From: Vogesella sp. LIG4
GTDB taxonomy: Bacteria > Pseudomonadota > Gammaproteobacteria > Burkholderiales > Chromobacteriaceae
Reading direction: 5' to 3'
Length of the DNA stretch: 64,000 bases
NCBI RefSeq assembly: GCF_900090205.1
Contig: NZ_LT607802.1
Coordinates: forward strand, 3,867,879 to 3,931,878
Part shown: in pieces, positions 1 through 64,000 of the stretch
Position numbering within the stretch: the stretch's first letter is position 1
How the letters are laid out: each line of letters begins with the position of its first letter
Notes under the pieces: generated by a model
Database searches by the model: none
The model's input: only the letters and a program-made list of their open reading frames with translations
What the model was told of the DNA's origin: nothing
Made by a program: the position numbers and the translations under genes

Positions 1-1208
1 TGATCGGCAATCAGCTTGGCGTCGTGCCACACGCCCCAGATGAAGGTGGAGCCACGGCGCGACAGCCACGGCAGGCCCACGAAGTAGACGCCCGGCTCGC
101 TGGACACGCCACGCTGGTGCTTGGGCTTGCCCTTGTCGTCGAAGGCACTCACCTGCAGCCAGCTGTAGTCCACGGCAAAGCCGGTGGCCCACACCACGCT
201 GGTGATGCCGGCCTTGGCCAGGTCGAGTTCCAGCACCGGGTTGGTGAGGCAGTCCGGGTCCGGCAGCATGCGGCGCGCTTCCGGCTCCAGCGGCAGGTCC
301 AGCCCGTTGCGCTCGATGTAGGCATCGGCCGCATCCAGCAGCTCCAGGTAGTTGGCGTCGCCGCGGGCAATGTTGGCCGCAAGGTCCGGCTGGAAGCTCA
401 CCACACCGTTCTCGAACGCCTTGGTCATGCCCACCAGGGTCATGCCCTCATGCGCCAGGCGGCGGAAATCGATGGTTTCACCGCCACGCGCGCCGCTCAC
501 GGCAATGGTGACGTGCTCGGTGCCCGGCTTCATCGCCGCAGCGTCCCACTCGCCCAGCACACCCAGCCACCAGCAGAAGTCGCGGTTGCGGTAGGCACGC
601 GGCGGGCGGTCGTGTGCGCCTACCGACAGGTATACCTTCTTGCCGGCGCGCTGCAGCTCGTCGGCGATCTGCACGCCGGAGGAGCCGGCGCCCACCACCA
701 GTACAGCGCCTTCCGGCAATTGCGCCGGGTTGCGGTACTGCGCGGAGTGGATCTGCACCAGGCCATCGTCCTTGGGCGCTACCGGCGGAATGATCGGCTT
801 CTGGAACGGGCCGGTGGCAGCCACCACGCGGCTGGCCTCGATCACCCCGGCCGAGGTTTCCACGGTAAAGCCCGGGCGGCCAACATTGCGGGTAACTTTC
901 TTCACTTCCACCCCGGTGCGAATCGGGGCGTTGAATTTCCTGGCGTAGGCTTCGAAGTAATCGGCTACCTTTTCCTTCGGGATGAAGGCATCCGGGTCGG
1001 CGCCTTCGAACTCCAGGCCGGGGAAGCGGTCGTGCCAGGCCGGGCCGTTGCACACCAGCGAATCCCAGCGCTCACTGCGCCAGCGTTCAGCGATACGATT
1101 ACGTTCCAGCACGATATGCGGCACGTCGAGCTTGCTCAGGTGTTCGCTCATGGCCACGCCGGCCTGGCCGGCGCCGATCACCAGCGTGTCTGTCTTTTCG
1201 ATTGCCAT
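1..1208 (-). CDS. Flavin-containing monooxygenase-like FAD/NAD(P) oxidoreductase (3' end cut off)
   Basis: About 402 residues are visible and the C-terminus lies beyond the left edge. The N-terminus (MAIEKTDTLVIGAGQAG) carries an FAD-binding GAGQAG motif at residues 12-17. A second dinucleotide motif, VVGAGSSG, follows mid-protein, with an ATG-like VVWATGFAVDYSW stretch near the visible end. This two-Rossmann layout is typical of class B flavoprotein monooxygenases and CzcO-type flavoproteins, which use NADPH and O2 to oxygenate small substrates in the cytoplasm. GGAGAG lies about 8 bases before the ATG. A LysR gene starts 99 bases away on the other strand, which suggests it controls this gene. 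The substrate cannot be read from the sequence. The family call is firm; the function is open. Confidence 0.85.
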   Translation of the reverse strand, partial: MAIEKTDTLVIGAGQAGVAMSEHLSKLDVPHIVLERNRIAERWRSERWDSLVCNGPAWHDRFPGLEFEGADPDAFIPKEKVADYFEAYARKFNAPIRTGVEVKKVTRNVGRPGFTVETSAGVIEASRVVAATGPFQKPIIPPVAPKDDGLVQIHSAQYRNPAQLPEGAVLVVGAGSSGVQIADELQRAGKKVYLSVGAHDRPPRAYRNRDFCWWLGVLGEWDAAAMKPGTEHVTIAVSGARGGETIDFRRLAHEGMTLVGMTKAFENGVVSFQPDLAANIARGDANYLELLDAADAYIERNGLDLPLEPEARRMLPDPDCLTNPVLELDLAKAGITSVVWATGFAVDYSWLQVSAFDDKGKPKHQRGVSSEPGVYFVGLPWLSRRGSTFIWGVWHDAKLIAD

Positions 1209-1307
1209 CTTGCTCTCTCCTGTTGAGCTGGTTGACAAGGGCCAGTCTACGGAGCGACGCTAGATACCGAAAATATATATATTGTCTACATTGGATAATT
1301 TGAAATT

Positions 1308-2213
1308 ATGCAATACACCCTGAGACAACTGGCCTACCTGGTGGCGGTGGCCGACCATGGCAGCGTTACCGCCGCGGCCAATGCGCTGTATACCTCGCAA
1401 CCCGGCGTGTCCAATGCCATTGCGCAGCTGGAAGAAGTATTCGGCCTGCAGTTCTTCGTGCGCCACCACGCCAAGGGGGTGTCGCTCACCCCGGCCGGGC
1501 AGAGCTTCATCGCCGCGGCGCGCAACCTGCTGAGCCATGCCGACGACCTGATGCAGCAGGCGCAGGAGATCAGCCAGTCGCTGCGCGGCACGGTAACGCT
1601 GGGCTGCTTCACCACCATCGCCCCCATCCTGCTGCCGCGGCTGCTGTCCACGCTACGCGAGGCCTACCCGGAGCTGGAGGTGAATTTGCTGGAGGGCGAT
1701 ACCCAGCAGCTGCAGAGCGCGCTGCTGGGCGGCCAGATCGAGCTGGCGCTGCTGTACGACCTGGGGCTGCCGGACACGCTGCACAAGCTGCCGCTGTCCG
1801 GCGCCCGCCCCTATGTGCTGGTGGCGGCCGACCACCCCCTGGCCGAGCGCGGCAGCGTGTCGCTGGCCGAGCTGGCCGATGAGCCTATGGTGCTGCTGGA
1901 TCGCCCGCACAGCCGCGAGTACTTCCTGTCGCTGTTCCGCCAGCAGGGGCTGGAGCCCAAGGTGCGGCTGCGCACCATCAACTTCGAGCTGGTGCGCGGG
2001 CTGGTGGCGGCACGCTTCGGCTATGCGCTGCTGAACCTGCGCCCCAATGTGGACGTAACCTACGATGGCAGCCGGCTGGCCTGCCTGGAGATTGCCGACG
2101 ACGTGCCCAAGCTGCCCATCATGCTGGCCTGGCCGCAGGAGCTGAAACTCACCCGCAAGGCGGAGGCGCTGCGCGATGTGTGCCTGCAGCTCCTGGGGGT
2201 GAGCGCGGGCTGA
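1308..2213 (+). CDS. LysR-family transcriptional regulator
   Basis: This is a 301-residue protein of normal LysR length. The N-terminal winged helix-turn-helix spans about residues 1-60 (YTLRQLAYLVAVADHGSVTAAA, then SQPGVSNAIAQLEE). The rest is a periplasmic-binding-protein-like effector domain. It starts 99 bases from the divergent monooxygenase gene across an AT-rich gap containing runs of TATATA, the usual arrangement for a LysR protein and its target. No clear Shine-Dalgarno sequence precedes the ATG. The effector is unknown; a role in controlling the flavoprotein is inferred from position only. Confidence 0.92.
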   Translation: MQYTLRQLAYLVAVADHGSVTAAANALYTSQPGVSNAIAQLEEVFGLQFFVRHHAKGVSLTPAGQSFIAAARNLLSHADDLMQQAQEISQSLRGTVTLGCFTTIAPILLPRLLSTLREAYPELEVNLLEGDTQQLQSALLGGQIELALLYDLGLPDTLHKLPLSGARPYVLVAADHPLAERGSVSLAELADEPMVLLDRPHSREYFLSLFRQQGLEPKVRLRTINFELVRGLVAARFGYALLNLRPNVDVTYDGSRLACLEIADDVPKLPIMLAWPQELKLTRKAEALRDVCLQLLGVSAG

Positions 2214-2279
2214 TTCTTTTGGCAATAGCGTCGGCCTTGGCTTTGCCAGGCCAGGCCGGCCAAGACCGCAGATGGCCGG

Positions 2280-2951
2280 TTAGCGGGCCTGCTCGCGGCA
2301 CAAGGCTTCACAGGGGGTGCCGTCGTGATTGGCATCCAGCCGGCTCAGGCCGCACACCTGCAGGTGATAGCGCGCTTCGGCACAGCTGCGCATCTGGCTG
2401 CAGCGCTGCTTGCTGCCACACAGCCAGTTACCGTTGGCCGCATCCGGCTGCACCTCGTTCTCAGGCGGCATGCGGCCAACCTTGTCGCCATGGCGCCAGT
2501 CCCACGGCGCCACCGGCCGGGCATCCGCCCACAGCCCGGCGCCCTCGGCCCGCGCCGCCCGTTCTGCCGCGTAGTAGCCGGCCTCGTGCGCATACTGGCG
2601 GTACACCCAGGCCCAGCCATCGCGCACCTGCTGCAGGTTGATGTCCGCGCCATCCAGCAGCACCCGCGCCACCAGCCGGCCGTACTGGTCCACATCCTGC
2701 CGCTGCAGTGTCACCTCGCGGCCGAACACCCGCGCCGCCAGCGCCGCCTTGGCACGCTGGCCGTAGGGCTGCGCCGTTTCGGGGGCATCGACCTGCCCCA
2801 GCCGCACGCGCAGCGCGCGCCGCCCGGCCAGGCATTGCAGGGTATCGCCATCCAGCACCGCCACCACCCGGCAGCCGATGTCCCGCGCCGCCGCGCTGGC
2901 CGGCAGCGCCAGCGGCCACAGGCAGAGCGCCAGCAGGCAGCGCCACCTCAT
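2280..2951 (-). CDS. Secreted thermonuclease-like (SNase) nuclease with excalibur motif
   Basis: The 223-residue protein opens with a hydrophobic signal segment (LLALCLWPLALPASAAA) and so is probably exported. A staphylococcal-nuclease fold follows: AVLDGDTL near residue 32, RVRLGQVDAPE near 49 and YGRLVARVLLDG further on match its Ca-binding and catalytic blocks. The C-terminus ends in DANHDGTPCE, the calcium-binding excalibur signature. The ATG chosen overlaps the stop codon of the upstream AraC gene (ATGA), so the two are probably co-transcribed. A much longer upstream start in the same frame would run inside the AraC gene and was rejected. The likely role is extracellular or periplasmic DNA/RNA degradation. 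Confidence 0.85.
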   Translation of the reverse strand: MRWRCLLALCLWPLALPASAAARDIGCRVVAVLDGDTLQCLAGRRALRVRLGQVDAPETAQPYGQRAKAALAARVFGREVTLQRQDVDQYGRLVARVLLDGADINLQQVRDGWAWVYRQYAHEAGYYAAERAARAEGAGLWADARPVAPWDWRHGDKVGRMPPENEVQPDAANGNWLCGSKQRCSQMRSCAEARYHLQVCGLSRLDANHDGTPCEALCREQAR

Positions 2952-3778
2952 GCCGCAGCACCTTCCGCCAGCAGCTGGCGGCGATAGCGGTCCGGGGTGA
3001 TGCCGGTCTGCTTGACGAACATGGCGATGAAGGCGGATGGCGTGGCATAGCCCAGCTCGGCGGCGATATCGCTGACCGTGCGCCCCAGCTTGAGCCAGGA
3101 CAGCGCCTGCAGCAGGCGCAGGCGGCTGCGCCATTGCACGAAGCTCATGCCCAGATGCTGCTGGAAGCGCCGCGCCAGCGTGCGCTCGGTGCTGTGCACC
3201 CGCTGCGCCCAGGCAGCCAGGGTGGTGGCGTCGCCCGGCTGGGTGCGCATGGCCAGCAGAATGGGCCGCAGCAGGCGGTCGTCGCTGTCCGGCAGGTAGT
3301 CGTCCACGCTGCCGGCCTGTTGCAGCCGGTGCAGCAGCAGCTGTGCCTGGCGCGCATCCCAGCTATCGGTAATCGCGCCGAGGCCGCGCTGGCAGAAGTC
3401 GTCCAGCAAGGCGCGCACCAGCGGCGTCTGCGCGATCAGGCAAGGCTGCGCCGGCAGACTGGCGGCGGCGTCATGCGCCACGTATACCGAGACATAATCC
3501 AGCGACTGACGGATGTGCGCCGCATGCTCCACCCCGGCCGGAATCCACACCAGGTATTCCGCCGGCGCCACCAGGCTGCGCTCTGCCAGTTGCAGTTCCA
3601 GCAGCCCGAGGCTGATGCGGTTGAGCTGGCCCCACGGGTGGCGGTGCCAGTCGAACTCGGTATCGGCCTGGTATTGTTCGTAGCGGAAACTCAGCGGCGA
3701 TGGCTCCGGCAGGGCCAAGTCGACAGCGCTGAACGGCAGTTCCGGTTGGCTCATGGTGGCTTGTCGCAAGTGCAGCAT
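2948..3778 (-). CDS. AraC-family transcriptional regulator with N-terminal cupin
   Basis: The reading frame gives 276 residues from the first ATG; a second ATG eight codons in (MSQPELPFS) is equally plausible, since neither has a strong ribosome-binding site. The N-terminal half has the cupin-like sensor block FDWHRHPWGQLN, and the C-terminal about 100 residues form the double helix-turn-helix (LGYATPSAFIAMFVKQTGITPDRYRRQ). The gene diverges from an EamA-family exporter 75 bases away. This is a common regulator/exporter pairing, and the product probably controls that exporter. Its 3' end overlaps the nuclease gene by 4 bases. Confidence 0.9.
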   Translation of the reverse strand: MLHLRQATMSQPELPFSAVDLALPEPSPLSFRYEQYQADTEFDWHRHPWGQLNRISLGLLELQLAERSLVAPAEYLVWIPAGVEHAAHIRQSLDYVSVYVAHDAAASLPAQPCLIAQTPLVRALLDDFCQRGLGAITDSWDARQAQLLLHRLQQAGSVDDYLPDSDDRLLRPILLAMRTQPGDATTLAAWAQRVHSTERTLARRFQQHLGMSFVQWRSRLRLLQALSWLKLGRTVSDIAAELGYATPSAFIAMFVKQTGITPDRYRRQLLAEGAAA

Positions 3779-3852
3779 GGTTTTGTCAGATTTGCATTAT
3801 ATGCCACCAAACAGACAGCCTTACACTGGCGGACACAGTTGTTTAGGAGCCG

Positions 3853-4740
3853 ATGATGGCGATGCTGTTACCCCTGCTGGCCGTGCTGATCTGGTCGGCC
3901 AACACCGTGGCGTCCAAGGCCGCGGCCGCCGTGTTCGACCCGGCGGCAATCTCGCTGTACCGCTGGCTGCTGGCCGCCATCGTGCTGACACCGATGTTCG
4001 CCCGCCCGCTGTGGCGCGCCCGCGCACAGCTGCTGCGCCACCTGCCGCAACTTGCCGTGCTGTCGCTGCTGGGCATGGTGGCCTCGCAATGCCTGGCCTA
4101 CTACGCCGCCCACCTCACCACGGCCACCAATATGGGCGTGATCACCGCACTGATTCCACTCTCCGGGCTCTTGATCGGCGCGGCGTTCTTTCGCCAGAGC
4201 ATCAGCTCGCAGGCTGTCGCCGGCGTGGTGCTGTCGCTGGGCGGCGTGGCCTACCTGATGGGCGCCGGCAACCCGCTGTTCCTGCTGCAGCACGGCGCCA
4301 ACGCCGGCGATGCCATGGTGCTGCTGGGTTCAACCGCCTACGCGCTGTACGGCATTCTGTACCGCCGCTGGGCGCCGCCGCTGGGCCAGTGGCTGAACCT
4401 GTACGCCCAGGTGCTGCTGGCGGTACTGATGCTGCTGCCGCTGGCCTCCACTGCCAGCAGCCTGGCGATTCCACTGGCCGGCCTGCCGGTACTGCTGGTG
4501 GCCGGCATCGGCTCGTCCATCGTGGCGGCCTACCTGTGGATGCTCAGCATCCAGCGCATCGGCAGCGAGCGCACCGCCATCTTCATGAACCTGCTGCCGC
4601 TGTTCACCGCCCTGCTGGCCAGTGCCACGCTGGGGGAAACCATTCACGCCTACCACTGGATAGGCGGCGGCCTGATCCTGGCCGGGGTGAGCCTGAGCCA
4701 GCGGCGGCCAGCCAGCCTCCGGGCCGCGCAGGCAGCGTAA
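3853..4740 (+). CDS. EamA/DMT-superfamily membrane transporter
   Basis: The 295-residue protein is almost entirely hydrophobic, with about ten predicted membrane helices in two repeated halves. The EamA hallmarks are LIWSANTVASKAAA at the N-terminus and SVIVAAYLWMLSIQRIGSERTAIFMNLLPLFTALLA in the second half. Members of this family export metabolites or amino acids across the inner membrane. AGGAG lies 6 bases before a tandem ATGATG start. It diverges from an AraC gene and is followed by a strong terminator hairpin, so it is a single-gene unit. The cargo is unknown. Confidence 0.9.
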   Translation: MMAMLLPLLAVLIWSANTVASKAAAAVFDPAAISLYRWLLAAIVLTPMFARPLWRARAQLLRHLPQLAVLSLLGMVASQCLAYYAAHLTTATNMGVITALIPLSGLLIGAAFFRQSISSQAVAGVVLSLGGVAYLMGAGNPLFLLQHGANAGDAMVLLGSTAYALYGILYRRWAPPLGQWLNLYAQVLLAVLMLLPLASTASSLAIPLAGLPVLLVAGIGSSIVAAYLWMLSIQRIGSERTAIFMNLLPLFTALLASATLGETIHAYHWIGGGLILAGVSLSQRRPASLRAAQAA

Positions 4741-4750
4741 ACCCGCAAGC

Positions 4751-4790
4751 AAAAACGGCGTTGAACCTAGCAAGGTTCAACGCCGTTTTT
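4751..4790. terminator. Bidirectional rho-independent terminator
   Basis: A perfect inverted repeat (ACGGCGTTGAACC with its complement) is flanked by AAAAA on the left and TTTTT on the right. It closes the EamA gene on the plus strand and the small membrane-protein gene on the minus strand. Confidence 0.93.
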
Positions 4791-4817
4791 CATATCCGGC
4801 TCACAACAAGGCCCCGC

Positions 4818-4910
4818 TCAGTCGGGGTAGTCCACCTCGGCGGCATCTTCGATCAGCAGCACCACCATCACCAGTAGCAGCAGCATGAGAGCCAGCAGCA
4901 CGTAGCTCAT
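4818..4910 (-). CDS. 30-residue single-pass membrane microprotein
   Basis: The frame encodes MSYVLLALMLLLLVMVVLLI followed by an acidic tail, EDAAEVDYPD. It is a single transmembrane helix with a short charged C-terminus. The start is supported by a near-perfect Shine-Dalgarno sequence, AAGGAGG, 5 bases before the ATG, and a strong terminator stands just downstream. Such proteins often act as small subunits or regulators of membrane complexes, but no match to CydX, KdpF or other named microproteins is evident. It is probably a real gene despite its size; the function is unknown. Confidence 0.65.
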   Translation of the reverse strand: MSYVLLALMLLLLVMVVLLIEDAAEVDYPD

Positions 4911-5084
4911 GTCCGCCTCCTTATGTTCTTGTTGATGCCCCTTTATCGAACCCGGCTGGCCGAACTTGAGGCCGACATGGCCGTTCAGACAGGTCGCCAT
5001 GGCAGATGGTTGGCCGCATGCACTTCTGGGTGCGTGGCAGTAGCTTAGGTTGAATACAATGAACCCTACTCCCCACGTCAGAAC

Positions 5085-5354
5085 TTACCTTTTAAAAAAC
5101 ATAAAATCCATAAATCCAAAAAATGCCACAAGCACAAAAAACAAAAACAAATACTTTACTGCCCGTTTGAGTTTTACTAAATTTTCAACACAATCATCAT
5201 CAAGACCATCACTATTCCACTGTATAAAAAATGGCCTTCTATAGATATCAACATCATATTTTCTAGCAGAAAAAATCAGCAAAACATGAAAATAAAACAC
5301 TCTAACAACTGACACCAACATGCCAATCAATGCCATAGCCGTTAAAAATTTCAT
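5085..5354 (-). CDS. Hypothetical AT-rich membrane protein (89 aa)
   Basis: I do not recognise this protein. It has two hydrophobic stretches, one near the N-terminus (FLTAMALIGMLVSVVRVFYFHVLLIF) and one near the C-terminus (YLFLFFVLVAFFGFMDFMFF). Between them is a polar loop rich in acidic residues (NSDGLDDDCVENLV). The chosen ATG has AGGGAGG 7 bases upstream. An in-frame start 20 codons earlier lacks this. Base composition is clearly AT-richer than its neighbours and lysine/phenylalanine codons are A/T-ended, which suggests acquired DNA. Confidence 0.6.
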   Translation of the reverse strand: MKFLTAMALIGMLVSVVRVFYFHVLLIFSARKYDVDIYRRPFFIQWNSDGLDDDCVENLVKLKRAVKYLFLFFVLVAFFGFMDFMFFKR

Positions 5355-5548
5355 CGATGTACCTCCCTGAACTCGTGCAGCCTCTAAGGTTGGGCAGCGT
5401 ACGATGAAGTCCAATGTTTACCACGACAACCTCTGCCTACGCTCCGGCGGGTGGTCTCAGAGTTAAGAGATCAAGGAGACACACCATAGAGCATTGCTGA
5501 CACCAGACATTATCGAAAAGCATTAGAACATCCAGCCTTATGGATAAA

Positions 5549-5878
5549 TCAGGTATTTTTCCGAAAAACCAAACTCAATTTCCAAAGCATGAATGGAATA
5601 ACCAGCAGCTCGGCCGCCAGGTAAGTAAAAATCATAATATGATTGTAGCGTGTTCGATATTCGGCCGCATCCGTCAGGGAGGGATAGCTTTCATTCATGC
5701 GAGGGAAAATGACTGCATTGATGATATCTGAAACCAGTGTGGAAAAGTGATCGATACCAAATGCCGACAACAATGCCACACAAAAAAACAGCCACGGATA
5801 ATTAATTTTTCTCGCGACTACAACGGTAACGATGAGTGAGACCATGAATGGAAGGTAAGCAAACTGCGATAAATCCAT
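5549..5878 (-). CDS. Hypothetical membrane protein (109 aa)
   Basis: This protein was not recognised. It contains about three hydrophobic segments: AYLPFMVSLIVTVVVA, WLFFCVALLSAFGI and IMIFTYLAAELLVIPFML. The start chosen (MDLSQFAYL) has CAGGA about 8 bases upstream; longer in-frame starts add a non-hydrophobic leader of 30 residues without a better ribosome site. It sits in the same AT-rich patch as the 89-residue membrane protein downstream and reads in the same direction. The two could be remnants of one acquired island. No role can be assigned. Confidence 0.55.
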   Translation of the reverse strand: MDLSQFAYLPFMVSLIVTVVVARKINYPWLFFCVALLSAFGIDHFSTLVSDIINAVIFPRMNESYPSLTDAAEYRTRYNHIMIFTYLAAELLVIPFMLWKLSLVFRKNT

Positions 5879-6032
5879 GACGAGTCCTGACACAAAGTAA
5901 ACGATTCTGTTAAGCCTGCAGCTTATACGACAAATAACTAAATCGTCCACCATCCCAGCGTTCACCACAACGTCATCTAGCCTGCCGAATCAAACTCGGG
6001 AGCCCTCCCATCCGCTTGATTCGCCCCACAGC

Positions 6033-6968
6033 CTACCGCTGCAAAAACCCCGCGATGCGCTGGTAGTTGGCCGCACACACTTCCGGCAGCAGAGCCTCCA
6101 GCAGCATGAAGGCGTGGATCTGCGCCGCTTCGCAGTGGTAGTCCACCGCCACGCCGGCGGCGGCGAGTTTGCGCGCATACACTTCGCCTTCGTCCAGCAG
6201 CGGGTCGAAGCCGGCGGTGATCAGCAGCGTGGGCGGGTGGCTGGCAGTGATCTCGCCATGCAGCGGCGAGGCGGCCACGCGGTCGCCGCCCAAGCGGAAG
6301 TAATGCCCGAAGTACCAGCCGATGCGCTCCGCCTCCAGCAAATATCCCTGCCCCAGGCGCTGGATGGAGGGCTGGTTCAGCGTGTAGTCCACGCTGGGGT
6401 AGATCAGCAGCAGGCGATCGCAGGCCAGTTCAGGATCATGCTGGCCGCGCTGCGCCAGGGTGGCCGCCAGCGCCGCGCCGCCGGAATCGCCACCCAGGGT
6501 GCGCTCGCGCCGGTAGCGCACGCCGGCCGCATCCAGCACCGGCCATAGCTGGCGCAACACCAGCGCCACGTCGTCCAGCGCCGCCGGGTACGGATTTTCC
6601 GGCGCCAGCCGGTATTCCACTGCCACCACGATGTGGCCGCTGCTTGCGGCCAACCTGCGGCATACCGGGTCGTAGCTGCTGACGCTGCCGGCCATGTGGC
6701 CGCCGCCGTGGCAGTACACCAGCACCGGCCGCGCTTCGTCCGGCGCCGGGTGGTAAATGCGCAGCGGCACCGGGCAGTCGCCGCCTTCCACCATGGCCTC
6801 GTTCACCCACGGCAGCGCCGGGCCGGGTGGCAGCATGGCCCCGATCAGCGCTGCCAGCGCCTCGCGTGCGCCTATCGGTGTGTTCACCCAGCCGGCGGCC
6901 AGACGCTCGGCCTGTGCCGCGTTTACCCTGGCCAGCCAGGCGGCTACGGCGGGATGCAAATCAGCCAT
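6033..6968 (-). CDS. Alpha/beta hydrolase of the hormone-sensitive-lipase family
   Basis: The 311-residue protein shows the oxyanion-hole motif HGGG at 87-90, the nucleophile elbow GGDSGG at 159-164 (Ser162), an aspartate in TAGFDPLLDEGE and a histidine in AAQIHAFML. This complete triad is expected of bacterial HSL-type (family IV) carboxylesterases acting on short-chain esters. The start (MADLHPAV) has GGGAG 7 bases upstream and overlaps the 3' end of the MFS gene by 8 bases, so the two are translationally coupled. An upstream start would lie inside the MFS gene and was rejected. Confidence 0.88.
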   Translation of the reverse strand: MADLHPAVAAWLARVNAAQAERLAAGWVNTPIGAREALAALIGAMLPPGPALPWVNEAMVEGGDCPVPLRIYHPAPDEARPVLVYCHGGGHMAGSVSSYDPVCRRLAASSGHIVVAVEYRLAPENPYPAALDDVALVLRQLWPVLDAAGVRYRRERTLGGDSGGAALAATLAQRGQHDPELACDRLLLIYPSVDYTLNQPSIQRLGQGYLLEAERIGWYFGHYFRLGGDRVAASPLHGEITASHPPTLLITAGFDPLLDEGEVYARKLAAAGVAVDYHCEAAQIHAFMLLEALLPEVCAANYQRIAGFLQR

Positions 6969-8202
6969 ATTGTTCTCCCAGCATGCGGTCGCGCTGCGCC
7001 AGCGACGGGAACCAGCGCATCCACAGCACCACCACCAGCAGCGTGCCCACGCCGCCGGCCACCACCGCCGGCACTGTGCCCAGCCAGGCGGCGGTAACGC
7101 CGGATTCGAATTCACCCAGCTGGTTGGAAGCGCCGATGAACAGCGAATTCACCGCGTTCACCCGGCCGCGCATCTCGTCCGGCGTTTCCATCTGCACGAA
7201 GGTACTGCGGATCACCACGCTGATGATGTCGGAGGCGCCCAGCACCAGCAGCGCCAGCAGCGACAGGCCGAAGTGGCTGGACAGGCCGAAGCCGATGGTG
7301 GCGAGGCCGAACATGGCCACGGTGGCGAACATGATGCGGCCAACCTTACGCTCCACCGGGTTGCGCAGCAGCCAGGCCGACATCGCCAGCGCGCCCACCG
7401 ATGGCGCGGCGCGCAGCAGGCCCAGCCCCCACGGGCCGGTGTGCAGGATGTCGGCAGCAAACACCGGCAGCAGCGCGGTGGCGCCGCCCAGCAGCACGGC
7501 AAACAGATCCAGCGAAATGGCGCCGAAGATATCCGGCCGGCTGCGAATGAAACGCACCCCGGCCAGCAGCGAATCCAGCGTTACCCGGCGGCCATCCGCC
7601 ACATGGCGCGGCACCGGCAGGCCCAGTACCAGCAGCACGCCGGCGCCGAACATCAGCGCATCCAGCCCGTAGGTAAACGGCGCGCCAATGGCGAACAGCA
7701 GGCCGCCCAGCGCCGGCGCCACCACGGTGGCCACCTCGTTGGCCGAGGCTGCCGCCGCCACCGCGGACGGCAGCAGCGCCGGCGGCACGATGGTGGGCAG
7801 CAACGACTGCATGGTGGGCATGTCGAAGGCGCGGCAGGTGCCGATCAGCACCGAGACCGCAAAGATCAGCCCGCGCGTAACCGGCAGGCCGATGCCGGCG
7901 CTGCCCAGCAACAGCAGCAGCGCCGCCGCGGCCTGCAGCGCCATGCTGGCTGCCGCGATGTAGTGCCGCGGGTAGCGATCGGCCACGGTGCCGGTAACCA
8001 GCACCAGCAGGATGCGCGGCAGGAACTGCAGCAGGCCCACCAGGCCCAGGTCCAGCGTGCTGCCGGTGAGGCTGTAGACCTGCCAGCCCACCGCCACCCC
8101 CATGATCTGGAAGCCGCCGGTCAGCAGCAAGCGCGCCAGCCAGAAGCGCCAGAACGGCTTGCTGTGGCGCAGGGAGGTTGGTGAATCTTGGTACAGGTTC
8201 AT
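6961..8202 (-). CDS. MFS transporter (EntS-like, MFS_3 type)
   Basis: The 413-residue protein has about 12 hydrophobic segments. The middle block (LIFAVSVLIGTCRAFDMPTMQSLLPTIVPP) and the later VQMETPDEMRGRVNAVNSLFIGASNQLGEFESG block are typical of the enterobactin-exporter-like MFS_3 branch. It is probably an inner-membrane proton-driven exporter. The ATG start (MNLYQDSP) was preferred over a TTG ten codons upstream. The gene overlaps the following hydrolase by 8 bases, suggesting that the hydrolase acts on the same compound. The substrate is unknown. Confidence 0.87.
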   Translation of the reverse strand: MNLYQDSPTSLRHSKPFWRFWLARLLLTGGFQIMGVAVGWQVYSLTGSTLDLGLVGLLQFLPRILLVLVTGTVADRYPRHYIAAASMALQAAAALLLLLGSAGIGLPVTRGLIFAVSVLIGTCRAFDMPTMQSLLPTIVPPALLPSAVAAAASANEVATVVAPALGGLLFAIGAPFTYGLDALMFGAGVLLVLGLPVPRHVADGRRVTLDSLLAGVRFIRSRPDIFGAISLDLFAVLLGGATALLPVFAADILHTGPWGLGLLRAAPSVGALAMSAWLLRNPVERKVGRIMFATVAMFGLATIGFGLSSHFGLSLLALLVLGASDIISVVIRSTFVQMETPDEMRGRVNAVNSLFIGASNQLGEFESGVTAAWLGTVPAVVAGGVGTLLVVVLWMRWFPSLAQRDRMLGEQYG

Positions 8203-8411
8203 GGTGTGGCGGGAGGTGGCAGGCGGGGGCAACAGCCTACTCCCGATTGCTGCGCCGCGCCATAGTTGGCCGCAGCACAGACTGTTCCACCGGCGGCCCC
8301 TGCTCCCCTGCTGCCGGACAGCTTGCCCGCCGCCGTGTGAGCGCTATCATGCACAGTCTGTACCGCCGCCAACGCTGGCGGCCCCACCTCCCGCCTGCAA
8401 GGACGCAATCG

Positions 8412-9464
8412 ATGGAATTCCGACCACTTGGCCGCACCGGCATCAACGTCAGCCTGATCTCGCTGGGCACCATGACCTGGGGCGAACAGAACAGCGAAGC
8501 CGACGCCCACAGCCAGCTGGATCTCGCGCTGGAGCGCGGCATCAATCTGATCGACACCGCAGAAATGTACCCGGTGCCGCCCAAGGCCGAAACCCAGGGC
8601 CGCACCGAAAGCTATATCGGCAGCTGGCTGGCCAAGGGCGGCCGCCGCGAACGCATCGTGCTGGCCACCAAGGCGGCCGGGCCGAGCAGCGACCCCAAGC
8701 GCCCCAGCCACATCCGCGGCGGCCAGGTGCACTTTGACCGCGCCAACCTCACCCAGGCGCTGCACGACAGCCTGCGCCGCCTGCAGACCGACCATGTAGA
8801 CCTGTACCAGCTGCACTGGCCGGATCGCAGCACCAACTACTTCGGCCAGCTGGGCTACCCGTGGCAGGAGGATGCGCCGGGCAGCGTGGCCATCGAGGAA
8901 ACCCTGCGCGTGCTGCAGGACTTCGTGGCCGCCGGCAAGGTGCGCGCCATTGGTCTTTCCAATGAAACGCCGTGGGGCGTGGCGCAGTTCCTGGCGCTGG
9001 CCGAACGCTACAACCTGCCGCGCGTGGCCAGCATCCAGAACCCGTACAGCCTGCTCAACCGCAGTTTCGAAGTGGGCCTGGCCGAATTCAGCCACCGCGA
9101 GCAGCTGGGCCTGCTGGCCTACTCGCCGCTGGCGTTTGGCGTGCTGTCCGGCAAATACCTGGGCGGCGCCCGCCCGGACGGCGCGCGGCTGACGCTGTTC
9201 GACCGCTTCACCCGCTACACCAACCCGCAGGCGGAGGCCGCCACCGCGCGCTACGTGGCACTGGCGCGCGAACGCGGCCTGTCGCCGGCGCAGCTGGCAC
9301 TGGCCTATGTGAACAGCCGGCCCTTCGTCACCAGCAACATCATCGGCGCCACCACGCTGGCACAGCTGGAGGAAAACATCGGCAGCGCCGGTGTAACGCT
9401 GGATGCCGCCACCCTGGCGGCCATCGAAGCCATCCACCAGGCCCAGCCCAACCCGGCGCCGTAA
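8412..9464 (+). CDS. tas: Aldo/keto reductase, Tas type
   Basis: The 350-residue protein matches E. coli Tas over its whole length. Shared blocks include LGTMTWGEQNSEADAHSQLD, INLIDTAEMYPVPPKAETQG, QNPYSLLNRSFEVGLAEFS and FDRFTRYTNPQ. The AKR tetrad is present (Asp and Tyr in DTAEMY, Lys in VLATKAAG, His in YQLHWPDR), so it should be an active NADPH-dependent cytoplasmic oxidoreductase. AAGGA stands 8 bases before the ATG; an upstream in-frame start overlaps the promoter region and was rejected. Its physiological substrate is not known for the family. Confidence 0.93.
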   Translation: MEFRPLGRTGINVSLISLGTMTWGEQNSEADAHSQLDLALERGINLIDTAEMYPVPPKAETQGRTESYIGSWLAKGGRRERIVLATKAAGPSSDPKRPSHIRGGQVHFDRANLTQALHDSLRRLQTDHVDLYQLHWPDRSTNYFGQLGYPWQEDAPGSVAIEETLRVLQDFVAAGKVRAIGLSNETPWGVAQFLALAERYNLPRVASIQNPYSLLNRSFEVGLAEFSHREQLGLLAYSPLAFGVLSGKYLGGARPDGARLTLFDRFTRYTNPQAEAATARYVALARERGLSPAQLALAYVNSRPFVTSNIIGATTLAQLEENIGSAGVTLDAATLAAIEAIHQAQPNPAP

Positions 9465-9861
9465 GCCGGCACGGCACCGCCGGATAGCGCAAGGTTGGCC
9501 GCACGCAGAACGTGCGGCCAACCTTTGGTATATGGCACGTTACCTCGCCGCCATGCGGGGCATTCTGCTGCGGCAAGCCCCGTTCAAGCCGGGGGCTGGT
9601 CGGCAATCAGGGCCTGGGCGTGGCCATATGGACTGCCCCTGCTCCTGTAGGCCGCCCTGACCTAGGAAAAATGACAATGGCGGTCTGTAAACAGATCCGG
9701 CCATATTTCTTTGAAGAGCTCACCGACCGCTTAGGCCGACGACCTGCCGGAGTCCTCACCTGATCGGCTGCAGGTCGGCCAAAGCAGACGACCGAGCGAC
9801 CGATGAAAAATGGCCGCCTTCCTATTGAAAGCGGCCACAATAAACTAGAGGCGGTTCATAT
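9465..9861. other. Gene-free region after tas
   Basis: About 400 bases hold no convincing gene. The first 60 bases contain an inverted pair of the TTGGCCGCA repeat, likely the tas terminator. The remainder has a more even base composition and runs into the 3' end of the SDR gene; nothing else was recognised. Confidence 0.6.
9491..9526. terminator. Inverted pair of the GTTGGCCGCA repeat acting as a hairpin
   Basis: AAGGTTGGCCGCACG and its complement CGTGCGGCCAACCTT are separated by a few bases just behind tas. The stem is strong and is followed by TTGG rather than a full T-run. It consists of two oppositely oriented copies of the repeat found throughout the window. Confidence 0.7.
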
Positions 9862-10647
9862 TCAGATAGAACGTGTCGCGCCGCCATCGACATCGATGAG
9901 GGATCCTTGAACGAATGCTGCTTGCTCCGAAACCAGGAAGGTGACAAATGCCCCGATCTCACATGGCCGACCAAAGCGGCGAGTGCCATATTCGGCAAGA
10001 AGCTCCGCTGCAGCTGTTTCGCGCGAAATACTCCGCTCCTCAGCTATGTGGGCTAAATTGCTCGCCAAGCGGTCGGTTTCGATCCTACCAGGATTAACTG
10101 CGTTAACGCGGACGCCATCGACCATACCAATATCAGCCAGCGCCTTGGTGAAATTGAGCAACGCGGAATTAACAGAGCCCCCAATGGTGAATTCAGCACT
10201 GCCGACGCGACCGCCAATACCGACAATGTTGACTATGCAGCCTTGTGCGGCCTTCAAATGCGGCCAGGCCGCTCGCGCCATCCTTACGTAACCGTGAAAC
10301 TTCAACGCGAAACCTTCCGTCCAATCGGTTTCGGAGAGCGTGAAGAAGTCGCCGCGCTTGGTCGCACCTGCGTTGTTGACCAAGATATCCAGGTGACCGA
10401 AGCGGGCCAGCGTTTCCTTTACAACAGCATCCGCGACCGCTGGCTGGCTCAGGTCTCCGCTAATCGCAGCAGTCGCCACGCCGGTCTGCATGGAGATGTT
10501 AGTAGCTACATGATTGAGTCGCGCTGGATCTCGCGCAACGAGGCTCACACTGACGCCTTCCTTCGCCAATTCGAGCGCAATCGCAGCGCCTATGCCGCGA
10601 CTTGCGCCGGTCACCAGCGCTACCTTGCCCGCGAGACCGAGTTTCAT
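9862..10647 (-). CDS. SDR-family protein lacking the usual catalytic Tyr/Lys
   Basis: The 261-residue protein has the SDR cofactor motif TGASRGIG at 13-20, the structural NNAG motif and the C-terminal VNPGRIETDR and IDVDGG blocks. Where active SDR enzymes have YxxxK, it reads GGSVN before SALLNFTKALAD, so the catalytic tyrosine and lysine are both absent. It may use another mechanism or bind a nucleotide without classical reduction. The start has AAAAGGA 7 bases upstream; a longer frame extends upstream without support. Base use is less GC-rich than in the flanking genes, suggesting transfer. Confidence 0.8.
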   Translation of the reverse strand: MKLGLAGKVALVTGASRGIGAAIALELAKEGVSVSLVARDPARLNHVATNISMQTGVATAAISGDLSQPAVADAVVKETLARFGHLDILVNNAGATKRGDFFTLSETDWTEGFALKFHGYVRMARAAWPHLKAAQGCIVNIVGIGGRVGSAEFTIGGSVNSALLNFTKALADIGMVDGVRVNAVNPGRIETDRLASNLAHIAEERSISRETAAAELLAEYGTRRFGRPCEIGAFVTFLVSEQAAFVQGSLIDVDGGATRSI

Positions 10648-11016
10648 GGGGTGTCCTTTTCGAAAAGGCCGTGCGATTGCAGTACAAGGGATTCTAACAC
10701 TCGTGTAAATCGAGCGTGTCCGGAATGCTGTGTAAACCCGCTGTTCCCCATTCACCTGCCGAAGCAGTTTCTCGGCAGGCTTAAACGTAACGACAAGTTC
10801 TCGCTGGATTTCGGGCACGACCAACTGAACGGATACGTTAAGTGTTCTCACCCAATAGTCCAGGCAGGGTGGCTGCCAACTTGTCGATTGCTGCGCGCAA
10901 ACGGCGGGAATATTGCCTCGATGCTGGCCAGAGCAGATTCAATGGATAACCGATGAAGCCGACAATCAGCGTGAGCACAGCGCAAGGCGGCGAAGCTCAC
11001 CGCCGGATGCGGATGG
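10648..11016. other. Gene-free region upstream of the SDR gene
   Basis: No credible gene is seen. The open frame that continues upstream of the SDR start has no family match. An 8-base perfect inverted repeat (CCTGCCGA/TCGGCAGG, about 10755-10779) could be an operator or hairpin. Confidence 0.4.
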
Positions 11017-11805
11017 TCAGTCAAAATCCAGCACCACCGCCGCATGCTTGTTGCTTACCGCGATGTAATGCCGGGTCTGCAGCGAGAGTTCCTGATTCGA
11101 CGTCAGCATCCCGAATGCGCTGTGCAACGCCAGCCGGCGATATTGCTCCACCACCCGGCCGCCGGATGCCAGCCGCTCCCGTGCCTGCAGCAGGTCGGCA
11201 TACTCGTGTTCGGGTAACTGCAGCAGCGCGCCCGAATCGCCCAGCATCTTCTGCACATAGGCCTCGGCGTTCGGGCCATGCGCACAGCAGACGTCGCCCT
11301 GCGGCATGCGGCCAACTGGCGAGTAAGCCAGCACGCTCACAATCCGGCTGCGGGCACTGGCTAATGTTTCCCGCAGCAAGACGGCAGAAGACAAAGGCTT
11401 GTCTTCCACCAGCAGCCGCGTTATCCCGCGGTCGTTGATCGCTTCCAGTATCTGCTCCGCATCGTCATCGACGATGACTTCCTTATGCGGCGGCCACACA
11501 TCCAGTTGCGCGTGGCTCCCCTGGCAGTTGCCGACATGGAAAATGAAATAGTCCGGGTAGATTCTGAGCTTGTCCGGCTCATTCCCCAGCTGCAGCCGAT
11601 GCGCATCGTAAAACCTGGTGGTAGCCGCCATCAGCAGGGAACTCACCCCCATGGCACCACATGGCCGGTTCACCACCACGCCAATACGATCGGACGTTTG
11701 AAACCCCGGAAGCACATCGTCCAGGCTGGCCTGCCGGCCTTGCAGCTGAAAATCAAAATCGCGGGCAGAAATTACATTGGTGGCATGCAAGGCAAGCTCC
11801 TTCAT
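11017..11805 (-). CDS. Uncharacterised 262-residue protein
   Basis: I do not recognise this protein. It looks soluble: there is no signal peptide or membrane segment. Features that stand out are VVVNRPCGAMGVSSLLMAATTRFYDAH near residue 45, IYPDYFIFHVGNCQGSHAQLDVWPPHKEV with a Cys-Gln-Gly-Ser-His pattern, and CCAHGPNAEAYVQKMLGD with paired cysteines. The 199-base gap to the divergent cupin gene probably holds both promoters, and the two may form a functional pair. No Shine-Dalgarno sequence is obvious at the ATG. Codon use matches the chromosome, so it is probably a real gene. Confidence 0.7.
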   Translation of the reverse strand: MKELALHATNVISARDFDFQLQGRQASLDDVLPGFQTSDRIGVVVNRPCGAMGVSSLLMAATTRFYDAHRLQLGNEPDKLRIYPDYFIFHVGNCQGSHAQLDVWPPHKEVIVDDDAEQILEAINDRGITRLLVEDKPLSSAVLLRETLASARSRIVSVLAYSPVGRMPQGDVCCAHGPNAEAYVQKMLGDSGALLQLPEHEYADLLQARERLASGGRVVEQYRRLALHSAFGMLTSNQELSLQTRHYIAVSNKHAAVVLDFD

Positions 11806-12003
11806 TTACCGCCGTACCGATGCACAGCATGGCCGGGCGCCAGATTCCGAAAACGACAAGGCAAGGCCGCCAGCGCCATACACCCTTGAGTCAGCGGGGA
11901 TTTTGCGTCCATTTCATCAACAAATCTGGTCGGAACCAGACAATTTTTGGCATGGAAGAGAACCGATAATGGCCGGACTTTCATCTGATTGTTTGGAGCT
12001 GAC

Positions 12004-12348
12004 ATGTCCGATTTCATTACCGTGCTGCGTGAAACCTGCCCGACTCCGGTTGTTGATGCCACCAAGTGGAAGCGCATCGGCGGCGACCCGCACACCGTCA
12101 ACCTCAACGCCTACCTTTCCAAGGACGGCAGCAAGATCATGGGCACCTGGATCTGCACCCCGGGCAAGTTCGAGGTGAATTACGAGAAATGGGAGTACTG
12201 CCACTTCCTCGATGGCTACTGCATCATCACCCCGGAAGGCGAGCAGCCGGTGCACCTGAAAGCCGGTGACGTATTCGTGATCGAGCCGGGCATGAAGGGC
12301 ACCTGGGAAGTGGTCGAGACGGTGCGCAAATACTTCGTCTTCGCCTGA
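12004..12348 (+). CDS. Small cupin-domain protein (Cupin_3/DUF861 type)
   Basis: The 114-residue protein consists of one cupin barrel. The visible blocks are MGTWICTPGKFEVNYEKWEYCHFLDGYCIITPEG and HLKAGDVFVIEPGMKGTWEVVETVRKYFVF, characteristic of the EutQ/(S)-ureidoglycine-aminohydrolase-like Cupin_3 group. GGAG lies 5 bases before the start; an in-frame ATG 5 codons earlier lacks one. It resembles a second cupin in this window (start at 49112), which sits in an amine-catabolic cluster. It is likely a small-molecule binding or processing protein; the ligand is unknown. Confidence 0.85.
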   Translation: MSDFITVLRETCPTPVVDATKWKRIGGDPHTVNLNAYLSKDGSKIMGTWICTPGKFEVNYEKWEYCHFLDGYCIITPEGEQPVHLKAGDVFVIEPGMKGTWEVVETVRKYFVFA

Positions 12349-12819
12349 GTTTTCAGCGCGCCATGCTGGGCGCCATCCTGGGCACCCAGCAGGCTCCGCA
12401 CCAGCCGGAGCCTCACGGGCTTGCCCACTGTCTGTGCCCCCTCTCGCCTGCCTCGCGCTGCATCTCCAGCAGCCAGTAGCTCTCCCGCCGCCACACCCTG
12501 CCCTATAAACCCCATATCCGCCTGCAGCCAGCTGAATTGCCTGGCACACCCCCAATTAAATAGCCCGCATCAGCCTCGCCAAAATCCGCATTACCTCGCA
12601 TTACATAAAGTAATGCCAAAGTGAAAATAAAGCGCATTGACGCTTTTTTCCTCCTCGCCAAATATTTCATTACCAAAAGCGCATTGCCGTTTGCTGCCCG
12701 AAACGCTGATTTTCCAGTGAATCAGCTAGTTGGCCGCATCGCATCCGGCATATATCAACAGCGAAATAACAGGCCGCCACGGTATTCATTCAATCAAGGC
12801 AATAGAGGAGTCCGCAGCA
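12349..12819. other. Regulatory region upstream of gbcA
   Basis: Some 470 bases have no gene. The second half is AT-richer and contains several CATTAC/GTAATG modules (around 12588-12614) and the box CATTACCAAAAG at 12668-12679. A single TTGGCCGCA repeat follows at 12730. This is probably where a betaine-responsive activator and RNA polymerase bind. Confidence 0.55.
12588..12679 (+). promoter_or_regulatory. Candidate betaine-regulon operator upstream of gbcA
   Basis: The stretch contains CATTAC-N4-CATTAC, then GTAATGCCAAAG and finally CATTACCAAAAG, all on the sense strand of gbcA. The last box ends about 140 bases before the gbcA start. The identical box, or a one-mismatch version, lies upstream of the GbdR-like gene and of proV in the same gene-relative orientation. 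Binding by the GlxA/AraC regulator is an inference. Confidence 0.45.
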
Positions 12820-14031
12820 ATGAGCAATGCAGCAAAAACACTCGCTTATCTCCAGCAGCGCAAACCGCGTCACGTGCTGTCACGCGAGCTTTATATCGAC
12901 CCGGACGTATATCGCGATGACCTGGCGCAGATCTGGCATAAAGAGTGGATATTTGCCGGGCATGGCTTCGAACTGGAAAAGCCGGGCCAGTACATGACGC
13001 TGCAGGTGGGCGATTACCCGCTGGTAGTGATGCGCGGTGCCGACGGTGAAGTACGCGCATTTCACAATGTCTGCCCGCATCGCGGCTCCAGGCTGTGCCA
13101 GGGCGCCAGCGGCAAATCCGCCAGGCTGGTCTGCCCCTACCACAAGTGGACCTTTGGCCTGGATGGCAAGCTGCTGTTTGCCGGCAATATGAGCCACGAC
13201 TTCGACCCGCAGCAGCACGGCCTGAAACAAGCCCACTGCGCGGTGGTGGAAAGCTGTATCTACGTCTGCGTGGCCGAAATCGCCCCCGATTTCGACGCCT
13301 TCCGCCAGGCGGTCACCCCCTTTGTGGCGCCGCACAATCTCGCCAACTGCAAGGTGGCCTTTGAATCCACCATCGTGGAGAAAGGCAACTGGAAGCTGGT
13401 ATTCGAGAACAACCGCGAGTGCTACCACTGCGAAGGCTCCCACCCGGAGCTGCTGAACTCCTTCGTGGAAAACCTCTCCGTGGCCGGTGTAGCCGACGGC
13501 AGCGACCCGGAGCTGGAAGCGTTCTGGGACCGCTGCGAAAGCGCCGGGCTGCCCAGCCGCATGGTGCTGGCCGACAACGGCCAGTACCGCATCACCCGCA
13601 TTCCGCTGTCCGCCAAGGCGGTCAGCTACACCATGGACGGCAAACCCGCCGTGGCCGGGCGGCTGGATGGCAGCGATGTGGAGAACATCGGCGCGCTGCT
13701 GTACTTCAACTACCCATCCACCTGGAACCACTTCCTGGGCGACCACGCGCTGAGTTTCCGCGTACTGCCGCTTGGCCCCGGCGAAACGCTGGTCACCACC
13801 AAGTGGCTGGTACCCAAGGATGCGCAGGAAGGCGTCGACTACCAGCTCGACAACCTCACCCGCGTCTGGATCGCCACCAATGACCAGGACCGCGAGCTGG
13901 TGGAAGGCGCCCATGCCGGCGTGAGTTCACCGGCCTACCAGCCCGGGCGTTATTCGGATGTAGCGGAAAACGGCCCCTGCCAGTTTGACGACTGGTATTG
14001 CGACACGCTGCAGTCGCGACTCGCTGACTGA
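12820..14031 (+). CDS. gbcA: Glycine betaine demethylase, Rieske oxygenase subunit
   Basis: The 403-residue protein is a Rieske non-haem iron oxygenase. The [2Fe-2S] ligands are Cys85 and His87 (CPHRGS) with Cys105 and His108 (CPYH). The mononuclear-iron site follows in NNRECYHCEGSHPEL. This architecture, with a ferredoxin-NAD(P) reductase gene 30 bases downstream and sarcosine oxidase genes nearby, identifies the oxygenase that converts glycine betaine to dimethylglycine plus formaldehyde. AGGAG lies 10 bases before the ATG; a longer in-frame start 30 codons earlier has no ribosome site. A candidate operator box lies upstream. Stachydrine demethylases are close relatives and cannot be excluded. 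Confidence 0.9.
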   Translation: MSNAAKTLAYLQQRKPRHVLSRELYIDPDVYRDDLAQIWHKEWIFAGHGFELEKPGQYMTLQVGDYPLVVMRGADGEVRAFHNVCPHRGSRLCQGASGKSARLVCPYHKWTFGLDGKLLFAGNMSHDFDPQQHGLKQAHCAVVESCIYVCVAEIAPDFDAFRQAVTPFVAPHNLANCKVAFESTIVEKGNWKLVFENNRECYHCEGSHPELLNSFVENLSVAGVADGSDPELEAFWDRCESAGLPSRMVLADNGQYRITRIPLSAKAVSYTMDGKPAVAGRLDGSDVENIGALLYFNYPSTWNHFLGDHALSFRVLPLGPGETLVTTKWLVPKDAQEGVDYQLDNLTRVWIATNDQDRELVEGAHAGVSSPAYQPGRYSDVAENGPCQFDDWYCDTLQSRLAD

Positions 14032-14061
14032 CGCGCACTCCCCGCTTGAAGGAACCACCCC

Positions 14062-15171
14062 ATGCTTAGCCTCACCAGCTCCGAATACCTGAACCCCGTC
14101 AACACCCAGACCTGGGCCAACGGCCGCCACCTGGTGCGCTGCCGCAAGATCATCCAGGAAACGCACGATGTGCGAACCTTCTGCTTCAGCATGCAGGAGC
14201 CGGTGCTGTTCTTCTTCAAACCCGGCCAGTTCGTCACCCTGGAGCTGGAGATCGACGGCCAGCAACTCATGCGCTCGTACACCATTTCCAGCGCGCCATC
14301 GATTCCCTACAGCTTTTCCATCACGGTCAAGCGGGTGCCGGGCGGCGTGGTGTCCAACTGGCTGCACGACACCATGCAGGAAGGCGACCTGCTGCCCGTG
14401 CACGGCCCGGTGGGCCAGTTCAACTGCATCGACTACCCGGCGCAAAAGGTGCTGCTGCTCTCTGGCGGCGTCGGCATCACCCCGGTGATGTCCATCGCCC
14501 GCTGGTTCTTCGACACCAATTCGGAAGTGGACATGGTGTTCGCCCATAGCGCGCGCACCCCCAGGGACATCATCTACCGCGCCGAGCTGGACTACATGTC
14601 CACCCGCATCGACAACTTCAAACTGCACCTGATCTGCGAAAAAACCGAGATCGGCCAGGCCTGGAGCGGCTATCGCGGCTACCTCACCCAGGCCATGCTG
14701 CAACTGATCGCCCCGGATTTCCTTGAACGCGAGGTGTTCTGCTGCGGCCCCACGCCGTATATGCGCGCGGTGCGCCAGCTGCTGCAGACGGCCGGCTTCG
14801 ATATGTCTCGCTACCACGAGGAATCCTTCGGCGCCACGCCGGAAGCCGACATCGCCCTGGCCGAGGAGCATGCCGCCGCGGCGCAGGAGCAGCCGCCAAA
14901 GGCGCAGGGCAGCCATTGCATCAGCTTTGCCAACAGCGGCAAGTCGGTACAGGCCACGGACAGCCTCACCCTGCATGCGGCCGCCAGCAGCGCCGGCATC
15001 ACCATCCCCAAGGCCTGCGGCATGGGCATCTGCGGCACCTGCCGGGTACGCGTGCTGCACGGGGAAACCGAGATGAATCACAACGGCGGCCTGACCGACG
15101 AGGAAATTGCCGAGGGCTATGTACTCAGCTGCTGCACCCGGGCCAGGTCGGACATAAGCGTGGCGTACTGA
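14062..15171 (+). CDS. gbcB: Glycine betaine demethylase, reductase subunit
   Basis: The 369-residue electron-transfer protein has an FAD-binding block (MRSYTISSAPS), an NAD(P)-binding block (LLLSGGVGITPVMSIARW, later FCCGPTPYMRAV) and a C-terminal plant-type [2Fe-2S] ferredoxin domain with cysteines in KACGMGICGTC and the final LSCC. The order FAD-NAD-ferredoxin is that of hybrid reductases serving Rieske oxygenases. It passes NAD(P)H electrons to the adjacent oxygenase GbcA. GAAGGAACC lies just before the start. No T-rich terminator follows; one copy of the TTGGCCGCA repeat stands about 30 bases after the stop. Confidence 0.9.
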   Translation: MLSLTSSEYLNPVNTQTWANGRHLVRCRKIIQETHDVRTFCFSMQEPVLFFFKPGQFVTLELEIDGQQLMRSYTISSAPSIPYSFSITVKRVPGGVVSNWLHDTMQEGDLLPVHGPVGQFNCIDYPAQKVLLLSGGVGITPVMSIARWFFDTNSEVDMVFAHSARTPRDIIYRAELDYMSTRIDNFKLHLICEKTEIGQAWSGYRGYLTQAMLQLIAPDFLEREVFCCGPTPYMRAVRQLLQTAGFDMSRYHEESFGATPEADIALAEEHAAAAQEQPPKAQGSHCISFANSGKSVQATDSLTLHAAASSAGITIPKACGMGICGTCRVRVLHGETEMNHNGGLTDEEIAEGYVLSCCTRARSDISVAY

Positions 15172-15475
15172 TTTCCGCAGCGCGGCGCCACGGCCAGCCA
15201 TGCGGCCAACCCTGGCGGCATGCCTGACAGTGGCAGGCCGGCCGCCAATAGCCGGGCCGATGGCGGCCATTCATGCCAGCTTGCACATCACCATGATGTG
15301 TCATTTTTTTGGCAGCCATGCATCACCGTGGCCGGGAAACCCGTGGCATTACTTGCGCAAAAAACCCAAGCTCAACAGCATAAGTTGTGCAAAATCAAGA
15401 TTTTCCGGGTTAAAATTTAAAGCAAAAGCGAAGTGATGTATCTTTCAATTCACCACCCCACCTGATAGCAACACC
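15172..15475. other. Gene-free region between gbcB and the small membrane-protein gene
   Basis: The first part contains a TTGGCCGCA repeat (15201) and GC-rich short repeats. The last 130 bases are AT-rich and probably hold the promoter of the following gene. No gene or structured RNA was recognised. Confidence 0.45.
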
Positions 15476-15715
15476 ATGGAATCACACGTAATCGTCGGCC
15501 TGCTGGGCACCATTTGCTACATCACCGCATACGCGCTGGTGCAGCTCAGAAAACTGAGCTTCGAGACCAAAAGCTACGCCTACCTGAATATCATTGGCGG
15601 CATTTTCAGCCTGTATTCGCTGTCGCATGATTTCAACCTGGCAGCATTCATCACCCAGGCATTCTGGCTGACATTCACCATGATAGGCATGAAGGCAAAA
15701 CGCCAGGCCGCATAA
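15476..15715 (+). CDS. Small membrane protein of the CBU_0592 type
   Basis: The 79-residue protein has three short hydrophobic segments (VIVGLLGTICYITAYALVQL, YLNIIGGIFSLYSL, FITQAFWLTFTMIGM). The pattern and length match the uncharacterised CBU_0592-like family of proteobacterial inner-membrane proteins. It is a single gene flanked by an AT-rich promoter region and a strong terminator. Position next to betaine genes does not by itself show involvement. The function is unknown for the whole family. Confidence 0.8.
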   Translation: MESHVIVGLLGTICYITAYALVQLRKLSFETKSYAYLNIIGGIFSLYSLSHDFNLAAFITQAFWLTFTMIGMKAKRQAA

Positions 15716-15780
15716 GGGCCGATGCGGCTTTCATCGCGCGCTGCCGGGGCTTTCCCGGAATCAGTTCAGGCGCAATAACA

Positions 15781-15817
15781 AAAAACAGAGGGTGGCATCG
15801 CCACCCTCTGTTTTTTC
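15781..15817. terminator. Bidirectional terminator between the CBU_0592-like gene and soxG
   Basis: A perfect stem (CAGAGGGTGGC with its complement, loop ATC) is flanked by AAAAA and TTTTTT. It can end transcription of the plus-strand small gene and of the minus-strand sox operon. Confidence 0.93.
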
Positions 15818-15847
15818 AATCACCAGCCATGCTGCCAGCCAGCGGGC

Positions 15848-16528
15848 TCAGGCAGGCACCCGCTTGCCGGCTGCCGACACCAACTTGGGGTCGAGCAGGC
15901 CCAGCAGCGCATTCTTCGATGGCGGAGGCAGCTGTGCCACGGCAAAGTTGTACGGCGCCGCCACCTTGCGCAGCAGCAGCCACAGGTAGTCCGCAAAGCT
16001 GCGGCGGATCAGCAGGAACACACCATCGTCCTCCAGCCGCAGCACGGTACCACCCGCCTTGCCCAGCACGGTGCTCACCGCCTGGCCCACCGCCAGCGAT
16101 TCGAAGTCGTACACCCCCATGTGGCGCAGCACGGTCACGTGTTCGGCACCGGACAGCGACACGCAGGTCAGCCCGCCGCTGTTGTCCACCGCGTGGGCGA
16201 ACAGGCCGGCGAAGGCTGCGTCGAATGCGGCCAACCTGGCGCCCAGTTCGGCGCGACGGGTCACCAGCAGCAACTCGTCCGGCGACACCCAGACCAGCAC
16301 GCCGCCTTCGCCGCTGCTGAACCGTTCCGCCGCCGGCACTGCCGCACCGGTGACGCTGCTGACCGCGGCGGCGATGGCGGCATCCGCCAGCTCGCCACGG
16401 ATGGCGATGTAGCCCAACAGCGGCAGTTCGTTGGCGCGCGCCAGCTGGCTGTTGTCGGCCAGTACGGTTTCCGCCGCCAGGTTGAAGTTCACCAGCGGGG
16501 ACTGCAGGGAGGGTTGGAAGTTAGGCAT
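15848..16528 (-). CDS. soxG: Sarcosine oxidase gamma subunit
   Basis: The 226-residue protein is the fourth and last gene of the soxBDAG order. It has the gamma-subunit blocks VWVSPDELLLVT, VSLSGAEHVTVLRHMGVYDFESL and VFLLIRRSFADYLWLLLRKVA, distantly related to GcvT. It is a structural subunit of heterotetrameric sarcosine oxidase. The start MPNFQPS was chosen because it overlaps the soxA stop by 8 bases and has GGGGTG upstream; a longer upstream frame runs inside soxA. A bidirectional terminator follows. Confidence 0.92.
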   Translation of the reverse strand: MPNFQPSLQSPLVNFNLAAETVLADNSQLARANELPLLGYIAIRGELADAAIAAAVSSVTGAAVPAAERFSSGEGGVLVWVSPDELLLVTRRAELGARLAAFDAAFAGLFAHAVDNSGGLTCVSLSGAEHVTVLRHMGVYDFESLAVGQAVSTVLGKAGGTVLRLEDDGVFLLIRRSFADYLWLLLRKVAAPYNFAVAQLPPPSKNALLGLLDPKLVSAAGKRVPA

Positions 16529-19500
16529 GTTGGCGCACCCCTTCTTGATCGACGAATACGGAGGAAACCACTTTGGCCGGGTACATCTTGCCCTGCGCCC
16601 ACACGTAGACGGTGTCGCCGCTGCGCTGGCTGCCACCCTTGAGCACGGCCATGGCGATGGAGCGGCCAAGGAAGGCGCTGTGGTAGCTGGAGGTGACGTG
16701 GCCCTGCATGGCCGCCGGCGGTGTGGCGTCCGGCGTGGACAGGATCTGCGCGCCTTCGGTCAGCACTACTTTCGGGTCTGCGGTGTACAGGCCCACCAGT
16801 TGTTTGCGGTCGCTGCGCACGGTGTCGGAGCGGCTCAGCGAGCGTTTGCCAAGGAAGCTGAACGGCTTTTTCATGCCCACGGCCCAGCCCATGGCCAAGT
16901 CGATCGGGGTCATCGAGCCGTCGGTATCCTGGCCGACGATGATGAAGCCCTTCTCGGCACGCAGTACGTGCATGGTCTCGGTGCCGTACGGGGTGATGTC
17001 GAACTCGGCGCCGGCAGCCATCACCTGTTCCCAGATGTAGTGGCCGTAGCAGGCGTCGACGTTGATCTCGTAGGCCAGTTCGCCGGAGAAGGAGATGCGG
17101 AACACTTTGGCCGGTACGCCGGCAACGGTGCCTTCGCGCCAGTCCATGAACTTGAAGTTCTCGGCGGACAGGTCGATGTCGCTGCACAGTTTCTGCAGCA
17201 CGGCGCGGCTCTTCGGCCCCACGACCGCGGTGGTGCTCCAGTGGTCAGTGGTGGAGGTGAAGCGTACTTTCAGCTCCGGCCATTCGGTCTGGTGCCAGCG
17301 TTCCAGCCAGTTCAGCACGCGGGCGGCGCCGCCGGTGGTGGTGGTCATGTGGAAGTGGTCGTCCGCCAGGCAGGCGGTCACGCCGTCGTCCATCACCATG
17401 CCGTTCTCGTCCAGCATCAGGCCGTAGCGGCACTTGCCCGGGTCCAGCTTGCTCCAGGCGTTGGAGTAGATGCGGTTGAGGAATTCGCGCGCGTCCGGGC
17501 CTTTCACGTCGATCTTGCCGAGGGTGGAGGCATCCATCACGCCCACGCTGTTACGGGTGGCCAGGCATTCGCGGTCCACGGCCTGGTGCAAGGTTTCCTT
17601 GCCCTTGGGGAAGTACCACGGGCGCATCCACTGGCCGACGGTCTCGAACAGGGCGCCACGCTTGAGGTGCGAGGCCTGCATGGCGGTGTAGCGGCGCGGT
17701 TCGAAGGTGTCGGCCTTGTGGCTGCCGGCCAGTGCACCGAAGGTCACCGGGGTGTAGGCCGGGCGGTAGGTGGTGGTGCCCACCGCGGAGATCGGTTTGC
17801 CCAGTGCTTCGGCGGCGATGGCGAAGCCGTTGACGTTGGACAGTTTGCCCTGGTCGGTACCGAAGCCCAGCGCGGTGTAGCGCTTGACGTGTTCGATGGA
17901 GCGGTAGTTCTCGCGCACCGCCAGGTGGATGTCGGCGGCGGAGACGTCGTTCTGGAAGTCGATGAAGGCTTTGGCGCCATGGCCTTCCGCCAGGCCGTCC
18001 GGCACGCGGAACAGGCGGCGGGTGGCGGCCACTTCGTGCTCGCCGCCCTGCGGGCAGTCGCCGTGGGTGCTGCGGCCGAAGCCGGCCAGCATGGCGCTGG
18101 TGGCGGCGTGGGTCTGTGCCAGTGCGCCGGCCAGTTCCCAGCGGCCGGTGATGGCGCCGGCACAGCTGATGCCCTGGCGGCCTTCGTCCGGTACCACGAA
18201 GGACAGGCTTTCTTCCTTCCAGTACGGGCGGCCGGTGTTGTGGCAGAACAGGTGTACGGTGGAGGTGAGGCCGCCGGAGGACAGGATGCTGTCGGCCGAC
18301 AGGCGCGGGCCTTTGCCGCGCACGGTGTTGGTGAACGGGTCCAGCTGTACCAGCTGTGCGCCGCTGACGGCGGTCCTGCCGTGCACTTCGGCAATGCCGT
18401 AGCCCAGCAGCAGTTCGACGCCGGCCTGCTTGGCCTGCTGCAGGCGCCAGTCGGCGGCACCGCGCAGGCGGGTGTCCACCAGGGTGACGCGGCTGCCGGC
18501 GCTGGCCAGGTCGCGGGCGGTGTCGTAGGCGGCATCGTTGTGCGTCATCAGCAGCACGTTGCGGCCAACGGCAACGCCGTAGCGGTTGAGGTAGGTCTGG
18601 CCGGCGGCGGCGGTCATCACCCCCGGGCGGTCGTTGTTGCCGAAGACCAGCGGGCGTTCGATGGCGCCGGCGGCCAGCACCACGTGGTGGGCGCGGATCT
18701 TGTGCAGGCGCTGACGCGGCTGGCTGCGGTCGCGGCTGCCCGGTGCCAGGTGGTCCTGGCGCAGTTCCAGCGCCTGTACCAGGTTCTGTTCGTGCAGCGC
18801 GAAGGCGGTGGTGCGGGTCAGTACGCTGACGTTGCCCAGGCTGTCCAGCTCGGCCAGGCGCTCGCCCACCCACTGCATCGCCGGCTTGCCGTCGATCTGG
18901 GCGCTGGCGTCGGACAGCATCCAGCCGCCGGCTTCGTTCTGTTCGTCCACCAGCAGGGTCTTGAGGCCGGCGCGGCCGGCCAGGGTGGCGGCCCACAGGC
19001 CGCAGGCGCCACCGCCCACTACCAGCACGTCTACGTGGTGGTGCAGGTGGTCGTAGAATTCCGGGTCGGCTTCCACCGGCGCGCGGCCATAGCCGGCGGC
19101 CTTGCGGATCATCTTCTCGTACAGCGGCCAGGCGGCTTTCACCGGGCCCATGAAGGTCTTGTAGTAGAAGCCCGGCGGCATGAAGCGGCTGAAGGTGCCG
19201 GCCAGACCCTTGAGGTCGAAGTTCAGCGACGGGAAGCCGGTGGTGGTGGTGGCGGACAGGCCGTCATACAGCTCCACCTGGGTGGCTTTCAGGTCCGGCA
19301 CGGTCAGCGCGCCGGTTTCCAGCTGGATCAGCGCGTTCGGCTCTTCCGAGCCGTGGCCGATGATGCCGCGCGGGCGGCCGTACTTGAAGCTGCGGCCGAT
19401 CAGCTTGACGCCATTGGCGATCAGCGCCGAGGCCAGGGTATCGCCGGCAAAGCCCTGCATGCGCTTGCCGTCGAAAGTGAACTGCAGCGGCGCCTGGCTG

Positions 19501-19541
19501 TTGATGCGCTGGCTGCTGCGGTGGACACGGTAGGCGCTCAT
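16521..19541 (-). CDS. soxA: Sarcosine oxidase alpha subunit
   Basis: The 1006-residue protein has the full alpha-subunit layout. An N-terminal ferredoxin-like domain comes first (residues about 15-100, with FKYGRPRGIIGHGSEEPNAL), then an NAD/FAD domain (VDVLVVGGGACGLWAATLAG near 170) and a C-terminal GcvT-like THF domain (EFLNRIYSNAWSKLDPGKCRYGLML onward). The tetramer oxidises sarcosine to glycine, H2O2 and 5,10-methylene-THF (formaldehyde without THF). GGAGAG precedes the start, which overlaps soxD by 4 bases. Length is normal and the frame is intact. Confidence 0.95.
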   Translation of the reverse strand: MSAYRVHRSSQRINSQAPLQFTFDGKRMQGFAGDTLASALIANGVKLIGRSFKYGRPRGIIGHGSEEPNALIQLETGALTVPDLKATQVELYDGLSATTTTGFPSLNFDLKGLAGTFSRFMPPGFYYKTFMGPVKAAWPLYEKMIRKAAGYGRAPVEADPEFYDHLHHHVDVLVVGGGACGLWAATLAGRAGLKTLLVDEQNEAGGWMLSDASAQIDGKPAMQWVGERLAELDSLGNVSVLTRTTAFALHEQNLVQALELRQDHLAPGSRDRSQPRQRLHKIRAHHVVLAAGAIERPLVFGNNDRPGVMTAAAGQTYLNRYGVAVGRNVLLMTHNDAAYDTARDLASAGSRVTLVDTRLRGAADWRLQQAKQAGVELLLGYGIAEVHGRTAVSGAQLVQLDPFTNTVRGKGPRLSADSILSSGGLTSTVHLFCHNTGRPYWKEESLSFVVPDEGRQGISCAGAITGRWELAGALAQTHAATSAMLAGFGRSTHGDCPQGGEHEVAATRRLFRVPDGLAEGHGAKAFIDFQNDVSAADIHLAVRENYRSIEHVKRYTALGFGTDQGKLSNVNGFAIAAEALGKPISAVGTTTYRPAYTPVTFGALAGSHKADTFEPRRYTAMQASHLKRGALFETVGQWMRPWYFPKGKETLHQAVDRECLATRNSVGVMDASTLGKIDVKGPDAREFLNRIYSNAWSKLDPGKCRYGLMLDENGMVMDDGVTACLADDHFHMTTTTGGAARVLNWLERWHQTEWPELKVRFTSTTDHWSTTAVVGPKSRAVLQKLCSDIDLSAENFKFMDWREGTVAGVPAKVFRISFSGELAYEINVDACYGHYIWEQVMAAGAEFDITPYGTETMHVLRAEKGFIIVGQDTDGSMTPIDLAMGWAVGMKKPFSFLGKRSLSRSDTVRSDRKQLVGLYTADPKVVLTEGAQILSTPDATPPAAMQGHVTSSYHSAFLGRSIAMAVLKGGSQRSGDTVYVWAQGKMYPAKVVSSVFVDQEGVRQHA

Positions 19542-19834
19542 GCTTCGCTCTCCTTCAGGTAATGCGCTTTGCCTTCTGCCAGCGTCCAGCTGCCGGCAAT
19601 CTGGTAACTGGCGGTGTGACGCTTGACGACGAACACCTTGCGGCAGCCGGCGGTGTGCTGCCATTGCTCCCAGAACCAGCCGCGGGTGTTCTTGCGCATG
19701 AACAGGTAATCGCCCCATTCGGCGTCGCTGGCATCTTCCGGGCTGGCCGGGCGGGCAATATAGGCCTCGCCGGCATAGCTGAATTCTTCTTCCTCGCGGG
19801 TGGCCCCGCAGTGCGGACAGTGAAGCTGGAACAT
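19538..19834 (-). CDS. soxD: Sarcosine oxidase delta subunit
   Basis: The 98-residue protein carries the zinc-binding pattern of delta subunits: Cys6 and Cys9 in CPHC with His60 and Cys64 in WQHTAGCRKVF. The motif GDYLFMRKNTRGWFWEQW is typical of the family. It is a small structural subunit of heterotetrameric sarcosine oxidase. A GAGGAGGAGAG ribosome site precedes the start; the frame extends upstream only through a structured intercistronic region. The stop overlaps the soxA start by 4 bases. Confidence 0.93.
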   Translation of the reverse strand: MFQLHCPHCGATREEEEFSYAGEAYIARPASPEDASDAEWGDYLFMRKNTRGWFWEQWQHTAGCRKVFVVKRHTASYQIAGSWTLAEGKAHYLKESEA

Positions 19835-19850
19835 CGAACTCTCCTCCTCA

Positions 19851-19965
19851 AGCTTGTTCACAAACCCCAGCGTAGCGGTCCCTGCTAGGCGCGCCGCCGC
19901 AGACAGTACTAATCGTACGGCAAGGCGGCGCAACAACGCAGGGAGGGGTTTGTGGGCAAGCTTCT
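19851..19965 (-). other. Long imperfect hairpin between soxB and soxD
   Basis: Nearly the whole soxB-soxD gap can fold back on itself. CACAAACCCC pairs with GGGGTTTGTG, CCCTGC with GCAGGG, and an inner GCGCCGCC with GGCGGCGC. It probably forms in the sox mRNA and could stabilise the upstream soxB message or set subunit ratios by partial termination. Confidence 0.6.
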
Positions 19966-19967
19966 CC

Positions 19968-21221
19968 TTAGTGGGCTACGCCGGCGGCGCCGTGCTCGTC
20001 GATCAGATGGCCGCTGCTGAAGCGGTCCAGCGCAAAGGCGGCGTTCAGCGGATGCGGCGCATCGTTGGCGATGGTGTGGGCGAACACGTGACCCGAGCCC
20101 GGCGTGGCCTTGAAGCCACCGGTACCCCAGCCGCAGTTGAAATACAGCCCCTTCACCGGCGACTTGCCGATGATCGGACAGGCGTCCGGCGCCACGTCCA
20201 CGATGCCGCCCCACTGGCGGTTCAGCCGCACGCGCGAGAAGCTGGGGAACAGCTCGATGATGGCGGCGGCAGTGTGCTCGATCACGTGCGGACTGCCGCG
20301 CTGGCCGTAGCCCAGGTAGCTGTCGATACCGGCGCCGATCACCAGCTCGCCCTTGTCGGACTGGCTGACATAGCCGTGCACCGCGTTGGACATCACCACG
20401 GTATCCAGGCACGGCTTCATCGATTCGGACACGAAGGCCTGCAGCGGGTGGCTCTCCAGCGGCAGCCGCACCTTGGCCATCTTGGCCAGGGTGGAGGTGC
20501 TGCCGGCGGCGACACAGCCGACACGGTCGGCGAACACATCGCCCTGGCTGGTATGCACGCCCTTGATACGGCCATCCTCGATGATCATGCCGGTGACTTC
20601 GCACTGCTCGATCAGGTCCACGCCCAGCTCGCTGGCGGCGCGGGCAAAGCCCCAGGCCACCGCATCGTGACGTGCCACCCCGCCGCGCGGCTGGTAGCTG
20701 GCGCCCATCACCGGGAAGCGGGTGCTGGCACCCACATCCATCAGCGGCACGATGTCCTGGATTTCCTTGGGCGACAGGATCACGCCGTCGATGCCGTTCA
20801 GCACGTTGGCGTTCACCCGGCGCTCGATGTCGCGCATGTCCTGCAGGGTGTGGCCGAGGTTCATCACCCCGCGCTGGCTGAACATCACGTTGAAGTTCAG
20901 CTCCTGCGACAGCCCTTCCCACAGCTTGAGCGCGTGCTCGTACAGGTGGGCCGATTCGTCCCACAGGTAGTTGGAGCGCACGATGGTGGTGTTGCGGGCG
21001 GTGTTGCCGCCGCCGAGATAGCCTTTCTCGAGCACTGCCACGTTCTTGACGCCGTGGTTCTTGGCCAGGTAGTAGGCGGTGGCCAAACCATGGCCGCCAC
21101 CGCCGATGATGATCACGTCGTAACGCGACTTGAGCTGCGGCGTGCGCCAGGCAGGCTGCCAGGTTTCATGATGTTTGAGCCCGTGTTTGAGCAGGCTCCA
21201 GAAAGAGTAACGGTTTGCCAT
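19968..21221 (-). CDS. soxB: Sarcosine oxidase beta subunit
   Basis: The 417-residue protein is the FAD-binding catalytic subunit. The dinucleotide motif GGGGHG lies at 40-45, and [36 protein letters not shown] is a signature of SoxB, including the region that carries covalent FMN in the family. First gene of soxBDAG; GGGGAG lies 5 bases before the ATG. The 226-base gap to pyc upstream contains the sox promoter region and the pyc terminator, so the operon is probably transcribed independently. Together with GbcAB it belongs to betaine breakdown. Confidence 0.95.
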
Positions 21222-21397
21222 GGGGACTCCCCATATTGTTGCCAGAATGTGACTTCATTGTTGGTCAACTCACCCATAAAGAATGGCCCACACTAGACAA
21301 GCTCCGTGCTTATTGCGTCCTTGGGTGGCCGCAATGGCGCGGCCCAGTCGGGCCGCAGGCAAGGCGCATGCTCCCCTGCCCGCCCGCGCATAAAAAA

Positions 21398-21420
21398 ACC
21401 CCGCCAGGGGAAGGCGGGGT
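21398..21420 (-). terminator. Terminator of pyc
   Basis: On the minus strand ACCCCGCC and GGCGGGGT form a short stem followed by a run of seven T. It lies about 30 bases after the pyc stop and separates pyc from the sox operon. Confidence 0.9.
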
Positions 21421-21447
21421 AAGGGAACAAGCCCCACAGAGAAGCAA

Positions 21448-24400
21448 CTACGCAAACACGGCCAACAAATCCTTATTGGCAATCCGCTTGCCCGATGTCA
21501 CCAGCACCTGCTGGATCACGCCATCGCGCTCCGCCTTGATCGCCACTTCCATCTTCATCGCCTCGATGGTCAGCAGCGTATCACCCTGCTGCACGCGCTG
21601 CCCTGCGGCCACCAGCACGGTGCTGACCATGCCCGGCATCGGCGCGCCCACGTGGTGCGGGTTGTCCTCTTCCGCCTTGGGCTGTGCGCTGGCGGCGGCG
21701 GCGCCGGCCTTGGCCACCTTGATCACCCGCGCCTGGCCGTTCAGTTCGAAGAACAGTTTGACGTGGCCATCGTCAGTGTCGGCGCGGCCCAGCAGCTGCA
21801 CGATCAGCGTCTTGCCGCGCTCCAGTTCGATGCAGACTTCCTCGCCTTCCTTCAGGCCGTAGAAGAAGGCGCTGGTCGGCAGGATCGATACGTCGCCGAA
21901 ACGGGCGCTGTGGGCGGCGAAGTCCTTGAACACCTTGGGGTACATCAGGTGCGAGGCCAGTTCCTGCTCGCTGCAGTCGCGGCCCAGGCTTGCGGCCAAC
22001 CTTTGCTGCTCGGCCGCCAGGTCCACCGCCGGCAACAGCGCGCCGGCACGCTGGGTGAGCGCGGGTGCGCCTTTCAGCACCTTGCGCTGCAAGGCCTCGG
22101 GGAAGCCGTGTGCCGGGTAGCCCAGCTCGCCCTTGAACAGCGATACCACCGAATCCGGGAAGTCGATCGCCCGTTGCGGGTCGGCCACCTGCGCCGGGGT
22201 GAGGTCGTTGGAGACCATGAACAGCGCCATGTCGCCCACCACCTTGGAGGTGGGGGTGACCTTGACGATGTCGCCGAACAGCAGGTTGACCTGGGCATAG
22301 GCTTCGGCCACTTCCGGCCAGCGCGCTTCCAGCCCCATCGAGCGTGCCTGTTCGCGCAGGTTGGTGACCTGCCCGCCCGGCATTTCGTGGTGGTACACCG
22401 CGGCGGTGCCGGCGCGCATGTCGGCTTCGAACGGCGCGTAGCTGCGGCGCACCTGTTCCCAGTAGTCCGACAGCTGCTGCAGCCCTTGCGGGTCCAGCCC
22501 GCTGTCGCGCGGCCCGCCGGCCAGTGCGGCGACGATGGCGCCCATGTTCGGCTGTGAGGTCAGGCCGCTCATGGCGTCCAGCGCCGCGTCCACTGCGTCG
22601 ACGCCGGCATCGATGGCGGCCAGCACGCTGGCGGCAGCAATGCCGGAGGTGTCGTGGGTGTGAAAGTGGATTGGCAGGCCGACTTCCTGCTTCAGCGCGC
22701 TGACCAGGGCCGAGACCGCGCGCGGCTTGCAGATGCCGGCCATGTCCTTGATGGCGATGATGTGGGCACCGGCCTGTTCCAGTTGCTTGGCCATGTCCAC
22801 GTAGTAGCGCAGGTTGTAGCGCGGGCGGCTGCTGTCGAACAGGTCGCCGGTATAGCAGATGGCGGCTTCGCACAGCGCCCCGCTCTCGCGCACCGCGTCC
22901 ATCGCCACGCGCATGTTCTCCACCCAGTTCAGCGAGTCGAACACGCGGAACAGGTCGACGCCGCCGGCGGCGGCCTGCTGGATGAACTGGCGTACCACGT
23001 TATCCGGGTAGTTGGTGTAGCCCACCGCGTTGGAGGCGCGCAGCAGCATCTGCAACAGCGTGCCGGGCACCGCTTCGCGCAATGCGGCCAACCTTTGCCA
23101 CGGGTCTTCCTGCAGGAAGCGCATGGCCACGTCGAACGTCGCCCCGCCCCAGCATTCCAGCGACAGCAGCTGCGGCGCCAGCTTGGCGTAGTACGGCGCA
23201 ATCGCCAGCATGTCGGTGCTGCGCATGCGGGTGGCAAACAGCGACTGGTGCGCGTCGCGCATGGTGGTGTCGGTGATCAGCACCTGCGGCTGCTCGCGCA
23301 TCCACTGCGCGAAGCGCTCGGCGCCGAGTTCCTTCAAGCGGTCGCGGCTGCCTTTGACGGTGGGGGTCGGTGTCGTCACCACCGGCAGTCGTGGCTGCGC
23401 CGGCAGCGGGCTGGGGCGCGTACGGCCGGCCATTTCCGGGTTGCCGTTGACGATCACCTCGCCCAGGAAGCTCAGCAGCTTGGTGGCGCGGTCGCGGCGG
23501 GCGGAGAAGCGGAACAGCTCCGGGCTGCTATCGATAAAGCGCGTGGTGCACTGCCCGGACACGAACAGCGGGTGGGTGATGACGTTCTGCAGGAACGGCA
23601 GGTTGCTGGACACGCCGCGGATGCGGAATTCGCGCAGCGCGCGGTGCATGCGGGCATTGGCCTCGCTGGCGGTATGGCCCCATACCGTGACCTTGACCAG
23701 CAGCGAGTCGTAGAACGGGGTGATCACCGCGCCACCGTAGGCGGTGCCGCCATCCAGCCGCACGCCGAAACCGGCGGCGCTGCGGTAGGCGGTGAGGCGG
23801 CCATAGTCGGGGGTAAAGCCGTTCTCCGGGTCTTCGGTGGTGACGCGGCATTGCAGCGCGTGGCCGCTGAGGCGAATGTCAGACTGCGCCGGCACGAAGC
23901 TTTCCTCGCTGCCGATGCGCGCGCCTTCGGAAATGCGGATCTGCGCCTTGACGATGTCCACGCCGGTGACCGCCTCGGTGACGGTGTGCTCCACCTGGAT
24001 GCGCGGGTTGACCTCGATGAAGTAGAACTGGCCGCTATCGGCATCCTGCAGGAATTCCACCGTGCCGGCGTGGGTGTAGTCCACCTGCCGCGCCAGCTTC
24101 AGCGCAGCCGCGCACAGCTCGCTGCGCTGCTGCTCACTCAGGTACGGCGCCGGTGCGCGCTCCACCACTTTCTGGTTGCGGCGCTGCACCGAGCAATCGC
24201 GCTCGAACAAATGCACCAGGTTGCCGTGCTGGTCGCCCAGCACCTGTACCTCGACGTGGTGCGCGCGGCGCACCAGCTTCTCCAGGTACACCTCGTCGTT
24301 GCCGAAGGCGGCCAGCGCCTCGCGCCGCGCCACGTCCATGGCGTCGGCCAGCTCGCCCTCGTGTTCCACCACGCGCATGCCGCGCCCGCCGCCGCCCCAG

Positions 24401-24888
24401 CTGGCCTTCAGCATCAGCGGGTAGCCAACGTTGGCCGCAAGCTGCTTAGCTTCGGCGATGTCGTACGGCAGTGCGCCGGTCGCCGGGACCACCGGCACGC
24501 CGGCAGCCTGCGCCAGCTCGCGCGCCGCCACCTTGTTGCCCAGCTGGCGCATCACTTCCGGCCGGGGGCCGATGAAGGTGATGCCGGCGGCGGCACAGGC
24601 CTCGGCGAACTCCGGGTTCTCCGACAGGAAGCCGTAGCCGGGGTGAATGGCATCCACCCTGGCTTCCTTGGCGATGCGGATGATGTCGGGGATGTCGAGA
24701 TAGGCGGCGATGGGTTTCTTGCCGGCACCCACCTGGTAGGCCTCGTCGGCCTTGGTGCGATGCAGGGCGAGCTTGTCCTCTTCGGCGTAGATGGCCACGG
24801 TGCGAATGTTCATTTCGCTGGCGGCGCGCATCACGCGGATGGCGATTTCGCTGCGGTTGGCGATCAGGATGCTGCGGATAGGTTTCAT
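21448..24888 (-). CDS. pyc: Pyruvate carboxylase
   Basis: The 1146-residue single-chain enzyme has all domains in order. Biotin carboxylase comes first (IRSILIANRSEIAIRVMRA, then KASWGGGGRGMRVV). The carboxyltransferase follows (LITDTTMRDAHQSLFATRMR, FHTHDTSG), and last comes a biotinyl domain with EAMKMEV, in which Lys1112 would carry biotin. It carboxylates pyruvate to oxaloacetate in the cytoplasm. The start MKPIRSIL matches the family N-terminus; a 35-codon upstream extension does not. Its position between the sox operon and the GbdR-like gene suggests an anaplerotic role when cells grow on betaine-derived serine and pyruvate. Confidence 0.95.
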   Translation of the reverse strand: MKPIRSILIANRSEIAIRVMRAASEMNIRTVAIYAEEDKLALHRTKADEAYQVGAGKKPIAAYLDIPDIIRIAKEARVDAIHPGYGFLSENPEFAEACAAAGITFIGPRPEVMRQLGNKVAARELAQAAGVPVVPATGALPYDIAEAKQLAANVGYPLMLKASWGGGGRGMRVVEHEGELADAMDVARREALAAFGNDEVYLEKLVRRAHHVEVQVLGDQHGNLVHLFERDCSVQRRNQKVVERAPAPYLSEQQRSELCAAALKLARQVDYTHAGTVEFLQDADSGQFYFIEVNPRIQVEHTVTEAVTGVDIVKAQIRISEGARIGSEESFVPAQSDIRLSGHALQCRVTTEDPENGFTPDYGRLTAYRSAAGFGVRLDGGTAYGGAVITPFYDSLLVKVTVWGHTASEANARMHRALREFRIRGVSSNLPFLQNVITHPLFVSGQCTTRFIDSSPELFRFSARRDRATKLLSFLGEVIVNGNPEMAGRTRPSPLPAQPRLPVVTTPTPTVKGSRDRLKELGAERFAQWMREQPQVLITDTTMRDAHQSLFATRMRSTDMLAIAPYYAKLAPQLLSLECWGGATFDVAMRFLQEDPWQRLAALREAVPGTLLQMLLRASNAVGYTNYPDNVVRQFIQQAAAGGVDLFRVFDSLNWVENMRVAMDAVRESGALCEAAICYTGDLFDSSRPRYNLRYYVDMAKQLEQAGAHIIAIKDMAGICKPRAVSALVSALKQEVGLPIHFHTHDTSGIAAASVLAAIDAGVDAVDAALDAMSGLTSQPNMGAIVAALAGGPRDSGLDPQGLQQLSDYWEQVRRSYAPFEADMRAGTAAVYHHEMPGGQVTNLREQARSMGLEARWPEVAEAYAQVNLLFGDIVKVTPTSKVVGDMALFMVSNDLTPAQVADPQRAIDFPDSVVSLFKGELGYPAHGFPEALQRKVLKGAPALTQRAGALLPAVDLAAEQQRLAASLGRDCSEQELASHLMYPKVFKDFAAHSARFGDVSILPTSAFFYGLKEGEEVCIELERGKTLIVQLLGRADTDDGHVKLFFELNGQARVIKVAKAGAAAASAQPKAEEDNPHHVGAPMPGMVSTVLVAAGQRVQQGDTLLTIEAMKMEVAIKAERDGVIQQVLVTSGKRIANKDLLAVFA

Positions 24889-25190
24889 ATGGTCCCAATG
24901 CAAATGACTATTCTTGAATACAGAATTGCAATCGCCATCAGACATGAATGCCCAAACAGCCCAAGGAGTGCCTTCAGCAGGCTCCAAAGCCAATCAGCAC
25001 ATTACACAAGAAAAGGCAGCGTTCACCCCTGGCTTACAAGCGATGCCACTTCACAAGCAAATCGATTAAGCCATGGGCAAAAGTGGAAGACTTGACCACA
25101 AGCGACTTAAATCAGGCTGCTTTGCGCCACCCGCAACATACGCGGCGCCATGAAGCAGGCCCGGCCTCCAGCCAGCATTCAGGGCACCCT
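24889..25190. other. Gene-free region upstream of pyc
   Basis: About 300 bases separate the pyc start from the 3' end of the GlxA-family gene. It presumably holds the pyc promoter. No hairpin, repeat or small gene was recognised. Confidence 0.4.
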
Positions 25191-26201
25191 TTACTCGCTG
25201 CAATGCACCGCCGAGGTCTTGCGCATTTGGGTGGGAGAAACGCCAAACTCCACCCGGAAGCGCCGGGAAAAATGCGAGGTATCCAGGAAGCCGCATTCCA
25301 GCGCAATCAGCGAGATGGCGCCACCGGTATTAAGCACCAGGTTCCTGGCATGATTGATTCTGAGTTTTATTGAAAACTCTGCCGGCGACAGGCCGATTTC
25401 CTTGACGAAAAGCCGCTCCAGATGCCGGGGGCTCAAATTGATTTTCTTGGCCAGATCTTCAATGGCAAGTGGCGTGCCTATGTTTCTTTCAATCAGCAAC
25501 ATGGCTTTTCTGACATGCGGATTCAGCACCTTGGCATTGAGAAACGGCTGCGGCTGCGGCATTTTCTCTGAGAAAGACAGCTCCTCCAGCATGATTCTAA
25601 GCGCCCGCGAAGCCTCGTATTTACCGCAGTGCTTGCCGATCAGGTTTGCTGCCAGGTGCATGGCGCCTGCGGAGCCGGCACAGGTTATTCTGTCGCGGTC
25701 AATAATGAACAGGCTGTCCGAACTTGCCTGCAGCTCGGGAAACTCCACTTCAAACTGCTGGTGATGGAACCAGCTCACACAGGCGCGATGCGATTTCATC
25801 AGCCCGGCCCGCGCCAGAATGAAACTGCCGGTGCACACCCCGACCAGTGCCACGCCCTGCTCGGCCGCCTCTTTCAGATAATTCACCAGCAGCGGCGATA
25901 TTTTCTTGCCGGCATGCAAAAGCCCACCCACCACCACGATGTAATCGAACTGCGAGGGGTCAACCAGCCCCGAGGTTGGCCGCACTTCAATGCCACTACT
26001 CGACACGATGGACTGGCTATTAAAGCCAAGCACTTTCCACTTGCAGCGAATCTGACGACTGAAATCGCCATCATCGGCAGCCAGCCGCAGCACATCGATG
26101 AAATTGGAAAATGCGCTAAGAGTAAAATCAGGAGACAATATAAAACCCACAGTCAATGGCTCAACTGCCGATTTTTCACTCGAATTAAAAATGGACCCCA
26201 T
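25191..26201 (-). CDS. GlxA-family AraC-type regulator, GbdR/CdhR-like
   Basis: The 336-residue protein joins an N-terminal DJ-1/PfpI-like domain (residues 15-190; VGFILSPDFTLSAFSNFIDVLR, VVVGGLLHAG, GVCTGSFILARAGL) to a C-terminal AraC double helix-turn-helix (IEDLAKKINLSPRHLERLFVKEIG, ECGFLDTSHFSRRFRVEFGVSP). This is the family of GbdR and CdhR, which activate betaine and carnitine genes in Pseudomonas. Lying amid gbcAB, sox, glyA and a betaine transporter, it is the best candidate for GbdR here. The box CATTACCAAAAG (one mismatch) lies about 420 bases upstream. The assignment rests on family and context. Confidence 0.82.
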   Translation of the reverse strand: MGSIFNSSEKSAVEPLTVGFILSPDFTLSAFSNFIDVLRLAADDGDFSRQIRCKWKVLGFNSQSIVSSSGIEVRPTSGLVDPSQFDYIVVVGGLLHAGKKISPLLVNYLKEAAEQGVALVGVCTGSFILARAGLMKSHRACVSWFHHQQFEVEFPELQASSDSLFIIDRDRITCAGSAGAMHLAANLIGKHCGKYEASRALRIMLEELSFSEKMPQPQPFLNAKVLNPHVRKAMLLIERNIGTPLAIEDLAKKINLSPRHLERLFVKEIGLSPAEFSIKLRINHARNLVLNTGGAISLIALECGFLDTSHFSRRFRVEFGVSPTQMRKTSAVHCSE

Positions 26202-26749
26202 GACACACCCTATAACGCAAGAACAGGAAAAACATCACGCACCACATCGTGGCAGCCATATGATGCATATCAATGCAAGAAGCACAACACCATTACAACA
26301 TTAAAACAGCGCCACAACACAGTTAATACGGAGAATGGCAAATCGTGGGCCGGGTTATCAAACCCGATGATAACAATGCTTTCCGCGCCACCGGCCGCTA
26401 CTGCCGGCCAGCGCAATGCGCGGCAACATCCGCCCGGCAACGATAGCCAGACGGCTCCCAGGCGCAGGCACGGCTGGCACCGCCAGCGCGGCCACTATAC
26501 CGTGCTCCGGGTGTGGGCTACAGCAGTGCTAAAGCCGAGCCCGACATCCCTACCATGCCTGACTGCAGCGTAGCAAGACTGCGCCTTGGCCCCAGCAACA
26601 TTTACTGCAGCCTTTCACCTACTTTTGGTAATACCTCGTAATGCATTCACCCGGGCCCTGCAGGCCGCCAAAAAATACGGGCCTGGCAACCATTGCGGCT
26701 ACCAGACCCTTCTTCTGTTTTTACGCCAACACCCTATTGCAGCATTACC
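26202..26749. other. Long regulatory gap between the GlxA-family gene and the chemoreceptor gene
   Basis: About 550 bases have no gene. The part next to the regulator is AT-rich and A-rich. Positions 26554-26645 hold one copy of an 80-base repeat shared with the region upstream of proV, including a CATTAC/CCAAAAG box pair. Confidence 0.5.
26554..26645 (-). repeat. Copy 1 of an 80-base diverged repeat with candidate operator
   Basis: The stretch from GACTGCAGCGTAGCAAGACT to ACTTTTGGTA matches the region at 39914-40000 at about 85% over 70 bases, the two ends being identical. On the minus strand it reads CATTACGAGGTATTACCAAAAG, so the box points toward the GlxA-family gene, as its counterparts do toward gbcA and proV. 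Confidence 0.6.
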
Positions 26750-28768
26750 TTACAGCTGGAATGCACAAATCTGCTGCTCCAGGGCCGCTGCCTGCTGCTG
26801 CAGTGATTGTGCCAGCTGGTTATTGACTTCGGCATGGCGGGTATTTTCTTCCGCCATGCGGGAAATCATCGCCACATTGGCCACCACCTGCTGGCTGGCC
26901 GTTTGCTGCTGATTCATGGCCTCGGAGATTTCTTCGGAAGCAATCTGGCTGGCAACGCTTTGCGAGCGGATGCTGGACAGGGTAACGCTCGCGCTTTGTA
27001 CGCTGCTGGAACTCTGCTCCATGCCATTACGCGCCACCGCCATGCCCTGGGAGGTACGCTCGGTATCGTCACAGATGGCATTCACCAGGCTACGGATCTC
27101 CGCCGTGGCGGTCGATGTGCGCTCCGCCAGCTTTCTGACTTCGGAAGCCACCACCGCAAAGCCGCGGCCGGCCTCCCCTGCACGCGCCGCTTCGATAGCC
27201 GCGTTCAAGGCCAGCAGATTGGTCTGGTCGGCAATTTCGCTGATCACCTGGACTATCCTGCCAATCTGGTTCGAACTGGTTTTCATGCTGTCGAATTCAA
27301 TGCTCAGCTGGCCGATCTGCTCATACAGTTGCCGGATGGTGAATAGCGTATTCTGCATTTCCGCTTCACCGTCGCTGGACATTCTGGCGGTGGCAATCAC
27401 GTGGTCGGTGCTGAGTTTTGCCTGCCGGTTGGCATGCACGATGCTGGCGGTGACCTGCTGTACGGCGCAGGCCATGGCCGCGGTGGACTCGGCCTGGCGG
27501 CGTGAGGCACTGGAGACCTCCCCCGCATTGCCAGACAGCTTCTGCGTGGTAGCGGCCACATCCGCCACCATCTGCCTGATCTGGCGCACCAGCGTGGAAA
27601 GCGACTCCGCCATGTGGTTGAAGCTGTTGGCGATTTCCGCCAGTTCGTCGTTGCTGTCCATTTCCACACGGGTGGACAGCAGGCCGCTGGCCAACTGGTG
27701 GGCCTCGTTGTTCAGCTTGATGACTGCCCGCCGAATGGAAAACATGGTACCCATGAACAGATAGCCGCCGGCCAGCACCAGGAACACGGCACTGCCGACT
27801 GTGCCAAGGCGCAGCAGGCGCACATGGTGGATGCGGCTTGCCACCCGCTGCCTGAATTCCGCCAGTACCGTGTGGCTGAAGCCGCGCAATGCCGCAATGC
27901 TCTGATCAAGCCGCTGCAAATGCTCTGCCGGCTCGGACAACACCAGCACGGCCTCGACGTAATTCTTGCCCAGATAGCTGGCGGTATCCTTCAGCACCGC
28001 CGCCGCAGCCTGGCTTTGCTGCGCCAGTTGCTGGTAGCCAGGGTCCTGCGCATCGATACCGTACTTGATCTTGCTGATACTCTGCGCGCCGGCCTGCACC
28101 AGCAGGGCCGAGTAAGCGCCAAGGCGGGAACGCTCATACTGTTCAATGGCATGCCGCCCGGCAATCAGCGCGCCTTCCCCACGCGCACTGCCTGCGCTTT
28201 CACTGGCCGGCAGCAAGGCATTGAAAAATATGTCCTGCAGGTTGCGGGTATCGTTATCCGGGTCCAGCGCCATGCCGGAGCGAACGGCAAGGGTATGCAG
28301 CCAGTCCAGCTCCTGCATGACCAGATTGGCGTCTTGCGAAAAACTGTCATTGCTCGCCAGCTGCTGTTTGCGCGCCAGGCGGCTATCGATTGCCGCCTTC
28401 AACTTTACCCAGCCAGGCTGCATGCCCAGCGGGTCTGCGGCCAACTCGTCATCGACCTGTTTTACGGCAGCACGCAAGCCGGCTGCCGCCTGTTGCTGGC
28501 GCGCTGCCAACTCCTTGTTTCCAGCCAGTACCAAGGCGCTGATATCCCGGTATTTCTGCGTGGCATCCAGCAGCTCGAACCCCGTGGCCGCCAGTGTGCT
28601 GCCGGCAAGTTCCGCCTCGCTGTAATCGATCTGATTATGGTAGGTGCGATCAAGCATGAACAGCATGTAGATGGTAGGCAGTATCAGCACCACCGCAATC
28701 AGCAGAAACTTGGCGGAAAGTTTCAGGCGGCTCATCAAGGATATTACCGGCAGGAAAAACACATACAT
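26750..28768 (-). CDS. Methyl-accepting chemotaxis protein
   Basis: The 672-residue chemoreceptor has an N-terminal membrane helix ([19 protein letters not shown]), a periplasmic sensing domain of about 290 residues and a second helix ([20 protein letters not shown]). A HAMP segment and a long signalling coiled coil follow, with the conserved hairpin tip [22 protein letters not shown]. There is no C-terminal pentapeptide tether for CheR/CheB. Its place in a betaine cluster suggests that it steers cells toward quaternary amines or amino acids, but the ligand is not visible. An alternative start lies 11 codons downstream; neither has a strong ribosome site. Confidence 0.93.
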
Positions 28769-28914
28769 GGCGCGAATACTCTACTTGTGGGCAGAAGAAA
28801 AACGACCCGATGGATCGTTCACGTATTGAACATCGTATGGTGTCAGCGGTGCAGCAAAAGCCTGACTGCCTGCTTCATCACTGCGGTAAATGGGCCCGCA
28901 GGCAGTAATGCCAT

Positions 28915-29862
28915 TCAATCAGGATCAAATCCCTGGAGGCCGGGAAAATCCGTGCGCAACAGATTGATCAGGTCTTCCATTACCGGCGTGATGGTTCTGC
29001 CGGCAGGCACCACGATGTAATATGCGTCGCTCGCCTTGAACGCTGCCGTGCCCAGCCGCACAAGTTCGCCAGAGGCCAGCAGATCGCTGACCAGCCGCCC
29101 CCAGCCCAGCGCCACGCCTTGCCCGGATCTGGCCACCTGGATGGCATCGGTGTACAGGCTGCAGCGAAAGGAGAAGTTCAGGTGCGGCTGACGCAAGCCA
29201 AGCCGGTGAAACCACTCGCTCCAGCCCATCCAGCCTTCCGATGTCGAATCAGACTCGATAAGCGGCATTGCGGCCAATGCGTCGAGTGTTGGCGGCCCGC
29301 CTGTTGCAGCCAGCCAGGCCGGGGAGCAGACGGGGAACACTTCTTCGTCAAACAATGGAAATGCCGTACCGTCCTGCCATTTGCCATTGCCGAACCTGAC
29401 CGCCACATCGATTTCCTTGTGCAGCAGATCGGCAGTGAACATCTGCGTTATCAGCCGCAGCGTTACGCTTGGCAGCAGCAGCTTCAATGCCGGAACCCTG
29501 GGCAATACCCGAAACTGCGAAAACGCCGCAGTCGCCGCCAGCACCAGTTCCTGCTGCTGGTTGCCGCTGGCAATGCGGTCAAATGCTGCGGCTATTTTCT
29601 GCATGGATTCGGAAACAGTGGCGTATAGCGCCTCGCCTTCCGGGGTGAGTTTTATCGCGCGGTGCAGCCGCTGAAACAGCTTCACGCCCAGCGTTTCCTC
29701 CAGCAGTTTTATCTGCCTGCTGGCAGCGGCCTGGGTAACACCCAGCTCATGCGCCGCGAGCGTAAAGCTGCTTAGCCGCGCCACCGCCTCGAATTCAACC
29801 AGGGCCGTCATCGAAGGTATCAGCCTGCGGTAGCCTTTTATCTCTGCCCCGCCTGTTTTCAT
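28915..29862 (-). CDS. LysR-family regulator (GcvA-like), first of a tandem pair
   Basis: The 315-residue protein has an N-terminal helix-turn-helix (ALVEFEAVARLSSFTLAAHELGVTQAAASRQIKLLEE) and a GcvA-type effector domain (DVAVRFGNGKWQDG, ALGWGRLVSDLLASGELVRL). An in-frame ATG eight codons earlier is possible. It lies 48 bases downstream of a second LysR gene in the same direction. The gap to the chemoreceptor contains a CTGCCTGC/GCAGGCAG inverted repeat. Targets could be the aldehyde dehydrogenase/oxidoreductase/DapA operon just beyond, or the glycine-handling genes; this is inference. Confidence 0.9.
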   Translation of the reverse strand: MKTGGAEIKGYRRLIPSMTALVEFEAVARLSSFTLAAHELGVTQAAASRQIKLLEETLGVKLFQRLHRAIKLTPEGEALYATVSESMQKIAAAFDRIASGNQQQELVLAATAAFSQFRVLPRVPALKLLLPSVTLRLITQMFTADLLHKEIDVAVRFGNGKWQDGTAFPLFDEEVFPVCSPAWLAATGGPPTLDALAAMPLIESDSTSEGWMGWSEWFHRLGLRQPHLNFSFRCSLYTDAIQVARSGQGVALGWGRLVSDLLASGELVRLGTAAFKASDAYYIVVPAGRTITPVMEDLINLLRTDFPGLQGFDPD

Positions 29863-29910
29863 ATGCGGCCAACCATTCCTGTTCATTCACCCAAATCGAT
29901 AGCAGCCATT

Positions 29911-30912
29911 CTATTTTGCGGGCTGTTTTTCAGGCTCATTCCACTCGAACATCATTGCTTCCACTTCTTCGTCCAGCCATTCACGGAACTGCGCATAGCC
30001 GGACCTGAGCTTGGCATTCTTGTGCGCAATCAGATAATGGTGACGATCGTGGAAAATCAGCGCCTCCTGCACCGGGCGCATGAGCAAGCCTTGTTTTACT
30101 TGCCGATGAACCAGGTGATGCCAGCCAAGCAGGGTGCCTTCGCCCGCCTCGGCCTGCGATACCAGCAGCCGGTAATCATTGCTTTCCAGGTAATCGTCTT
30201 CGGTAACGCGATCCGTTTCGTCACCTTTCTGGAACCAGTTGCGCCAGACGCGCCAATCAACATGCTCGCAAACCTGGTCCCTGCCTACCTGGGACAGGTG
30301 TAATGTCGGGCGCGCCAATAGATCGAGCGGTTTTAGTTTTTTGTGCTGGAAATTGGCATCAAAGAAAGACTGGCTGCACACCGGGTAGACAACATCATGG
30401 AATAACGGCGTCACTTCATACTCGGCTTCACGCGGCGGATTTTTTGAAATGATGATATCCGGCTCCATGAGATCATCAAGATCCATGAAATATTCCGTCA
30501 CGATTACATGCAGTTTTACATTCGGGAACCTTTTCCTGAATGCCGGCAGCCTGCTGGATAACCATAACGCAGAAAAAGTATGTGTCACACATATGGTCAA
30601 GGCATGCTTGTCGGAGCGCCGTACCGTTTCAGCGGCTTCGGCGATATTCATTATCGACAGATACGATGCGTTATAAAGGATGCGCCCGGCATCGGTAAGC
30701 GCAATATGTCGCCCGGCGCGCTCGAACAGCGCCACATCAAGCGAATCTTCCAGTTCCTTGATTTGCCGGCTGATGGCAGCCTGGGTTACGCACAACACTT
30801 CAGCAGCCTGGGTAAAACTCTCATAACGGGCAGCGGTAACAAAACATCGCAACGCTCGCAACGATGGCATCTGGGCCAGCAGCCTGTCGGTAAATAATTG
30901 TTTTTTCTGCAT
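29911..30912 (-). CDS. LysR-family regulator, second of a tandem pair
   Basis: The 333-residue protein has the helix-turn-helix LRALRCFVTAARYESFTQAAEVLCVTQAAISRQIKELED and a GcvA-like effector domain ending in a lysine-rich, acidic tail. The ATG was chosen over a GTG three codons upstream because GGAAGGGTGG lies just before it. The gene is AT-richer than most of the window. It is related to the LysR gene downstream, consistent with an old duplication or with paired sensing of two substrates. Regulated genes are unknown; the operon ending 230 bases upstream is the nearest candidate. Confidence 0.9.
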   Translation of the reverse strand: MQKKQLFTDRLLAQMPSLRALRCFVTAARYESFTQAAEVLCVTQAAISRQIKELEDSLDVALFERAGRHIALTDAGRILYNASYLSIMNIAEAAETVRRSDKHALTICVTHTFSALWLSSRLPAFRKRFPNVKLHVIVTEYFMDLDDLMEPDIIISKNPPREAEYEVTPLFHDVVYPVCSQSFFDANFQHKKLKPLDLLARPTLHLSQVGRDQVCEHVDWRVWRNWFQKGDETDRVTEDDYLESNDYRLLVSQAEAGEGTLLGWHHLVHRQVKQGLLMRPVQEALIFHDRHHYLIAHKNAKLRSGYAQFREWLDEEVEAMMFEWNEPEKQPAK

Positions 30913-31098
30913 GGTTACCACCCTTCCAACTGACTATTCCGAGTTGTCTAAAGCAACAGTATTTATCAATTTTACAATACCGCTTGTAACAATGCCTGAA
31001 AATTGCCGTGCGCTATCCCGTACGCCTATCGCTACCCTTCAGCATTCCATACCATTTTTCAAAAACACCCCAACAACAAATACAACAGCAAGATCATT

Positions 31099-31126
31099 AA
31101 TGCCCGGCCATGATAGGCCGGGCATT
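31099..31126 (-). terminator. Hairpin downstream of the aldehyde dehydrogenase gene
   Basis: AATGCCCGGCC and GGCCGGGCATT form an 11-base perfect stem with a 6-base loop about 20 bases after the stop. There is no T-run, so termination would be weak or factor-assisted. Confidence 0.6.
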
Positions 31127-31145
31127 ACGCTAATCAGCAGCAGTT

Positions 31146-32639
31146 TCAGTCAAGCTTGATCCAGGTGGTTTTCAGCTCGCAATACTGGTCATGGGCATAG
31201 ACAGATTTGTCGCGGCCGCCAAAACCGGATTGTTTGAAGCCGCCAAACGGGGTGGTCAGATCGCCTTCGCCAAAACAGTTGACGGTTACCGTACCGGCCC
31301 GAATGCGCGCCGCTACCTTGTGCGCATTATTGACATTGTCGGTCCACAGCGATGCGGCCAACCCGTAGCAGGAGTCGTTGGCAATCCGGATGGCCTCTTC
31401 GACATCGCTGTATTCGATGATCGCCAGCACCGGCCCGAAGATTTCTTCGCGGGCAATGTCCATTTGCGGCGTCACGTTATCGAAGATGGTGGGCTCGACA
31501 AACCAGCCGCCGGTCTCCACCAGTACCGCCTTGCCACCGCACACCAGGTTTGCGCCCTCGCTCCTGGCTTTCTCGATATGGCCGAGCACTTTTTCGTAAT
31601 GCCGCTGCTCGATCAGAGCACCGATCTTCACTGCCGGGTCCAGCGGGTCGCCCGTCTTCCAGCCCGCCAGCACGGCCAGCATCTTGTCCAGCAGCGCTGC
31701 CTTCATGCTGGACGGCACCAGCATGCGCGAGCCGGCGCTGCAGTTTTCGCCCATGTTCCAGAAGGCGGCGGCCACGGCCTGCTCGGCAACGGTATCCAGA
31801 TTGGCCACGTCCGGCAGCACCAGCTGCGGGTTTTTGCCGCCACACTCCAGCACCACGCGCTTGAGATTGGTATCTGCAGAGTAGTGCAGGAAGCGTTTGC
31901 CGGTGTCGGTGGAGCCGGTGAATGCCACCAGGTCCACATCCGGGTGGCAGCCGATAGCCTGGCCGGCACCCTGGCCAAAGCCGGTAACCACGCTGAACAC
32001 ACCCGCCGGCACCCCGGCCTGCAGTGCCAGATCGGCAATGCGCAGCGTGGACAGCGAGGTCTGTGCCGCCGGTTTCACCACCACGCTATTGCCCACGGAC
32101 AGCGCCGGGCCAAGCTTCCATGCCAGCATCAGCGCCGGGAAGTTCCACGGCAGCACCGCGCCCACCACGCCGATAGGCTCGCGGGTGATCATGCTCACCA
32201 CGTTGGCGCCCGACGGCGACAAGGCGTCGTAGCGCTTGTCGGTCACTTCGGCGTGCCAGCGGATGCATGCGGCCGACTCGGGGATATCCAGCCCCAGGCA
32301 TTCGCTGATCGGCTTGCCGGCCTCCAGCGCCTCGATCAGCGACAGCTCGTCGGCGTGTTCCTCGATCAGCTGGGCCAGGCGGGTCAGCACTGCCTTGCGG
32401 TGTGCCGGCGCGGCTTTGGACCAGACGCCGGATTCGAATGCCTCGCGCGCGGCGGCGACGGCGCGATCAACATCCCTGGCATCGCAGCGTGCCACCTCGG
32501 CCAGCGGCGCCCCGGTGGCGGGGTTCAGTGTCTGGAAGGTCTCGCTGGATGCCGCAGCACAGCGCTGGCCGGCAATGAAGGCGCGGCCGTCCAGCTGCAG
32601 GGATTTTGCTTTTTGTTGCCATTCCTGATGCGTTGTCAT
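31146..32639 (-). CDS. NAD(P)-dependent aldehyde dehydrogenase (PuuC-like)
   Basis: The 497-residue protein has all aldehyde dehydrogenase motifs: PWNFPALMLAWKLGPAL, VAFTGSTDTGK for cofactor binding, the glutamate in LECGGKNPQLVLPD and the catalytic cysteine in GENCSAGSR near residue 300. Closest resemblance is to PuuC-type enzymes that oxidise amino-aldehydes, including gamma-glutamyl-aminobutyraldehyde and 4-aminobutanal. It is third in an operon behind a DapA-like lyase and an FAD amine oxidoreductase, so it probably oxidises an aldehyde produced by those steps. 2-oxoglutarate semialdehyde is another possible substrate. Confidence 0.9.
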   Translation of the reverse strand: MTTHQEWQQKAKSLQLDGRAFIAGQRCAAASSETFQTLNPATGAPLAEVARCDARDVDRAVAAAREAFESGVWSKAAPAHRKAVLTRLAQLIEEHADELSLIEALEAGKPISECLGLDIPESAACIRWHAEVTDKRYDALSPSGANVVSMITREPIGVVGAVLPWNFPALMLAWKLGPALSVGNSVVVKPAAQTSLSTLRIADLALQAGVPAGVFSVVTGFGQGAGQAIGCHPDVDLVAFTGSTDTGKRFLHYSADTNLKRVVLECGGKNPQLVLPDVANLDTVAEQAVAAAFWNMGENCSAGSRMLVPSSMKAALLDKMLAVLAGWKTGDPLDPAVKIGALIEQRHYEKVLGHIEKARSEGANLVCGGKAVLVETGGWFVEPTIFDNVTPQMDIAREEIFGPVLAIIEYSDVEEAIRIANDSCYGLAASLWTDNVNNAHKVAARIRAGTVTVNCFGEGDLTTPFGGFKQSGFGGRDKSVYAHDQYCELKTTWIKLD

Positions 32640-32656
32640 GCTCTATTCCTCACAAA

Positions 32657-33988
32657 TTAAAGTTCGGCGCCGGCCGAAAACTCCTTGGCCCATATCGCTG
32701 CGGAGACGGCGATATCGACAAGTGGTCGTACTGGAAGCACCCGCGGGCGCGGCTGATTGAGTACCTGCTGTACCAGCTCGCTGGCCTGGCCGAGCGCATA
32801 TTCGGCAATGAGCTTGCCGGAGGCCGAGCCGCGGCTGAGGCCAAGGCCGTTACAGCCGATGGCTTCATAGATGCCGTCCTCCTTTTCGCCGAACAGCACG
32901 CCGTTATTGGCGGAAAGGCACAGCGCGCCACCCCAGGTGTATTCCAGCGCTACGTCCTTCAGCATGGGGAAGCGCCGGTCGAAGGAGCGCTGGTGCAGGC
33001 TTTTCGCCTTGGCCAGATCAGCCGCAGACACTTCGACGTTTGGCCGGAACACAAAATGGTTGCGCACACAGATGCGGTTCGAACTCAGCCGTCGCACCGT
33101 CGTCCCCATCGGGTCGGCAGGAATCAGCGCCCACGACTGCTGCCCGCCCAGGCGGGTTATCTCCGCCGGGCTCATCTCGCGGCTCATGGAGGCAAAGGTG
33201 TACACCGGCAGCAAGCCATTCGGGTGCATGCCGAACCGGGCGGCATACGAGTTGGTGCACAGGATCACCCGCCGGGCTGTCAGGCTGCCGCCATCGAAGC
33301 GCAGCACTTTCGCACTGCCCTGCTGCTCGATGCCCTTCACCGCGCTGAGTTCGAACACCGTCACGTTGGCAGGCATGGTCGCCGCCAGCCCGCGCATCAG
33401 CGCGGCAGGCTGCACCGTGCTGCAGCCGGGTGTGAACACTGCGCTGCGGTAAAAACCGCTGCCGGTTACCCTGCTGATAGCGGCTTCGTCCAGCCATTCA
33501 AACGGCTCGCCGATCCGCGCCAGGCCATCGGCAAAATGGCTGAGCGCAGCCTTGCCCTTGTTGTTTACCGCGGCATGGAATTTGCCGTCGTCGCGCCAGT
33601 CGCAATCGATGGCGTGCTGGCGCACCGCCTCGCGCACGTAGTCGATGCCATGCCGCTGCAAGCGCACATCGGCCTTGTCGGCTTCCACGCTGCGCGAATA
33701 GCTTTCGCTGCTGATGTCATGCGGCAGGTCGACAAAGAAACCGGAATTGCGTCCGGCCGTCGTGCGCCCGATACGGTCAGCTTCGACCAGGGCAATGGAC
33801 GCCCCGGGAGCAAGCTCCGCCAGGCGTCTTGCCGCGCACAGCCCGGTGATGCCGCCACCTACCACCACCCAGTCGAACCGGCTGTCCGATGTGACTTTGC
33901 GGGCGCTTGCAGGTGATGGCAGGCACTCCCACCACCCGTTCACACCATCCGGGGCGGGAAGCCGAACGAATTCCAGTTTCGATCCCAT
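32657..33988 (-). CDS. FAD-dependent amine oxidoreductase (DAO fold, PuuB-like)
   Basis: The 443-residue flavoprotein has the dinucleotide motif VVVGGGITGLCAARRLAEL at 41-59 and the RTTAGRNSGFFVDLPHD segment characteristic of PuuB-type gamma-glutamylputrescine oxidoreductases and related amino-acid oxidases. The C-terminal IGCNGLGLSRGSASGKLIAEY closes the FAD site. It oxidises a C-N bond of an amine or secondary amino acid. The gene lies between the DapA-like gene (5-base gap) and the aldehyde dehydrogenase (17-base gap). It could supply the missing dimethylglycine step or act on a proline-type substrate; the sequence does not decide. Confidence 0.85.
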   Translation of the reverse strand: MGSKLEFVRLPAPDGVNGWWECLPSPASARKVTSDSRFDWVVVGGGITGLCAARRLAELAPGASIALVEADRIGRTTAGRNSGFFVDLPHDISSESYSRSVEADKADVRLQRHGIDYVREAVRQHAIDCDWRDDGKFHAAVNNKGKAALSHFADGLARIGEPFEWLDEAAISRVTGSGFYRSAVFTPGCSTVQPAALMRGLAATMPANVTVFELSAVKGIEQQGSAKVLRFDGGSLTARRVILCTNSYAARFGMHPNGLLPVYTFASMSREMSPAEITRLGGQQSWALIPADPMGTTVRRLSSNRICVRNHFVFRPNVEVSAADLAKAKSLHQRSFDRRFPMLKDVALEYTWGGALCLSANNGVLFGEKEDGIYEAIGCNGLGLSRGSASGKLIAEYALGQASELVQQVLNQPRPRVLPVRPLVDIAVSAAIWAKEFSAGAEL

Positions 33989-33993
33989 AGCCG

Positions 33994-34878
33994 TTACTCG
34001 TGACGAAGCAGCGGCTTGACCAGCTGCGCAAAGACGCTACGCTCTTCCTCGGTGAGCGTGCCCAGCGGCTCGCGGGCCACGCCGACCGGCATGCCGGCCA
34101 GCTCGCAGCCATAGCGCACGTGCTGGATGAACTTGCCGCTGCGCTCCAGCAGCTCCAGGATGGGCAGCAACTGCGCCATCAGGCGGCGGCCGGTTTCGAA
34201 GTCGCCACGCTTGACGCAGGCATCGAACAGCTCGGTGTGTGCCTCCGGCAGGAAGTTGGAGGCACCGGCTACCCAGCTCCTGGCGCCCCAGACAAAGAAT
34301 TCCAGCGCCTGGTCGTCCATGCCGCAGCTCAGCACCAGCTTGTTAGCGAAGTGAGTAGCGAGATGATGCAGATGGGAAACATCGCCGGTGCTTTCCTTCA
34401 TGGCGATGAAGTTCGGGCGCTCCAGTACCACTTCCAGCACCTGGTCGCTGATGGCGGTGCCAGTACGCGCCGGGAAGTTGTACAGCATGATCGGCATATC
34501 CAGGCTGTCATCCACCTTCAGCAGATGCTGCAGCAGCTCTTCCTGCGTCGGCTGCGCGTAGTACGGCGCAGCCACCAGCAGCGCCGAAAACCCGGCGCGC
34601 TTGGCTTCCCAGCCCAGGCGGATCACTTCCTGCGTGGTGGTCGCGTTGATGCCGGCGGTCAGGTAGGTTTTACCGCCCACGGCGCTGGCCACGGAGTTGA
34701 AAGTCTGTACCCGCTCGTCGAAACTCAGCGCGTAGTATTCGCCGGTGGTACCGCCCACACCCAGGCCGGCCACTTTTCCTGCCAGGTTGGCCGCATGCTT
34801 GCCCAGCAGATCATGGTTGATTCCACCGTCGGTATTGAACGGGGTAACCAGCGGCGTATGCACTCCTTGAAAACTCAT
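33994..34878 (-). CDS. DapA-family aldolase/deaminase
   Basis: The 294-residue TIM-barrel protein has the family motif GGTTGEYYAL at 43-52, Tyr133 in YNFPARTG and the Schiff-base Lys161 in AMKESTG. Members include dihydrodipicolinate synthase, N-acetylneuraminate lyase and the deaminase of the hydroxyproline pathway. As first gene of a catabolic operon with an FAD amine oxidoreductase and an aldehyde dehydrogenase, it is unlikely to be the lysine-biosynthetic enzyme. The start has a perfect AAGGAG 8 bases upstream; a start 6 codons earlier does not. Confidence 0.88.
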   Translation of the reverse strand: MSFQGVHTPLVTPFNTDGGINHDLLGKHAANLAGKVAGLGVGGTTGEYYALSFDERVQTFNSVASAVGGKTYLTAGINATTTQEVIRLGWEAKRAGFSALLVAAPYYAQPTQEELLQHLLKVDDSLDMPIMLYNFPARTGTAISDQVLEVVLERPNFIAMKESTGDVSHLHHLATHFANKLVLSCGMDDQALEFFVWGARSWVAGASNFLPEAHTELFDACVKRGDFETGRRLMAQLLPILELLERSGKFIQHVRYGCELAGMPVGVAREPLGTLTEEERSVFAQLVKPLLRHE

Positions 34879-34974
34879 CGCATTTCTCCTTAACAAGAAA
34901 AGAGTAATAAAACACCGGTTTTACTACTATCCAGAACCAGGCCTGATTTAACAATCAAAGGCAAAAACATCCCC

Positions 34975-34999
34975 GGCAAGGTGATTAATCGACCTTGCC
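34975..34999 (-). terminator. Candidate terminator of glyA
   Basis: GGCAAGGT and ACCTTGCC form an 8-base stem about 60 bases past the glyA stop. On the minus strand a TTTTT run follows after 8 bases. Weak but plausible. Confidence 0.45.
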
Positions 35000-35058
35000 C
35001 GTTAATATCAGCAGCGGAACCCGATAATTTACACAGGGCTACGTCGGATAAAATTTAT

Positions 35059-36354
35059 TCAGATGTAGGAATCAGAATGCGGATAAAAGGGAAATTGACT
35101 GCATAAATCCCTTACCCGGCTGCGTACCGCTCGCTCCACCTGTTCGTCGCCGCCAGGTTCGCGCTCCAGTGCAGCCAGCACTTCCAGAATCATGTCGCCA
35201 ATTTCCTTGAATTGGGTATTACCGAAACCACGGCTGGTGCCCGCCGGCGTACCCAGGCGGATGCCGGAAGTAACAGTCGGGTTTTCCGTATCGAACGGAA
35301 TGCCGTTCTTGTTGCAGGTAATGCCGGCCCGTTCCAGCGCCTGTTCTGCCTGGGCGCCAGTCAGGCCCTTGTTGCGCAGATCGACCAGCAGCAGGTGGTT
35401 ATCGGTGCCGCCGGTCAGCAGCTTCAGCCCGCCCGCCTGCAACACCTCGCCAAGCACCCGGGCATTGCTCAGCACCTGCTCGATATAAGTGGTGAATTCC
35501 GGCCGCAGCGCTTCGCCAAAGGCCACCGCCTTGCCGGCGATGGCATGCATCAGCGGCCCGCCTTGCAGGCCGGGAAATACCGCCGCATTGATTTTCCGGG
35601 CAATGTCGGCCCTGTTGCTGACAATGAATCCGCCCCGCGGCCCGCGCAGTGTCTTGTGCGTGGTGGAGGTGACAACATCGGCATAGGGCAGCGGATTCTG
35701 GTGTTTGCCGGCAGCGACAATGCCGGCAATGTGCGCCATGTCCACCATCAGCATGGCGCCAACGCTATCGGCAATATCGCGGAAGGCGGCAAAATCCAGC
35801 GCCCGCGGGTAGGCGGAATAACCGGCAATGATCAGCCGGGGGCGGTGCTGTTCCGCCAGTTGCCGGATACGGTCGTAGTCGATCAGATGATCATCCGGGC
35901 TCACGCCGTACTGCACGGCATTGAACCACTTGCCGGACAGGGCCGGACTGGCGCCATGGGTAAGGTGGCCGCCGGCATCCAGCGACATGCCCAGCACGGT
36001 GTCGCCCGGCTGCAGCAGCGCCAGCATCACCGCGCCATTCGCCTGGGCGCCGGAGTGCGGCTGGACGTTGGCGAACTCGGCGTCGAACAAGGCTCTTACC
36101 CGATCAATGGCCAGCGCTTCTATGCGGTCCACATGTTCACAACCGCCGTAGTAGCGTTTTGCCGGGTAGCCTTCCGCGTACTTGTTGGTCAGCACGCTAC
36201 CCTGCGCTTCCAGCACCGCGGCAGAGACGATATTTTCCGAGGCAATCAGCTCCACCTGGGTTTGCTGCCGGCGCAACTCCAGCGCAATCTCCGAGGCGAT
36301 GACTGGGTCACGGCTCATGAGGGCTTCGGAAAAAAAGCGTGAGGTCTCGTTCAC
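35059..36354 (-). CDS. glyA: Serine hydroxymethyltransferase
   Basis: The 431-residue PLP enzyme shows the family signature from [18 protein letters not shown] to [17 protein letters not shown], with the cofactor Lys at 234. It interconverts glycine plus 5,10-methylene-THF with serine plus THF. The GTG start is preferred because GGAG stands 9 bases upstream; an ATG 12 codons in would give a more usual N-terminus (MSRDPVIA). Here, among betaine genes, it is likely the catabolic copy that turns the glycine and one-carbon unit released by SoxBDAG into serine. A housekeeping copy elsewhere is expected. Confidence 0.94.
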
Positions 36355-36456
36355 GGCGATACTCCGGCAATATTCGTTTCAAGCCGGGCCGGCAAGCCCG
36401 CTTGCAACATCGATATTCATTACATGCATCTGCTGCACTGCATTGCGCCACGCTTC

Positions 36457-36503
36457 AGGCGGTGCTCTCCGTGCCTTCTTGCCGCACGAAGAGCACCTGC
36501 CTG
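36457..36503 (-). terminator. Long hairpin directly behind proX
   Basis: On the minus strand the stop is followed within 3 bases by CAGGCAGGTGCTCT pairing with AGAGCACCGCCTG, with an inner CGTGC/GCACG helix. No T-run follows. It can stabilise the 3' end of the transporter mRNA or assist termination. Confidence 0.65.
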
Positions 36504-36505
36504 GT

Positions 36506-37387
36506 TTATTGCTGCAGCCAGGCCTTCAGTTTTTCCGGGTGGGCATCAACAAACTTCTTCGCCGCAGTGGCGTAGTCATTGGTGCTGTTGCCTTCCAGCT
36601 CGATGGCCTCGACATCCGCCAGGGTCAGCTTGAAGTTCTTCATGAAGGTATGCGCACGCGGGAATTTGCCGCCGAACTGCTTCGAGGCGAAGGCGTGGAT
36701 CAGCTCCTCACCACCCAGAGTGCCTTTCGGGTCCTTGAGGTAGCGCATCTTCCACTTCTGGAACAGCCAGTGCGGGCTCCATACCGTGGCCACGATCCAC
36801 TGCTTGGACTGGTAGGCACGCGATACCCCCGACAACATGCCGGCCTCGCTGGAAGACTGCAGGCTGTAGCCGTTCAGGTTGTAGGCCTTGAGCGTCTTCT
36901 CCGAGGCCAGCATCAGGCCGCCGCCCGGCTCGATACCCTGCACGATGCTGTTCAGCTTGCTTTTCACTTCCGGCTTTTCCAGGTCGGCAATGGAAGACAC
37001 CTCGGACTCGGGCACATAAGCCGGCACTACCCAGCCATTCTTGCCGCCGGTGTAGATGATCCCGACGTCTTCCATATCGTTTTTGTACTTCGCCACGTAG
37101 GCACCATGGGTAACCGGCAGCCAGCCACCCACCATGATGTCCAGGTCACCACGCGCCACGCCCTGGTACTGGATGCCAATGGCCGCCTGCACAAACTGCA
37201 CCGGCTGCTTGAGGTTGGTTTCCATCACGTACTTGGCCACATTGGCTACCGCCAATACGTCTGCCCAGTTGGTTACTGCCATTTTCACCGGCTCGGCCGG
37301 TGCGGCTGCGGCAGTACCCGCACTCACACCCACAATCATCGATACTGCCAACTTGCCCAGAAGCGATTTAAGCGAACTGTTATTCAC
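36506..37387 (-). CDS. proX: Choline/glycine betaine ABC transporter, substrate-binding protein
   Basis: The 293-residue protein has a signal peptide (SLLGKLAVSMIVGVSAGTAAAA) and an OpuAC-type binding domain beginning VKMAVTNWADVLAVANVAKYVMETNL. Tryptophans in GGWLPVTHGAYV and VWSPHWLFQKWKM are of the kind that form the aromatic cage around trimethylammonium groups. It is the periplasmic receptor of the ProVWX-like system. A GTG start with AAGGAG 7 bases upstream was chosen over an in-frame ATG 13 codons earlier. It is probably the counterpart of CbcX/CaiX in Pseudomonas; which quaternary amine it binds is not decided. Confidence 0.88.
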   Translation of the reverse strand: MNNSSLKSLLGKLAVSMIVGVSAGTAAAAPAEPVKMAVTNWADVLAVANVAKYVMETNLKQPVQFVQAAIGIQYQGVARGDLDIMVGGWLPVTHGAYVAKYKNDMEDVGIIYTGGKNGWVVPAYVPESEVSSIADLEKPEVKSKLNSIVQGIEPGGGLMLASEKTLKAYNLNGYSLQSSSEAGMLSGVSRAYQSKQWIVATVWSPHWLFQKWKMRYLKDPKGTLGGEELIHAFASKQFGGKFPRAHTFMKNFKLTLADVEAIELEGNSTNDYATAAKKFVDAHPEKLKAWLQQ

Positions 37388-37535
37388 GTGGTTCTCCTTT
37401 GTTACTGCGGAAATTTTGAATATCACGGCATTTTTATTTGCCGGTTTTTACTGCTCACTCCACCACCACTGACGGTAAAACATGCCTGCTAAGCACCTGA
37501 AACCGCCAATACCAACTTATATCCGCTACTGCCAT

Positions 37536-38420
37536 TCAAGCCTGCGGCTTGGCACCCGCAGCGGGTTTGGCAGCCTGTACGACCCGCTTCTTGGACTTCT
37601 TGGCTTTCATGCCGAAGCTTTCGGTCAGGCGATCCAGCACGATAGCCAGCAGCACCACACCCAGGCCGCCTTCAAAACCGATGCCGATATCCAGGCGTTG
37701 AATACCGCTCAATACATATTCGCCCAGGCCACCGGCGCCAATCATCGAGGCCACCACCACCATGGAAAGCGCCATCATGATGGTCTGGTTGACGCCGGCC
37801 ATGATCGAAGGCAGCGCATTGGGCAGCTGGATTTTCCACAGCAGCTGCGCATCGGTACTGCCAAACGAACGCCCTGCTTCCAGCAGCTCCTCACGCACCT
37901 GGCGGATGCCCAGATTGGTCAGGCGCACCACCGGCGGCATGGAAAACACGATGGTGGCAATAACCGCCGGCACCCGGCCCAGGCCAAACAGAATCACCGC
38001 CGGAATCAGGTAGACGAACGCAGGCATGGTCTGCATGAAGTCCAGCAAGGAGCGCAGCACCACCTCGACCCGGTTGTTTCTGGCGCCCCAGATACCCAGC
38101 GGCACGCCCAATACCAGGCTGAATACCGTGGCCGCTATCACCAGTGCCAGGGTCGATACGGTCTGCGACCACAAACCCATGTACTGGATGGCTTCCAGCG
38201 CTACCCCGACGAAAATGGCGAAGAAAATACCGCGCCGCCACAGGGATACCGCCACCAGGAAAACCAGCATGGCGAGGAATGGCACGGCGGCCAGGCCGTC
38301 TTCCAGCAGTTTGACCACCGCGCCCAGACCGGCCGAGAACGCATCAAAACCACCGCGAAAGTGCAGGAACAGATAATTGACCGTGCCTTCCGCAAACTTG
38401 CCGATAAATGAAGAGTTCAT
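37536..38420 (-). CDS. proW: Choline/glycine betaine ABC transporter, permease
   Basis: The 294-residue membrane protein has about six helices and the permease signature region EAGRSFGSTDAQLLWKIQLPNALPSIMAGVNQTIMMALSMVVVASMIGAGGLG, which contacts the ATPase. It forms the inner-membrane channel for betaine or choline uptake. The 3' end is unusually basic (KAKKSKKRVVQAAKPAAGAKPQA). Its start overlaps the proV stop by 4 bases, and proX follows 148 bases on, giving a proVWX operon. Confidence 0.92.
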   Translation of the reverse strand: MNSSFIGKFAEGTVNYLFLHFRGGFDAFSAGLGAVVKLLEDGLAAVPFLAMLVFLVAVSLWRRGIFFAIFVGVALEAIQYMGLWSQTVSTLALVIAATVFSLVLGVPLGIWGARNNRVEVVLRSLLDFMQTMPAFVYLIPAVILFGLGRVPAVIATIVFSMPPVVRLTNLGIRQVREELLEAGRSFGSTDAQLLWKIQLPNALPSIMAGVNQTIMMALSMVVVASMIGAGGLGEYVLSGIQRLDIGIGFEGGLGVVLLAIVLDRLTESFGMKAKKSKKRVVQAAKPAAGAKPQA

Positions 38421-39691
38421 ACGCCCCTCCGTTCAATTACCTGTTTGAGTATCGTCCGGCAGGAAACCACGCCGACAAAATTACCGGCGGCATCGGTTAC
38501 CGGAACATCGTGTTCCTGATTCAGTGAAATGCCTGCCAGCTGGTGCAAATCGGCATCGAGTGTTACAGCTTCGATATTGCGCAGGAAAGCATCGCGAATC
38601 GGGTTGCGGCCGGTTTTATGCAGGGTTTCCGCGGTAACACAGCCTTGATAACGCCCGCTTTTATCGCAGACATAACCACAGTCGGCGCCGCTTTCGATGA
38701 GCTGATTAAGAAACTGCTCTGCCGGCGCGTCGACATCACAGGAAAGCAGGCTTCTGTCGACCTTGGTCAACATGCTGGATGCTTTCAGGAAGCGGGAAAT
38801 ATCGACATTGCGGAAGAAGTCACGGACATAATCGTCGGCCGGGGAATGAATCAGCTCCGCCGGGGTGCCAACCTGAATCAGGCAGCCATCCTTCATGATG
38901 CCGATGCGGCCACCGATCTTGATTGCCTCTTCAATATCGTGGGAAATAAAGACGATGGTGCGCTGCTCTTCCTTTTGCAGGCGCAGCAGTTCGTTCTGCA
39001 TTTCAGAGCGGATCAGCGGGTCCAGTGCGGAAAACGCCTCGTCCATCAGCAGCACCGACGGGTTCACCGCCAGCGCCCGCGCCAGACCAACCCGCTGCTG
39101 CATGCCGCCGGAAAGCTCGCTTGGCAGCAGCTTTTCATACTTGCCCAGCCCCACCCGGTTCAATGCCGCCCGGGCAATCTCGTAGCGTTCCGCTTTTTTC
39201 AGCCCCGCCACTTCCAGGCCGTAGGCGATGTTGTCGATTACCGTGCGGTTTGGCAGCAGGGCAAACGACTGGAACACCATGGACATTTTCTTGCGGCGGA
39301 CTTCGCGCAATTCCGCAGTCGACATCGGCGCAATATCGCGGCCTTCCAGAATAACCTGTCCGGAAGTCGGCTCAATCAGGCGGTTGAGCAAGCGGACCAG
39401 TGTCGACTTACCCGAACCGGACAAGCCCATGATGACGAAGATCTCACCGGTTTTTACACTGAGGCTGACATCGTTTACCGCTACCATATTGCCCGTTTGT
39501 TCGAAAACCTCATTGCGGCCAAGCCCCTGCTTCAGCAGCTCGGCAGCACGCTCGGGTTTTGGCCCGAAGATTTTCGACAGGTTTTTGACCGTAAGAATAT
39601 CGGCCCCCGAAGCCGCAACCGAGGGTGCGGCTTTCTCTATTGCCCCCGGGCGGACTAGCTCGCCCGGTGCAAATGTCAGGTTTGGGGTCAT
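38417..39691 (-). CDS. proV: Choline/glycine betaine ABC transporter, ATP-binding protein
   Basis: The 424-residue ATPase has Walker A GLSGSGKST at 89-97, the signature LSGGMQQRVGLARAL, Walker B SVLLMDEAFSALDP and a C-terminal pair of CBS-type modules of about 120 residues. The N-terminal insertion LSKIFGPKPERAAELLKQGLGRNEV is characteristic of ProV/OpuAA. CBS modules in this family sense ionic strength or nucleotides. It energises betaine uptake with ProW and ProX. A candidate operator box (CATTACCAAAAG) lies about 290 bases upstream in the same orientation as at gbcA. Confidence 0.94.
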   Translation of the reverse strand: MTPNLTFAPGELVRPGAIEKAAPSVAASGADILTVKNLSKIFGPKPERAAELLKQGLGRNEVFEQTGNMVAVNDVSLSVKTGEIFVIMGLSGSGKSTLVRLLNRLIEPTSGQVILEGRDIAPMSTAELREVRRKKMSMVFQSFALLPNRTVIDNIAYGLEVAGLKKAERYEIARAALNRVGLGKYEKLLPSELSGGMQQRVGLARALAVNPSVLLMDEAFSALDPLIRSEMQNELLRLQKEEQRTIVFISHDIEEAIKIGGRIGIMKDGCLIQVGTPAELIHSPADDYVRDFFRNVDISRFLKASSMLTKVDRSLLSCDVDAPAEQFLNQLIESGADCGYVCDKSGRYQGCVTAETLHKTGRNPIRDAFLRNIEAVTLDADLHQLAGISLNQEHDVPVTDAAGNFVGVVSCRTILKQVIERRGV

Positions 39692-39913
39692 TCTTTCATC
39701 CCAGTTTGCAAGTTCAAGAAATTAAAGCCCGCAACAGATATCTCTCACGGCGCATTTACCTGGCACCGAAGTACTAACCCTGTCAGGAAAACTGCCTGTC
39801 AGCATCGGCCCGGCTTTTGACACCCAAGTTGAAAGCAAATGTTGCAAGCAGCATTTACCGGCATGGGTTGGTGAACATCGCATGTGGCGAAATCACCTTC
39901 GTCATCGGCTTGT

Positions 39914-40000
39914 AATGCTTGACTGCAGCGTAGCAAGACTGTGCTTTGGCTCCAGTTACATTTCCTGCCACCTTTCGCCTACTTTTGGTAATGCATTACG
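39914..40000 (-). repeat. Copy 2 of the 80-base diverged repeat with candidate operator
   Basis: It matches 26554-26645 at about 85% over 70 bases. On the minus strand the end reads GTAATGCATTACCAAAAG, which contains the exact 12-mer also found before gbcA. It sits 220-310 bases upstream of proV and points toward it. Confidence 0.6.
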
Positions 40001-40230
40001 GGATTGTCAGGATTCGGGGGGCTTAACAGGCGTCGTTTCCCTGCTTGCGGACAAAATCAGCGCCTGCATTTATGCCAACGGCAATGAATTGCCAGCCAAA
40101 ATGCGGCATTTTCTCCACAAAGCAGGCAAAAAACATCGGTGATAGCGCAGCAGCCGGGCAGCAAAACCAGCCCAGGTGAGCGGTGTCGGAGGGGCATGCT
40201 GGCTGCTACGGCACAGCAGGCGTGTGATGG

Positions 40231-40270
40231 TGCAGGGTTGGCCGCAAGCTGCGCATGCGGCCAACCCTGC
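40231..40270. repeat. Inverted pair of the GTTGGCCGCA repeat
   Basis: GCAGGGTTGGCCGCA and TGCGGCCAACCCTGC face each other with a 9-base centre, forming a 15-base stem in the intergenic region. It stands next to a separate classical terminator. Confidence 0.75.
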
Positions 40271-40278
40271 GACAGATA

Positions 40279-40309
40279 CAAAAAAAGCCCGGGCCTTTGC
40301 AGCCCGGGC
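40279..40309 (-). terminator. Terminator of the orphan binding-protein gene
   Basis: GCCCGGGC is repeated inversely around a 7-base loop, and a run of A on the plus strand (T on the transcript strand) follows. It lies about 35 bases past the stop. Confidence 0.92.
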
Positions 40310-40344
40310 ATGTTCGCCGGTTCACTTCGTCGCCATGCGGCAGC

Positions 40345-41118
40345 TCAGTTGTCGTTGTAGATATCGAAATTGAAGTATTTGCCGGCAATCTTCTGGTAAC
40401 TGCCGTTCTTCAGGATGGTCGCGATGGCGACGTTCAGCTCCTGGCGCAGCTTGTCCTCGCCCTGGCGCACGCCGATGGCGGCACCAACGCCGAAGATCTT
40501 CGGGTCGGTCAGCGATTTGCCGATCAGCGAATAGCCCTTGCCCTTGCTGGTCTTGAGGAAGGCATCCTGCGCTTCCACCCCGCTCATCACCGCGCCATCA
40601 AGCCGGCCAAGCAGCAGATCCTGGAACACCAGCTCCGAGTTCTGGTACGCCACCACGGCGACGCCCTGCGACTCCCAGTGCGCCTTGACATAGGTTTCCT
40701 GCACCGAGCCCTGCTCCACCCCGATGTGCTTGCCCTTGAGCAGCGCTACATCCGGCGCGGCAACCGAGCCGGTTTTCGCCAGCAGGAAGCTCGGCCCGGA
40801 GTACAGCTTGTCGGTGAAGGCGATTTCCTTCAGCCGCTTCTCGTTGACGTACATGGCGGAAAGGATGGCGTCGAACTTCTTGGCCTTCAGCGCCGGGATC
40901 ATGCCGTCGAAGTTGTTGCTCACCCACACGCAGCGGGCTTTCAGCGTGGCGCAGATGGCATTGCCCAGATCGATGTCGAAACCGGCCAGACTGCCTTCCG
41001 GGGTCTTGGTTTCAAACGGCGGGAAGGTGGGGTCGACACCGAAGCGGATCACCCGTTCGCTGGCCATGGCGCCACTTGCCGCCACTGCCAGCAATACTGC
41101 AGATACGAACTTCTTCAT
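40345..41118 (-). CDS. Amino-acid ABC transporter substrate-binding protein (orphan HisJ-like)
   Basis: The 257-residue protein has a signal peptide (KKFVSAVLLAVAASGAMA) and a type II periplasmic binding fold with IRFGVDPTFPPFETK, GFDIDLGNAICATLKA and LKGKHIGVEQGSVQETYVK. It is a clear paralogue of the binding protein starting at 46640: same length, about half of residues identical. No permease or ATPase gene adjoins it, so it may feed the HisQMP system nearby. AGAGGAG precedes the start. The amidohydrolase gene upstream could release the amino acid it binds; the ligand is unknown. Confidence 0.9.
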   Translation of the reverse strand: MKKFVSAVLLAVAASGAMASERVIRFGVDPTFPPFETKTPEGSLAGFDIDLGNAICATLKARCVWVSNNFDGMIPALKAKKFDAILSAMYVNEKRLKEIAFTDKLYSGPSFLLAKTGSVAAPDVALLKGKHIGVEQGSVQETYVKAHWESQGVAVVAYQNSELVFQDLLLGRLDGAVMSGVEAQDAFLKTSKGKGYSLIGKSLTDPKIFGVGAAIGVRQGEDKLRQELNVAIATILKNGSYQKIAGKYFNFDIYNDN

Positions 41119-41202
41119 TGTTTCTCCTCTCACGGCCATTGCCTGGCTCGATAGTTGCGGCCAAGGGCAGCGGGCTTGCCGCCATCGGCCATGCCCGCGT
41201 CT

Positions 41203-42375
41203 CTAGCGCAGGAATGCTTCCACCAGCTTCACCCAGTAACTGGCGCCAATCGCCAGGCTGTCGTCGTTGAAATCGAAACCGGGGTTGTGCACCATGCAGC
41301 CGCCCTCGCCGTCGCCGTTGCCGATCAGCAGGTAGCAGCCGGGGCGTTGCTCCAGCATGAAGGCGAAGTCCTCGCTGCCGGTAACCGGCACCAGGTTTTG
41401 TATCAGCCCGCCCTCACCCAGCCAGTCCACCGCCACCTGGCGCGCAAAGGCGGTTTCTTGCTCGCTGTTGATCAGTGGCGGGTACGGGTCGAACAGCTCG
41501 ATTTCGGCGCGGGCGCCGTAGCTGGAGGCCTGGCCATGCGCCAGCGCCTCGATGCGCTCCAGCAGCAGGCTGCGCACTTCGTGGGTCATGGCGCGGATGC
41601 ACAGTTGCAACTCGGCGCTGTCCGGTATCACGTTGGAGGCTTCGCCGGAGTGAATCGCGCCCACGGTGACCACCGCGGTTTCCAGCGGCGGCACATTGCG
41701 CGCCACGATGGTCTGCAGCGCCATCACCAGCGAAGCGGCAACCACCACCGGGTCCACGGTCTTGTGCGGCATGGCGCCGTGGCCGCCGTAGCCGGTAATG
41801 GTGATCTTTACCCCGTCGGCCGAGGCCATGAACGGGCCCGGCAGGAAGCCGAGCTTGCCGGTAGGGTAGCCCGGCATATTGTGCATGGCGAACACCGCAT
41901 CGCAGGGGAAGCGCTCGAACAGGCCGTCCTGCAGCATGCGGAATGCCCCGCCGCCGCCTTCTTCCGCCGGCTGGAAGATCAGGTGCACGGTGCCGTCGAA
42001 CTGGCAGCTGTCGCTGGCCAGGTAGTGCGCGGCGGCCAGCAGCATGGCGGTGTGGCCATCGTGACCGCAGGCGTGCATCTTGCCGGGGAGGCTGCTGGCA
42101 TACGGCAGCCCGGTATCCTCGTGGATGGGCAGCGCGTCCATGTCGGCGCGAATGCCGATCGCCGTGCTGCCGCTGCCTTTCTTGAGCGTGCCGACCAGCC
42201 CGGTTACCCCCAGCCCGCGCGTTACCTGGTAGCCCCAGCGCTCCAGCCGCTCGGCTACCAGGCCGCTGGTGGCCACTTCTTCGAAACTCAGTTCCGGGTG
42301 GGCATGGATAGTGCGGCGCACTGCAATCATCTCGTCTTCAATGGCGCGCATGCCCGGCATCACGACATCATGCAT
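41203..42375 (-). CDS. M20-family amidohydrolase (hippurate/N-acyl-amino-acid hydrolase-like)
   Basis: The 390-residue metalloenzyme has the M20D metal-binding blocks RADMDALP, HACGHDGH at 101-108 and FQPAEEGGGGA, plus MHNMPGYPTGKL and the late GSEDFAF. Such enzymes hydrolyse N-acyl or N-aroyl amino acids in the cytoplasm. AGAGGAG lies 6 bases before the chosen ATG; an upstream in-frame start is unsupported. Its 3' neighbour is an amino-acid binding-protein gene, and a LysR gene diverges 114 bases away, so release and uptake of an amino acid under LysR control is a reasonable inference. Confidence 0.9.
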   Translation of the reverse strand: MHDVVMPGMRAIEDEMIAVRRTIHAHPELSFEEVATSGLVAERLERWGYQVTRGLGVTGLVGTLKKGSGSTAIGIRADMDALPIHEDTGLPYASSLPGKMHACGHDGHTAMLLAAAHYLASDSCQFDGTVHLIFQPAEEGGGGAFRMLQDGLFERFPCDAVFAMHNMPGYPTGKLGFLPGPFMASADGVKITITGYGGHGAMPHKTVDPVVVAASLVMALQTIVARNVPPLETAVVTVGAIHSGEASNVIPDSAELQLCIRAMTHEVRSLLLERIEALAHGQASSYGARAEIELFDPYPPLINSEQETAFARQVAVDWLGEGGLIQNLVPVTGSEDFAFMLEQRPGCYLLIGNGDGEGGCMVHNPGFDFNDDSLAIGASYWVKLVEAFLR

Positions 42376-42489
42376 GGTGGTTCTCCTCTTGCTGGCTGGG
42401 GTATGCGTTTGATAGTAGAGAGCCGCCAAGCCCTTGAGGAGTCGCAGTTTTGTTATCATGAAAACCATAGGTTTACACCCTGCTCAATC

Positions 42490-43443
42490 ATGAAACTACA
42501 TCAGTTGCAGGCCCTGGTGGCCGTGGCCGACAACGGCAGCATTCGCGCCGCCGCGCGCCAGCTCGGGCTGTCGCAGACGGCGGTAGCCAAGGCTTTGCGC
42601 GAGCTGGAAGGGGAAAAGCAGGTAGCGCTGCTGATTCGCTACCCCAACGGGGTCAGCTTTACCGAGTACGGCCAGACGCTGCTGGTGCACGCGCGGCTGA
42701 TACTGGCGCAGATGGGCCGGGCCGAGGCCGAGCTGGACAGCCTGCGCGGGCGCAAGGACGGCCGCCTGGTGATAGGCGTTACACCGCTGGTGGCGCTGAC
42801 TTTCCTGACCGGCGCCATTGGCAGCTTCCGCGCCCGCCACCCCGGGGTACAGCTGGAGATCTACGAGGGCTTGATGGCGGTTACCCTGCCGCAGCTGCGC
42901 AGCGGCAAGATGGATTTCGCCATCGGCCCGTTCATCGGCGCCCTGCCACCGCAGGAGTTCGATTGCGAGCCGCTGCTCGCGTTTGAAGATGTGGTGATCG
43001 CCAACCGCAACCACCCCAAGATAGCCTGCCGCTCGCTGCACGAACTGCAGGGGCAGGACTGGGTCATCAACTATGTGCCGGCCAGCCACGACGATCTGAT
43101 GCACAACCTGTTCTGGCAGCACGGTTTCCACCCGGACAGCCAGCACATCGTGTGCGCGCAATCGGTGACCCTGCTCATCGAGTTGATACGCAACGGCGGC
43201 ATGCTCAGCTTCTGCCCGGCGCCGATGCTCGTCACCGAGCCATTTCGCGACTGGGTGCAGCCGCTGGCGCTGCAGGAACGCTTCACCCCCTACCGCATGG
43301 GCATTGTCAGGCGGCGTGACATGCCGAGCAGCGCGCTGGCGCAAAGCTTCATCGACTGCCTGCTGCAGGAAATACGCCGCCGCGCGCGCTCGGCGCGTGC
43401 GGAAGACAGCCAGCTGTTCGAGCGCTGCTCGCTGCTGATCTGA
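42490..43443 (+). CDS. LysR-family regulator divergent from the amidohydrolase gene
   Basis: The 317-residue protein has the helix-turn-helix MKLHQLQALVAVADNGSIRAAARQLGLSQTAVAKALRELEGE and a C-terminal effector domain (MDFAIGPFIGALPPQEF, RNGGMLSFCPAPMLVTEP). It diverges from the M20 amidohydrolase gene, its probable target together with the orphan binding protein. The start was set at the helix-turn-helix; the open frame runs far upstream antisense to the hydrolase and is not coding there. It ends against a pair of TTGGCCGCA repeats. Confidence 0.92.
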   Translation: MKLHQLQALVAVADNGSIRAAARQLGLSQTAVAKALRELEGEKQVALLIRYPNGVSFTEYGQTLLVHARLILAQMGRAEAELDSLRGRKDGRLVIGVTPLVALTFLTGAIGSFRARHPGVQLEIYEGLMAVTLPQLRSGKMDFAIGPFIGALPPQEFDCEPLLAFEDVVIANRNHPKIACRSLHELQGQDWVINYVPASHDDLMHNLFWQHGFHPDSQHIVCAQSVTLLIELIRNGGMLSFCPAPMLVTEPFRDWVQPLALQERFTPYRMGIVRRRDMPSSALAQSFIDCLLQEIRRRARSARAEDSQLFERCSLLI

Positions 43444-43457
43444 TCCTGTCGGCCGCG

Positions 43458-43483
43458 CTTGCGGCCAACGTTGGCCGCAAGCA
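43458..43483. repeat. Palindromic head-to-head pair of the GTTGGCCGCA repeat
   Basis: GCTTGCGGCCAAC is directly followed by GTTGGCCGCAAGC, a perfect 26-base palindrome built from two copies of the window-wide repeat. It lies 15 bases behind the LysR stop. Confidence 0.85.
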
Positions 43484-43486
43484 AAT

Positions 43487-43516
43487 AAAAACGGCACCGG
43501 AATATTCCGGTGCCGT
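43487..43516 (-). terminator. Terminator of the hisJQMP-type operon
   Basis: ACGGCACCGGAAT and its complement form a perfect 13-base stem. On the minus strand a TTTTATTT run follows, fitting termination behind hisP. Confidence 0.92.
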
Positions 43517-43542
43517 CTGCTATTGCCAGCAGGCCGAGCGGC

Positions 43543-44310
43543 TTACTTCAGGCTGCCCGACAGGAACTGCGCCAGACGTTCGCTCTTCGGCGTCACCAGC
43601 ACTTCTTTCGGGTTGCCCTGCTCTTCAATACGGCCCTGGTGCAGGAAGATCACGTGGTTGGACACCTCGCGGGCGAAGCCCATTTCGTGGGTCACCACGA
43701 TCATGGTGCGGCCTTCCTCGGCCAGCGACTGCATCACCTTCAGCACTTCGCCCACCAGTTCCGGATCCAGCGCCGAGGTCGGCTCATCGAACAGCATCAC
43801 TTCCGGCTCCATCGCCAGCGCACGGGCAATTGCCACGCGCTGCTGCTGGCCGCCGGACAGGTGCGACGGGTATTTGTCCTCCACCGATTGCGCCAGGCCA
43901 ACCTTGGCCAGGTACTTGCGGGCGCGAATCTCGGCCTCGTCGCGGCTGATGCCCAGTACGTGCACCGGTGCCTCGATGATGTTTTCCAGCACCGTCATGT
44001 GTGCCCACAGGTTGAAGTGCTGGAACACCATGGACAGCTTGGTGCGCATCTTCTGCAGCTGCTTGGGGTCGGCCACGCGCAGCGCGCCCTTCTTGTCCTT
44101 CTCGGTGCGGATTTCCTCGGCATTCACTTCGATGCGGCCGGCACACGGCTGCTCCAGGAAGTTGATGCAACGCAGGAAGGTACTCTTGCCGGAGCCGGAG
44201 GAGCCGATAATGCTGATTACATCGCCACCCTTGGCTTTCAGCGAAACGCCCTTCAGCACTTCGTGATCGCCGTATTTCTTGTGCAGATCGTCAACAGTCA
44301 GTTTGTACAT
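43543..44310 (-). CDS. hisP: Histidine/basic amino-acid ABC transporter ATPase
   Basis: The 255-residue ATPase has Walker [10 protein letters not shown] at 36-44, the block [27 protein letters not shown], the signature [15 protein letters not shown] and Walker [15 protein letters not shown]. It resembles enterobacterial HisP over its full length. It powers uptake with HisQ/HisM and a periplasmic receptor. It is the last gene of the operon, 27 bases after hisM, and is followed by a strong terminator. Basic amino acids (histidine, lysine, arginine, ornithine) are the usual cargo. Confidence 0.94.
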
Positions 44311-44337
44311 GTGTGTGTTCTTTCCAAATACGGCAAC

Positions 44338-45051
44338 TCAGTGCGACTGAGGTTTCAGGAAGGCGAGCCAGCGGTTTTCGAAGCGACGGAACAGCCATAC
44401 CAGGCCGAACACGATCACGGCATACAGCACGGCGGCGATGCCGAAAGCGTAGAACGAGGCGTAGGTAGCCGAGTTCACGTCACGGGCAACCTTCAGGATG
44501 TCCGGCACGGTGGCGGTGAAAGCCAGCGTGGTGGAGTGCAGCATCAGGATCACTTCGTTGCTGTAGGCCGGCAGCGCGCGACGCAGTGCCGATGGCAGGA
44601 TGATGCGGCGGTACAGCGCAAAACCGGACATGCCGTAGGCACGTGCTGCCTCGATCTCGCCATAGGCGGTGGCGCGGATGGCGCCGGCGAAGATCTCGGT
44701 GGTGTAGGCGCAGGTGTTCAGCGCAAACGCCAGCAGTGCACAGTTGAAGCCTTCACGGAAGAAGGTATCCAGCATCGGCGTGCCGCGTACCACTTCCAGG
44801 CTGTAGACGCCGGTGTAGAGGATCAGCAGCTGCACGTACAGCGGGGTGCCGCGGAACACATAGGTGTAGAACCATACCGGGCCGCGAATCCAGGCCTTCT
44901 TGGAAACACGCGCCACCGACAGCGGAATGGACATCAGGAAGCCGATGGCGATGGAGCCCACCAGCAGCCACAGCGTCATTGCCACACCGGTCAGATGGTG
45001 ACCGTCACTCCACAGATAGGCGCGCCAGTATTCCTGCAAGATATCGTTCAT
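44338..45051 (-). CDS. hisM: Histidine/basic amino-acid ABC transporter permease HisM
   Basis: The 237-residue inner-membrane protein has the HisM-type WFYTYVFRGTPLYVQLLILYTG block and the permease loop EIEAARAYGMSGFALYRRIILPSALRRALPAYSNEVILMLHSTTLAFTATVPDIL. It pairs with HisQ to form the channel. Its start overlaps the hisQ stop by 4 bases, giving tight translational coupling. Length and motifs are normal for the family. Confidence 0.93.
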   Translation of the reverse strand: MNDILQEYWRAYLWSDGHHLTGVAMTLWLLVGSIAIGFLMSIPLSVARVSKKAWIRGPVWFYTYVFRGTPLYVQLLILYTGVYSLEVVRGTPMLDTFFREGFNCALLAFALNTCAYTTEIFAGAIRATAYGEIEAARAYGMSGFALYRRIILPSALRRALPAYSNEVILMLHSTTLAFTATVPDILKVARDVNSATYASFYAFGIAAVLYAVIVFGLVWLFRRFENRWLAFLKPQSH

Positions 45052-45737
45052 AGTTCAGCCTTTCTGACGCCGGCGGAGTAACGATGCTCCAGCCATACCA
45101 GGGCACCGTTGGAAATGGTGGTGATGATCAGGTAAATCATGCCGGCCACAATGCTGAAGTAGAACATCTGCATGGTGCCCTTGCCTGCGTCCTGGGTGGC
45201 TTTCACCACGTCGGACAGGCCGATGATGGATACCAGCGCGGTGGCCTTGATGATCACCTGCCAGTTGTTGCCGATACCCGGCAAGGCAAAACGCATCATC
45301 TGCGGGAACAGAATGCGGTGAAACACCTGCCAGGCGCTCAGGCCGTAGGCGGTAGCCGCCTCGATCTGACCGCGCGGCACCGACTGGAAGGCGCCACGGA
45401 AGGTTTCGGTGAAGTAGGCGCCATAGATGAAGCCCAGGGTGACAACGCCCGCCAGGAAGGGGTCGATATCGATCTGGTCCATCTGCAGCGCTTCGGTAAC
45501 CTGGTTCAGCAGGATCTGCAGGCTGTAGAACAGCAGCAGCATGATGACCAGATCGGGAACACTACGAATGAGGGTGGTGTAACCAGTGGCCACACTGCGC
45601 AGGAAACGGTTGCTGGAGAGTTTGGAACTCGCCCCGAGCAGACCGATTATCACCGCCGCCAGCATGGACAGTAACGCGAGTTTGACCGTCATCCACGAAC
45701 CGGTGGCGATCAGAGAGCCGTAGCCTTCTAAAAACAT
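45048..45737 (-). CDS. hisQ: Histidine/basic amino-acid ABC transporter permease HisQ
   Basis: The 229-residue membrane protein carries TLIRSVPDLVIMLLLFYSLQILLNQ and the ATPase-contact loop PRGQIEAATAYGLSAWQVFHRILFPQMMRFALPGIGNNWQVIIKATALVSIIGLSDV, both typical of HisQ. AAGGAGATATGCA before the ATG is an excellent ribosome site. A stem-loop in the 129-base gap separates it from the upstream binding-protein gene, as in other systems where the receptor is made in excess. Confidence 0.93.
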   Translation of the reverse strand: MFLEGYGSLIATGSWMTVKLALLSMLAAVIIGLLGASSKLSSNRFLRSVATGYTTLIRSVPDLVIMLLLFYSLQILLNQVTEALQMDQIDIDPFLAGVVTLGFIYGAYFTETFRGAFQSVPRGQIEAATAYGLSAWQVFHRILFPQMMRFALPGIGNNWQVIIKATALVSIIGLSDVVKATQDAGKGTMQMFYFSIVAGMIYLIITTISNGALVWLEHRYSAGVRKAEL

Positions 45738-45815
45738 TGCATATCTCCTTCCCTACACGGATAACTCGGCAAACGCCGGTCATCTTCTTATGCGGGTGTA
45801 CTTCAAGCGACAGGC

Positions 45816-45847
45816 GTGCCGACCCTTCCTCGCGGAAGGGCGGGCAC
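45816..45847 (-). terminator. Intercistronic stem-loop between binding protein and hisQ
   Basis: CCCTTCC and GGAAGGG pair around TCGC, extended by GTGCC/GGCAC. It has no T-run. It probably stabilises or partly terminates the message so that the receptor is made in excess of the membrane subunits. Confidence 0.65.
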
Positions 45848-45866
45848 TATACCAGCTTAGACGGGG

Positions 45867-46640
45867 TTAATCGTAGATATTGAAGGAGAAGTACTTCTTG
45901 GCCAGACGGTCGTAGGTACCGTCCTTGTGCAGAGCGCCGATCGCCTTGTTGATCTGGTCGCGCAGGTCGTTATCTTCCTTGCGCAGGCCGATGCCCACGC
46001 CCACGCCCAGGGTCTTCACGTCTTTCACGTCCGGACCGGCGAAGGCGAAGTTCTTGCCACGCGGGGTCTGCAGGAAGCCGATGTCAGCCTGTACGGCGTC
46101 CTGGAAGGCAGCGTCCAGACGGCCGGAGGACAGGTCAACCAGCACCAGATCCTGGTTCTGGTACGGAACCACGGTCACGCCCTTCGGCTCCCAGTAGGTC
46201 TTGGCGTAGGTTTCCTGGGTGGTGCCCTGCTCCACACCCACGCGCTTGCCCTTCAGCGACTCGGCGGTCGGCATCAGGTTGGCGCCCTTCTTGGCAACCA
46301 TGCGGCTCGGGGAGTTGTACAGCTTGGCGGAGAAGGCGATTTCCTGCGCGCGCTTCTCGGTTACCGACATGGAGGACAGTACGCCGTCGAACTTCTTGGC
46401 CTTCAGTGCCGGGATCATGCCGTCAAAGTCGTTTTCCACCCATTCGCACTTGGCCTTCAGCTTTTCGCAGATGGCGCTGCCCAGATCGATGTCGAAGCCG
46501 ATCAGTTTGCCGTCGGCAGACTTGGATTCGAACGGAGCATAGCTAGGGTCCACGCCGAAACGGATGACTTTCCAGTCCTTGGCGAAAGCGCCGGTGGAGG
46601 CCAGAGCCAGAACGACTGCAGTGATGGCGAATTTCTTCAT
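45867..46640 (-). CDS. Basic amino-acid ABC transporter substrate-binding protein (HisJ/ArgT-like)
   Basis: The 257-residue protein has a signal peptide (KKFAITAVVLALASTGAFA) and the HisJ-like sequence IRFGVDPSYAPFESKSADGKLIGFDIDLG, SLKGKRVGVEQGTTQETYAKTYWEPKGV and GVGIGLRKEDNDLRDQINKAIG. It is the first gene of the receptor-hisQ-hisM-hisP operon. The ATG matches the signal-peptide start; the frame continues upstream through the promoter without support. It binds histidine, lysine, arginine or ornithine by family; the exact ligand cannot be read. Its paralogue lies about 5 kb away. Confidence 0.93.
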   Translation of the reverse strand: MKKFAITAVVLALASTGAFAKDWKVIRFGVDPSYAPFESKSADGKLIGFDIDLGSAICEKLKAKCEWVENDFDGMIPALKAKKFDGVLSSMSVTEKRAQEIAFSAKLYNSPSRMVAKKGANLMPTAESLKGKRVGVEQGTTQETYAKTYWEPKGVTVVPYQNQDLVLVDLSSGRLDAAFQDAVQADIGFLQTPRGKNFAFAGPDVKDVKTLGVGVGIGLRKEDNDLRDQINKAIGALHKDGTYDRLAKKYFSFNIYD

Positions 46641-47197
46641 TGATATTTCTCCATAGAAATATTTTTTGATGGGCTTTGGGTTGGCGGCATGACACCTAGC
46701 GGTATATGTCATCCAAAGCTGTGATCCCGAAGGAACACTTTGCCTCGACTCTTTGGCGAAGTCACAAAATGTATATACAAATTTAGGGGAGAACGCCGCC
46801 AACGGCAACGCGTTTATAAACAAACTGTTCAATCAGCGCCAGCACCGGGCAAATTAACCGTTGGGCATTTCCATGGCACCACCCACGCCTCAGCCATTCG
46901 TCATTTTGTTAACGTGCATTAATCCATTAATAATCAACAAGATAAATACAGCAACCACGGGATAACCCGCATTGCTGCAGGTGCAAAAATGCCCTGTAAC
47001 GAACTGTTGTGGTTTATCTACGACAAGCCGGAAAACACGCCCGTTTCACTTCCCCTCGCCGCCGGAGGCCCTTGCTGCAACAGCAAGATCCGCTGCCGCA
47101 ACGACAGAAACGGCTTGCGGGTGTACATGGCAAACATGCACCAGGTACACCCGCAAGCCCAAGACTGGGTAACCGAGGTTGGATCGCCTGCCCGGCG
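46641..47197. other. Gene-free region upstream of the hisJQMP-type operon
   Basis: About 560 bases. The half next to the operon is AT-rich with TGTATATACA-like sequence (near 46769) and should hold its promoter. Near the other end is the long inverted repeat at 47112-47159. Short open frames here lack ribosome sites. Confidence 0.45.
47112..47159. repeat. 15-base perfect inverted repeat behind the aldehyde dehydrogenase gene
   Basis: GGCTTGCGGGTGTAC and GTACACCCGCAAGCC are separated by 18 bases. The stem is strong but lacks a T-run. It could end or stabilise the transcript of the minus-strand cluster, or be a protein-binding site. Confidence 0.65.
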
Positions 47198-48679
47198 TCA
47201 GTGCTGATACCAGCCCAGCACGCCCGGCTGCAGGTTGATGTTCACCTGCTTCACCTGCTGGTACTCCTGCAGGCCGTTCACCCCCAGGTCGCGGCCATAG
47301 CCGCTCATCTTGTAGCCACCCCACGGTGCCTCATTAAAGGTGGGGTTGTAGCAGTTCACCCAGGTCACCCCGGCGCGAATCTCGCGGATCACGCGCAGCG
47401 CCCGTGCGCCATCGCTGGTGAACACACCGCCGGCCAGGCCGTACGGTGTGTCGTTGGCCATGGCGATGGCTTCGGCTTCGGTGCGGAAGGTCTGCACCGC
47501 CACCACCGGGCCAAACACCTCCTCGCGCACCAGGTCCATGTCGCGGCGGCAGTTGTCGAACACGGTTGGCCGCACGAAGTAGCCCCTGGCGCACTCGCCC
47601 TCGGTGTAGCGCTCGCCGCCGCACACCAACCGCGCACCCTGCTGCTTCGCTCGTTCGATATGCGCCAGGATCTTGTCCATCTGCCCTTGCGACACGATGG
47701 CGCCCATGTCCGGGTCGTCCAGGCCGTTGCCGATGGTCATGGCGTTGGCGCGCTCGGCCAGGCGGGCGACGAAGGCATCCTTGATGCTCTCTTCGATCAG
47801 GATGCGCGAGCCGGCGGAGCACACCTCGCCCTGGTTGAAGAACACGCCGATCATTGCCCATTCCACCGCGCCTTCCAGGTCGGCATCGGCAAAGATGATG
47901 TTGGGTGACTTGCCGCCCAGCTCCAGCCCCACCTTCTTGAGGTTGCCCACCGCCGCGCTGGCGATCAGCTGGCCGGTACGGGTGCTACCGGTGAAGGTCA
48001 CCATGTCCACGTCGTGGCTCTCCGCCAGCAGCTGGCCGGCGGCCGGCCCGGTGCCCAGCACCAGGTTGGCGGTACCGGCAGGCAGGCCGGCCGCATGCAG
48101 GATCTCGAACAGCACCACGGCCGACAGCGGTGTCAGCTCGCTGGGCTTGAACACCACGCAGTTGCCAGCCGCCAGCGCCGGCGCCAGCTTCCAGGTGGCC
48201 ATCAGCAGCGGGTAGTTCCACGGCGTGATCAGCCCGCACACGCCTATCGGCTCGTGCATGCTGTAGGCGTGCATCGGGCCGAAGGCATCGCTGACCTCGT
48301 ACACCCCGCCCTGCGGCACGCTGATCAGCCCGGCGTAGTAGCGGAAGCAGGCGGCGGCATCGTCCACGTCGCCGCGCGCCTCGCGCAGCGGCTTGCCGTT
48401 GTCCAGGCAATCCAGCCGCGCCAGTTCGTCGGCGCGCGCCTTGATGCCATCGGCCACGCGGTGCAGCAGCTCCGCCCGCCGCGGTGCGGCCATGCGCCGC
48501 CATTCACCCTTGCCGTAGAACGCCGCGTGGGCGGCGGCAATCGCCTGGCGGGTATCTTCCGCCGTGCTGTCGGCCACGCGGGCGATCACCTCGCCGTTGG
48601 CCGGGTTGATCACGTCGCGGCTGGCACCGCCCAGCGCCAGCTGCCATTCACCGTTGATGTAGTTTTTGCGGATTTCCAT
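47198..48679 (-). CDS. Aldehyde dehydrogenase (betaine-aldehyde/amino-aldehyde type)
   Basis: The 493-residue enzyme has PWNYPLLMATWKLAPALAAGN, VTFTGSTRTGQL, LELGGKSPNIIFADAD with the conserved glutamate and the catalytic cysteine in NQGEVCSAGSR. The sequence style is that of GbsA/BetB and other omega-amino-aldehyde dehydrogenases. It is the last gene of a cluster containing a cupin, an FAD amine oxidoreductase, an amidase and a PotF-like receptor, so an aldehyde released from an amine is the likely substrate. Betaine aldehyde is possible, but no choline dehydrogenase gene adjoins. GGAGGAG precedes the start. Confidence 0.9.
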   Translation of the reverse strand: MEIRKNYINGEWQLALGGASRDVINPANGEVIARVADSTAEDTRQAIAAAHAAFYGKGEWRRMAAPRRAELLHRVADGIKARADELARLDCLDNGKPLREARGDVDDAAACFRYYAGLISVPQGGVYEVSDAFGPMHAYSMHEPIGVCGLITPWNYPLLMATWKLAPALAAGNCVVFKPSELTPLSAVVLFEILHAAGLPAGTANLVLGTGPAAGQLLAESHDVDMVTFTGSTRTGQLIASAAVGNLKKVGLELGGKSPNIIFADADLEGAVEWAMIGVFFNQGEVCSAGSRILIEESIKDAFVARLAERANAMTIGNGLDDPDMGAIVSQGQMDKILAHIERAKQQGARLVCGGERYTEGECARGYFVRPTVFDNCRRDMDLVREEVFGPVVAVQTFRTEAEAIAMANDTPYGLAGGVFTSDGARALRVIREIRAGVTWVNCYNPTFNEAPWGGYKMSGYGRDLGVNGLQEYQQVKQVNINLQPGVLGWYQH

Positions 48680-48758
48680 TGTGTTCTCCTCCGTGCCGCT
48701 TGCTGTAGGGGTGAAGCTTTCAGGTTGCTGGCTCGCACAATGCTGCGCGAGCGGGCAT

Positions 48759-49112
48759 TCAGGCGATATACACCTTGCGCAGCGTCTGGCGTACTGTCCA
48801 GGTGGTCGCCGTGCCGGCGCGCAGGTGGCCGACGCTGCCGGCCGACAGCTGCAGCTCCGGCGAACCATCGGCAAAACTCACCGTGGCATCGCCGAACAGC
48901 ACGATGAAGAATTCGTCGCTCTCCACATCGGTACTGATGCTGGGCGACATCTCCCATACGCCGATATTGCAACCGCCCAGGCTGCCCAGCAGCGCGGTGC
49001 CGACGCGCGGCTGGCCGGCAATGGTCTGCGCCGCCGGCAAATCGTGATAGTCCAGCGCCAGGCTGGCAGCGGCCAGGCAATGGTTGGCCAGCAGCAGGTT
49101 TTGCTCTTGCAT
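48759..49112 (-). CDS. Cupin-domain protein in amine-catabolic cluster
   Basis: The 117-residue single-domain cupin has GVWEMSPSISTDVESDEFFIVLFGDATVSFADG and LSAGSVGHLRAGTATTWTVRQTLRKVYIA, the Cupin_3/DUF861 pattern. The C-terminal block resembles that of the cupin at 12004 (TWEVVETVRKYFVF). It lies between the FAD oxidoreductase and aldehyde dehydrogenase genes and is likely co-transcribed. A role in handling an amine or amide intermediate is plausible but unproven. Confidence 0.82.
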   Translation of the reverse strand: MQEQNLLLANHCLAAASLALDYHDLPAAQTIAGQPRVGTALLGSLGGCNIGVWEMSPSISTDVESDEFFIVLFGDATVSFADGSPELQLSAGSVGHLRAGTATTWTVRQTLRKVYIA

Positions 49113-49144
49113 GAGATATTCCAGTTCAAAGAGGTGGTGACAGC

Positions 49145-50545
49145 TCAGGAGTCAAAGCCCAAACCCAGGGCATCCATGGTCCGCAACATCAGATTGCGCT
49201 TGCCGTGGTTGTGGTCGGCGCGGTTCAGCGACCAGCGCGTGGCCTGCACCGCGACATAGGTCAGCGGCTCCGGCGGGAACGGCATCGGCATCTCGCGCAC
49301 CATGCGCAAACGGGTGCGCTCGGTATCCAGCCCGGCCAGCTTGTCCAGCAGCACGTTGGCCGCAAAGCGGGTGGCGCCTACCCCCAGGCCGGTAAAGCCG
49401 GCGGCGTAGGCCACCTTGCCGCCATGCGCCTGCGCATAGAAAGCACAGAAGCGGGTGGAGGTATCGATGGCGCCGGCCCAGCGGTGGGTAAAGCGCAGCC
49501 CTTCCAGTTGCGGGAAGGTGGTAAAGAAATGGCTGGCCAGCAGCTCGAAGCTGGCCGCTCGCTCCTCGTACTGCTCCTCGATGCGGCCGCCGAAGTTGTA
49601 GATGGCATCGTAGCCGCCGAACAGGATGCGGTTGTCGCGGCTCAGCCGGTAGTAATGGAACTGGTTGCCCATGTCGGCAAGGCCCTGGCGGTTGCGCCAG
49701 CCCACTGCGGCCAACTGCGCCGGGCTCAGCGGCTCGCTCATCAGCACGTAGTCGTATACCGGGATGGTGTGCCATCGATAGCGGCGCAGCAGCGAGGGAA
49801 AGGCATTGGTCGCCAAAATCACCTGCTGCGCGACCACCCGCCCGCCGGCGGTGTGCAACGCCACCTGCCTGCCCGACGAACGCAGCCGCTCCACCCGCGA
49901 CTGCTCGTGGATTTCCACCCCCAGCTCGCGGGCAACACGGGTCAGCCCTGCGGCCAACTTGCCCGGGTGCAGCATGGCGGTGCCGTCGCGGTCCCAGTGC
50001 CCGGCAAGGAAGGTGGGCGATGCCACCTCGGCACGCACCTCGTCGGCGGACAGGCAGCCTTCATCCTGCAGCAGCTCGGCCTGGTACGGTTCCACCGCCA
50101 CCACCATCACCCCGCTGCGCTCGAAATCGCAGTCGATGCCGTAGCGCTGCAGCGTGGCCTCGATCTCGTCCAGGTTTTGACGCCCCAGCGCCTCCAGCTG
50201 CTCGAATTCCTCCGGCCAGCGGCTCATGCCGTTTTCCTCGCCGTGGGTGATGCTGGCCTCGCAGAAGCCGCCGTTGCGGCTGGAGGCGGCCCCGCCGCAC
50301 TGCCCGGCTTCCAGCAGCAGCACGCGGCGCTGCGGCTCGCGCTCCTTGGCCAGAATGGCCGCCCACAAGCCCAGGTAGCCGCCGCCGACAATGGCCAGCT
50401 CGGTAGTCACCTCGCCCTGCAGCGGCGCAAAGCCGGCACGGCTCGGCACGTCGTCCAGCCAGAAGGAGCGGTTGATGGAGCCGGCCAGGGCCGACTGGAT
50501 GACGCTCTTTTGCGGGGCGTGCCGCTCGAAAACGGTTTGAAGCAT
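49145..50545 (-). CDS. FAD-dependent amine oxidoreductase (DAO fold)
   Basis: The 466-residue flavoprotein has the motif IVGGGYLGLWAAILAKE (GxGxxG at 54-59) and GGAASSRNGGFCEASITHGEENG, similar to PuuB-type amine oxidoreductases. A C-terminal GFTGLGVGATRFAANVL segment completes the FAD site. It is about 25% identical in feel to the other DAO protein of the window (starting at 33988) but not a recent copy. It probably oxidises an amine to an aldehyde, which the neighbouring dehydrogenase then oxidises. CAGGAA lies upstream of the start. Confidence 0.85.
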   Translation of the reverse strand: MLQTVFERHAPQKSVIQSALAGSINRSFWLDDVPSRAGFAPLQGEVTTELAIVGGGYLGLWAAILAKEREPQRRVLLLEAGQCGGAASSRNGGFCEASITHGEENGMSRWPEEFEQLEALGRQNLDEIEATLQRYGIDCDFERSGVMVVAVEPYQAELLQDEGCLSADEVRAEVASPTFLAGHWDRDGTAMLHPGKLAAGLTRVARELGVEIHEQSRVERLRSSGRQVALHTAGGRVVAQQVILATNAFPSLLRRYRWHTIPVYDYVLMSEPLSPAQLAAVGWRNRQGLADMGNQFHYYRLSRDNRILFGGYDAIYNFGGRIEEQYEERAASFELLASHFFTTFPQLEGLRFTHRWAGAIDTSTRFCAFYAQAHGGKVAYAAGFTGLGVGATRFAANVLLDKLAGLDTERTRLRMVREMPMPFPPEPLTYVAVQATRWSLNRADHNHGKRNLMLRTMDALGLGFDS

Positions 50546-50627
50546 GGGGCGGTGGATTCCTGTAACGCATGAAGCTCGAAAAACCGCCGGCCAGGCGAAC
50601 GCCGGGCCAGCGGTGTTGGTGCCTTCC

Positions 50628-52058
50628 TCAAGCGAACTCGGGGAACACCTGCCGGTACAGCCCGTGCCGGGCCGCCTGCGAGTGATTGTAGGCTACCTGG
50701 AAAGCTACCTCGTCCTGGTATGACGGCGCAATGATCTGCATGCCGGTAGGCACGCCGCTGTGCGCGCGGCCGGTGGGCACCGACAGCGCCGGGTAGCGGC
50801 CCAGCAGGTTGAACGGCGGGGTGGCCGCCCAGCCCAGGTAGCTGTCCAGCGCCACGCCGTTCACCTGCAGCTGCGGCTGTTGCGTCGGGTCCATATCGGC
50901 CTCGATCTCGGTGGTGAAGGTCGTCGGGCAGATGAAGGCACGGTAGCCCTGCCCCCACACCTTCTGCTGCATCTCGCGGTGCAGGCTGCTGGCCAGCTCC
51001 GCCGATTTCATCACCGAATTGGACTTGCCGCGGTAGTCGCGCCACAGGTGCTGCATATAGCTGGTGAGCTTATCGTAGGCGGAGTCCGGCAGCTCGCGCA
51101 GGTATTCGTCGAAGTAGATGCCGAAGATGCCTTCCATCAGCACCTTGGACAGCGCAAGCAGATCCCACTCGATATCCACCTTTTCCACCACCGCGCCGCG
51201 GCCGCGCAGCCCTTCCAGCGCCTGCTCCAGATTGTGCTGCACGTCCGGGCACACCGCCGGGCTGCCCAGGCTGGGGTGGTAGGCGATCTTCCAGCCGCTC
51301 AGGTCGTCGTAGCGGTCCGGCAGCGGCTGGTACGGCATGCCGTTGTAGCTGGCCGGGTGCGGGCCGGCGATGATGTTCTGCATCAGCACCATGTCTTCGA
51401 AGGTACGCGCCAGCGGGCCTTCGGCGGCAAAGGCGAACAGTTCCTCGCCCGGGCCGCTGGCCAGGCGGCCGAACGGCGGCTTGTAGCCATACAGGCCCTG
51501 GAATGCCGCCGGCAGTCGGGTGGAACCGCCCATGTCGCTGCCGGTAGCCAGCGGCGCCACACCGGCCGCCACTGCCGCGGCGCTGCCGCCGCTGGAGCCG
51601 CCGCAGGTATAGCGCAGGTTCCACGGGTTGCGCGTTACGCCCCAGCGCCGGCTCCAGGTCTGCCCCAGGCAGCAGAATTCCGGGTTGGTGGCCTGGGCGT
51701 GCAGGATGGCGCCGGCGTCCAGCAACTTGTCTATCATCGGGTGGTTTTCGTCCGGCACGTAGTCGTCCAGCACCAGCGAGCCCACCGTGTTCGGCCAACC
51801 TGCCACCGCGGTTTCCTCCTTCACTACCACCGGAATGCCTTCCAGCGGACGGGCGGTGCCATCGCGGTAGCGCTGTTCCGCTTCACGCGCCCTGGCAATG
51901 GCCTCGTCGGCGCGGATGGCGGTGGTGGCGTTTACATTCACCTGCTGCTTGTGCGCGGCTTCCAGCACGGCCTGCATCAGGGTCACCGGCGACAGGCTGC
52001 CATTGCGGAAACGGCGCAGTGCCTCGGTGGCGGACATATAACAAAGCGTTTGATTCAT
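50628..52058 (-). CDS. Amidase (amidase-signature family)
   Basis: The 476-residue hydrolase shows the full Ser-cisSer-Lys site: Lys80 in VVVKEE, Ser155 in CGGSSGGSAAAVAAG and the nucleophile Ser179 in SDMGGSTRLP. These cytoplasmic enzymes cleave C-N amide bonds of carboxamides. It is placed between an FAD amine oxidoreductase and an outer-membrane protein gene. In a polyamine-type route it could replace the gamma-glutamyl hydrolase PuuD, or open the pathway by deamidating the substrate. Substrate unknown. Confidence 0.9.
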   Translation of the reverse strand: MNQTLCYMSATEALRRFRNGSLSPVTLMQAVLEAAHKQQVNVNATTAIRADEAIARAREAEQRYRDGTARPLEGIPVVVKEETAVAGWPNTVGSLVLDDYVPDENHPMIDKLLDAGAILHAQATNPEFCCLGQTWSRRWGVTRNPWNLRYTCGGSSGGSAAAVAAGVAPLATGSDMGGSTRLPAAFQGLYGYKPPFGRLASGPGEELFAFAAEGPLARTFEDMVLMQNIIAGPHPASYNGMPYQPLPDRYDDLSGWKIAYHPSLGSPAVCPDVQHNLEQALEGLRGRGAVVEKVDIEWDLLALSKVLMEGIFGIYFDEYLRELPDSAYDKLTSYMQHLWRDYRGKSNSVMKSAELASSLHREMQQKVWGQGYRAFICPTTFTTEIEADMDPTQQPQLQVNGVALDSYLGWAATPPFNLLGRYPALSVPTGRAHSGVPTGMQIIAPSYQDEVAFQVAYNHSQAARHGLYRQVFPEFA

Positions 52059-52074
52059 TTCAGTATTCCGGAAG

Positions 52075-53463
52075 TTAAAAACTGTAGACCGCCTGGGCGC
52101 TCAGCACATCGTTATGCTTGCTGGTGGTGCCGTCGGCGCGTTCGAAGCTGCGTACGCTGGAGATGTCATGCCGCGCTTCCAGCTTCAGTTGCAGCTGGTC
52201 GGTCGGGTAGAACAGCAGCGCGGCGGTAATGTCCTGACGCACCGCGCCCTTGCAGCCGCTCGGGTCCAGCGCATAGCAGGCCGGGTCCACGCCGAAGCCG
52301 TTGATCGGGTCGTTGCCGTTGGCACTCAGGCCGATGCTGGGGTTGCCGCCACCGTTCTTGCTGTTGTTCAGGTAGTCGTAGCGCACGGTCCAGCCCATGC
52401 GCCCCAGTGCGGCGGTCTCGAACTTGTGGTGCTTCAGCAGCGAGAAACCCCACCACTGCGCGCGGCCGCCGTTGAGCGCGCTGTACTCGGCACTGCCGTA
52501 GTCGAACTGCGCGGCGCTGATGTCGTCGAGCTGGGTGTTGCTGATGTCCACCTCGGTGTAGGCCACGCGGCCGAAGTTCGGCGTGCTGCCGGTGTAGTTG
52601 CCGCTGGTGCCGCGCGCCAGATAGCCATACCAGCCGATGTCGATGTTGTTGGTGAGCATGTTGTCCACGCGCCAGCTCAGCGACGGGGTACGGTTGGCCG
52701 CATTGTTCACCTGCGACGCCTGGCTGCGCCCGGCCTCGTTGCCCAGCATGGCCTTCACGCTCCAGGCACCCTGCACCCAGGACGCGCCGGCACCCACGAT
52801 ATTGCTGGGCTCGCTGAAGTCGTACAGCAGGTTGTGGGTGATGTTCACCGTCTGGTTGCTGGCGGCGTACTCGTAGCCGGCCCAGGACGGAATATCGCCG
52901 GCAAACACCTGCCAGTGCTCATCCAGCGGCACTACCGCCTGCGCCGAGTTGAGGATGCTCATATTGCCGTTGCCATTGCTGTCCAGCGAGGAATACACCC
53001 CGGCGCCACGGTCCGGCATGATGGTGATATCCACGTACGGCGCCAGCGGGCCGCTGCCGAAGGTTTTCTTGATGTCCAGGTAGACATCGCCCAGGTTGGA
53101 GGTGTCGTAGTTGTAGCTCTGGCTGCGGTTGGCAAACACGAACGACGCCGACTTGCGCCCCAGGTTGCTGCTGTACAGCGGGTCGATGTAGCCGCTGATG
53201 CTCAGGCCGGCAATCGGGCCGTTCTGCGCATCCTCGGACAGCTTGTCCACCTTCATCGCCGTGGCGCTCACCTGCTGCGTCAGCGCCTCGTCACTGTCCT
53301 GCCGTGCGGTGACCGACTGTTGCAACGCGGTTTTCAGGCTGTCGATCTCACGCTGCATCGCCTCCAGCCGCTGCTGCATCTCCTGCATGCCCGGCTGGGC
53401 CTCTGCGGCCAACGTCAGCAGCGGTGCCGCCCCGATCAGGCCGGCCAAAAGTGTTTTCTTCAT
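52075..53463 (-). CDS. Outer-membrane porin-like protein (DUF3138-like)
   Basis: The 462-residue protein has a signal peptide (KKTLLAGLIGAAPLLTLAAEA), then a coiled-coil-like segment of about 45 residues (MQEMQQRLEAMQREIDSLKTALQQ). A long beta-rich region follows, ending in aromatic VYSF, the usual last strand of outer-membrane barrels. The sequence style agrees with the DUF3138 family found mainly in betaproteobacteria. It lies directly downstream of a PotF-like receptor gene (9-base gap), so it may be the outer-membrane entry for the same substrate. GGGGAAATC precedes the ATG. Confidence 0.75.
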   Translation of the reverse strand: MKKTLLAGLIGAAPLLTLAAEAQPGMQEMQQRLEAMQREIDSLKTALQQSVTARQDSDEALTQQVSATAMKVDKLSEDAQNGPIAGLSISGYIDPLYSSNLGRKSASFVFANRSQSYNYDTSNLGDVYLDIKKTFGSGPLAPYVDITIMPDRGAGVYSSLDSNGNGNMSILNSAQAVVPLDEHWQVFAGDIPSWAGYEYAASNQTVNITHNLLYDFSEPSNIVGAGASWVQGAWSVKAMLGNEAGRSQASQVNNAANRTPSLSWRVDNMLTNNIDIGWYGYLARGTSGNYTGSTPNFGRVAYTEVDISNTQLDDISAAQFDYGSAEYSALNGGRAQWWGFSLLKHHKFETAALGRMGWTVRYDYLNNSKNGGGNPSIGLSANGNDPINGFGVDPACYALDPSGCKGAVRQDITAALLFYPTDQLQLKLEARHDISSVRSFERADGTTSKHNDVLSAQAVYSF

Positions 53464-53471
53464 GATTTCCC

Positions 53472-54566
53472 CTAGCGTCCGCTCTTGAAGCCCGACCACA
53501 ACCGGTTCATCAGCCGCAGCAGGTCCGGCGAAAAGCCGCTGACGGCACTGAGGTTGCTGCGCTGCACTTCCGACGGGTTCACCGCCGGGTCGTTGCGGAT
53601 CGCCGGCCTCACCAGGTCATTGGCCGCCTTGTTGGCGCTGAGATAGAAAATGGCGTTGCTGATCTCGGCATGCACCTGCGGTGTCTCGATGTAGTTCAGC
53701 CACTTGTAGGCGGCGTCCAGGTGTGGCGCCTCCTTGGGGATCACCATCACGTCGAACCAGATCACCGAGCCTTCCTTGGGCACCACGTATTCGATCTGGT
53801 CGCTGCGCTTGCTTTCCTTGGCGCTCAGCCGCGCCTGCAGCACATCGCCGGACCAGCCCAGCGCCAGGCAGATGTCGCCCAGCGCCAGGTCGCTGACATA
53901 GCTGCTGGAGTTGATCTGGGTGATGTAGGGGCGGATCTGGCGCAGCTGGGCAAAGGCATCCTGCACATCCTGCGTGGTGGCGTGCGACGGGTCCTTGTGC
54001 TGGTACTTGAGCATGGCGGCCACCACGTCGGCCGGCGATTCCAGCAGGCCGATGCCGCATTGCTTGAGCTTGGACGAGTACTTGGGATCGAACAGCAGCG
54101 CCCAGCTGTCCAGCGGCGCCGACGCGCCGAGGATCTGCTTCACCTTGGTCACGTTGATGGCCAGGCCGCTAGTGCCCCAGGCCCAGGGAATGGCGTACTG
54201 GTTGCCCGGGTCCACCACCTCCAGCTGCTTCATCAGGCCCTTGTCGAGCTTGTCCCAGTTGGGCAGCTTCGACTTGTCCAGCTTCTGGTACAGCCCGGCC
54301 TGCAGCTGGTTGCGCAGAAAGCCGGACGACGGCACCGCCACATCCAGGCTGGACTTGCCCACCAGCAGCTTGGTCTGCAGCGTTTCCTCGCTGTCGAACG
54401 GGTCGAAGTTGACCTTGATGCCGGTCTGCTTCTCGAAGTTGGCAAAGGTATCCTTGGCGGCGTAATCCGCCCAGTTGGCAAAGTTCAGCGTGCCACTATG
54501 CGCCAGGCTGGAGGCCAGGCCACAGCCGAGCAACAGCATTGCACCGGCCAGTCTGCGGTACTGCAT
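53472..54566 (-). CDS. Polyamine-type ABC transporter substrate-binding protein (PotF-like)
   Basis: The 364-residue protein has a signal peptide (RLAGAMLLLGCGLASSLAHS) and the PotF/SpuD-type opening LNFANWADYAAKDTFANFEKQTGIKVNFDPFDS. Also present are VPSSGFLRNQLQAGLYQKLDKSKLPNW, AIPWAWGTSGLAINV and a C-terminal YKWLNYIETPQV. It should bind a polyamine or similar cation in the periplasm. No permease or ATPase genes follow, so it must share a transporter encoded elsewhere. AGAGGAG precedes the ATG. A LuxR gene diverges from it and probably regulates the cluster. Confidence 0.88.
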   Translation of the reverse strand: MQYRRLAGAMLLLGCGLASSLAHSGTLNFANWADYAAKDTFANFEKQTGIKVNFDPFDSEETLQTKLLVGKSSLDVAVPSSGFLRNQLQAGLYQKLDKSKLPNWDKLDKGLMKQLEVVDPGNQYAIPWAWGTSGLAINVTKVKQILGASAPLDSWALLFDPKYSSKLKQCGIGLLESPADVVAAMLKYQHKDPSHATTQDVQDAFAQLRQIRPYITQINSSSYVSDLALGDICLALGWSGDVLQARLSAKESKRSDQIEYVVPKEGSVIWFDVMVIPKEAPHLDAAYKWLNYIETPQVHAEISNAIFYLSANKAANDLVRPAIRNDPAVNPSEVQRSNLSAVSGFSPDLLRLMNRLWSGFKSGR

Positions 54567-54749
54567 GGTGTTTTCTCCTCTTGTTGTGCGGGTGAAAACA
54601 TTCTGCGCAGCAGCCGCCGCCGCGGCTGTCCTCCAACGGGGGGACAAAACCCAACGACACCGCAGCTAAATAGGGCTTGCCGGAATGGTGCTGCCGGCGG
54701 CACCATCCGCCGCTACCACTGCCAGCGCATACATGAACAAGGGAGAGAC

Positions 54750-55535
54750 ATGGCCAGCCTGCAACTACCTGTAGACACGGCGGCCCGCCTGGTAAGCCAG
54801 CTGGGCAACAGCGGCTTTCCCCTGGCGCTATGGGACTGGATCAACACCCTGCTGCCCATCGGCCACCTGTCCTCGGTGCGCTACAACCAGCCGGCCGCCG
54901 GGCAACAGGTGGAATCGGTGGACTGGCTGTTCTCGCGCGGCTACAACGACCAGCGCATCGTGGAGCAGGCACTGACCAGCTACCTCTCCCGCCACTGGCG
55001 GCAGGACCCGCTGTTGGCGCATGTGGAACAGTTGCTGGACCCGCAACTGGTGCTGATCCGCAACAGCGACATCACCGCCGACGACTACGCCATGGACGGT
55101 TTCAACCAGCCGCAGGTGATAGAGGAATGCAACCTGCTCGGCCGCTCGGCCGATGGCGTCTACGTGCTGGCGGTATACCGCCAGATCGGCCAGACGCCGT
55201 TCACCCTGGAAGAGCTGTCGCTGCTGCGGCAGCTGGGCGAGCTGATCGTGCCGCTGGTGGTGCAGCACGCCCGGCTCACCGTCTCCACCCAGCGCTCGCA
55301 AACCCAGGCGCTGACCTATCTGTTCGACCGCCGCCTGGCTACCGAAGGCATACGGCTATCGCCGCGCGAGCTGTCCATCTGCCACTGCCTGCTGCTGGGG
55401 CTGTCCAGCAGCCGCATCGCGGAGCAACTGGCCGTGCGCCCCTCCAGCGTGAAAACCTATGTCGAACGCGCCTTCCTCAAACTGGGCGTGAGCAGCCGCG
55501 CCGAGCTGTACGCCTGGAGCCTGCAGTACGCCTGA
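54750..55535 (+). CDS. LuxR-type (GerE helix-turn-helix) transcriptional regulator
   Basis: The 261-residue protein ends in a LuxR-type DNA-binding domain (LSPRELSICHCLLLGLSSSRIAEQLAVRPSSVKTYVERAFLKLGV, residues about 195-245). The N-terminal 180 residues have no recognised sensor domain; there is no receiver aspartate pattern and no autoinducer-binding tryptophan signature that I can see. GGGAGAG lies just before the ATG; the frame upstream runs antisense to the PotF-like gene. It diverges from the amine-catabolic cluster, its probable target. Confidence 0.9.
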   Translation: MASLQLPVDTAARLVSQLGNSGFPLALWDWINTLLPIGHLSSVRYNQPAAGQQVESVDWLFSRGYNDQRIVEQALTSYLSRHWRQDPLLAHVEQLLDPQLVLIRNSDITADDYAMDGFNQPQVIEECNLLGRSADGVYVLAVYRQIGQTPFTLEELSLLRQLGELIVPLVVQHARLTVSTQRSQTQALTYLFDRRLATEGIRLSPRELSICHCLLLGLSSSRIAEQLAVRPSSVKTYVERAFLKLGVSSRAELYAWSLQYA

Positions 55536-55644
55536 GCGGCTGCGCACCACGCCTGGCACCGGCTGTCACGACATAACCCTTCACACAAGTGGCATGGCAC
55601 CGCCGGCCACGTCGGCTACCATCAAGGAGAAGGAGGGAGAGATC

Positions 55645-55872
55645 ATGAAATGCTGGACCTACGACACCCAATACGGCCCCTTCGAGATCGTGCCGCTCGA
55701 TGGCAGCTACCACATCATGCATGAGGGCGAAGCGCTGGGCGCCTACCCGAAACCGGAAGACGCCGCCCGGGCACTGGCCACCGGAGAAACCAGCTGGCCG
55801 CCATTCGGCAACCCGCAAGACCTGGGCATACCGGCCGAGCTGGCGCAGTGGCACTGCCGGCTGCTGGTTTAG
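55645..55872 (+). CDS. Small uncharacterised protein (75 aa)
   Basis: The protein (MKCWTYDTQYGPFEIVPLDG at the start, AQWHCRLLV at the end) is soluble and slightly acidic. AAGGAGGGAGAG just before the ATG is a strong ribosome site, and a terminator made of two TTGGCCGCA repeats follows 23 bases after the stop. The sequence GEALGAYPKPEDAARALATGET looks like a small single-domain fold. It is read in the same direction as the LuxR gene 110 bases upstream. No family recognised. Confidence 0.75.
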   Translation: MKCWTYDTQYGPFEIVPLDGSYHIMHEGEALGAYPKPEDAARALATGETSWPPFGNPQDLGIPAELAQWHCRLLV

Positions 55873-55895
55873 CTGATATCCGCCGCTGATCGCAC

Positions 55896-55940
55896 AAAAA
55901 GGTTGGCCGCAAGCTGTACGGGCTTGCGGCCAACCTTTTT
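55896..55940. terminator. Bidirectional terminator built from two GTTGGCCGCA repeats
   Basis: AAAAA, then GGTTGGCCGCAAGC, a 7-base loop, GCTTGCGGCCAACC and TTTTT. It is a textbook rho-independent terminator in which both stem arms are copies of the window-wide repeat, like uptake-sequence terminators in Neisseria. Confidence 0.93.
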
Positions 55941-56025
55941 CATCACCCCAGCCCCGCAGATACCGTGCTGGAGGCCAAACAGCCAGGACCGTATCGACGA
56001 TGGCAAAGCACGCATCGTGCACAAA

Positions 56026-56054
56026 CAAAAAGCCCGGCATTGCTGCCGGGCTTT
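56026..56054 (-). terminator. Terminator of the LivJ-like gene
   Basis: AAGCCCGGCA and TGCCGGGCTT form a stem with a TTTTTG run following on the minus strand, about 25 bases past the stop. Confidence 0.92.
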
Positions 56055-56078
56055 GCTTGGCGACGGGTGTCGCGGGAA

Positions 56079-57308
56079 TTACTGGGCTGCGGAAGCAGCG
56101 GCCGGGGCAGCAGCGCCGCCACCAACGGTTTCCATCACGGTCCACTGACCGTTCTGTACCTTGTACACGGTGATGCCGCCGTCTTTCAGGTCGCCCTTCG
56201 CGTCGTAGGCCCAGTTGGAGGAGGTCACGCCATCCTTGTATTCCATCTTGGCCAGTACCGGCATGTATTTTGCCGGGTCGGCGGAGTTGGCCTGCTTCAT
56301 GGCGGCGATCAGCACGCGGGTAGCGTCGTAGCCGTACGGAGAGTAGGTAGCTACGTCCATCTTGAAGCGTGCCTTGTAGCGGGCAGCGTAGTCGTTACCC
56401 TTCGGCATCTTGTCCAGCGGCAGGCCAGCCAGCGAGGCGATGGTGCCTTCGGCTTCCTTGCCAGCCAGTTGCAGGAAGTTCGGGGTCTTGGTCATTTCGC
56501 CGGAGATCAGCGGAGCCTTCAGACCCAGGCGCTTCATCTGCTTGGCCATCGGGGCGGACTGCGCATCGGCGCCACCGTAGAACACCACGTCCGGGGATAC
56601 CGACTTGATGGAGGTCAGGATGGCAGCGAAGTCGGTAGCCTTGTCGTTGGTGAATTCACGCTTCAGCACCTGACCACCGGCAGCCTTGACGGCCTTCTCG
56701 AATTCGTCGGCCAGACCCTGACCGTAAGCGGTGCGGTCGTCGACGATAACGATCTTCTTGGCGTTCAGCTTGTCCACCACGAACTTGCCCATTACCGAAC
56801 CCTGCTGGGTGTCGGAGGTCATGGAGCGGAAGGTGTTCTTGAAGCCCTGGGTGGTGAATACCGGGGAAGTCGCCATGGCGATCATCGGGATGCCGGCGTC
56901 GGAGTAGATCTTGGAGGCCGGGATGGCGCAACCGGAGTTGAAGTGGCCGATGATGCCGGCAACCTTGTTGTCGACAAACTTCTGAGCCATCTGGGTAGCG
57001 GTCTTCGGGTCAGCCTGGTCATCTTCGGCGACCAGTTCGAAGCTCACCGGCTTGCCGTCGATGGTCGGCTTCTCGGCGTTGGCATCTTCGATTGCCAGGG
57101 TCACGCCGTTCTTGTATTCCTCGCCGTAGTGAGCCTGCGGGCCGGTCAGCGGTGCAGCAAAGCCGATCTTGATGGCGCTACCGGTAGCGGCGGCAGCCGG
57201 GGCGGAGGCGGCGCCTGCAGCCGGGGCTTCCTGCTTCTGGCTGCAGCCGGCGATAGCCAGGGCGGCGGTAACTGCAAGGGATACGCTAGTCAGTTTGTTC
57301 AGTCGCAT
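56079..57308 (-). CDS. Branched-chain/amide-type ABC transporter substrate-binding lipoprotein (LivJ-like)
   Basis: The 409-residue protein has a lipoprotein signal peptide with lipobox LAIAGC (Cys22) and an Ala-rich linker. A type I periplasmic-binding fold follows: IKIGFAAPLTGPQAHYGEEYKNGVTLAIEDANA, GHFNSGCAIPASKIYSDAGIPMIAMATS, DDRTAYGQGLADEFEKA. It binds leucine-type amino acids or related amides. It ends in a low-complexity Gly/Ala tail (GGGAAAPAAASAAQ). It stands alone with its own terminator, so permeases are encoded elsewhere. A role beside putA in amino-acid scavenging is plausible. Confidence 0.92.
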   Translation of the reverse strand: MRLNKLTSVSLAVTAALAIAGCSQKQEAPAAGAASAPAAAATGSAIKIGFAAPLTGPQAHYGEEYKNGVTLAIEDANAEKPTIDGKPVSFELVAEDDQADPKTATQMAQKFVDNKVAGIIGHFNSGCAIPASKIYSDAGIPMIAMATSPVFTTQGFKNTFRSMTSDTQQGSVMGKFVVDKLNAKKIVIVDDRTAYGQGLADEFEKAVKAAGGQVLKREFTNDKATDFAAILTSIKSVSPDVVFYGGADAQSAPMAKQMKRLGLKAPLISGEMTKTPNFLQLAGKEAEGTIASLAGLPLDKMPKGNDYAARYKARFKMDVATYSPYGYDATRVLIAAMKQANSADPAKYMPVLAKMEYKDGVTSSNWAYDAKGDLKDGGITVYKVQNGQWTVMETVGGGAAAPAAASAAQ

Positions 57309-57428
57309 GTCGTTTATCTTCTCTATTTGTGTCAGGTTTTGCTCAGGCCAATGGATTTTGTCGATTGGCGAACGTTTACAACAAGGCAGGCGCATTATTT
57401 CAATGCAGCCCGCCCCGCGCAAGTCCAA

Positions 57429-60400
57429 TCAGTCTCCAATGCTCATCAGACTCGCATTACCGCCAGCAGCCGTGGTATTCACGCTAATGGCGCGTTCCAC
57501 TACCAGTCGGTGCAGGTTGTAACCACCCTGCTCGACCAGCAACAGCGGAATCAGGGCGCCGTCGCGGCGGGCCAGCGTCTGGCGCAGCTGCTCGGCATCC
57601 GGGCCGGCATACAGCACGGCGGTCACATCGGCAGCTTCCACCTTGTCGGCCAGCTGCACTGCGCTCTTGAGCTGTGCGGCCAACTGCTGGGCAGCGGCGT
57701 TGTCCTGCAGCAGCACGCGGTTGCCGGTGGCAAAGGCGGCAGCCACCTGCATCACCAGCGCTTCCAGGTTGTCGGCCCAGCAGGCCACCAGGCCGCGTGG
57801 TGCAAACAGCAGGGTGTTCAGTTCGCCAGTGGGGCCCGGCAGGTTGGCCGCATGGTTCAGCGGCGAGTGGCGGCGTGCCGCGGCAATCACTTCCTGCAGA
57901 TGCTTGCGCGCACCGTCATCCAGCTTCAGCTTGGGCAGTGCGGCCTGCAACTGATCCAGCGCGCTGAAATCCACCGCATCCGGGCTGGCATCCAGCTTGG
58001 CGTCCCAGCTGCCGCCGGTCAGGCGGTACAGGTAGAGCGGGCCACCGGCTTTCGGGCCGGTACCGGACTTGCCTTCGCCACCGAACGGCTGCACACCCAC
58101 CACCGCGCCAACGATGTTGCGGTTCACGTAGACGTTGCCCACCTTGACGTTGCTGGTGATGGCATCGATGGTTTCGTCGATGCGGCTGTGAATGCCGTGG
58201 GTCAGGCCGTAGCCGGTACTGTTGATCTCGGCCACCACCTGGTCGATCTGGCTGGCTTCAAAGCGGATCACGTGCAGTACCGGGCCGAATACCTCGCGCT
58301 CCAGCAGGCGGATGCTGTCGATCTCGAACAGGGTCGGCGCCACGTAGGTACCGCCGGCGCACTCTTCGCTCAGCGTGGCCTGGTACATGCTGCGGGCGCG
58401 GCCCTTCAGGCCGTCGATATGGCGCAGCAGGTTGCCCTGCGCTTCGGCGTCGATCACCGGGCCGATGTCGGTATCGAAACGCGCCGGGTTGCCCACACGC
58501 ATCTCGTCCATGGCGCCCTTGATCATGGTCACCACCTTGTCGGCGATGTCGTTCTGCAGGTACAGCACGCGCAGTGCCGAGCAACGCTGGCCGGCGGAAT
58601 CGAAAGCGGACGACAGTACGTCGGTCACCACCTGCTCCGGCAGCGCCGAGCTGTCCACGATCATGGCGTTCTGGCCACCGGTTTCGGCGATCAGCGGTAC
58701 TTCTTCGCCACGGCCGGACAGCGCGCGGTTGATGATCTGCGCCACTTCGGTGGAGCCGGTGAAGATCACGCCCTTGATGCGCGCATCGGTAGTCAGCGCG
58801 GCGCCGACCACTTCGCCGCGGCCCGGCAGGAACTGCAGCACGTCGCGCGGTACGCCGGCTTCGTGCAGCAGGCGGATGGCGTAGCCGGCGATCAGCGCGG
58901 TCTGCTCGGCCGGCTTGGCCAGCACCACGTTACCGGCGGCCAGCGAGGCGGTTACCTCGCCGATGAAGATGGCCAGCGGGAAGTTCCACGGGCTGATACA
59001 TACCACCGGGCCCAGCGCCGGGTTGCGCTGGTTGTCGAATTCGGCACGCACGTGGGCGGCGTAGTAGCGGCAGAAGTCCACCGCTTCGCGCACTTCGGCG
59101 ATGGCGTTGTTCAGGGTCTTGCCGGCTTCGCGCACCGCCAGGCCCATCAGGGTCGGCATGTGCTCTTCCATCAGGTCGGCCATGCGGTCCAGGCACTGCG
59201 CACGCTTGGCCGGCTCGGTAGCGGCCCACAGCGGTGCGGCGCGCACGGCGGCCTGCAGCGCCACTTCCACGTCCTCGCGGCTGGCTTCCTGCACCTGGCC
59301 GACGATGTCGGCCAGGTTGGCCGGGTTGCGCACCGGCTGCGGGCTGTCCACTGCCACGTCACGCTCGGCCAGCAGCGGCACGGCCTGCCACTGCTGCGTT
59401 TCGGAAGCCTGCAGTGATTTTTCCAGCGACTGCAGCACGTGCTCGTTGGCCAGATCCACACCCTTGGAGTTCTTGCGTTCGCTACCGTACAGCGCTACCG
59501 GCAGCGCGATCTTGCTGTGCGGCAGGCCGCCATGGCGGTCCGCCTCGGCCACCGGATCTTCCACCAGTTCCTCGATCGACACGCTCTCGTCCACGATGCG
59601 GTTCACGAACGAGGAGTTGGCGCCGTTTTCCAGCAGGCGGCGTACCAGGTAGGCCAGCAGGGTTTCGTGCGACCCCACCGGCGCGTAGATGCGGCACGGC
59701 TTGTCCAGCTTGTCCTTGCCCACCACCTGGTCGTACAGGGTCTCGCCCATGCCGTGCAGGCACTGGAATTCGTAGTCCTTGCCCTCGGCCAGGTGGTAGA
59801 CCGCGGCCAGGGTGTAGGCGTTATGCGAGGCAAACTGCGGGTAGATGGCGTCCTGTGCGGCCAACAGGCGCTTGGCGCAGGCGATGTAGGACACGTCGGT
59901 GTATACCTTGCGGGTGTACACCGGGTAGCCCGGCAGGCCATCCACCTGGGCGCGCTTGATCTCGGCATCCCAGTAGGCGCCCTTCACCAGGCGCACCATG
60001 AAGCGGTGCTTGCTGCGGCGCGCCAGGTCGATCAGGTAATCGATCACGTACGGGCAGCGCTTCTGGTAAGCCTGCACCACGATGCCGATACCTTCGAAAC
60101 CGTCCAGGTCCGGGTCGTTGGCCAGTGCTTCCACCAGGTCCATGGAGATTTCCAGGCGGTCGGCTTCCTCGGCATCGATATTCAGGCCGATGTTGTACTG
60201 CTTGGCCAGCATGAACAGCTGCTTCAGGCGCGGCAGCAGCTCGCTCATCATGCGCTCGTGCTTCATGCGGGCGTAGCGCGGGTGAATGGCGGACAGCTTC
60301 ACCGAAATGCCCGGGCCACTGTAGATACCGCGGCCGTTGGATTCCTTGCCAATGGCGTGGATGGCAACCACGTAGTCATTCAGGTAACGCTGTGCGTCAG

Positions 60401-61055
60401 CCTCGGTCATCGCCGCCTCGCCCAGCATGTCGTAGCTGAAACGGTAGCCGCGGGCTTCGCGCTCGCGGCCGTTGGCCAGCGCTTCCCCGATGGTTTCGCC
60501 GGTCACGAACTGCTTGCCCAGCATGCGCATCGACAGATCCACACCCTTGCGGATCAGCGGCTCGCCACCCTTGGCGATCATGCGGGTCAGCGCCGACGAC
60601 AGGCCCTGCGCACTGTGCGAAGAAACCAGCTTGCCGGTAATCAGCAGGCCCCAGGCGGCAGCGTTCACGAACAGCGAGGAGCTGTTGCCCAGGTGGGCTT
60701 TCCAGTCGCCACCGGAAATCTTGTCGCGGATCAGCTTGTCGGCGGTTTCGCGGTCCGGAATGCGCAGCAGCGCCTCGGCCAGACACATCAGTGCAATGCC
60801 TTCCTGGCTGGACAGGGTGAACTCATGCATCAGGGCATCCACACCACTGGATTTGGTGCGTTCGCGGCGAACCTGGGTAACCAGCTTGCTGGCCAGCGCC
60901 TTGATCGAGGCCACCTGCGCCTCCGGCATGGCCGCCTGCTCCATCATGGTGGCAACACATTCGCGTTCATCACGACGGTAGGCTGCGGTAATCGCGTCAC
61001 GAAGCGCGGCTTGCTCGCGCGCAAAGGCCTGAAATTGCATGAGTAGCTTCTCCAT
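57429..61055 (-). CDS. putA: Bifunctional proline dehydrogenase / P5C dehydrogenase PutA
   Basis: The 1208-residue enzyme oxidises proline to glutamate. The N-terminal half is the FAD proline dehydrogenase barrel (SVKLSAIHPRYARMKHERMM, LNIDAEEADRLEISMDLVEAL, VRLVKGAYWDAEIKRAQ). The second half is the NAD aldehyde dehydrogenase (CISPWNFPLAIFIGEVTASLAAGN, VIFTGSTEV, catalytic cysteine in SAGQRCSALRVLYLQ). The C-terminus (AGGNASLMSIGD) is the normal PutA end. There is no N-terminal ribbon-helix-helix DNA-binding domain, so unlike E. coli PutA it should not repress itself. The start could alternatively be the ATG five codons in. Confidence 0.95.
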   Translation of the reverse strand: MEKLLMQFQAFAREQAALRDAITAAYRRDERECVATMMEQAAMPEAQVASIKALASKLVTQVRRERTKSSGVDALMHEFTLSSQEGIALMCLAEALLRIPDRETADKLIRDKISGGDWKAHLGNSSSLFVNAAAWGLLITGKLVSSHSAQGLSSALTRMIAKGGEPLIRKGVDLSMRMLGKQFVTGETIGEALANGREREARGYRFSYDMLGEAAMTEADAQRYLNDYVVAIHAIGKESNGRGIYSGPGISVKLSAIHPRYARMKHERMMSELLPRLKQLFMLAKQYNIGLNIDAEEADRLEISMDLVEALANDPDLDGFEGIGIVVQAYQKRCPYVIDYLIDLARRSKHRFMVRLVKGAYWDAEIKRAQVDGLPGYPVYTRKVYTDVSYIACAKRLLAAQDAIYPQFASHNAYTLAAVYHLAEGKDYEFQCLHGMGETLYDQVVGKDKLDKPCRIYAPVGSHETLLAYLVRRLLENGANSSFVNRIVDESVSIEELVEDPVAEADRHGGLPHSKIALPVALYGSERKNSKGVDLANEHVLQSLEKSLQASETQQWQAVPLLAERDVAVDSPQPVRNPANLADIVGQVQEASREDVEVALQAAVRAAPLWAATEPAKRAQCLDRMADLMEEHMPTLMGLAVREAGKTLNNAIAEVREAVDFCRYYAAHVRAEFDNQRNPALGPVVCISPWNFPLAIFIGEVTASLAAGNVVLAKPAEQTALIAGYAIRLLHEAGVPRDVLQFLPGRGEVVGAALTTDARIKGVIFTGSTEVAQIINRALSGRGEEVPLIAETGGQNAMIVDSSALPEQVVTDVLSSAFDSAGQRCSALRVLYLQNDIADKVVTMIKGAMDEMRVGNPARFDTDIGPVIDAEAQGNLLRHIDGLKGRARSMYQATLSEECAGGTYVAPTLFEIDSIRLLEREVFGPVLHVIRFEASQIDQVVAEINSTGYGLTHGIHSRIDETIDAITSNVKVGNVYVNRNIVGAVVGVQPFGGEGKSGTGPKAGGPLYLYRLTGGSWDAKLDASPDAVDFSALDQLQAALPKLKLDDGARKHLQEVIAAARRHSPLNHAANLPGPTGELNTLLFAPRGLVACWADNLEALVMQVAAAFATGNRVLLQDNAAAQQLAAQLKSAVQLADKVEAADVTAVLYAGPDAEQLRQTLARRDGALIPLLLVEQGGYNLHRLVVERAISVNTTAAGGNASLMSIGD

Positions 61056-61563
61056 TGTTCCAACAGCTCGATCTGACTATTGTATACAAAATATAAACTA
61101 CGTACAGCCAAATCAGAGGACAATCCAGAATAGAAGCCAGCGAAGCAAGCGCAAGGAAGGAAATTGCAACAGTAGGCTATCGATAACCGGCAAAACATGA
61201 CATTTGCACGGCAAACGGCAAGCTGCAATGCAACTGCCCCACTACCTGCATCGCACCAGCAACACACTGCAAGCGGTAATGTCGCCAGGCCGACACAAGG
61301 CCGCTGTTTTATTACATGGCCATTTATTCAATAACCATGCGGTATTGACGATTTCGGCTTATTGAGAAATATTTTCCCGCCGTAATGGCTTGCAGGCGGT
61401 ACCGCATTAATCCATAACGGCAATAAGTGGACCCGGAATCAATATTGCAACGGCAAATTCAGCAGCAACAGCATAAACAGCCAGCACGTAAACACATGGT
61501 TGAAACAAAGCGGCGAGCGGGACAACTGCCGGCATTGCAGGGAATATCGGCAGAAACGGTGAA

Positions 61564-61657
61564 TGTGACACAGGGGAGCCGTGGGGGCGGCTTGTCACAC
61601 ACCATGCCCCGGCTTCACGCAAAGTAAATCCCGGCTCGATCGGGCCGGGATTTACTT
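61564..61657. repeat. Two consecutive hairpins in the putA-rRNA gap
   Basis: TGTGACA with AGCCG pairs with CGGCT and TGTCACA (61564-61599), followed by the perfect AAGTAAATCCCGGC hairpin (61622-61657). Two stable stems in a row resemble a small RNA with terminator or backup rRNA terminators. No T-run follows on either strand. Confidence 0.5.
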
Positions 61658-61712
61658 AATCCGGTAAACAGTTTTACAGGCGAATTGAATAGTAAATCGT
61701 GCAGAAATCGCC

Positions 61713-61732
61713 TGCGGCCAACGTTGGCCGCA
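61713..61732. repeat. Palindromic pair of the GTTGGCCGCA repeat downstream of the rRNA operon
   Basis: TGCGGCCAAC is directly followed by GTTGGCCGCA, the same head-to-head arrangement as at 43458-43483. It lies about 70 bases beyond the rRNA terminator. Confidence 0.85.
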
Positions 61733-61804
61733 AGGTGGGGGGGTGAGGTCGTCAGGCTGGGAGCGCGGGCGGCGGGGTAGATGCTGGCACACGCCGCAAA
61801 GCAC

Positions 61805-61836
61805 AAAGCCCAGCTTGATTTCTCAAGCTGGGCTTT
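61805..61836 (-). terminator. Terminator of the rRNA operon
   Basis: AAAGCCCAGCTTGA and TCAAGCTGGGCTTT form a 14-base perfect stem just after the 5S gene. It reads as a rho-independent terminator on the minus strand. Confidence 0.9.
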
Positions 61837-61845
61837 CTGTGGGGG

Positions 61846-61960
61846 AGTCTGGCGGTGTCCTACTTTCACACGGGTATCCGCACTATCATCGGCGCTGAGG
61901 CGTTTCACGGTCCTGTTCGGAATGGGAAGGCGTGGGACCACCTCGCTATGGCCACCAGAC
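61846..61960 (-). rRNA. rrf: 5S ribosomal RNA
   Basis: The minus strand reads TCTGGTGGCCATAGCGAGGT, then CCCACGCCTTCCCATTCCGA and CCTCAGCGCCGATGATAGTG, and ends near ACACCGCCAGACT. These are the conserved 5S blocks, about 115 bases long with complementary ends. Ends are estimated to a few bases. Confidence 0.95.
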
Positions 61961-62087
61961 ATAAACTGTCATCAAACTGTCGAAGCCTTACCAAGCAATC
62001 TTTCTTTGCTTGGCCGGTAGAATCTTGTATCTCGCACACACCCTATTTGTTGTCACTTCGCTTGCGCAAAGCACCTCAAATGATAGA
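61961..62087 (-). other. 23S-5S internal spacer
   Basis: About 125 bases of AT-richer spacer; it contains an AAGCAAAGAAAGATTGCTT-type stem used in rRNA processing. No tRNA gene is present. Confidence 0.7.

Positions 62088-64000
<1,913 letters not shown>

Follow-up and report, generated by a model that had tools for sequence, protein, structure and literature searches.

Copies of the word in the window and the genome

The window, the whole 64,000-nucleotide stretch of Vogesella DNA analysed here, contains 44 exact copies of the 9-mer TTGGCCGCA, each a putative copy of a DNA uptake sequence (DUS), 19 on the plus strand and 25 on the minus strand. Exact search placed unpaired plus-strand copies at 373..381, 2434..2442, 5010..5018, 6067..6075, 8266..8274, 8428..8436, 12730..12738, 24431..24439, 25976..25984, 34787..34795, 47566..47574, 49356..49364, 52694..52702 and 57844..57852, and unpaired minus-strand copies at 2471..2479, 6645..6653, 7335..7343, 11307..11315, 15201..15209, 16226..16234, 18560..18568, 21991..21999, 23083..23091, 28436..28444, 29269..29277, 29864..29872, 31353..31361, 39514..39522, 41156..41164, 49706..49714, 49949..49957, 53404..53412, 57675..57683 and 59856..59864. 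The remainder form five inverted pairs that fold as hairpins: 9495..9503 (+) with 9513..9521 (-), -29.5 kcal/mol; 40238..40246 (+) with 40256..40264 (-), -31.1 kcal/mol; 43460..43468 (-) with 43471..43479 (+), -22.8 kcal/mol; 55903..55911 (+) with 55925..55933 (-), -36.1 kcal/mol; and 61713..61721 (-) with 61724..61732 (+), -18.4 kcal/mol. An earlier note on this DNA had listed 42 starts, all of which are present, but overlooked those at 2434 and 8428 (both +), so that its orientation count of 17 versus 25 was right about the use of both strands and two short on the plus strand. The longer form GGTTGGCCGCA accounts for 21 of the 44 copies.

Dinucleotide shuffles of the window yielded a mean of 2.1 copies of TTGGCCGCA (maximum 6 in 100), which places the 9-mer about 21-fold over the shuffle mean rather than at the 40-50 fold estimated earlier. 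The 10-mer GTTGGCCGCA occurs 40 times against 0.64 expected under an order-2 Markov model (about 62-fold). Across the 4.15-Mb genome, TTGGCCGCA was found 3,018 times (1,535 + / 1,483 -) and the reversed word 49 times (22 + 27), so that the abundance first seen in the window extends, far above chance, to the whole genome. The word behaves as an all-or-none 10-mer, best written (A)AGGTTGGCCGCA: single-mismatch neighbours were nearly absent, with 0 to 15 of each against 310 exact copies in 464 kb of the same genome.

Orientation and gene context

Genome-wide, the two orientations were balanced (1,535/1,483, p 0.35), and copy orientation did not follow GC skew (p 0.81). Signals for chromosome organisation, repair or protein binding can also be abundant, sharply defined words of about this length, and this word contains the palindrome GGCC, which might be said in favour of a Chi, KOPS or matS-like signal or of a target for a methylase or some other protein that binds DNA. 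Such a role is nevertheless very unlikely: orientation bias was lacking both overall and by GC skew, the word is absent from a prophage-like stretch, and the genus dialects beside ComP and the in-register likeness to known DUS, both described below, would not be expected of it.

Most of the 328 copies in the 464 kb were single, and 215 lay inside predicted genes. Word density was 1.28 per kb outside predicted genes and 0.57 inside, figures that are rough, since the gene finder assigned just 81% of bases to coding sequence. The in-gene copies occupied all six frames, the commonest being sense frame 0 (Leu-Ala-Ala; 79 of 215), in agreement with the earlier description of copies within genes in several frames and between genes. 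Codon bias or a single recurring peptide motif could produce an excess in that frame, but it is contradicted by copies outside genes, at higher density there, and in every frame, and also by the rarity of the reversed word, which makes it an exceedingly improbable source of the word. A transcription-terminator or REP-like hairpin repeat would be in keeping with the 25 opposite-orientation pairs at most 45 bp apart in the 464 kb and with the folding of the five window pairs; with most copies single and so many inside predicted genes, it too has next to no likelihood. Neisseria DUS occur in both orientations and in terminator pairs, and since they also supply terminator arms, the paired copies fit a DUS as well.

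Distribution among genomes and conservation of sites

The Vogesella 10-mer was present at 1,871 to 2,895 copies in each of the 13 genomes of the genus and at 8 to 58 copies in all 48 genomes of other Chromobacteriaceae. Sister words of the form GTTGGCCGAR reached 238 to 2,223 copies in 10 of these 48; the ten genomes carrying GTTGGCCGAA or GTTGGCCGAG belong to six other genera of the family. The 3′ end varied by genus, with CA in Vogesella, AG in one genus and AA in several, and in the five Vogesella relatives read, the final A of the word was relaxed. The word is thus one of a dialect set of Chromobacteriaceae (Neisseriales) and not a single odd word. Elsewhere in the order, a sample of 386 genomes contained none that came near these copy numbers. 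In genera without the word, no other dominant word was found in 140 to 160 kb from each of three genomes (g2, g3 and g8). Nor did one appear in a further g8 genome, of which 60 kb were read, and 40 kb from a g4 genome held none apart from a local repeat.

A DNA search with window positions 49145-53499 returned clear partners in 7 of the 12 other Vogesella genomes, over about one third of the query. As partners were few, conservation was measured instead on one 120-kb region common to five other Vogesella genomes, in which 68 sites of one Vogesella genome were traced; the genomes compared were at 80-94% identity. In 5 of 5 comparisons, word copies were kept above 10-mers lying 20 to 60 bp away: 49/56 versus 225/448, 43/52 versus 121/412, 29/31 versus 118/247, 11/15 versus 40/120 and 4/9 versus 9/72. 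The most distant comparison comprised 9 sites (p 0.03); 9 sites also underlie the comparison with the window's own genome. In the statistics, a genome that gave no match counted as E = 1. Comparison of related genomes, proposed earlier as a check, showed copies kept between species beyond their flanking DNA.

Relation to known uptake sequences

Pasteurellaceae uptake signal sequences (USS) are likewise an abundant short word guiding the uptake of related DNA; they are another word, in another lineage, than that of Vogesella. A different receptor has been proposed for them (PMC12616744).

The earlier note took the word to be unrelated to the Neisseria DUS, which is probably wrong. The AA sister form AGGTTGGCCGAA shares 9 of 12 positions with Neisseria AG-mucDUS and 8 of 12 with AG-DUS, both at zero shift and on the same strand. 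For the 9/12 match of the AA form, the shuffle P was 0.0056 with four of the eight known dialects compared. The Vogesella form matches AG-mucDUS at only 8 of 12, and matches of 8/12 by the Vogesella and AG forms had P of 0.054 and 0.041 in any register (again four of eight dialects). The Vogesella dialect is probably homologous to the Neisseria DUS.

Frye et al. (2013; PMC3630211) describe the Neisseriaceae DUS as a 10-12-mer with 943 to 5,918 copies per listed genome, in dialects by species group, with a CTG core common to all eight described dialects. At positions 6-8 of the 10-mer, this CTG is replaced by CCG in Vogesella and the sister dialects. In the same source, no obvious DUS is reported for Laribacter, Lutiella, Pseudogulbenkiania or Chromobacterium, and Vogesella is not named among those genomes (PMC3630211). 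The Chromobacteriaceae words thus share with the Neisseriaceae DUS their length, copy number, dialects by group and a ComP receptor (here putative), and differ from them in the 3′ end (CA, AA or AG) and in their hosts.

In the literature examined, DUS are described only in Neisseriaceae, and the CTG core is reported as required for transformation in Neisseria. A search of titles and abstract starts, with preprints and most subscription papers outside its scope, returned no DUS report for Vogesella or Chromobacteriaceae and no paper on Vogesella competence; among the matches listed for the letters of the word, the titles and opening lines all seem to concern other subjects. As far as this search shows, putative DUS dialects outside Neisseriaceae with a CCG core are new, and so is a ComP that conserves a single cysteine pair and not two.

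ComP and other competence genes

A ComP ortholog is encoded, as an open frame, in all 13 Vogesella genomes; that of the window's own genome lies outside the window, at about 1,559,083 of C1 (L011:1420-1839). When compared with solved chains at E 0.001, a globular ComP profile (A2) matched only the ComP structures 2nba, 2m3k and 5hz7 (E 4.2e-10 to 6.3e-9), and its search of the own genome gave one match only. The first three Foldseek matches were ComP, with E of only 1.8e-3 to 1.2e-2, the first VIA-align match was also ComP, and a fold test gave a long helix and a five-stranded sheet as in solved ComP. Vogesella ComP (138 to 144 amino acids) resembles the ComP of Neisseria, the minor pilin that acts there as DUS receptor (PDB 2nba, 2m3k, 5hz7), in its prepilin start, long helix and five strands, a conserved segment around YK.T...WP.LP and a C-terminal Cys pair, at 19-24% identity on the structural alignment. 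It has one conserved Cys pair where Neisseria ComP has two: in a 12-row alignment only C126 and C135 were invariant, and the two rows with four Cys carry the extra two within the N-terminal helix, whereas four Cys occur in 5 of 6 Neisseriaceae rows.

The Pfam family ComP_DUS (cut-off 27.3 bits) was exceeded by 11 of the 13 Vogesella proteins; the own ComP (23.8 to 24.0 bits) and the V. oryzae type (18.4 to 18.6 bits) fell below it. Above the cut-off in the own genome were two other pilins, L009 (72.6 bits) and L010 (53.8 bits), so that the identity of the receptor is inferred. Both were considered as ComP and set aside: L009 adjoins a GspH-like frame and L010 adjoins FimU/PilV-like frames, each is without the YK.T...WP.LP segment, and the single globular-profile match in the genome falls elsewhere. 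They appear to be other minor pilins and not the receptor.

ComEC is also present in the own genome, as in 10 of 14 control genomes, where it is common; a comP ortholog, which the earlier note had suggested looking for, is likewise encoded. ComP homologs are also present in genera that have no dominant word, and ComP alone is therefore no predictor of the word. In genus g2, genomes that lack the word still have ComP homologs, which is what loss would leave and could suggest that the word is a relic of uptake that once shaped these genomes, present strains having no uptake or no preference for it. This is unlikely: genomes at 80-94% identity retain the word copies better than the DNA around them, all 13 Vogesella genomes have ComP as an open frame, and decay would give many variants with one mismatch, of which the own genome has almost none.

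The ComP tree was intended for 41 rows, of which five (L119, L087, L094, L098 and L101) were dropped as the gene was not found by pattern, and G045 was omitted, the WP segment being absent from its best match. A minority of the g3 and g8 genomes was read for it; the tree has long branches, and its deep joins are unsure.

Proposed function and origin

From sequence evidence, GTTGGCCGCA, best written (A)AGGTTGGCCGCA, very probably serves the genus Vogesella as its DNA uptake sequence. The suggestion that it is an uptake dialect of another Neisseriales family gains support from the copy number, the balance of orientations, the conservation of sites, genus restriction with sister dialects, and ComP in 13 of 13 genomes. 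In the proposed mechanism, the minor pilin ComP would form part of a type IV pilus and bind double-stranded DNA in which the word occurs, the pilus would draw this DNA in, ComEC would pass one strand inside, and recombination into the chromosome would spread and maintain copies of the word because DNA bearing it is taken up more often. The roughly 3,000 copies and the matching pilus protein look like a self-recognition tag for the uptake of DNA from the cell's own kind.

As to origin, we lean towards DUS-guided transformation being older than the Neisseriaceae, with ComP and a word already in the common ancestor with Chromobacteriaceae, co-evolution into a CTG clan (two-disulphide ComP) and a CCG clan (one-disulphide ComP), and disappearance of the word from those lineages of Chromobacteriaceae that keep a ComP relative. 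If so, the CTG core would be a lineage trait and not a mechanistic necessity. With another clan in an adjacent family, natural receptor-word pairs (CA, AG and AA endings; CCG versus CTG core) would be at hand for studying DNA recognition by ComP, and it could be traced on a tree where uptake specificity arose and where it was lost. The word could also be used directly as a tag in the transformation of Vogesella and as an aid for spotting foreign DNA in these genomes.

Stretches without the word

The expectation that stretches lacking the word would be of foreign origin was borne out only in part. Of twenty stretches, the emptiest were L150, L151 and L136, and genes were scanned in L136 and L151. 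The prophage-like L136, 9.1 kb without the word, has a phage integrase and a recombination directionality factor. In L151, 10.8 kb of ordinary-looking genes also lack the word; all six genes read there belong to Pfam families of regulators and enzymes, none of them mobile, so that the gaps are not only mobile DNA.

Copy number, form and placement of the word

An exact search of the window found 44 copies of TTGGCCGCA (+ strand, 19; - strand, 25), compared with a mean of 2.1 and a maximum of 6 in 100 dinucleotide shuffles. All 42 start positions listed in an earlier note were correct, and two further copies, at 2434 and 8428, had been overlooked. Forty of the window copies were GTTGGCCGCA, for which an order-2 Markov model gave an expectation of 0.64. 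Across the genome containing the window (one contig, 4,147,242 bases), TTGGCCGCA occurred 1,535 + 1,483 = 3,018 times and the same word read backward 49 times.

Form and placement were analyzed in a 464-kb sample of this genome, consisting of the window and twenty 20-kb stretches, in which the 9-mer occurred 328 times and the 10-mer 310 times. Every one-base variant of GTTGGCCGCA was present at just 0 to 15 copies, and the word is therefore all-or-none. The bases 5′ of its G were preferentially A, A and G (179/328, 169/328 and 176/328), giving AAGGTTGGCCGCA as the full form. Strand use was balanced (binomial p = 0.35) and orientation was independent of GC skew (+62/-57 in negative-skew stretches, +83/-82 in positive-skew stretches; Fisher p = 0.81). 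A rough gene finder placed 215 copies within genes, with all six frames used, and 113 outside, corresponding to 0.57 per kb in genes versus 1.28 per kb outside. Copies in opposite orientation ≤45 bp apart formed 25 pairs in the sample; five inverted pairs of the window fold into hairpins (-18.4 to -36.1 kcal/mol), and some of them precede runs of A or T. The pair at 61713/61724 is located just past the 5S gene of the 5S rRNA and partial 23S rRNA (window 61847-64000, - strand).

Distribution and sister dialects

Vogesella belongs to the family Chromobacteriaceae, order Neisseriales (NCBI taxonomy). All 13 Vogesella genomes sampled carried GTTGGCCGCA at 1,871 to 2,895 copies, while the 48 other genomes of the family had 8 to 58. 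In a sampled order broader than the NCBI Neisseriales (158 genera), GTTGGCCGM was present at 2,358 to 3,584 copies in six Vogesella; elsewhere in that order (386 genomes sampled) its highest count was 426, in 7 Mb, with a reversed control at 276.

Hypothesis-free word counting in 20-kb stretches of other genera revealed sister words that share the core of the Vogesella word and differ at the 3′ end. Genome G034 contained 105 copies of GTTGGCCGAG in 140 kb (3.4 expected from an order-4 Markov model) and G037 contained 47 of GTTGGCCGAA in 100 kb (1.1 expected); GTTGGCCGAA was also found in G038, G045, G010, G046 and G048. Across whole genomes, GTTGGCCGAR counts were 2,017 (G034), 1,668 (G035), 744 (G036), 2,223 (G037), 1,258 (G038), 1,872 (G045), 1,152 (G046), 238 (G047, 84% complete), 942 (G048) and 1,386 (G010), versus 26 to 154 in the remaining 38 non-Vogesella genomes of the family. 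G036 and G037 belong to one genus, and their threefold difference looks as if the sister word were being lost or gained. As a fraction of TTGGCCG copies with a given ending, the preferred following base gave GTTGGCCGAAG in G010 (11/11), G046 (9/10), G048 (10/15) and G038 (24/37), and GTTGGCCGAGC in G034 (31/51). The genome containing the window was strict at the 3′ end (CA in 328/451 TTGGCCG); five Vogesella relatives (G050, G056, G057, G059 and G060, stretches L213-L232) tolerated CG, CC and CT besides CA, and this relaxed last base amounts to a sub-dialect of Vogesella. Positive controls, two genomes from a different family, yielded words known from Neisseria: AGGCCGTCTGAA, 71 copies in 60 kb, and ATGCCGTCTGAA, 37 copies in 60 kb. 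The word-less genome G033 (L181-L182) contains a local array of CCCTACTCC repeat units.

Relation to the Neisseria DUS

With no shift and no change of strand, the AA form, AGGTTGGCCGAA, agrees with the Neisseria AG-mucDUS AGGTCGTCTGAA at 9/12 positions; 9/12 agreement in any register was reached in 0.56% of 20,000 shuffles. For the Vogesella form the agreement is 8/12, reached in 5.4% of shuffles, and the differences include the mid-core base (CTG in Neisseria, CCG here). The comparison took in four of the eight Neisseria dialects. Homology between the words of this family and the Neisseria DUS is likely, given the AA form and a receptor common to both, although the sequence of the Vogesella form by itself is no proof of it. 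Frye et al. (PMC3630211, section 6) name Laribacter, Lutiella, Pseudogulbenkiania and Chromobacterium as having no obvious DUS, which would agree with the word-less genera of this sample. An earlier report of a DUS in Vogesella or Chromobacteriaceae was not found in searches of an open-access library; one elsewhere is possible.

Conservation of sites

Sixty-eight sites in a 120-kb region of Vogesella G057 were compared, where alignable, with four relatives and the genome containing the window. Exact 10-mer sites were retained in 49/56, 43/52, 29/31, 11/15 and 4/9 cases, versus 225/448, 121/412, 118/247, 40/120 and 9/72 for background 10-mers 20-60 bp away (Fisher p = 3e-8, 1e-13, 3e-7, 0.004 and 0.03, respectively). 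GGCC-containing words of matched composition were retained much like background.

ComP as candidate receptor

ComP, the minor pilin that is the DUS receptor in Neisseria, has an ortholog at L011:1420-1839 of the genome containing the window. Another short prepilin, resembling FimT/GspH on visual inspection, immediately precedes comP in this genome (L011:866-1420) and in the V. oryzae type (L068:872-1420), and may belong to the uptake pilus. Scanning named genomes with Vogesella ComP matched ten loci, in V. oryzae, aquatica, urethralis, alkaliphila, indigofera, margarita and fluminis, in 'Beta proteobacterium L13' and in two metagenome-assembled Neisseriaceae bacteria; their sequences were identical to ComP in 10/13 sampled genomes of the genus to which the window belongs, identifying that genus as Vogesella.

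Among 61 family genomes, a Vogesella-built profile of the ComP globular domain matched 13/13 Vogesella (E = 6.3e-46 or better), 10/10 sister-word genomes (1.1e-13 or better) and 25/38 word-less genomes (best 1.2e-13). The match separated non-Vogesella word-bearing from word-less genomes fully (Mann-Whitney p = 6e-7, with a profile built from Vogesella and kinship ignored), with word-less G044 almost tied with the word-bearing genomes. The best match in word-bearing G045 was without the conserved WP segment (YK.T...WP.LP). The ComP-like gene of G044 (L118) has WPPLP and lacks the preceding K.T. In a tree of 36 ComP sequences, Vogesella grouped together (100/100). Seven genomes without the word, from another genus of the family (g2), joined word-bearing G010 (98/96), as expected if g2 lost the word.

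In the mechanism favored here, ComP at the type IV pilus would bind the word, DNA carrying it would be taken up and recombined, and the resulting uptake bias would maintain the copies by transformation.

Uneven density

Word density was uneven along the genome containing the window. The final 9.1 kb of stretch L136 had no copy (Poisson 0.001); this part includes a prophage-like or integrative element (L136:11974-20000) encoding both a phage integrase and a recombination directionality factor resembling Gp3. A 10.8-kb gap at L151:1122-11959 (Poisson 0.0004) contains ordinary regulators and enzymes (six genes scanned) at a G+C of 0.592 versus an average of 0.634, and is possibly a recent arrival.
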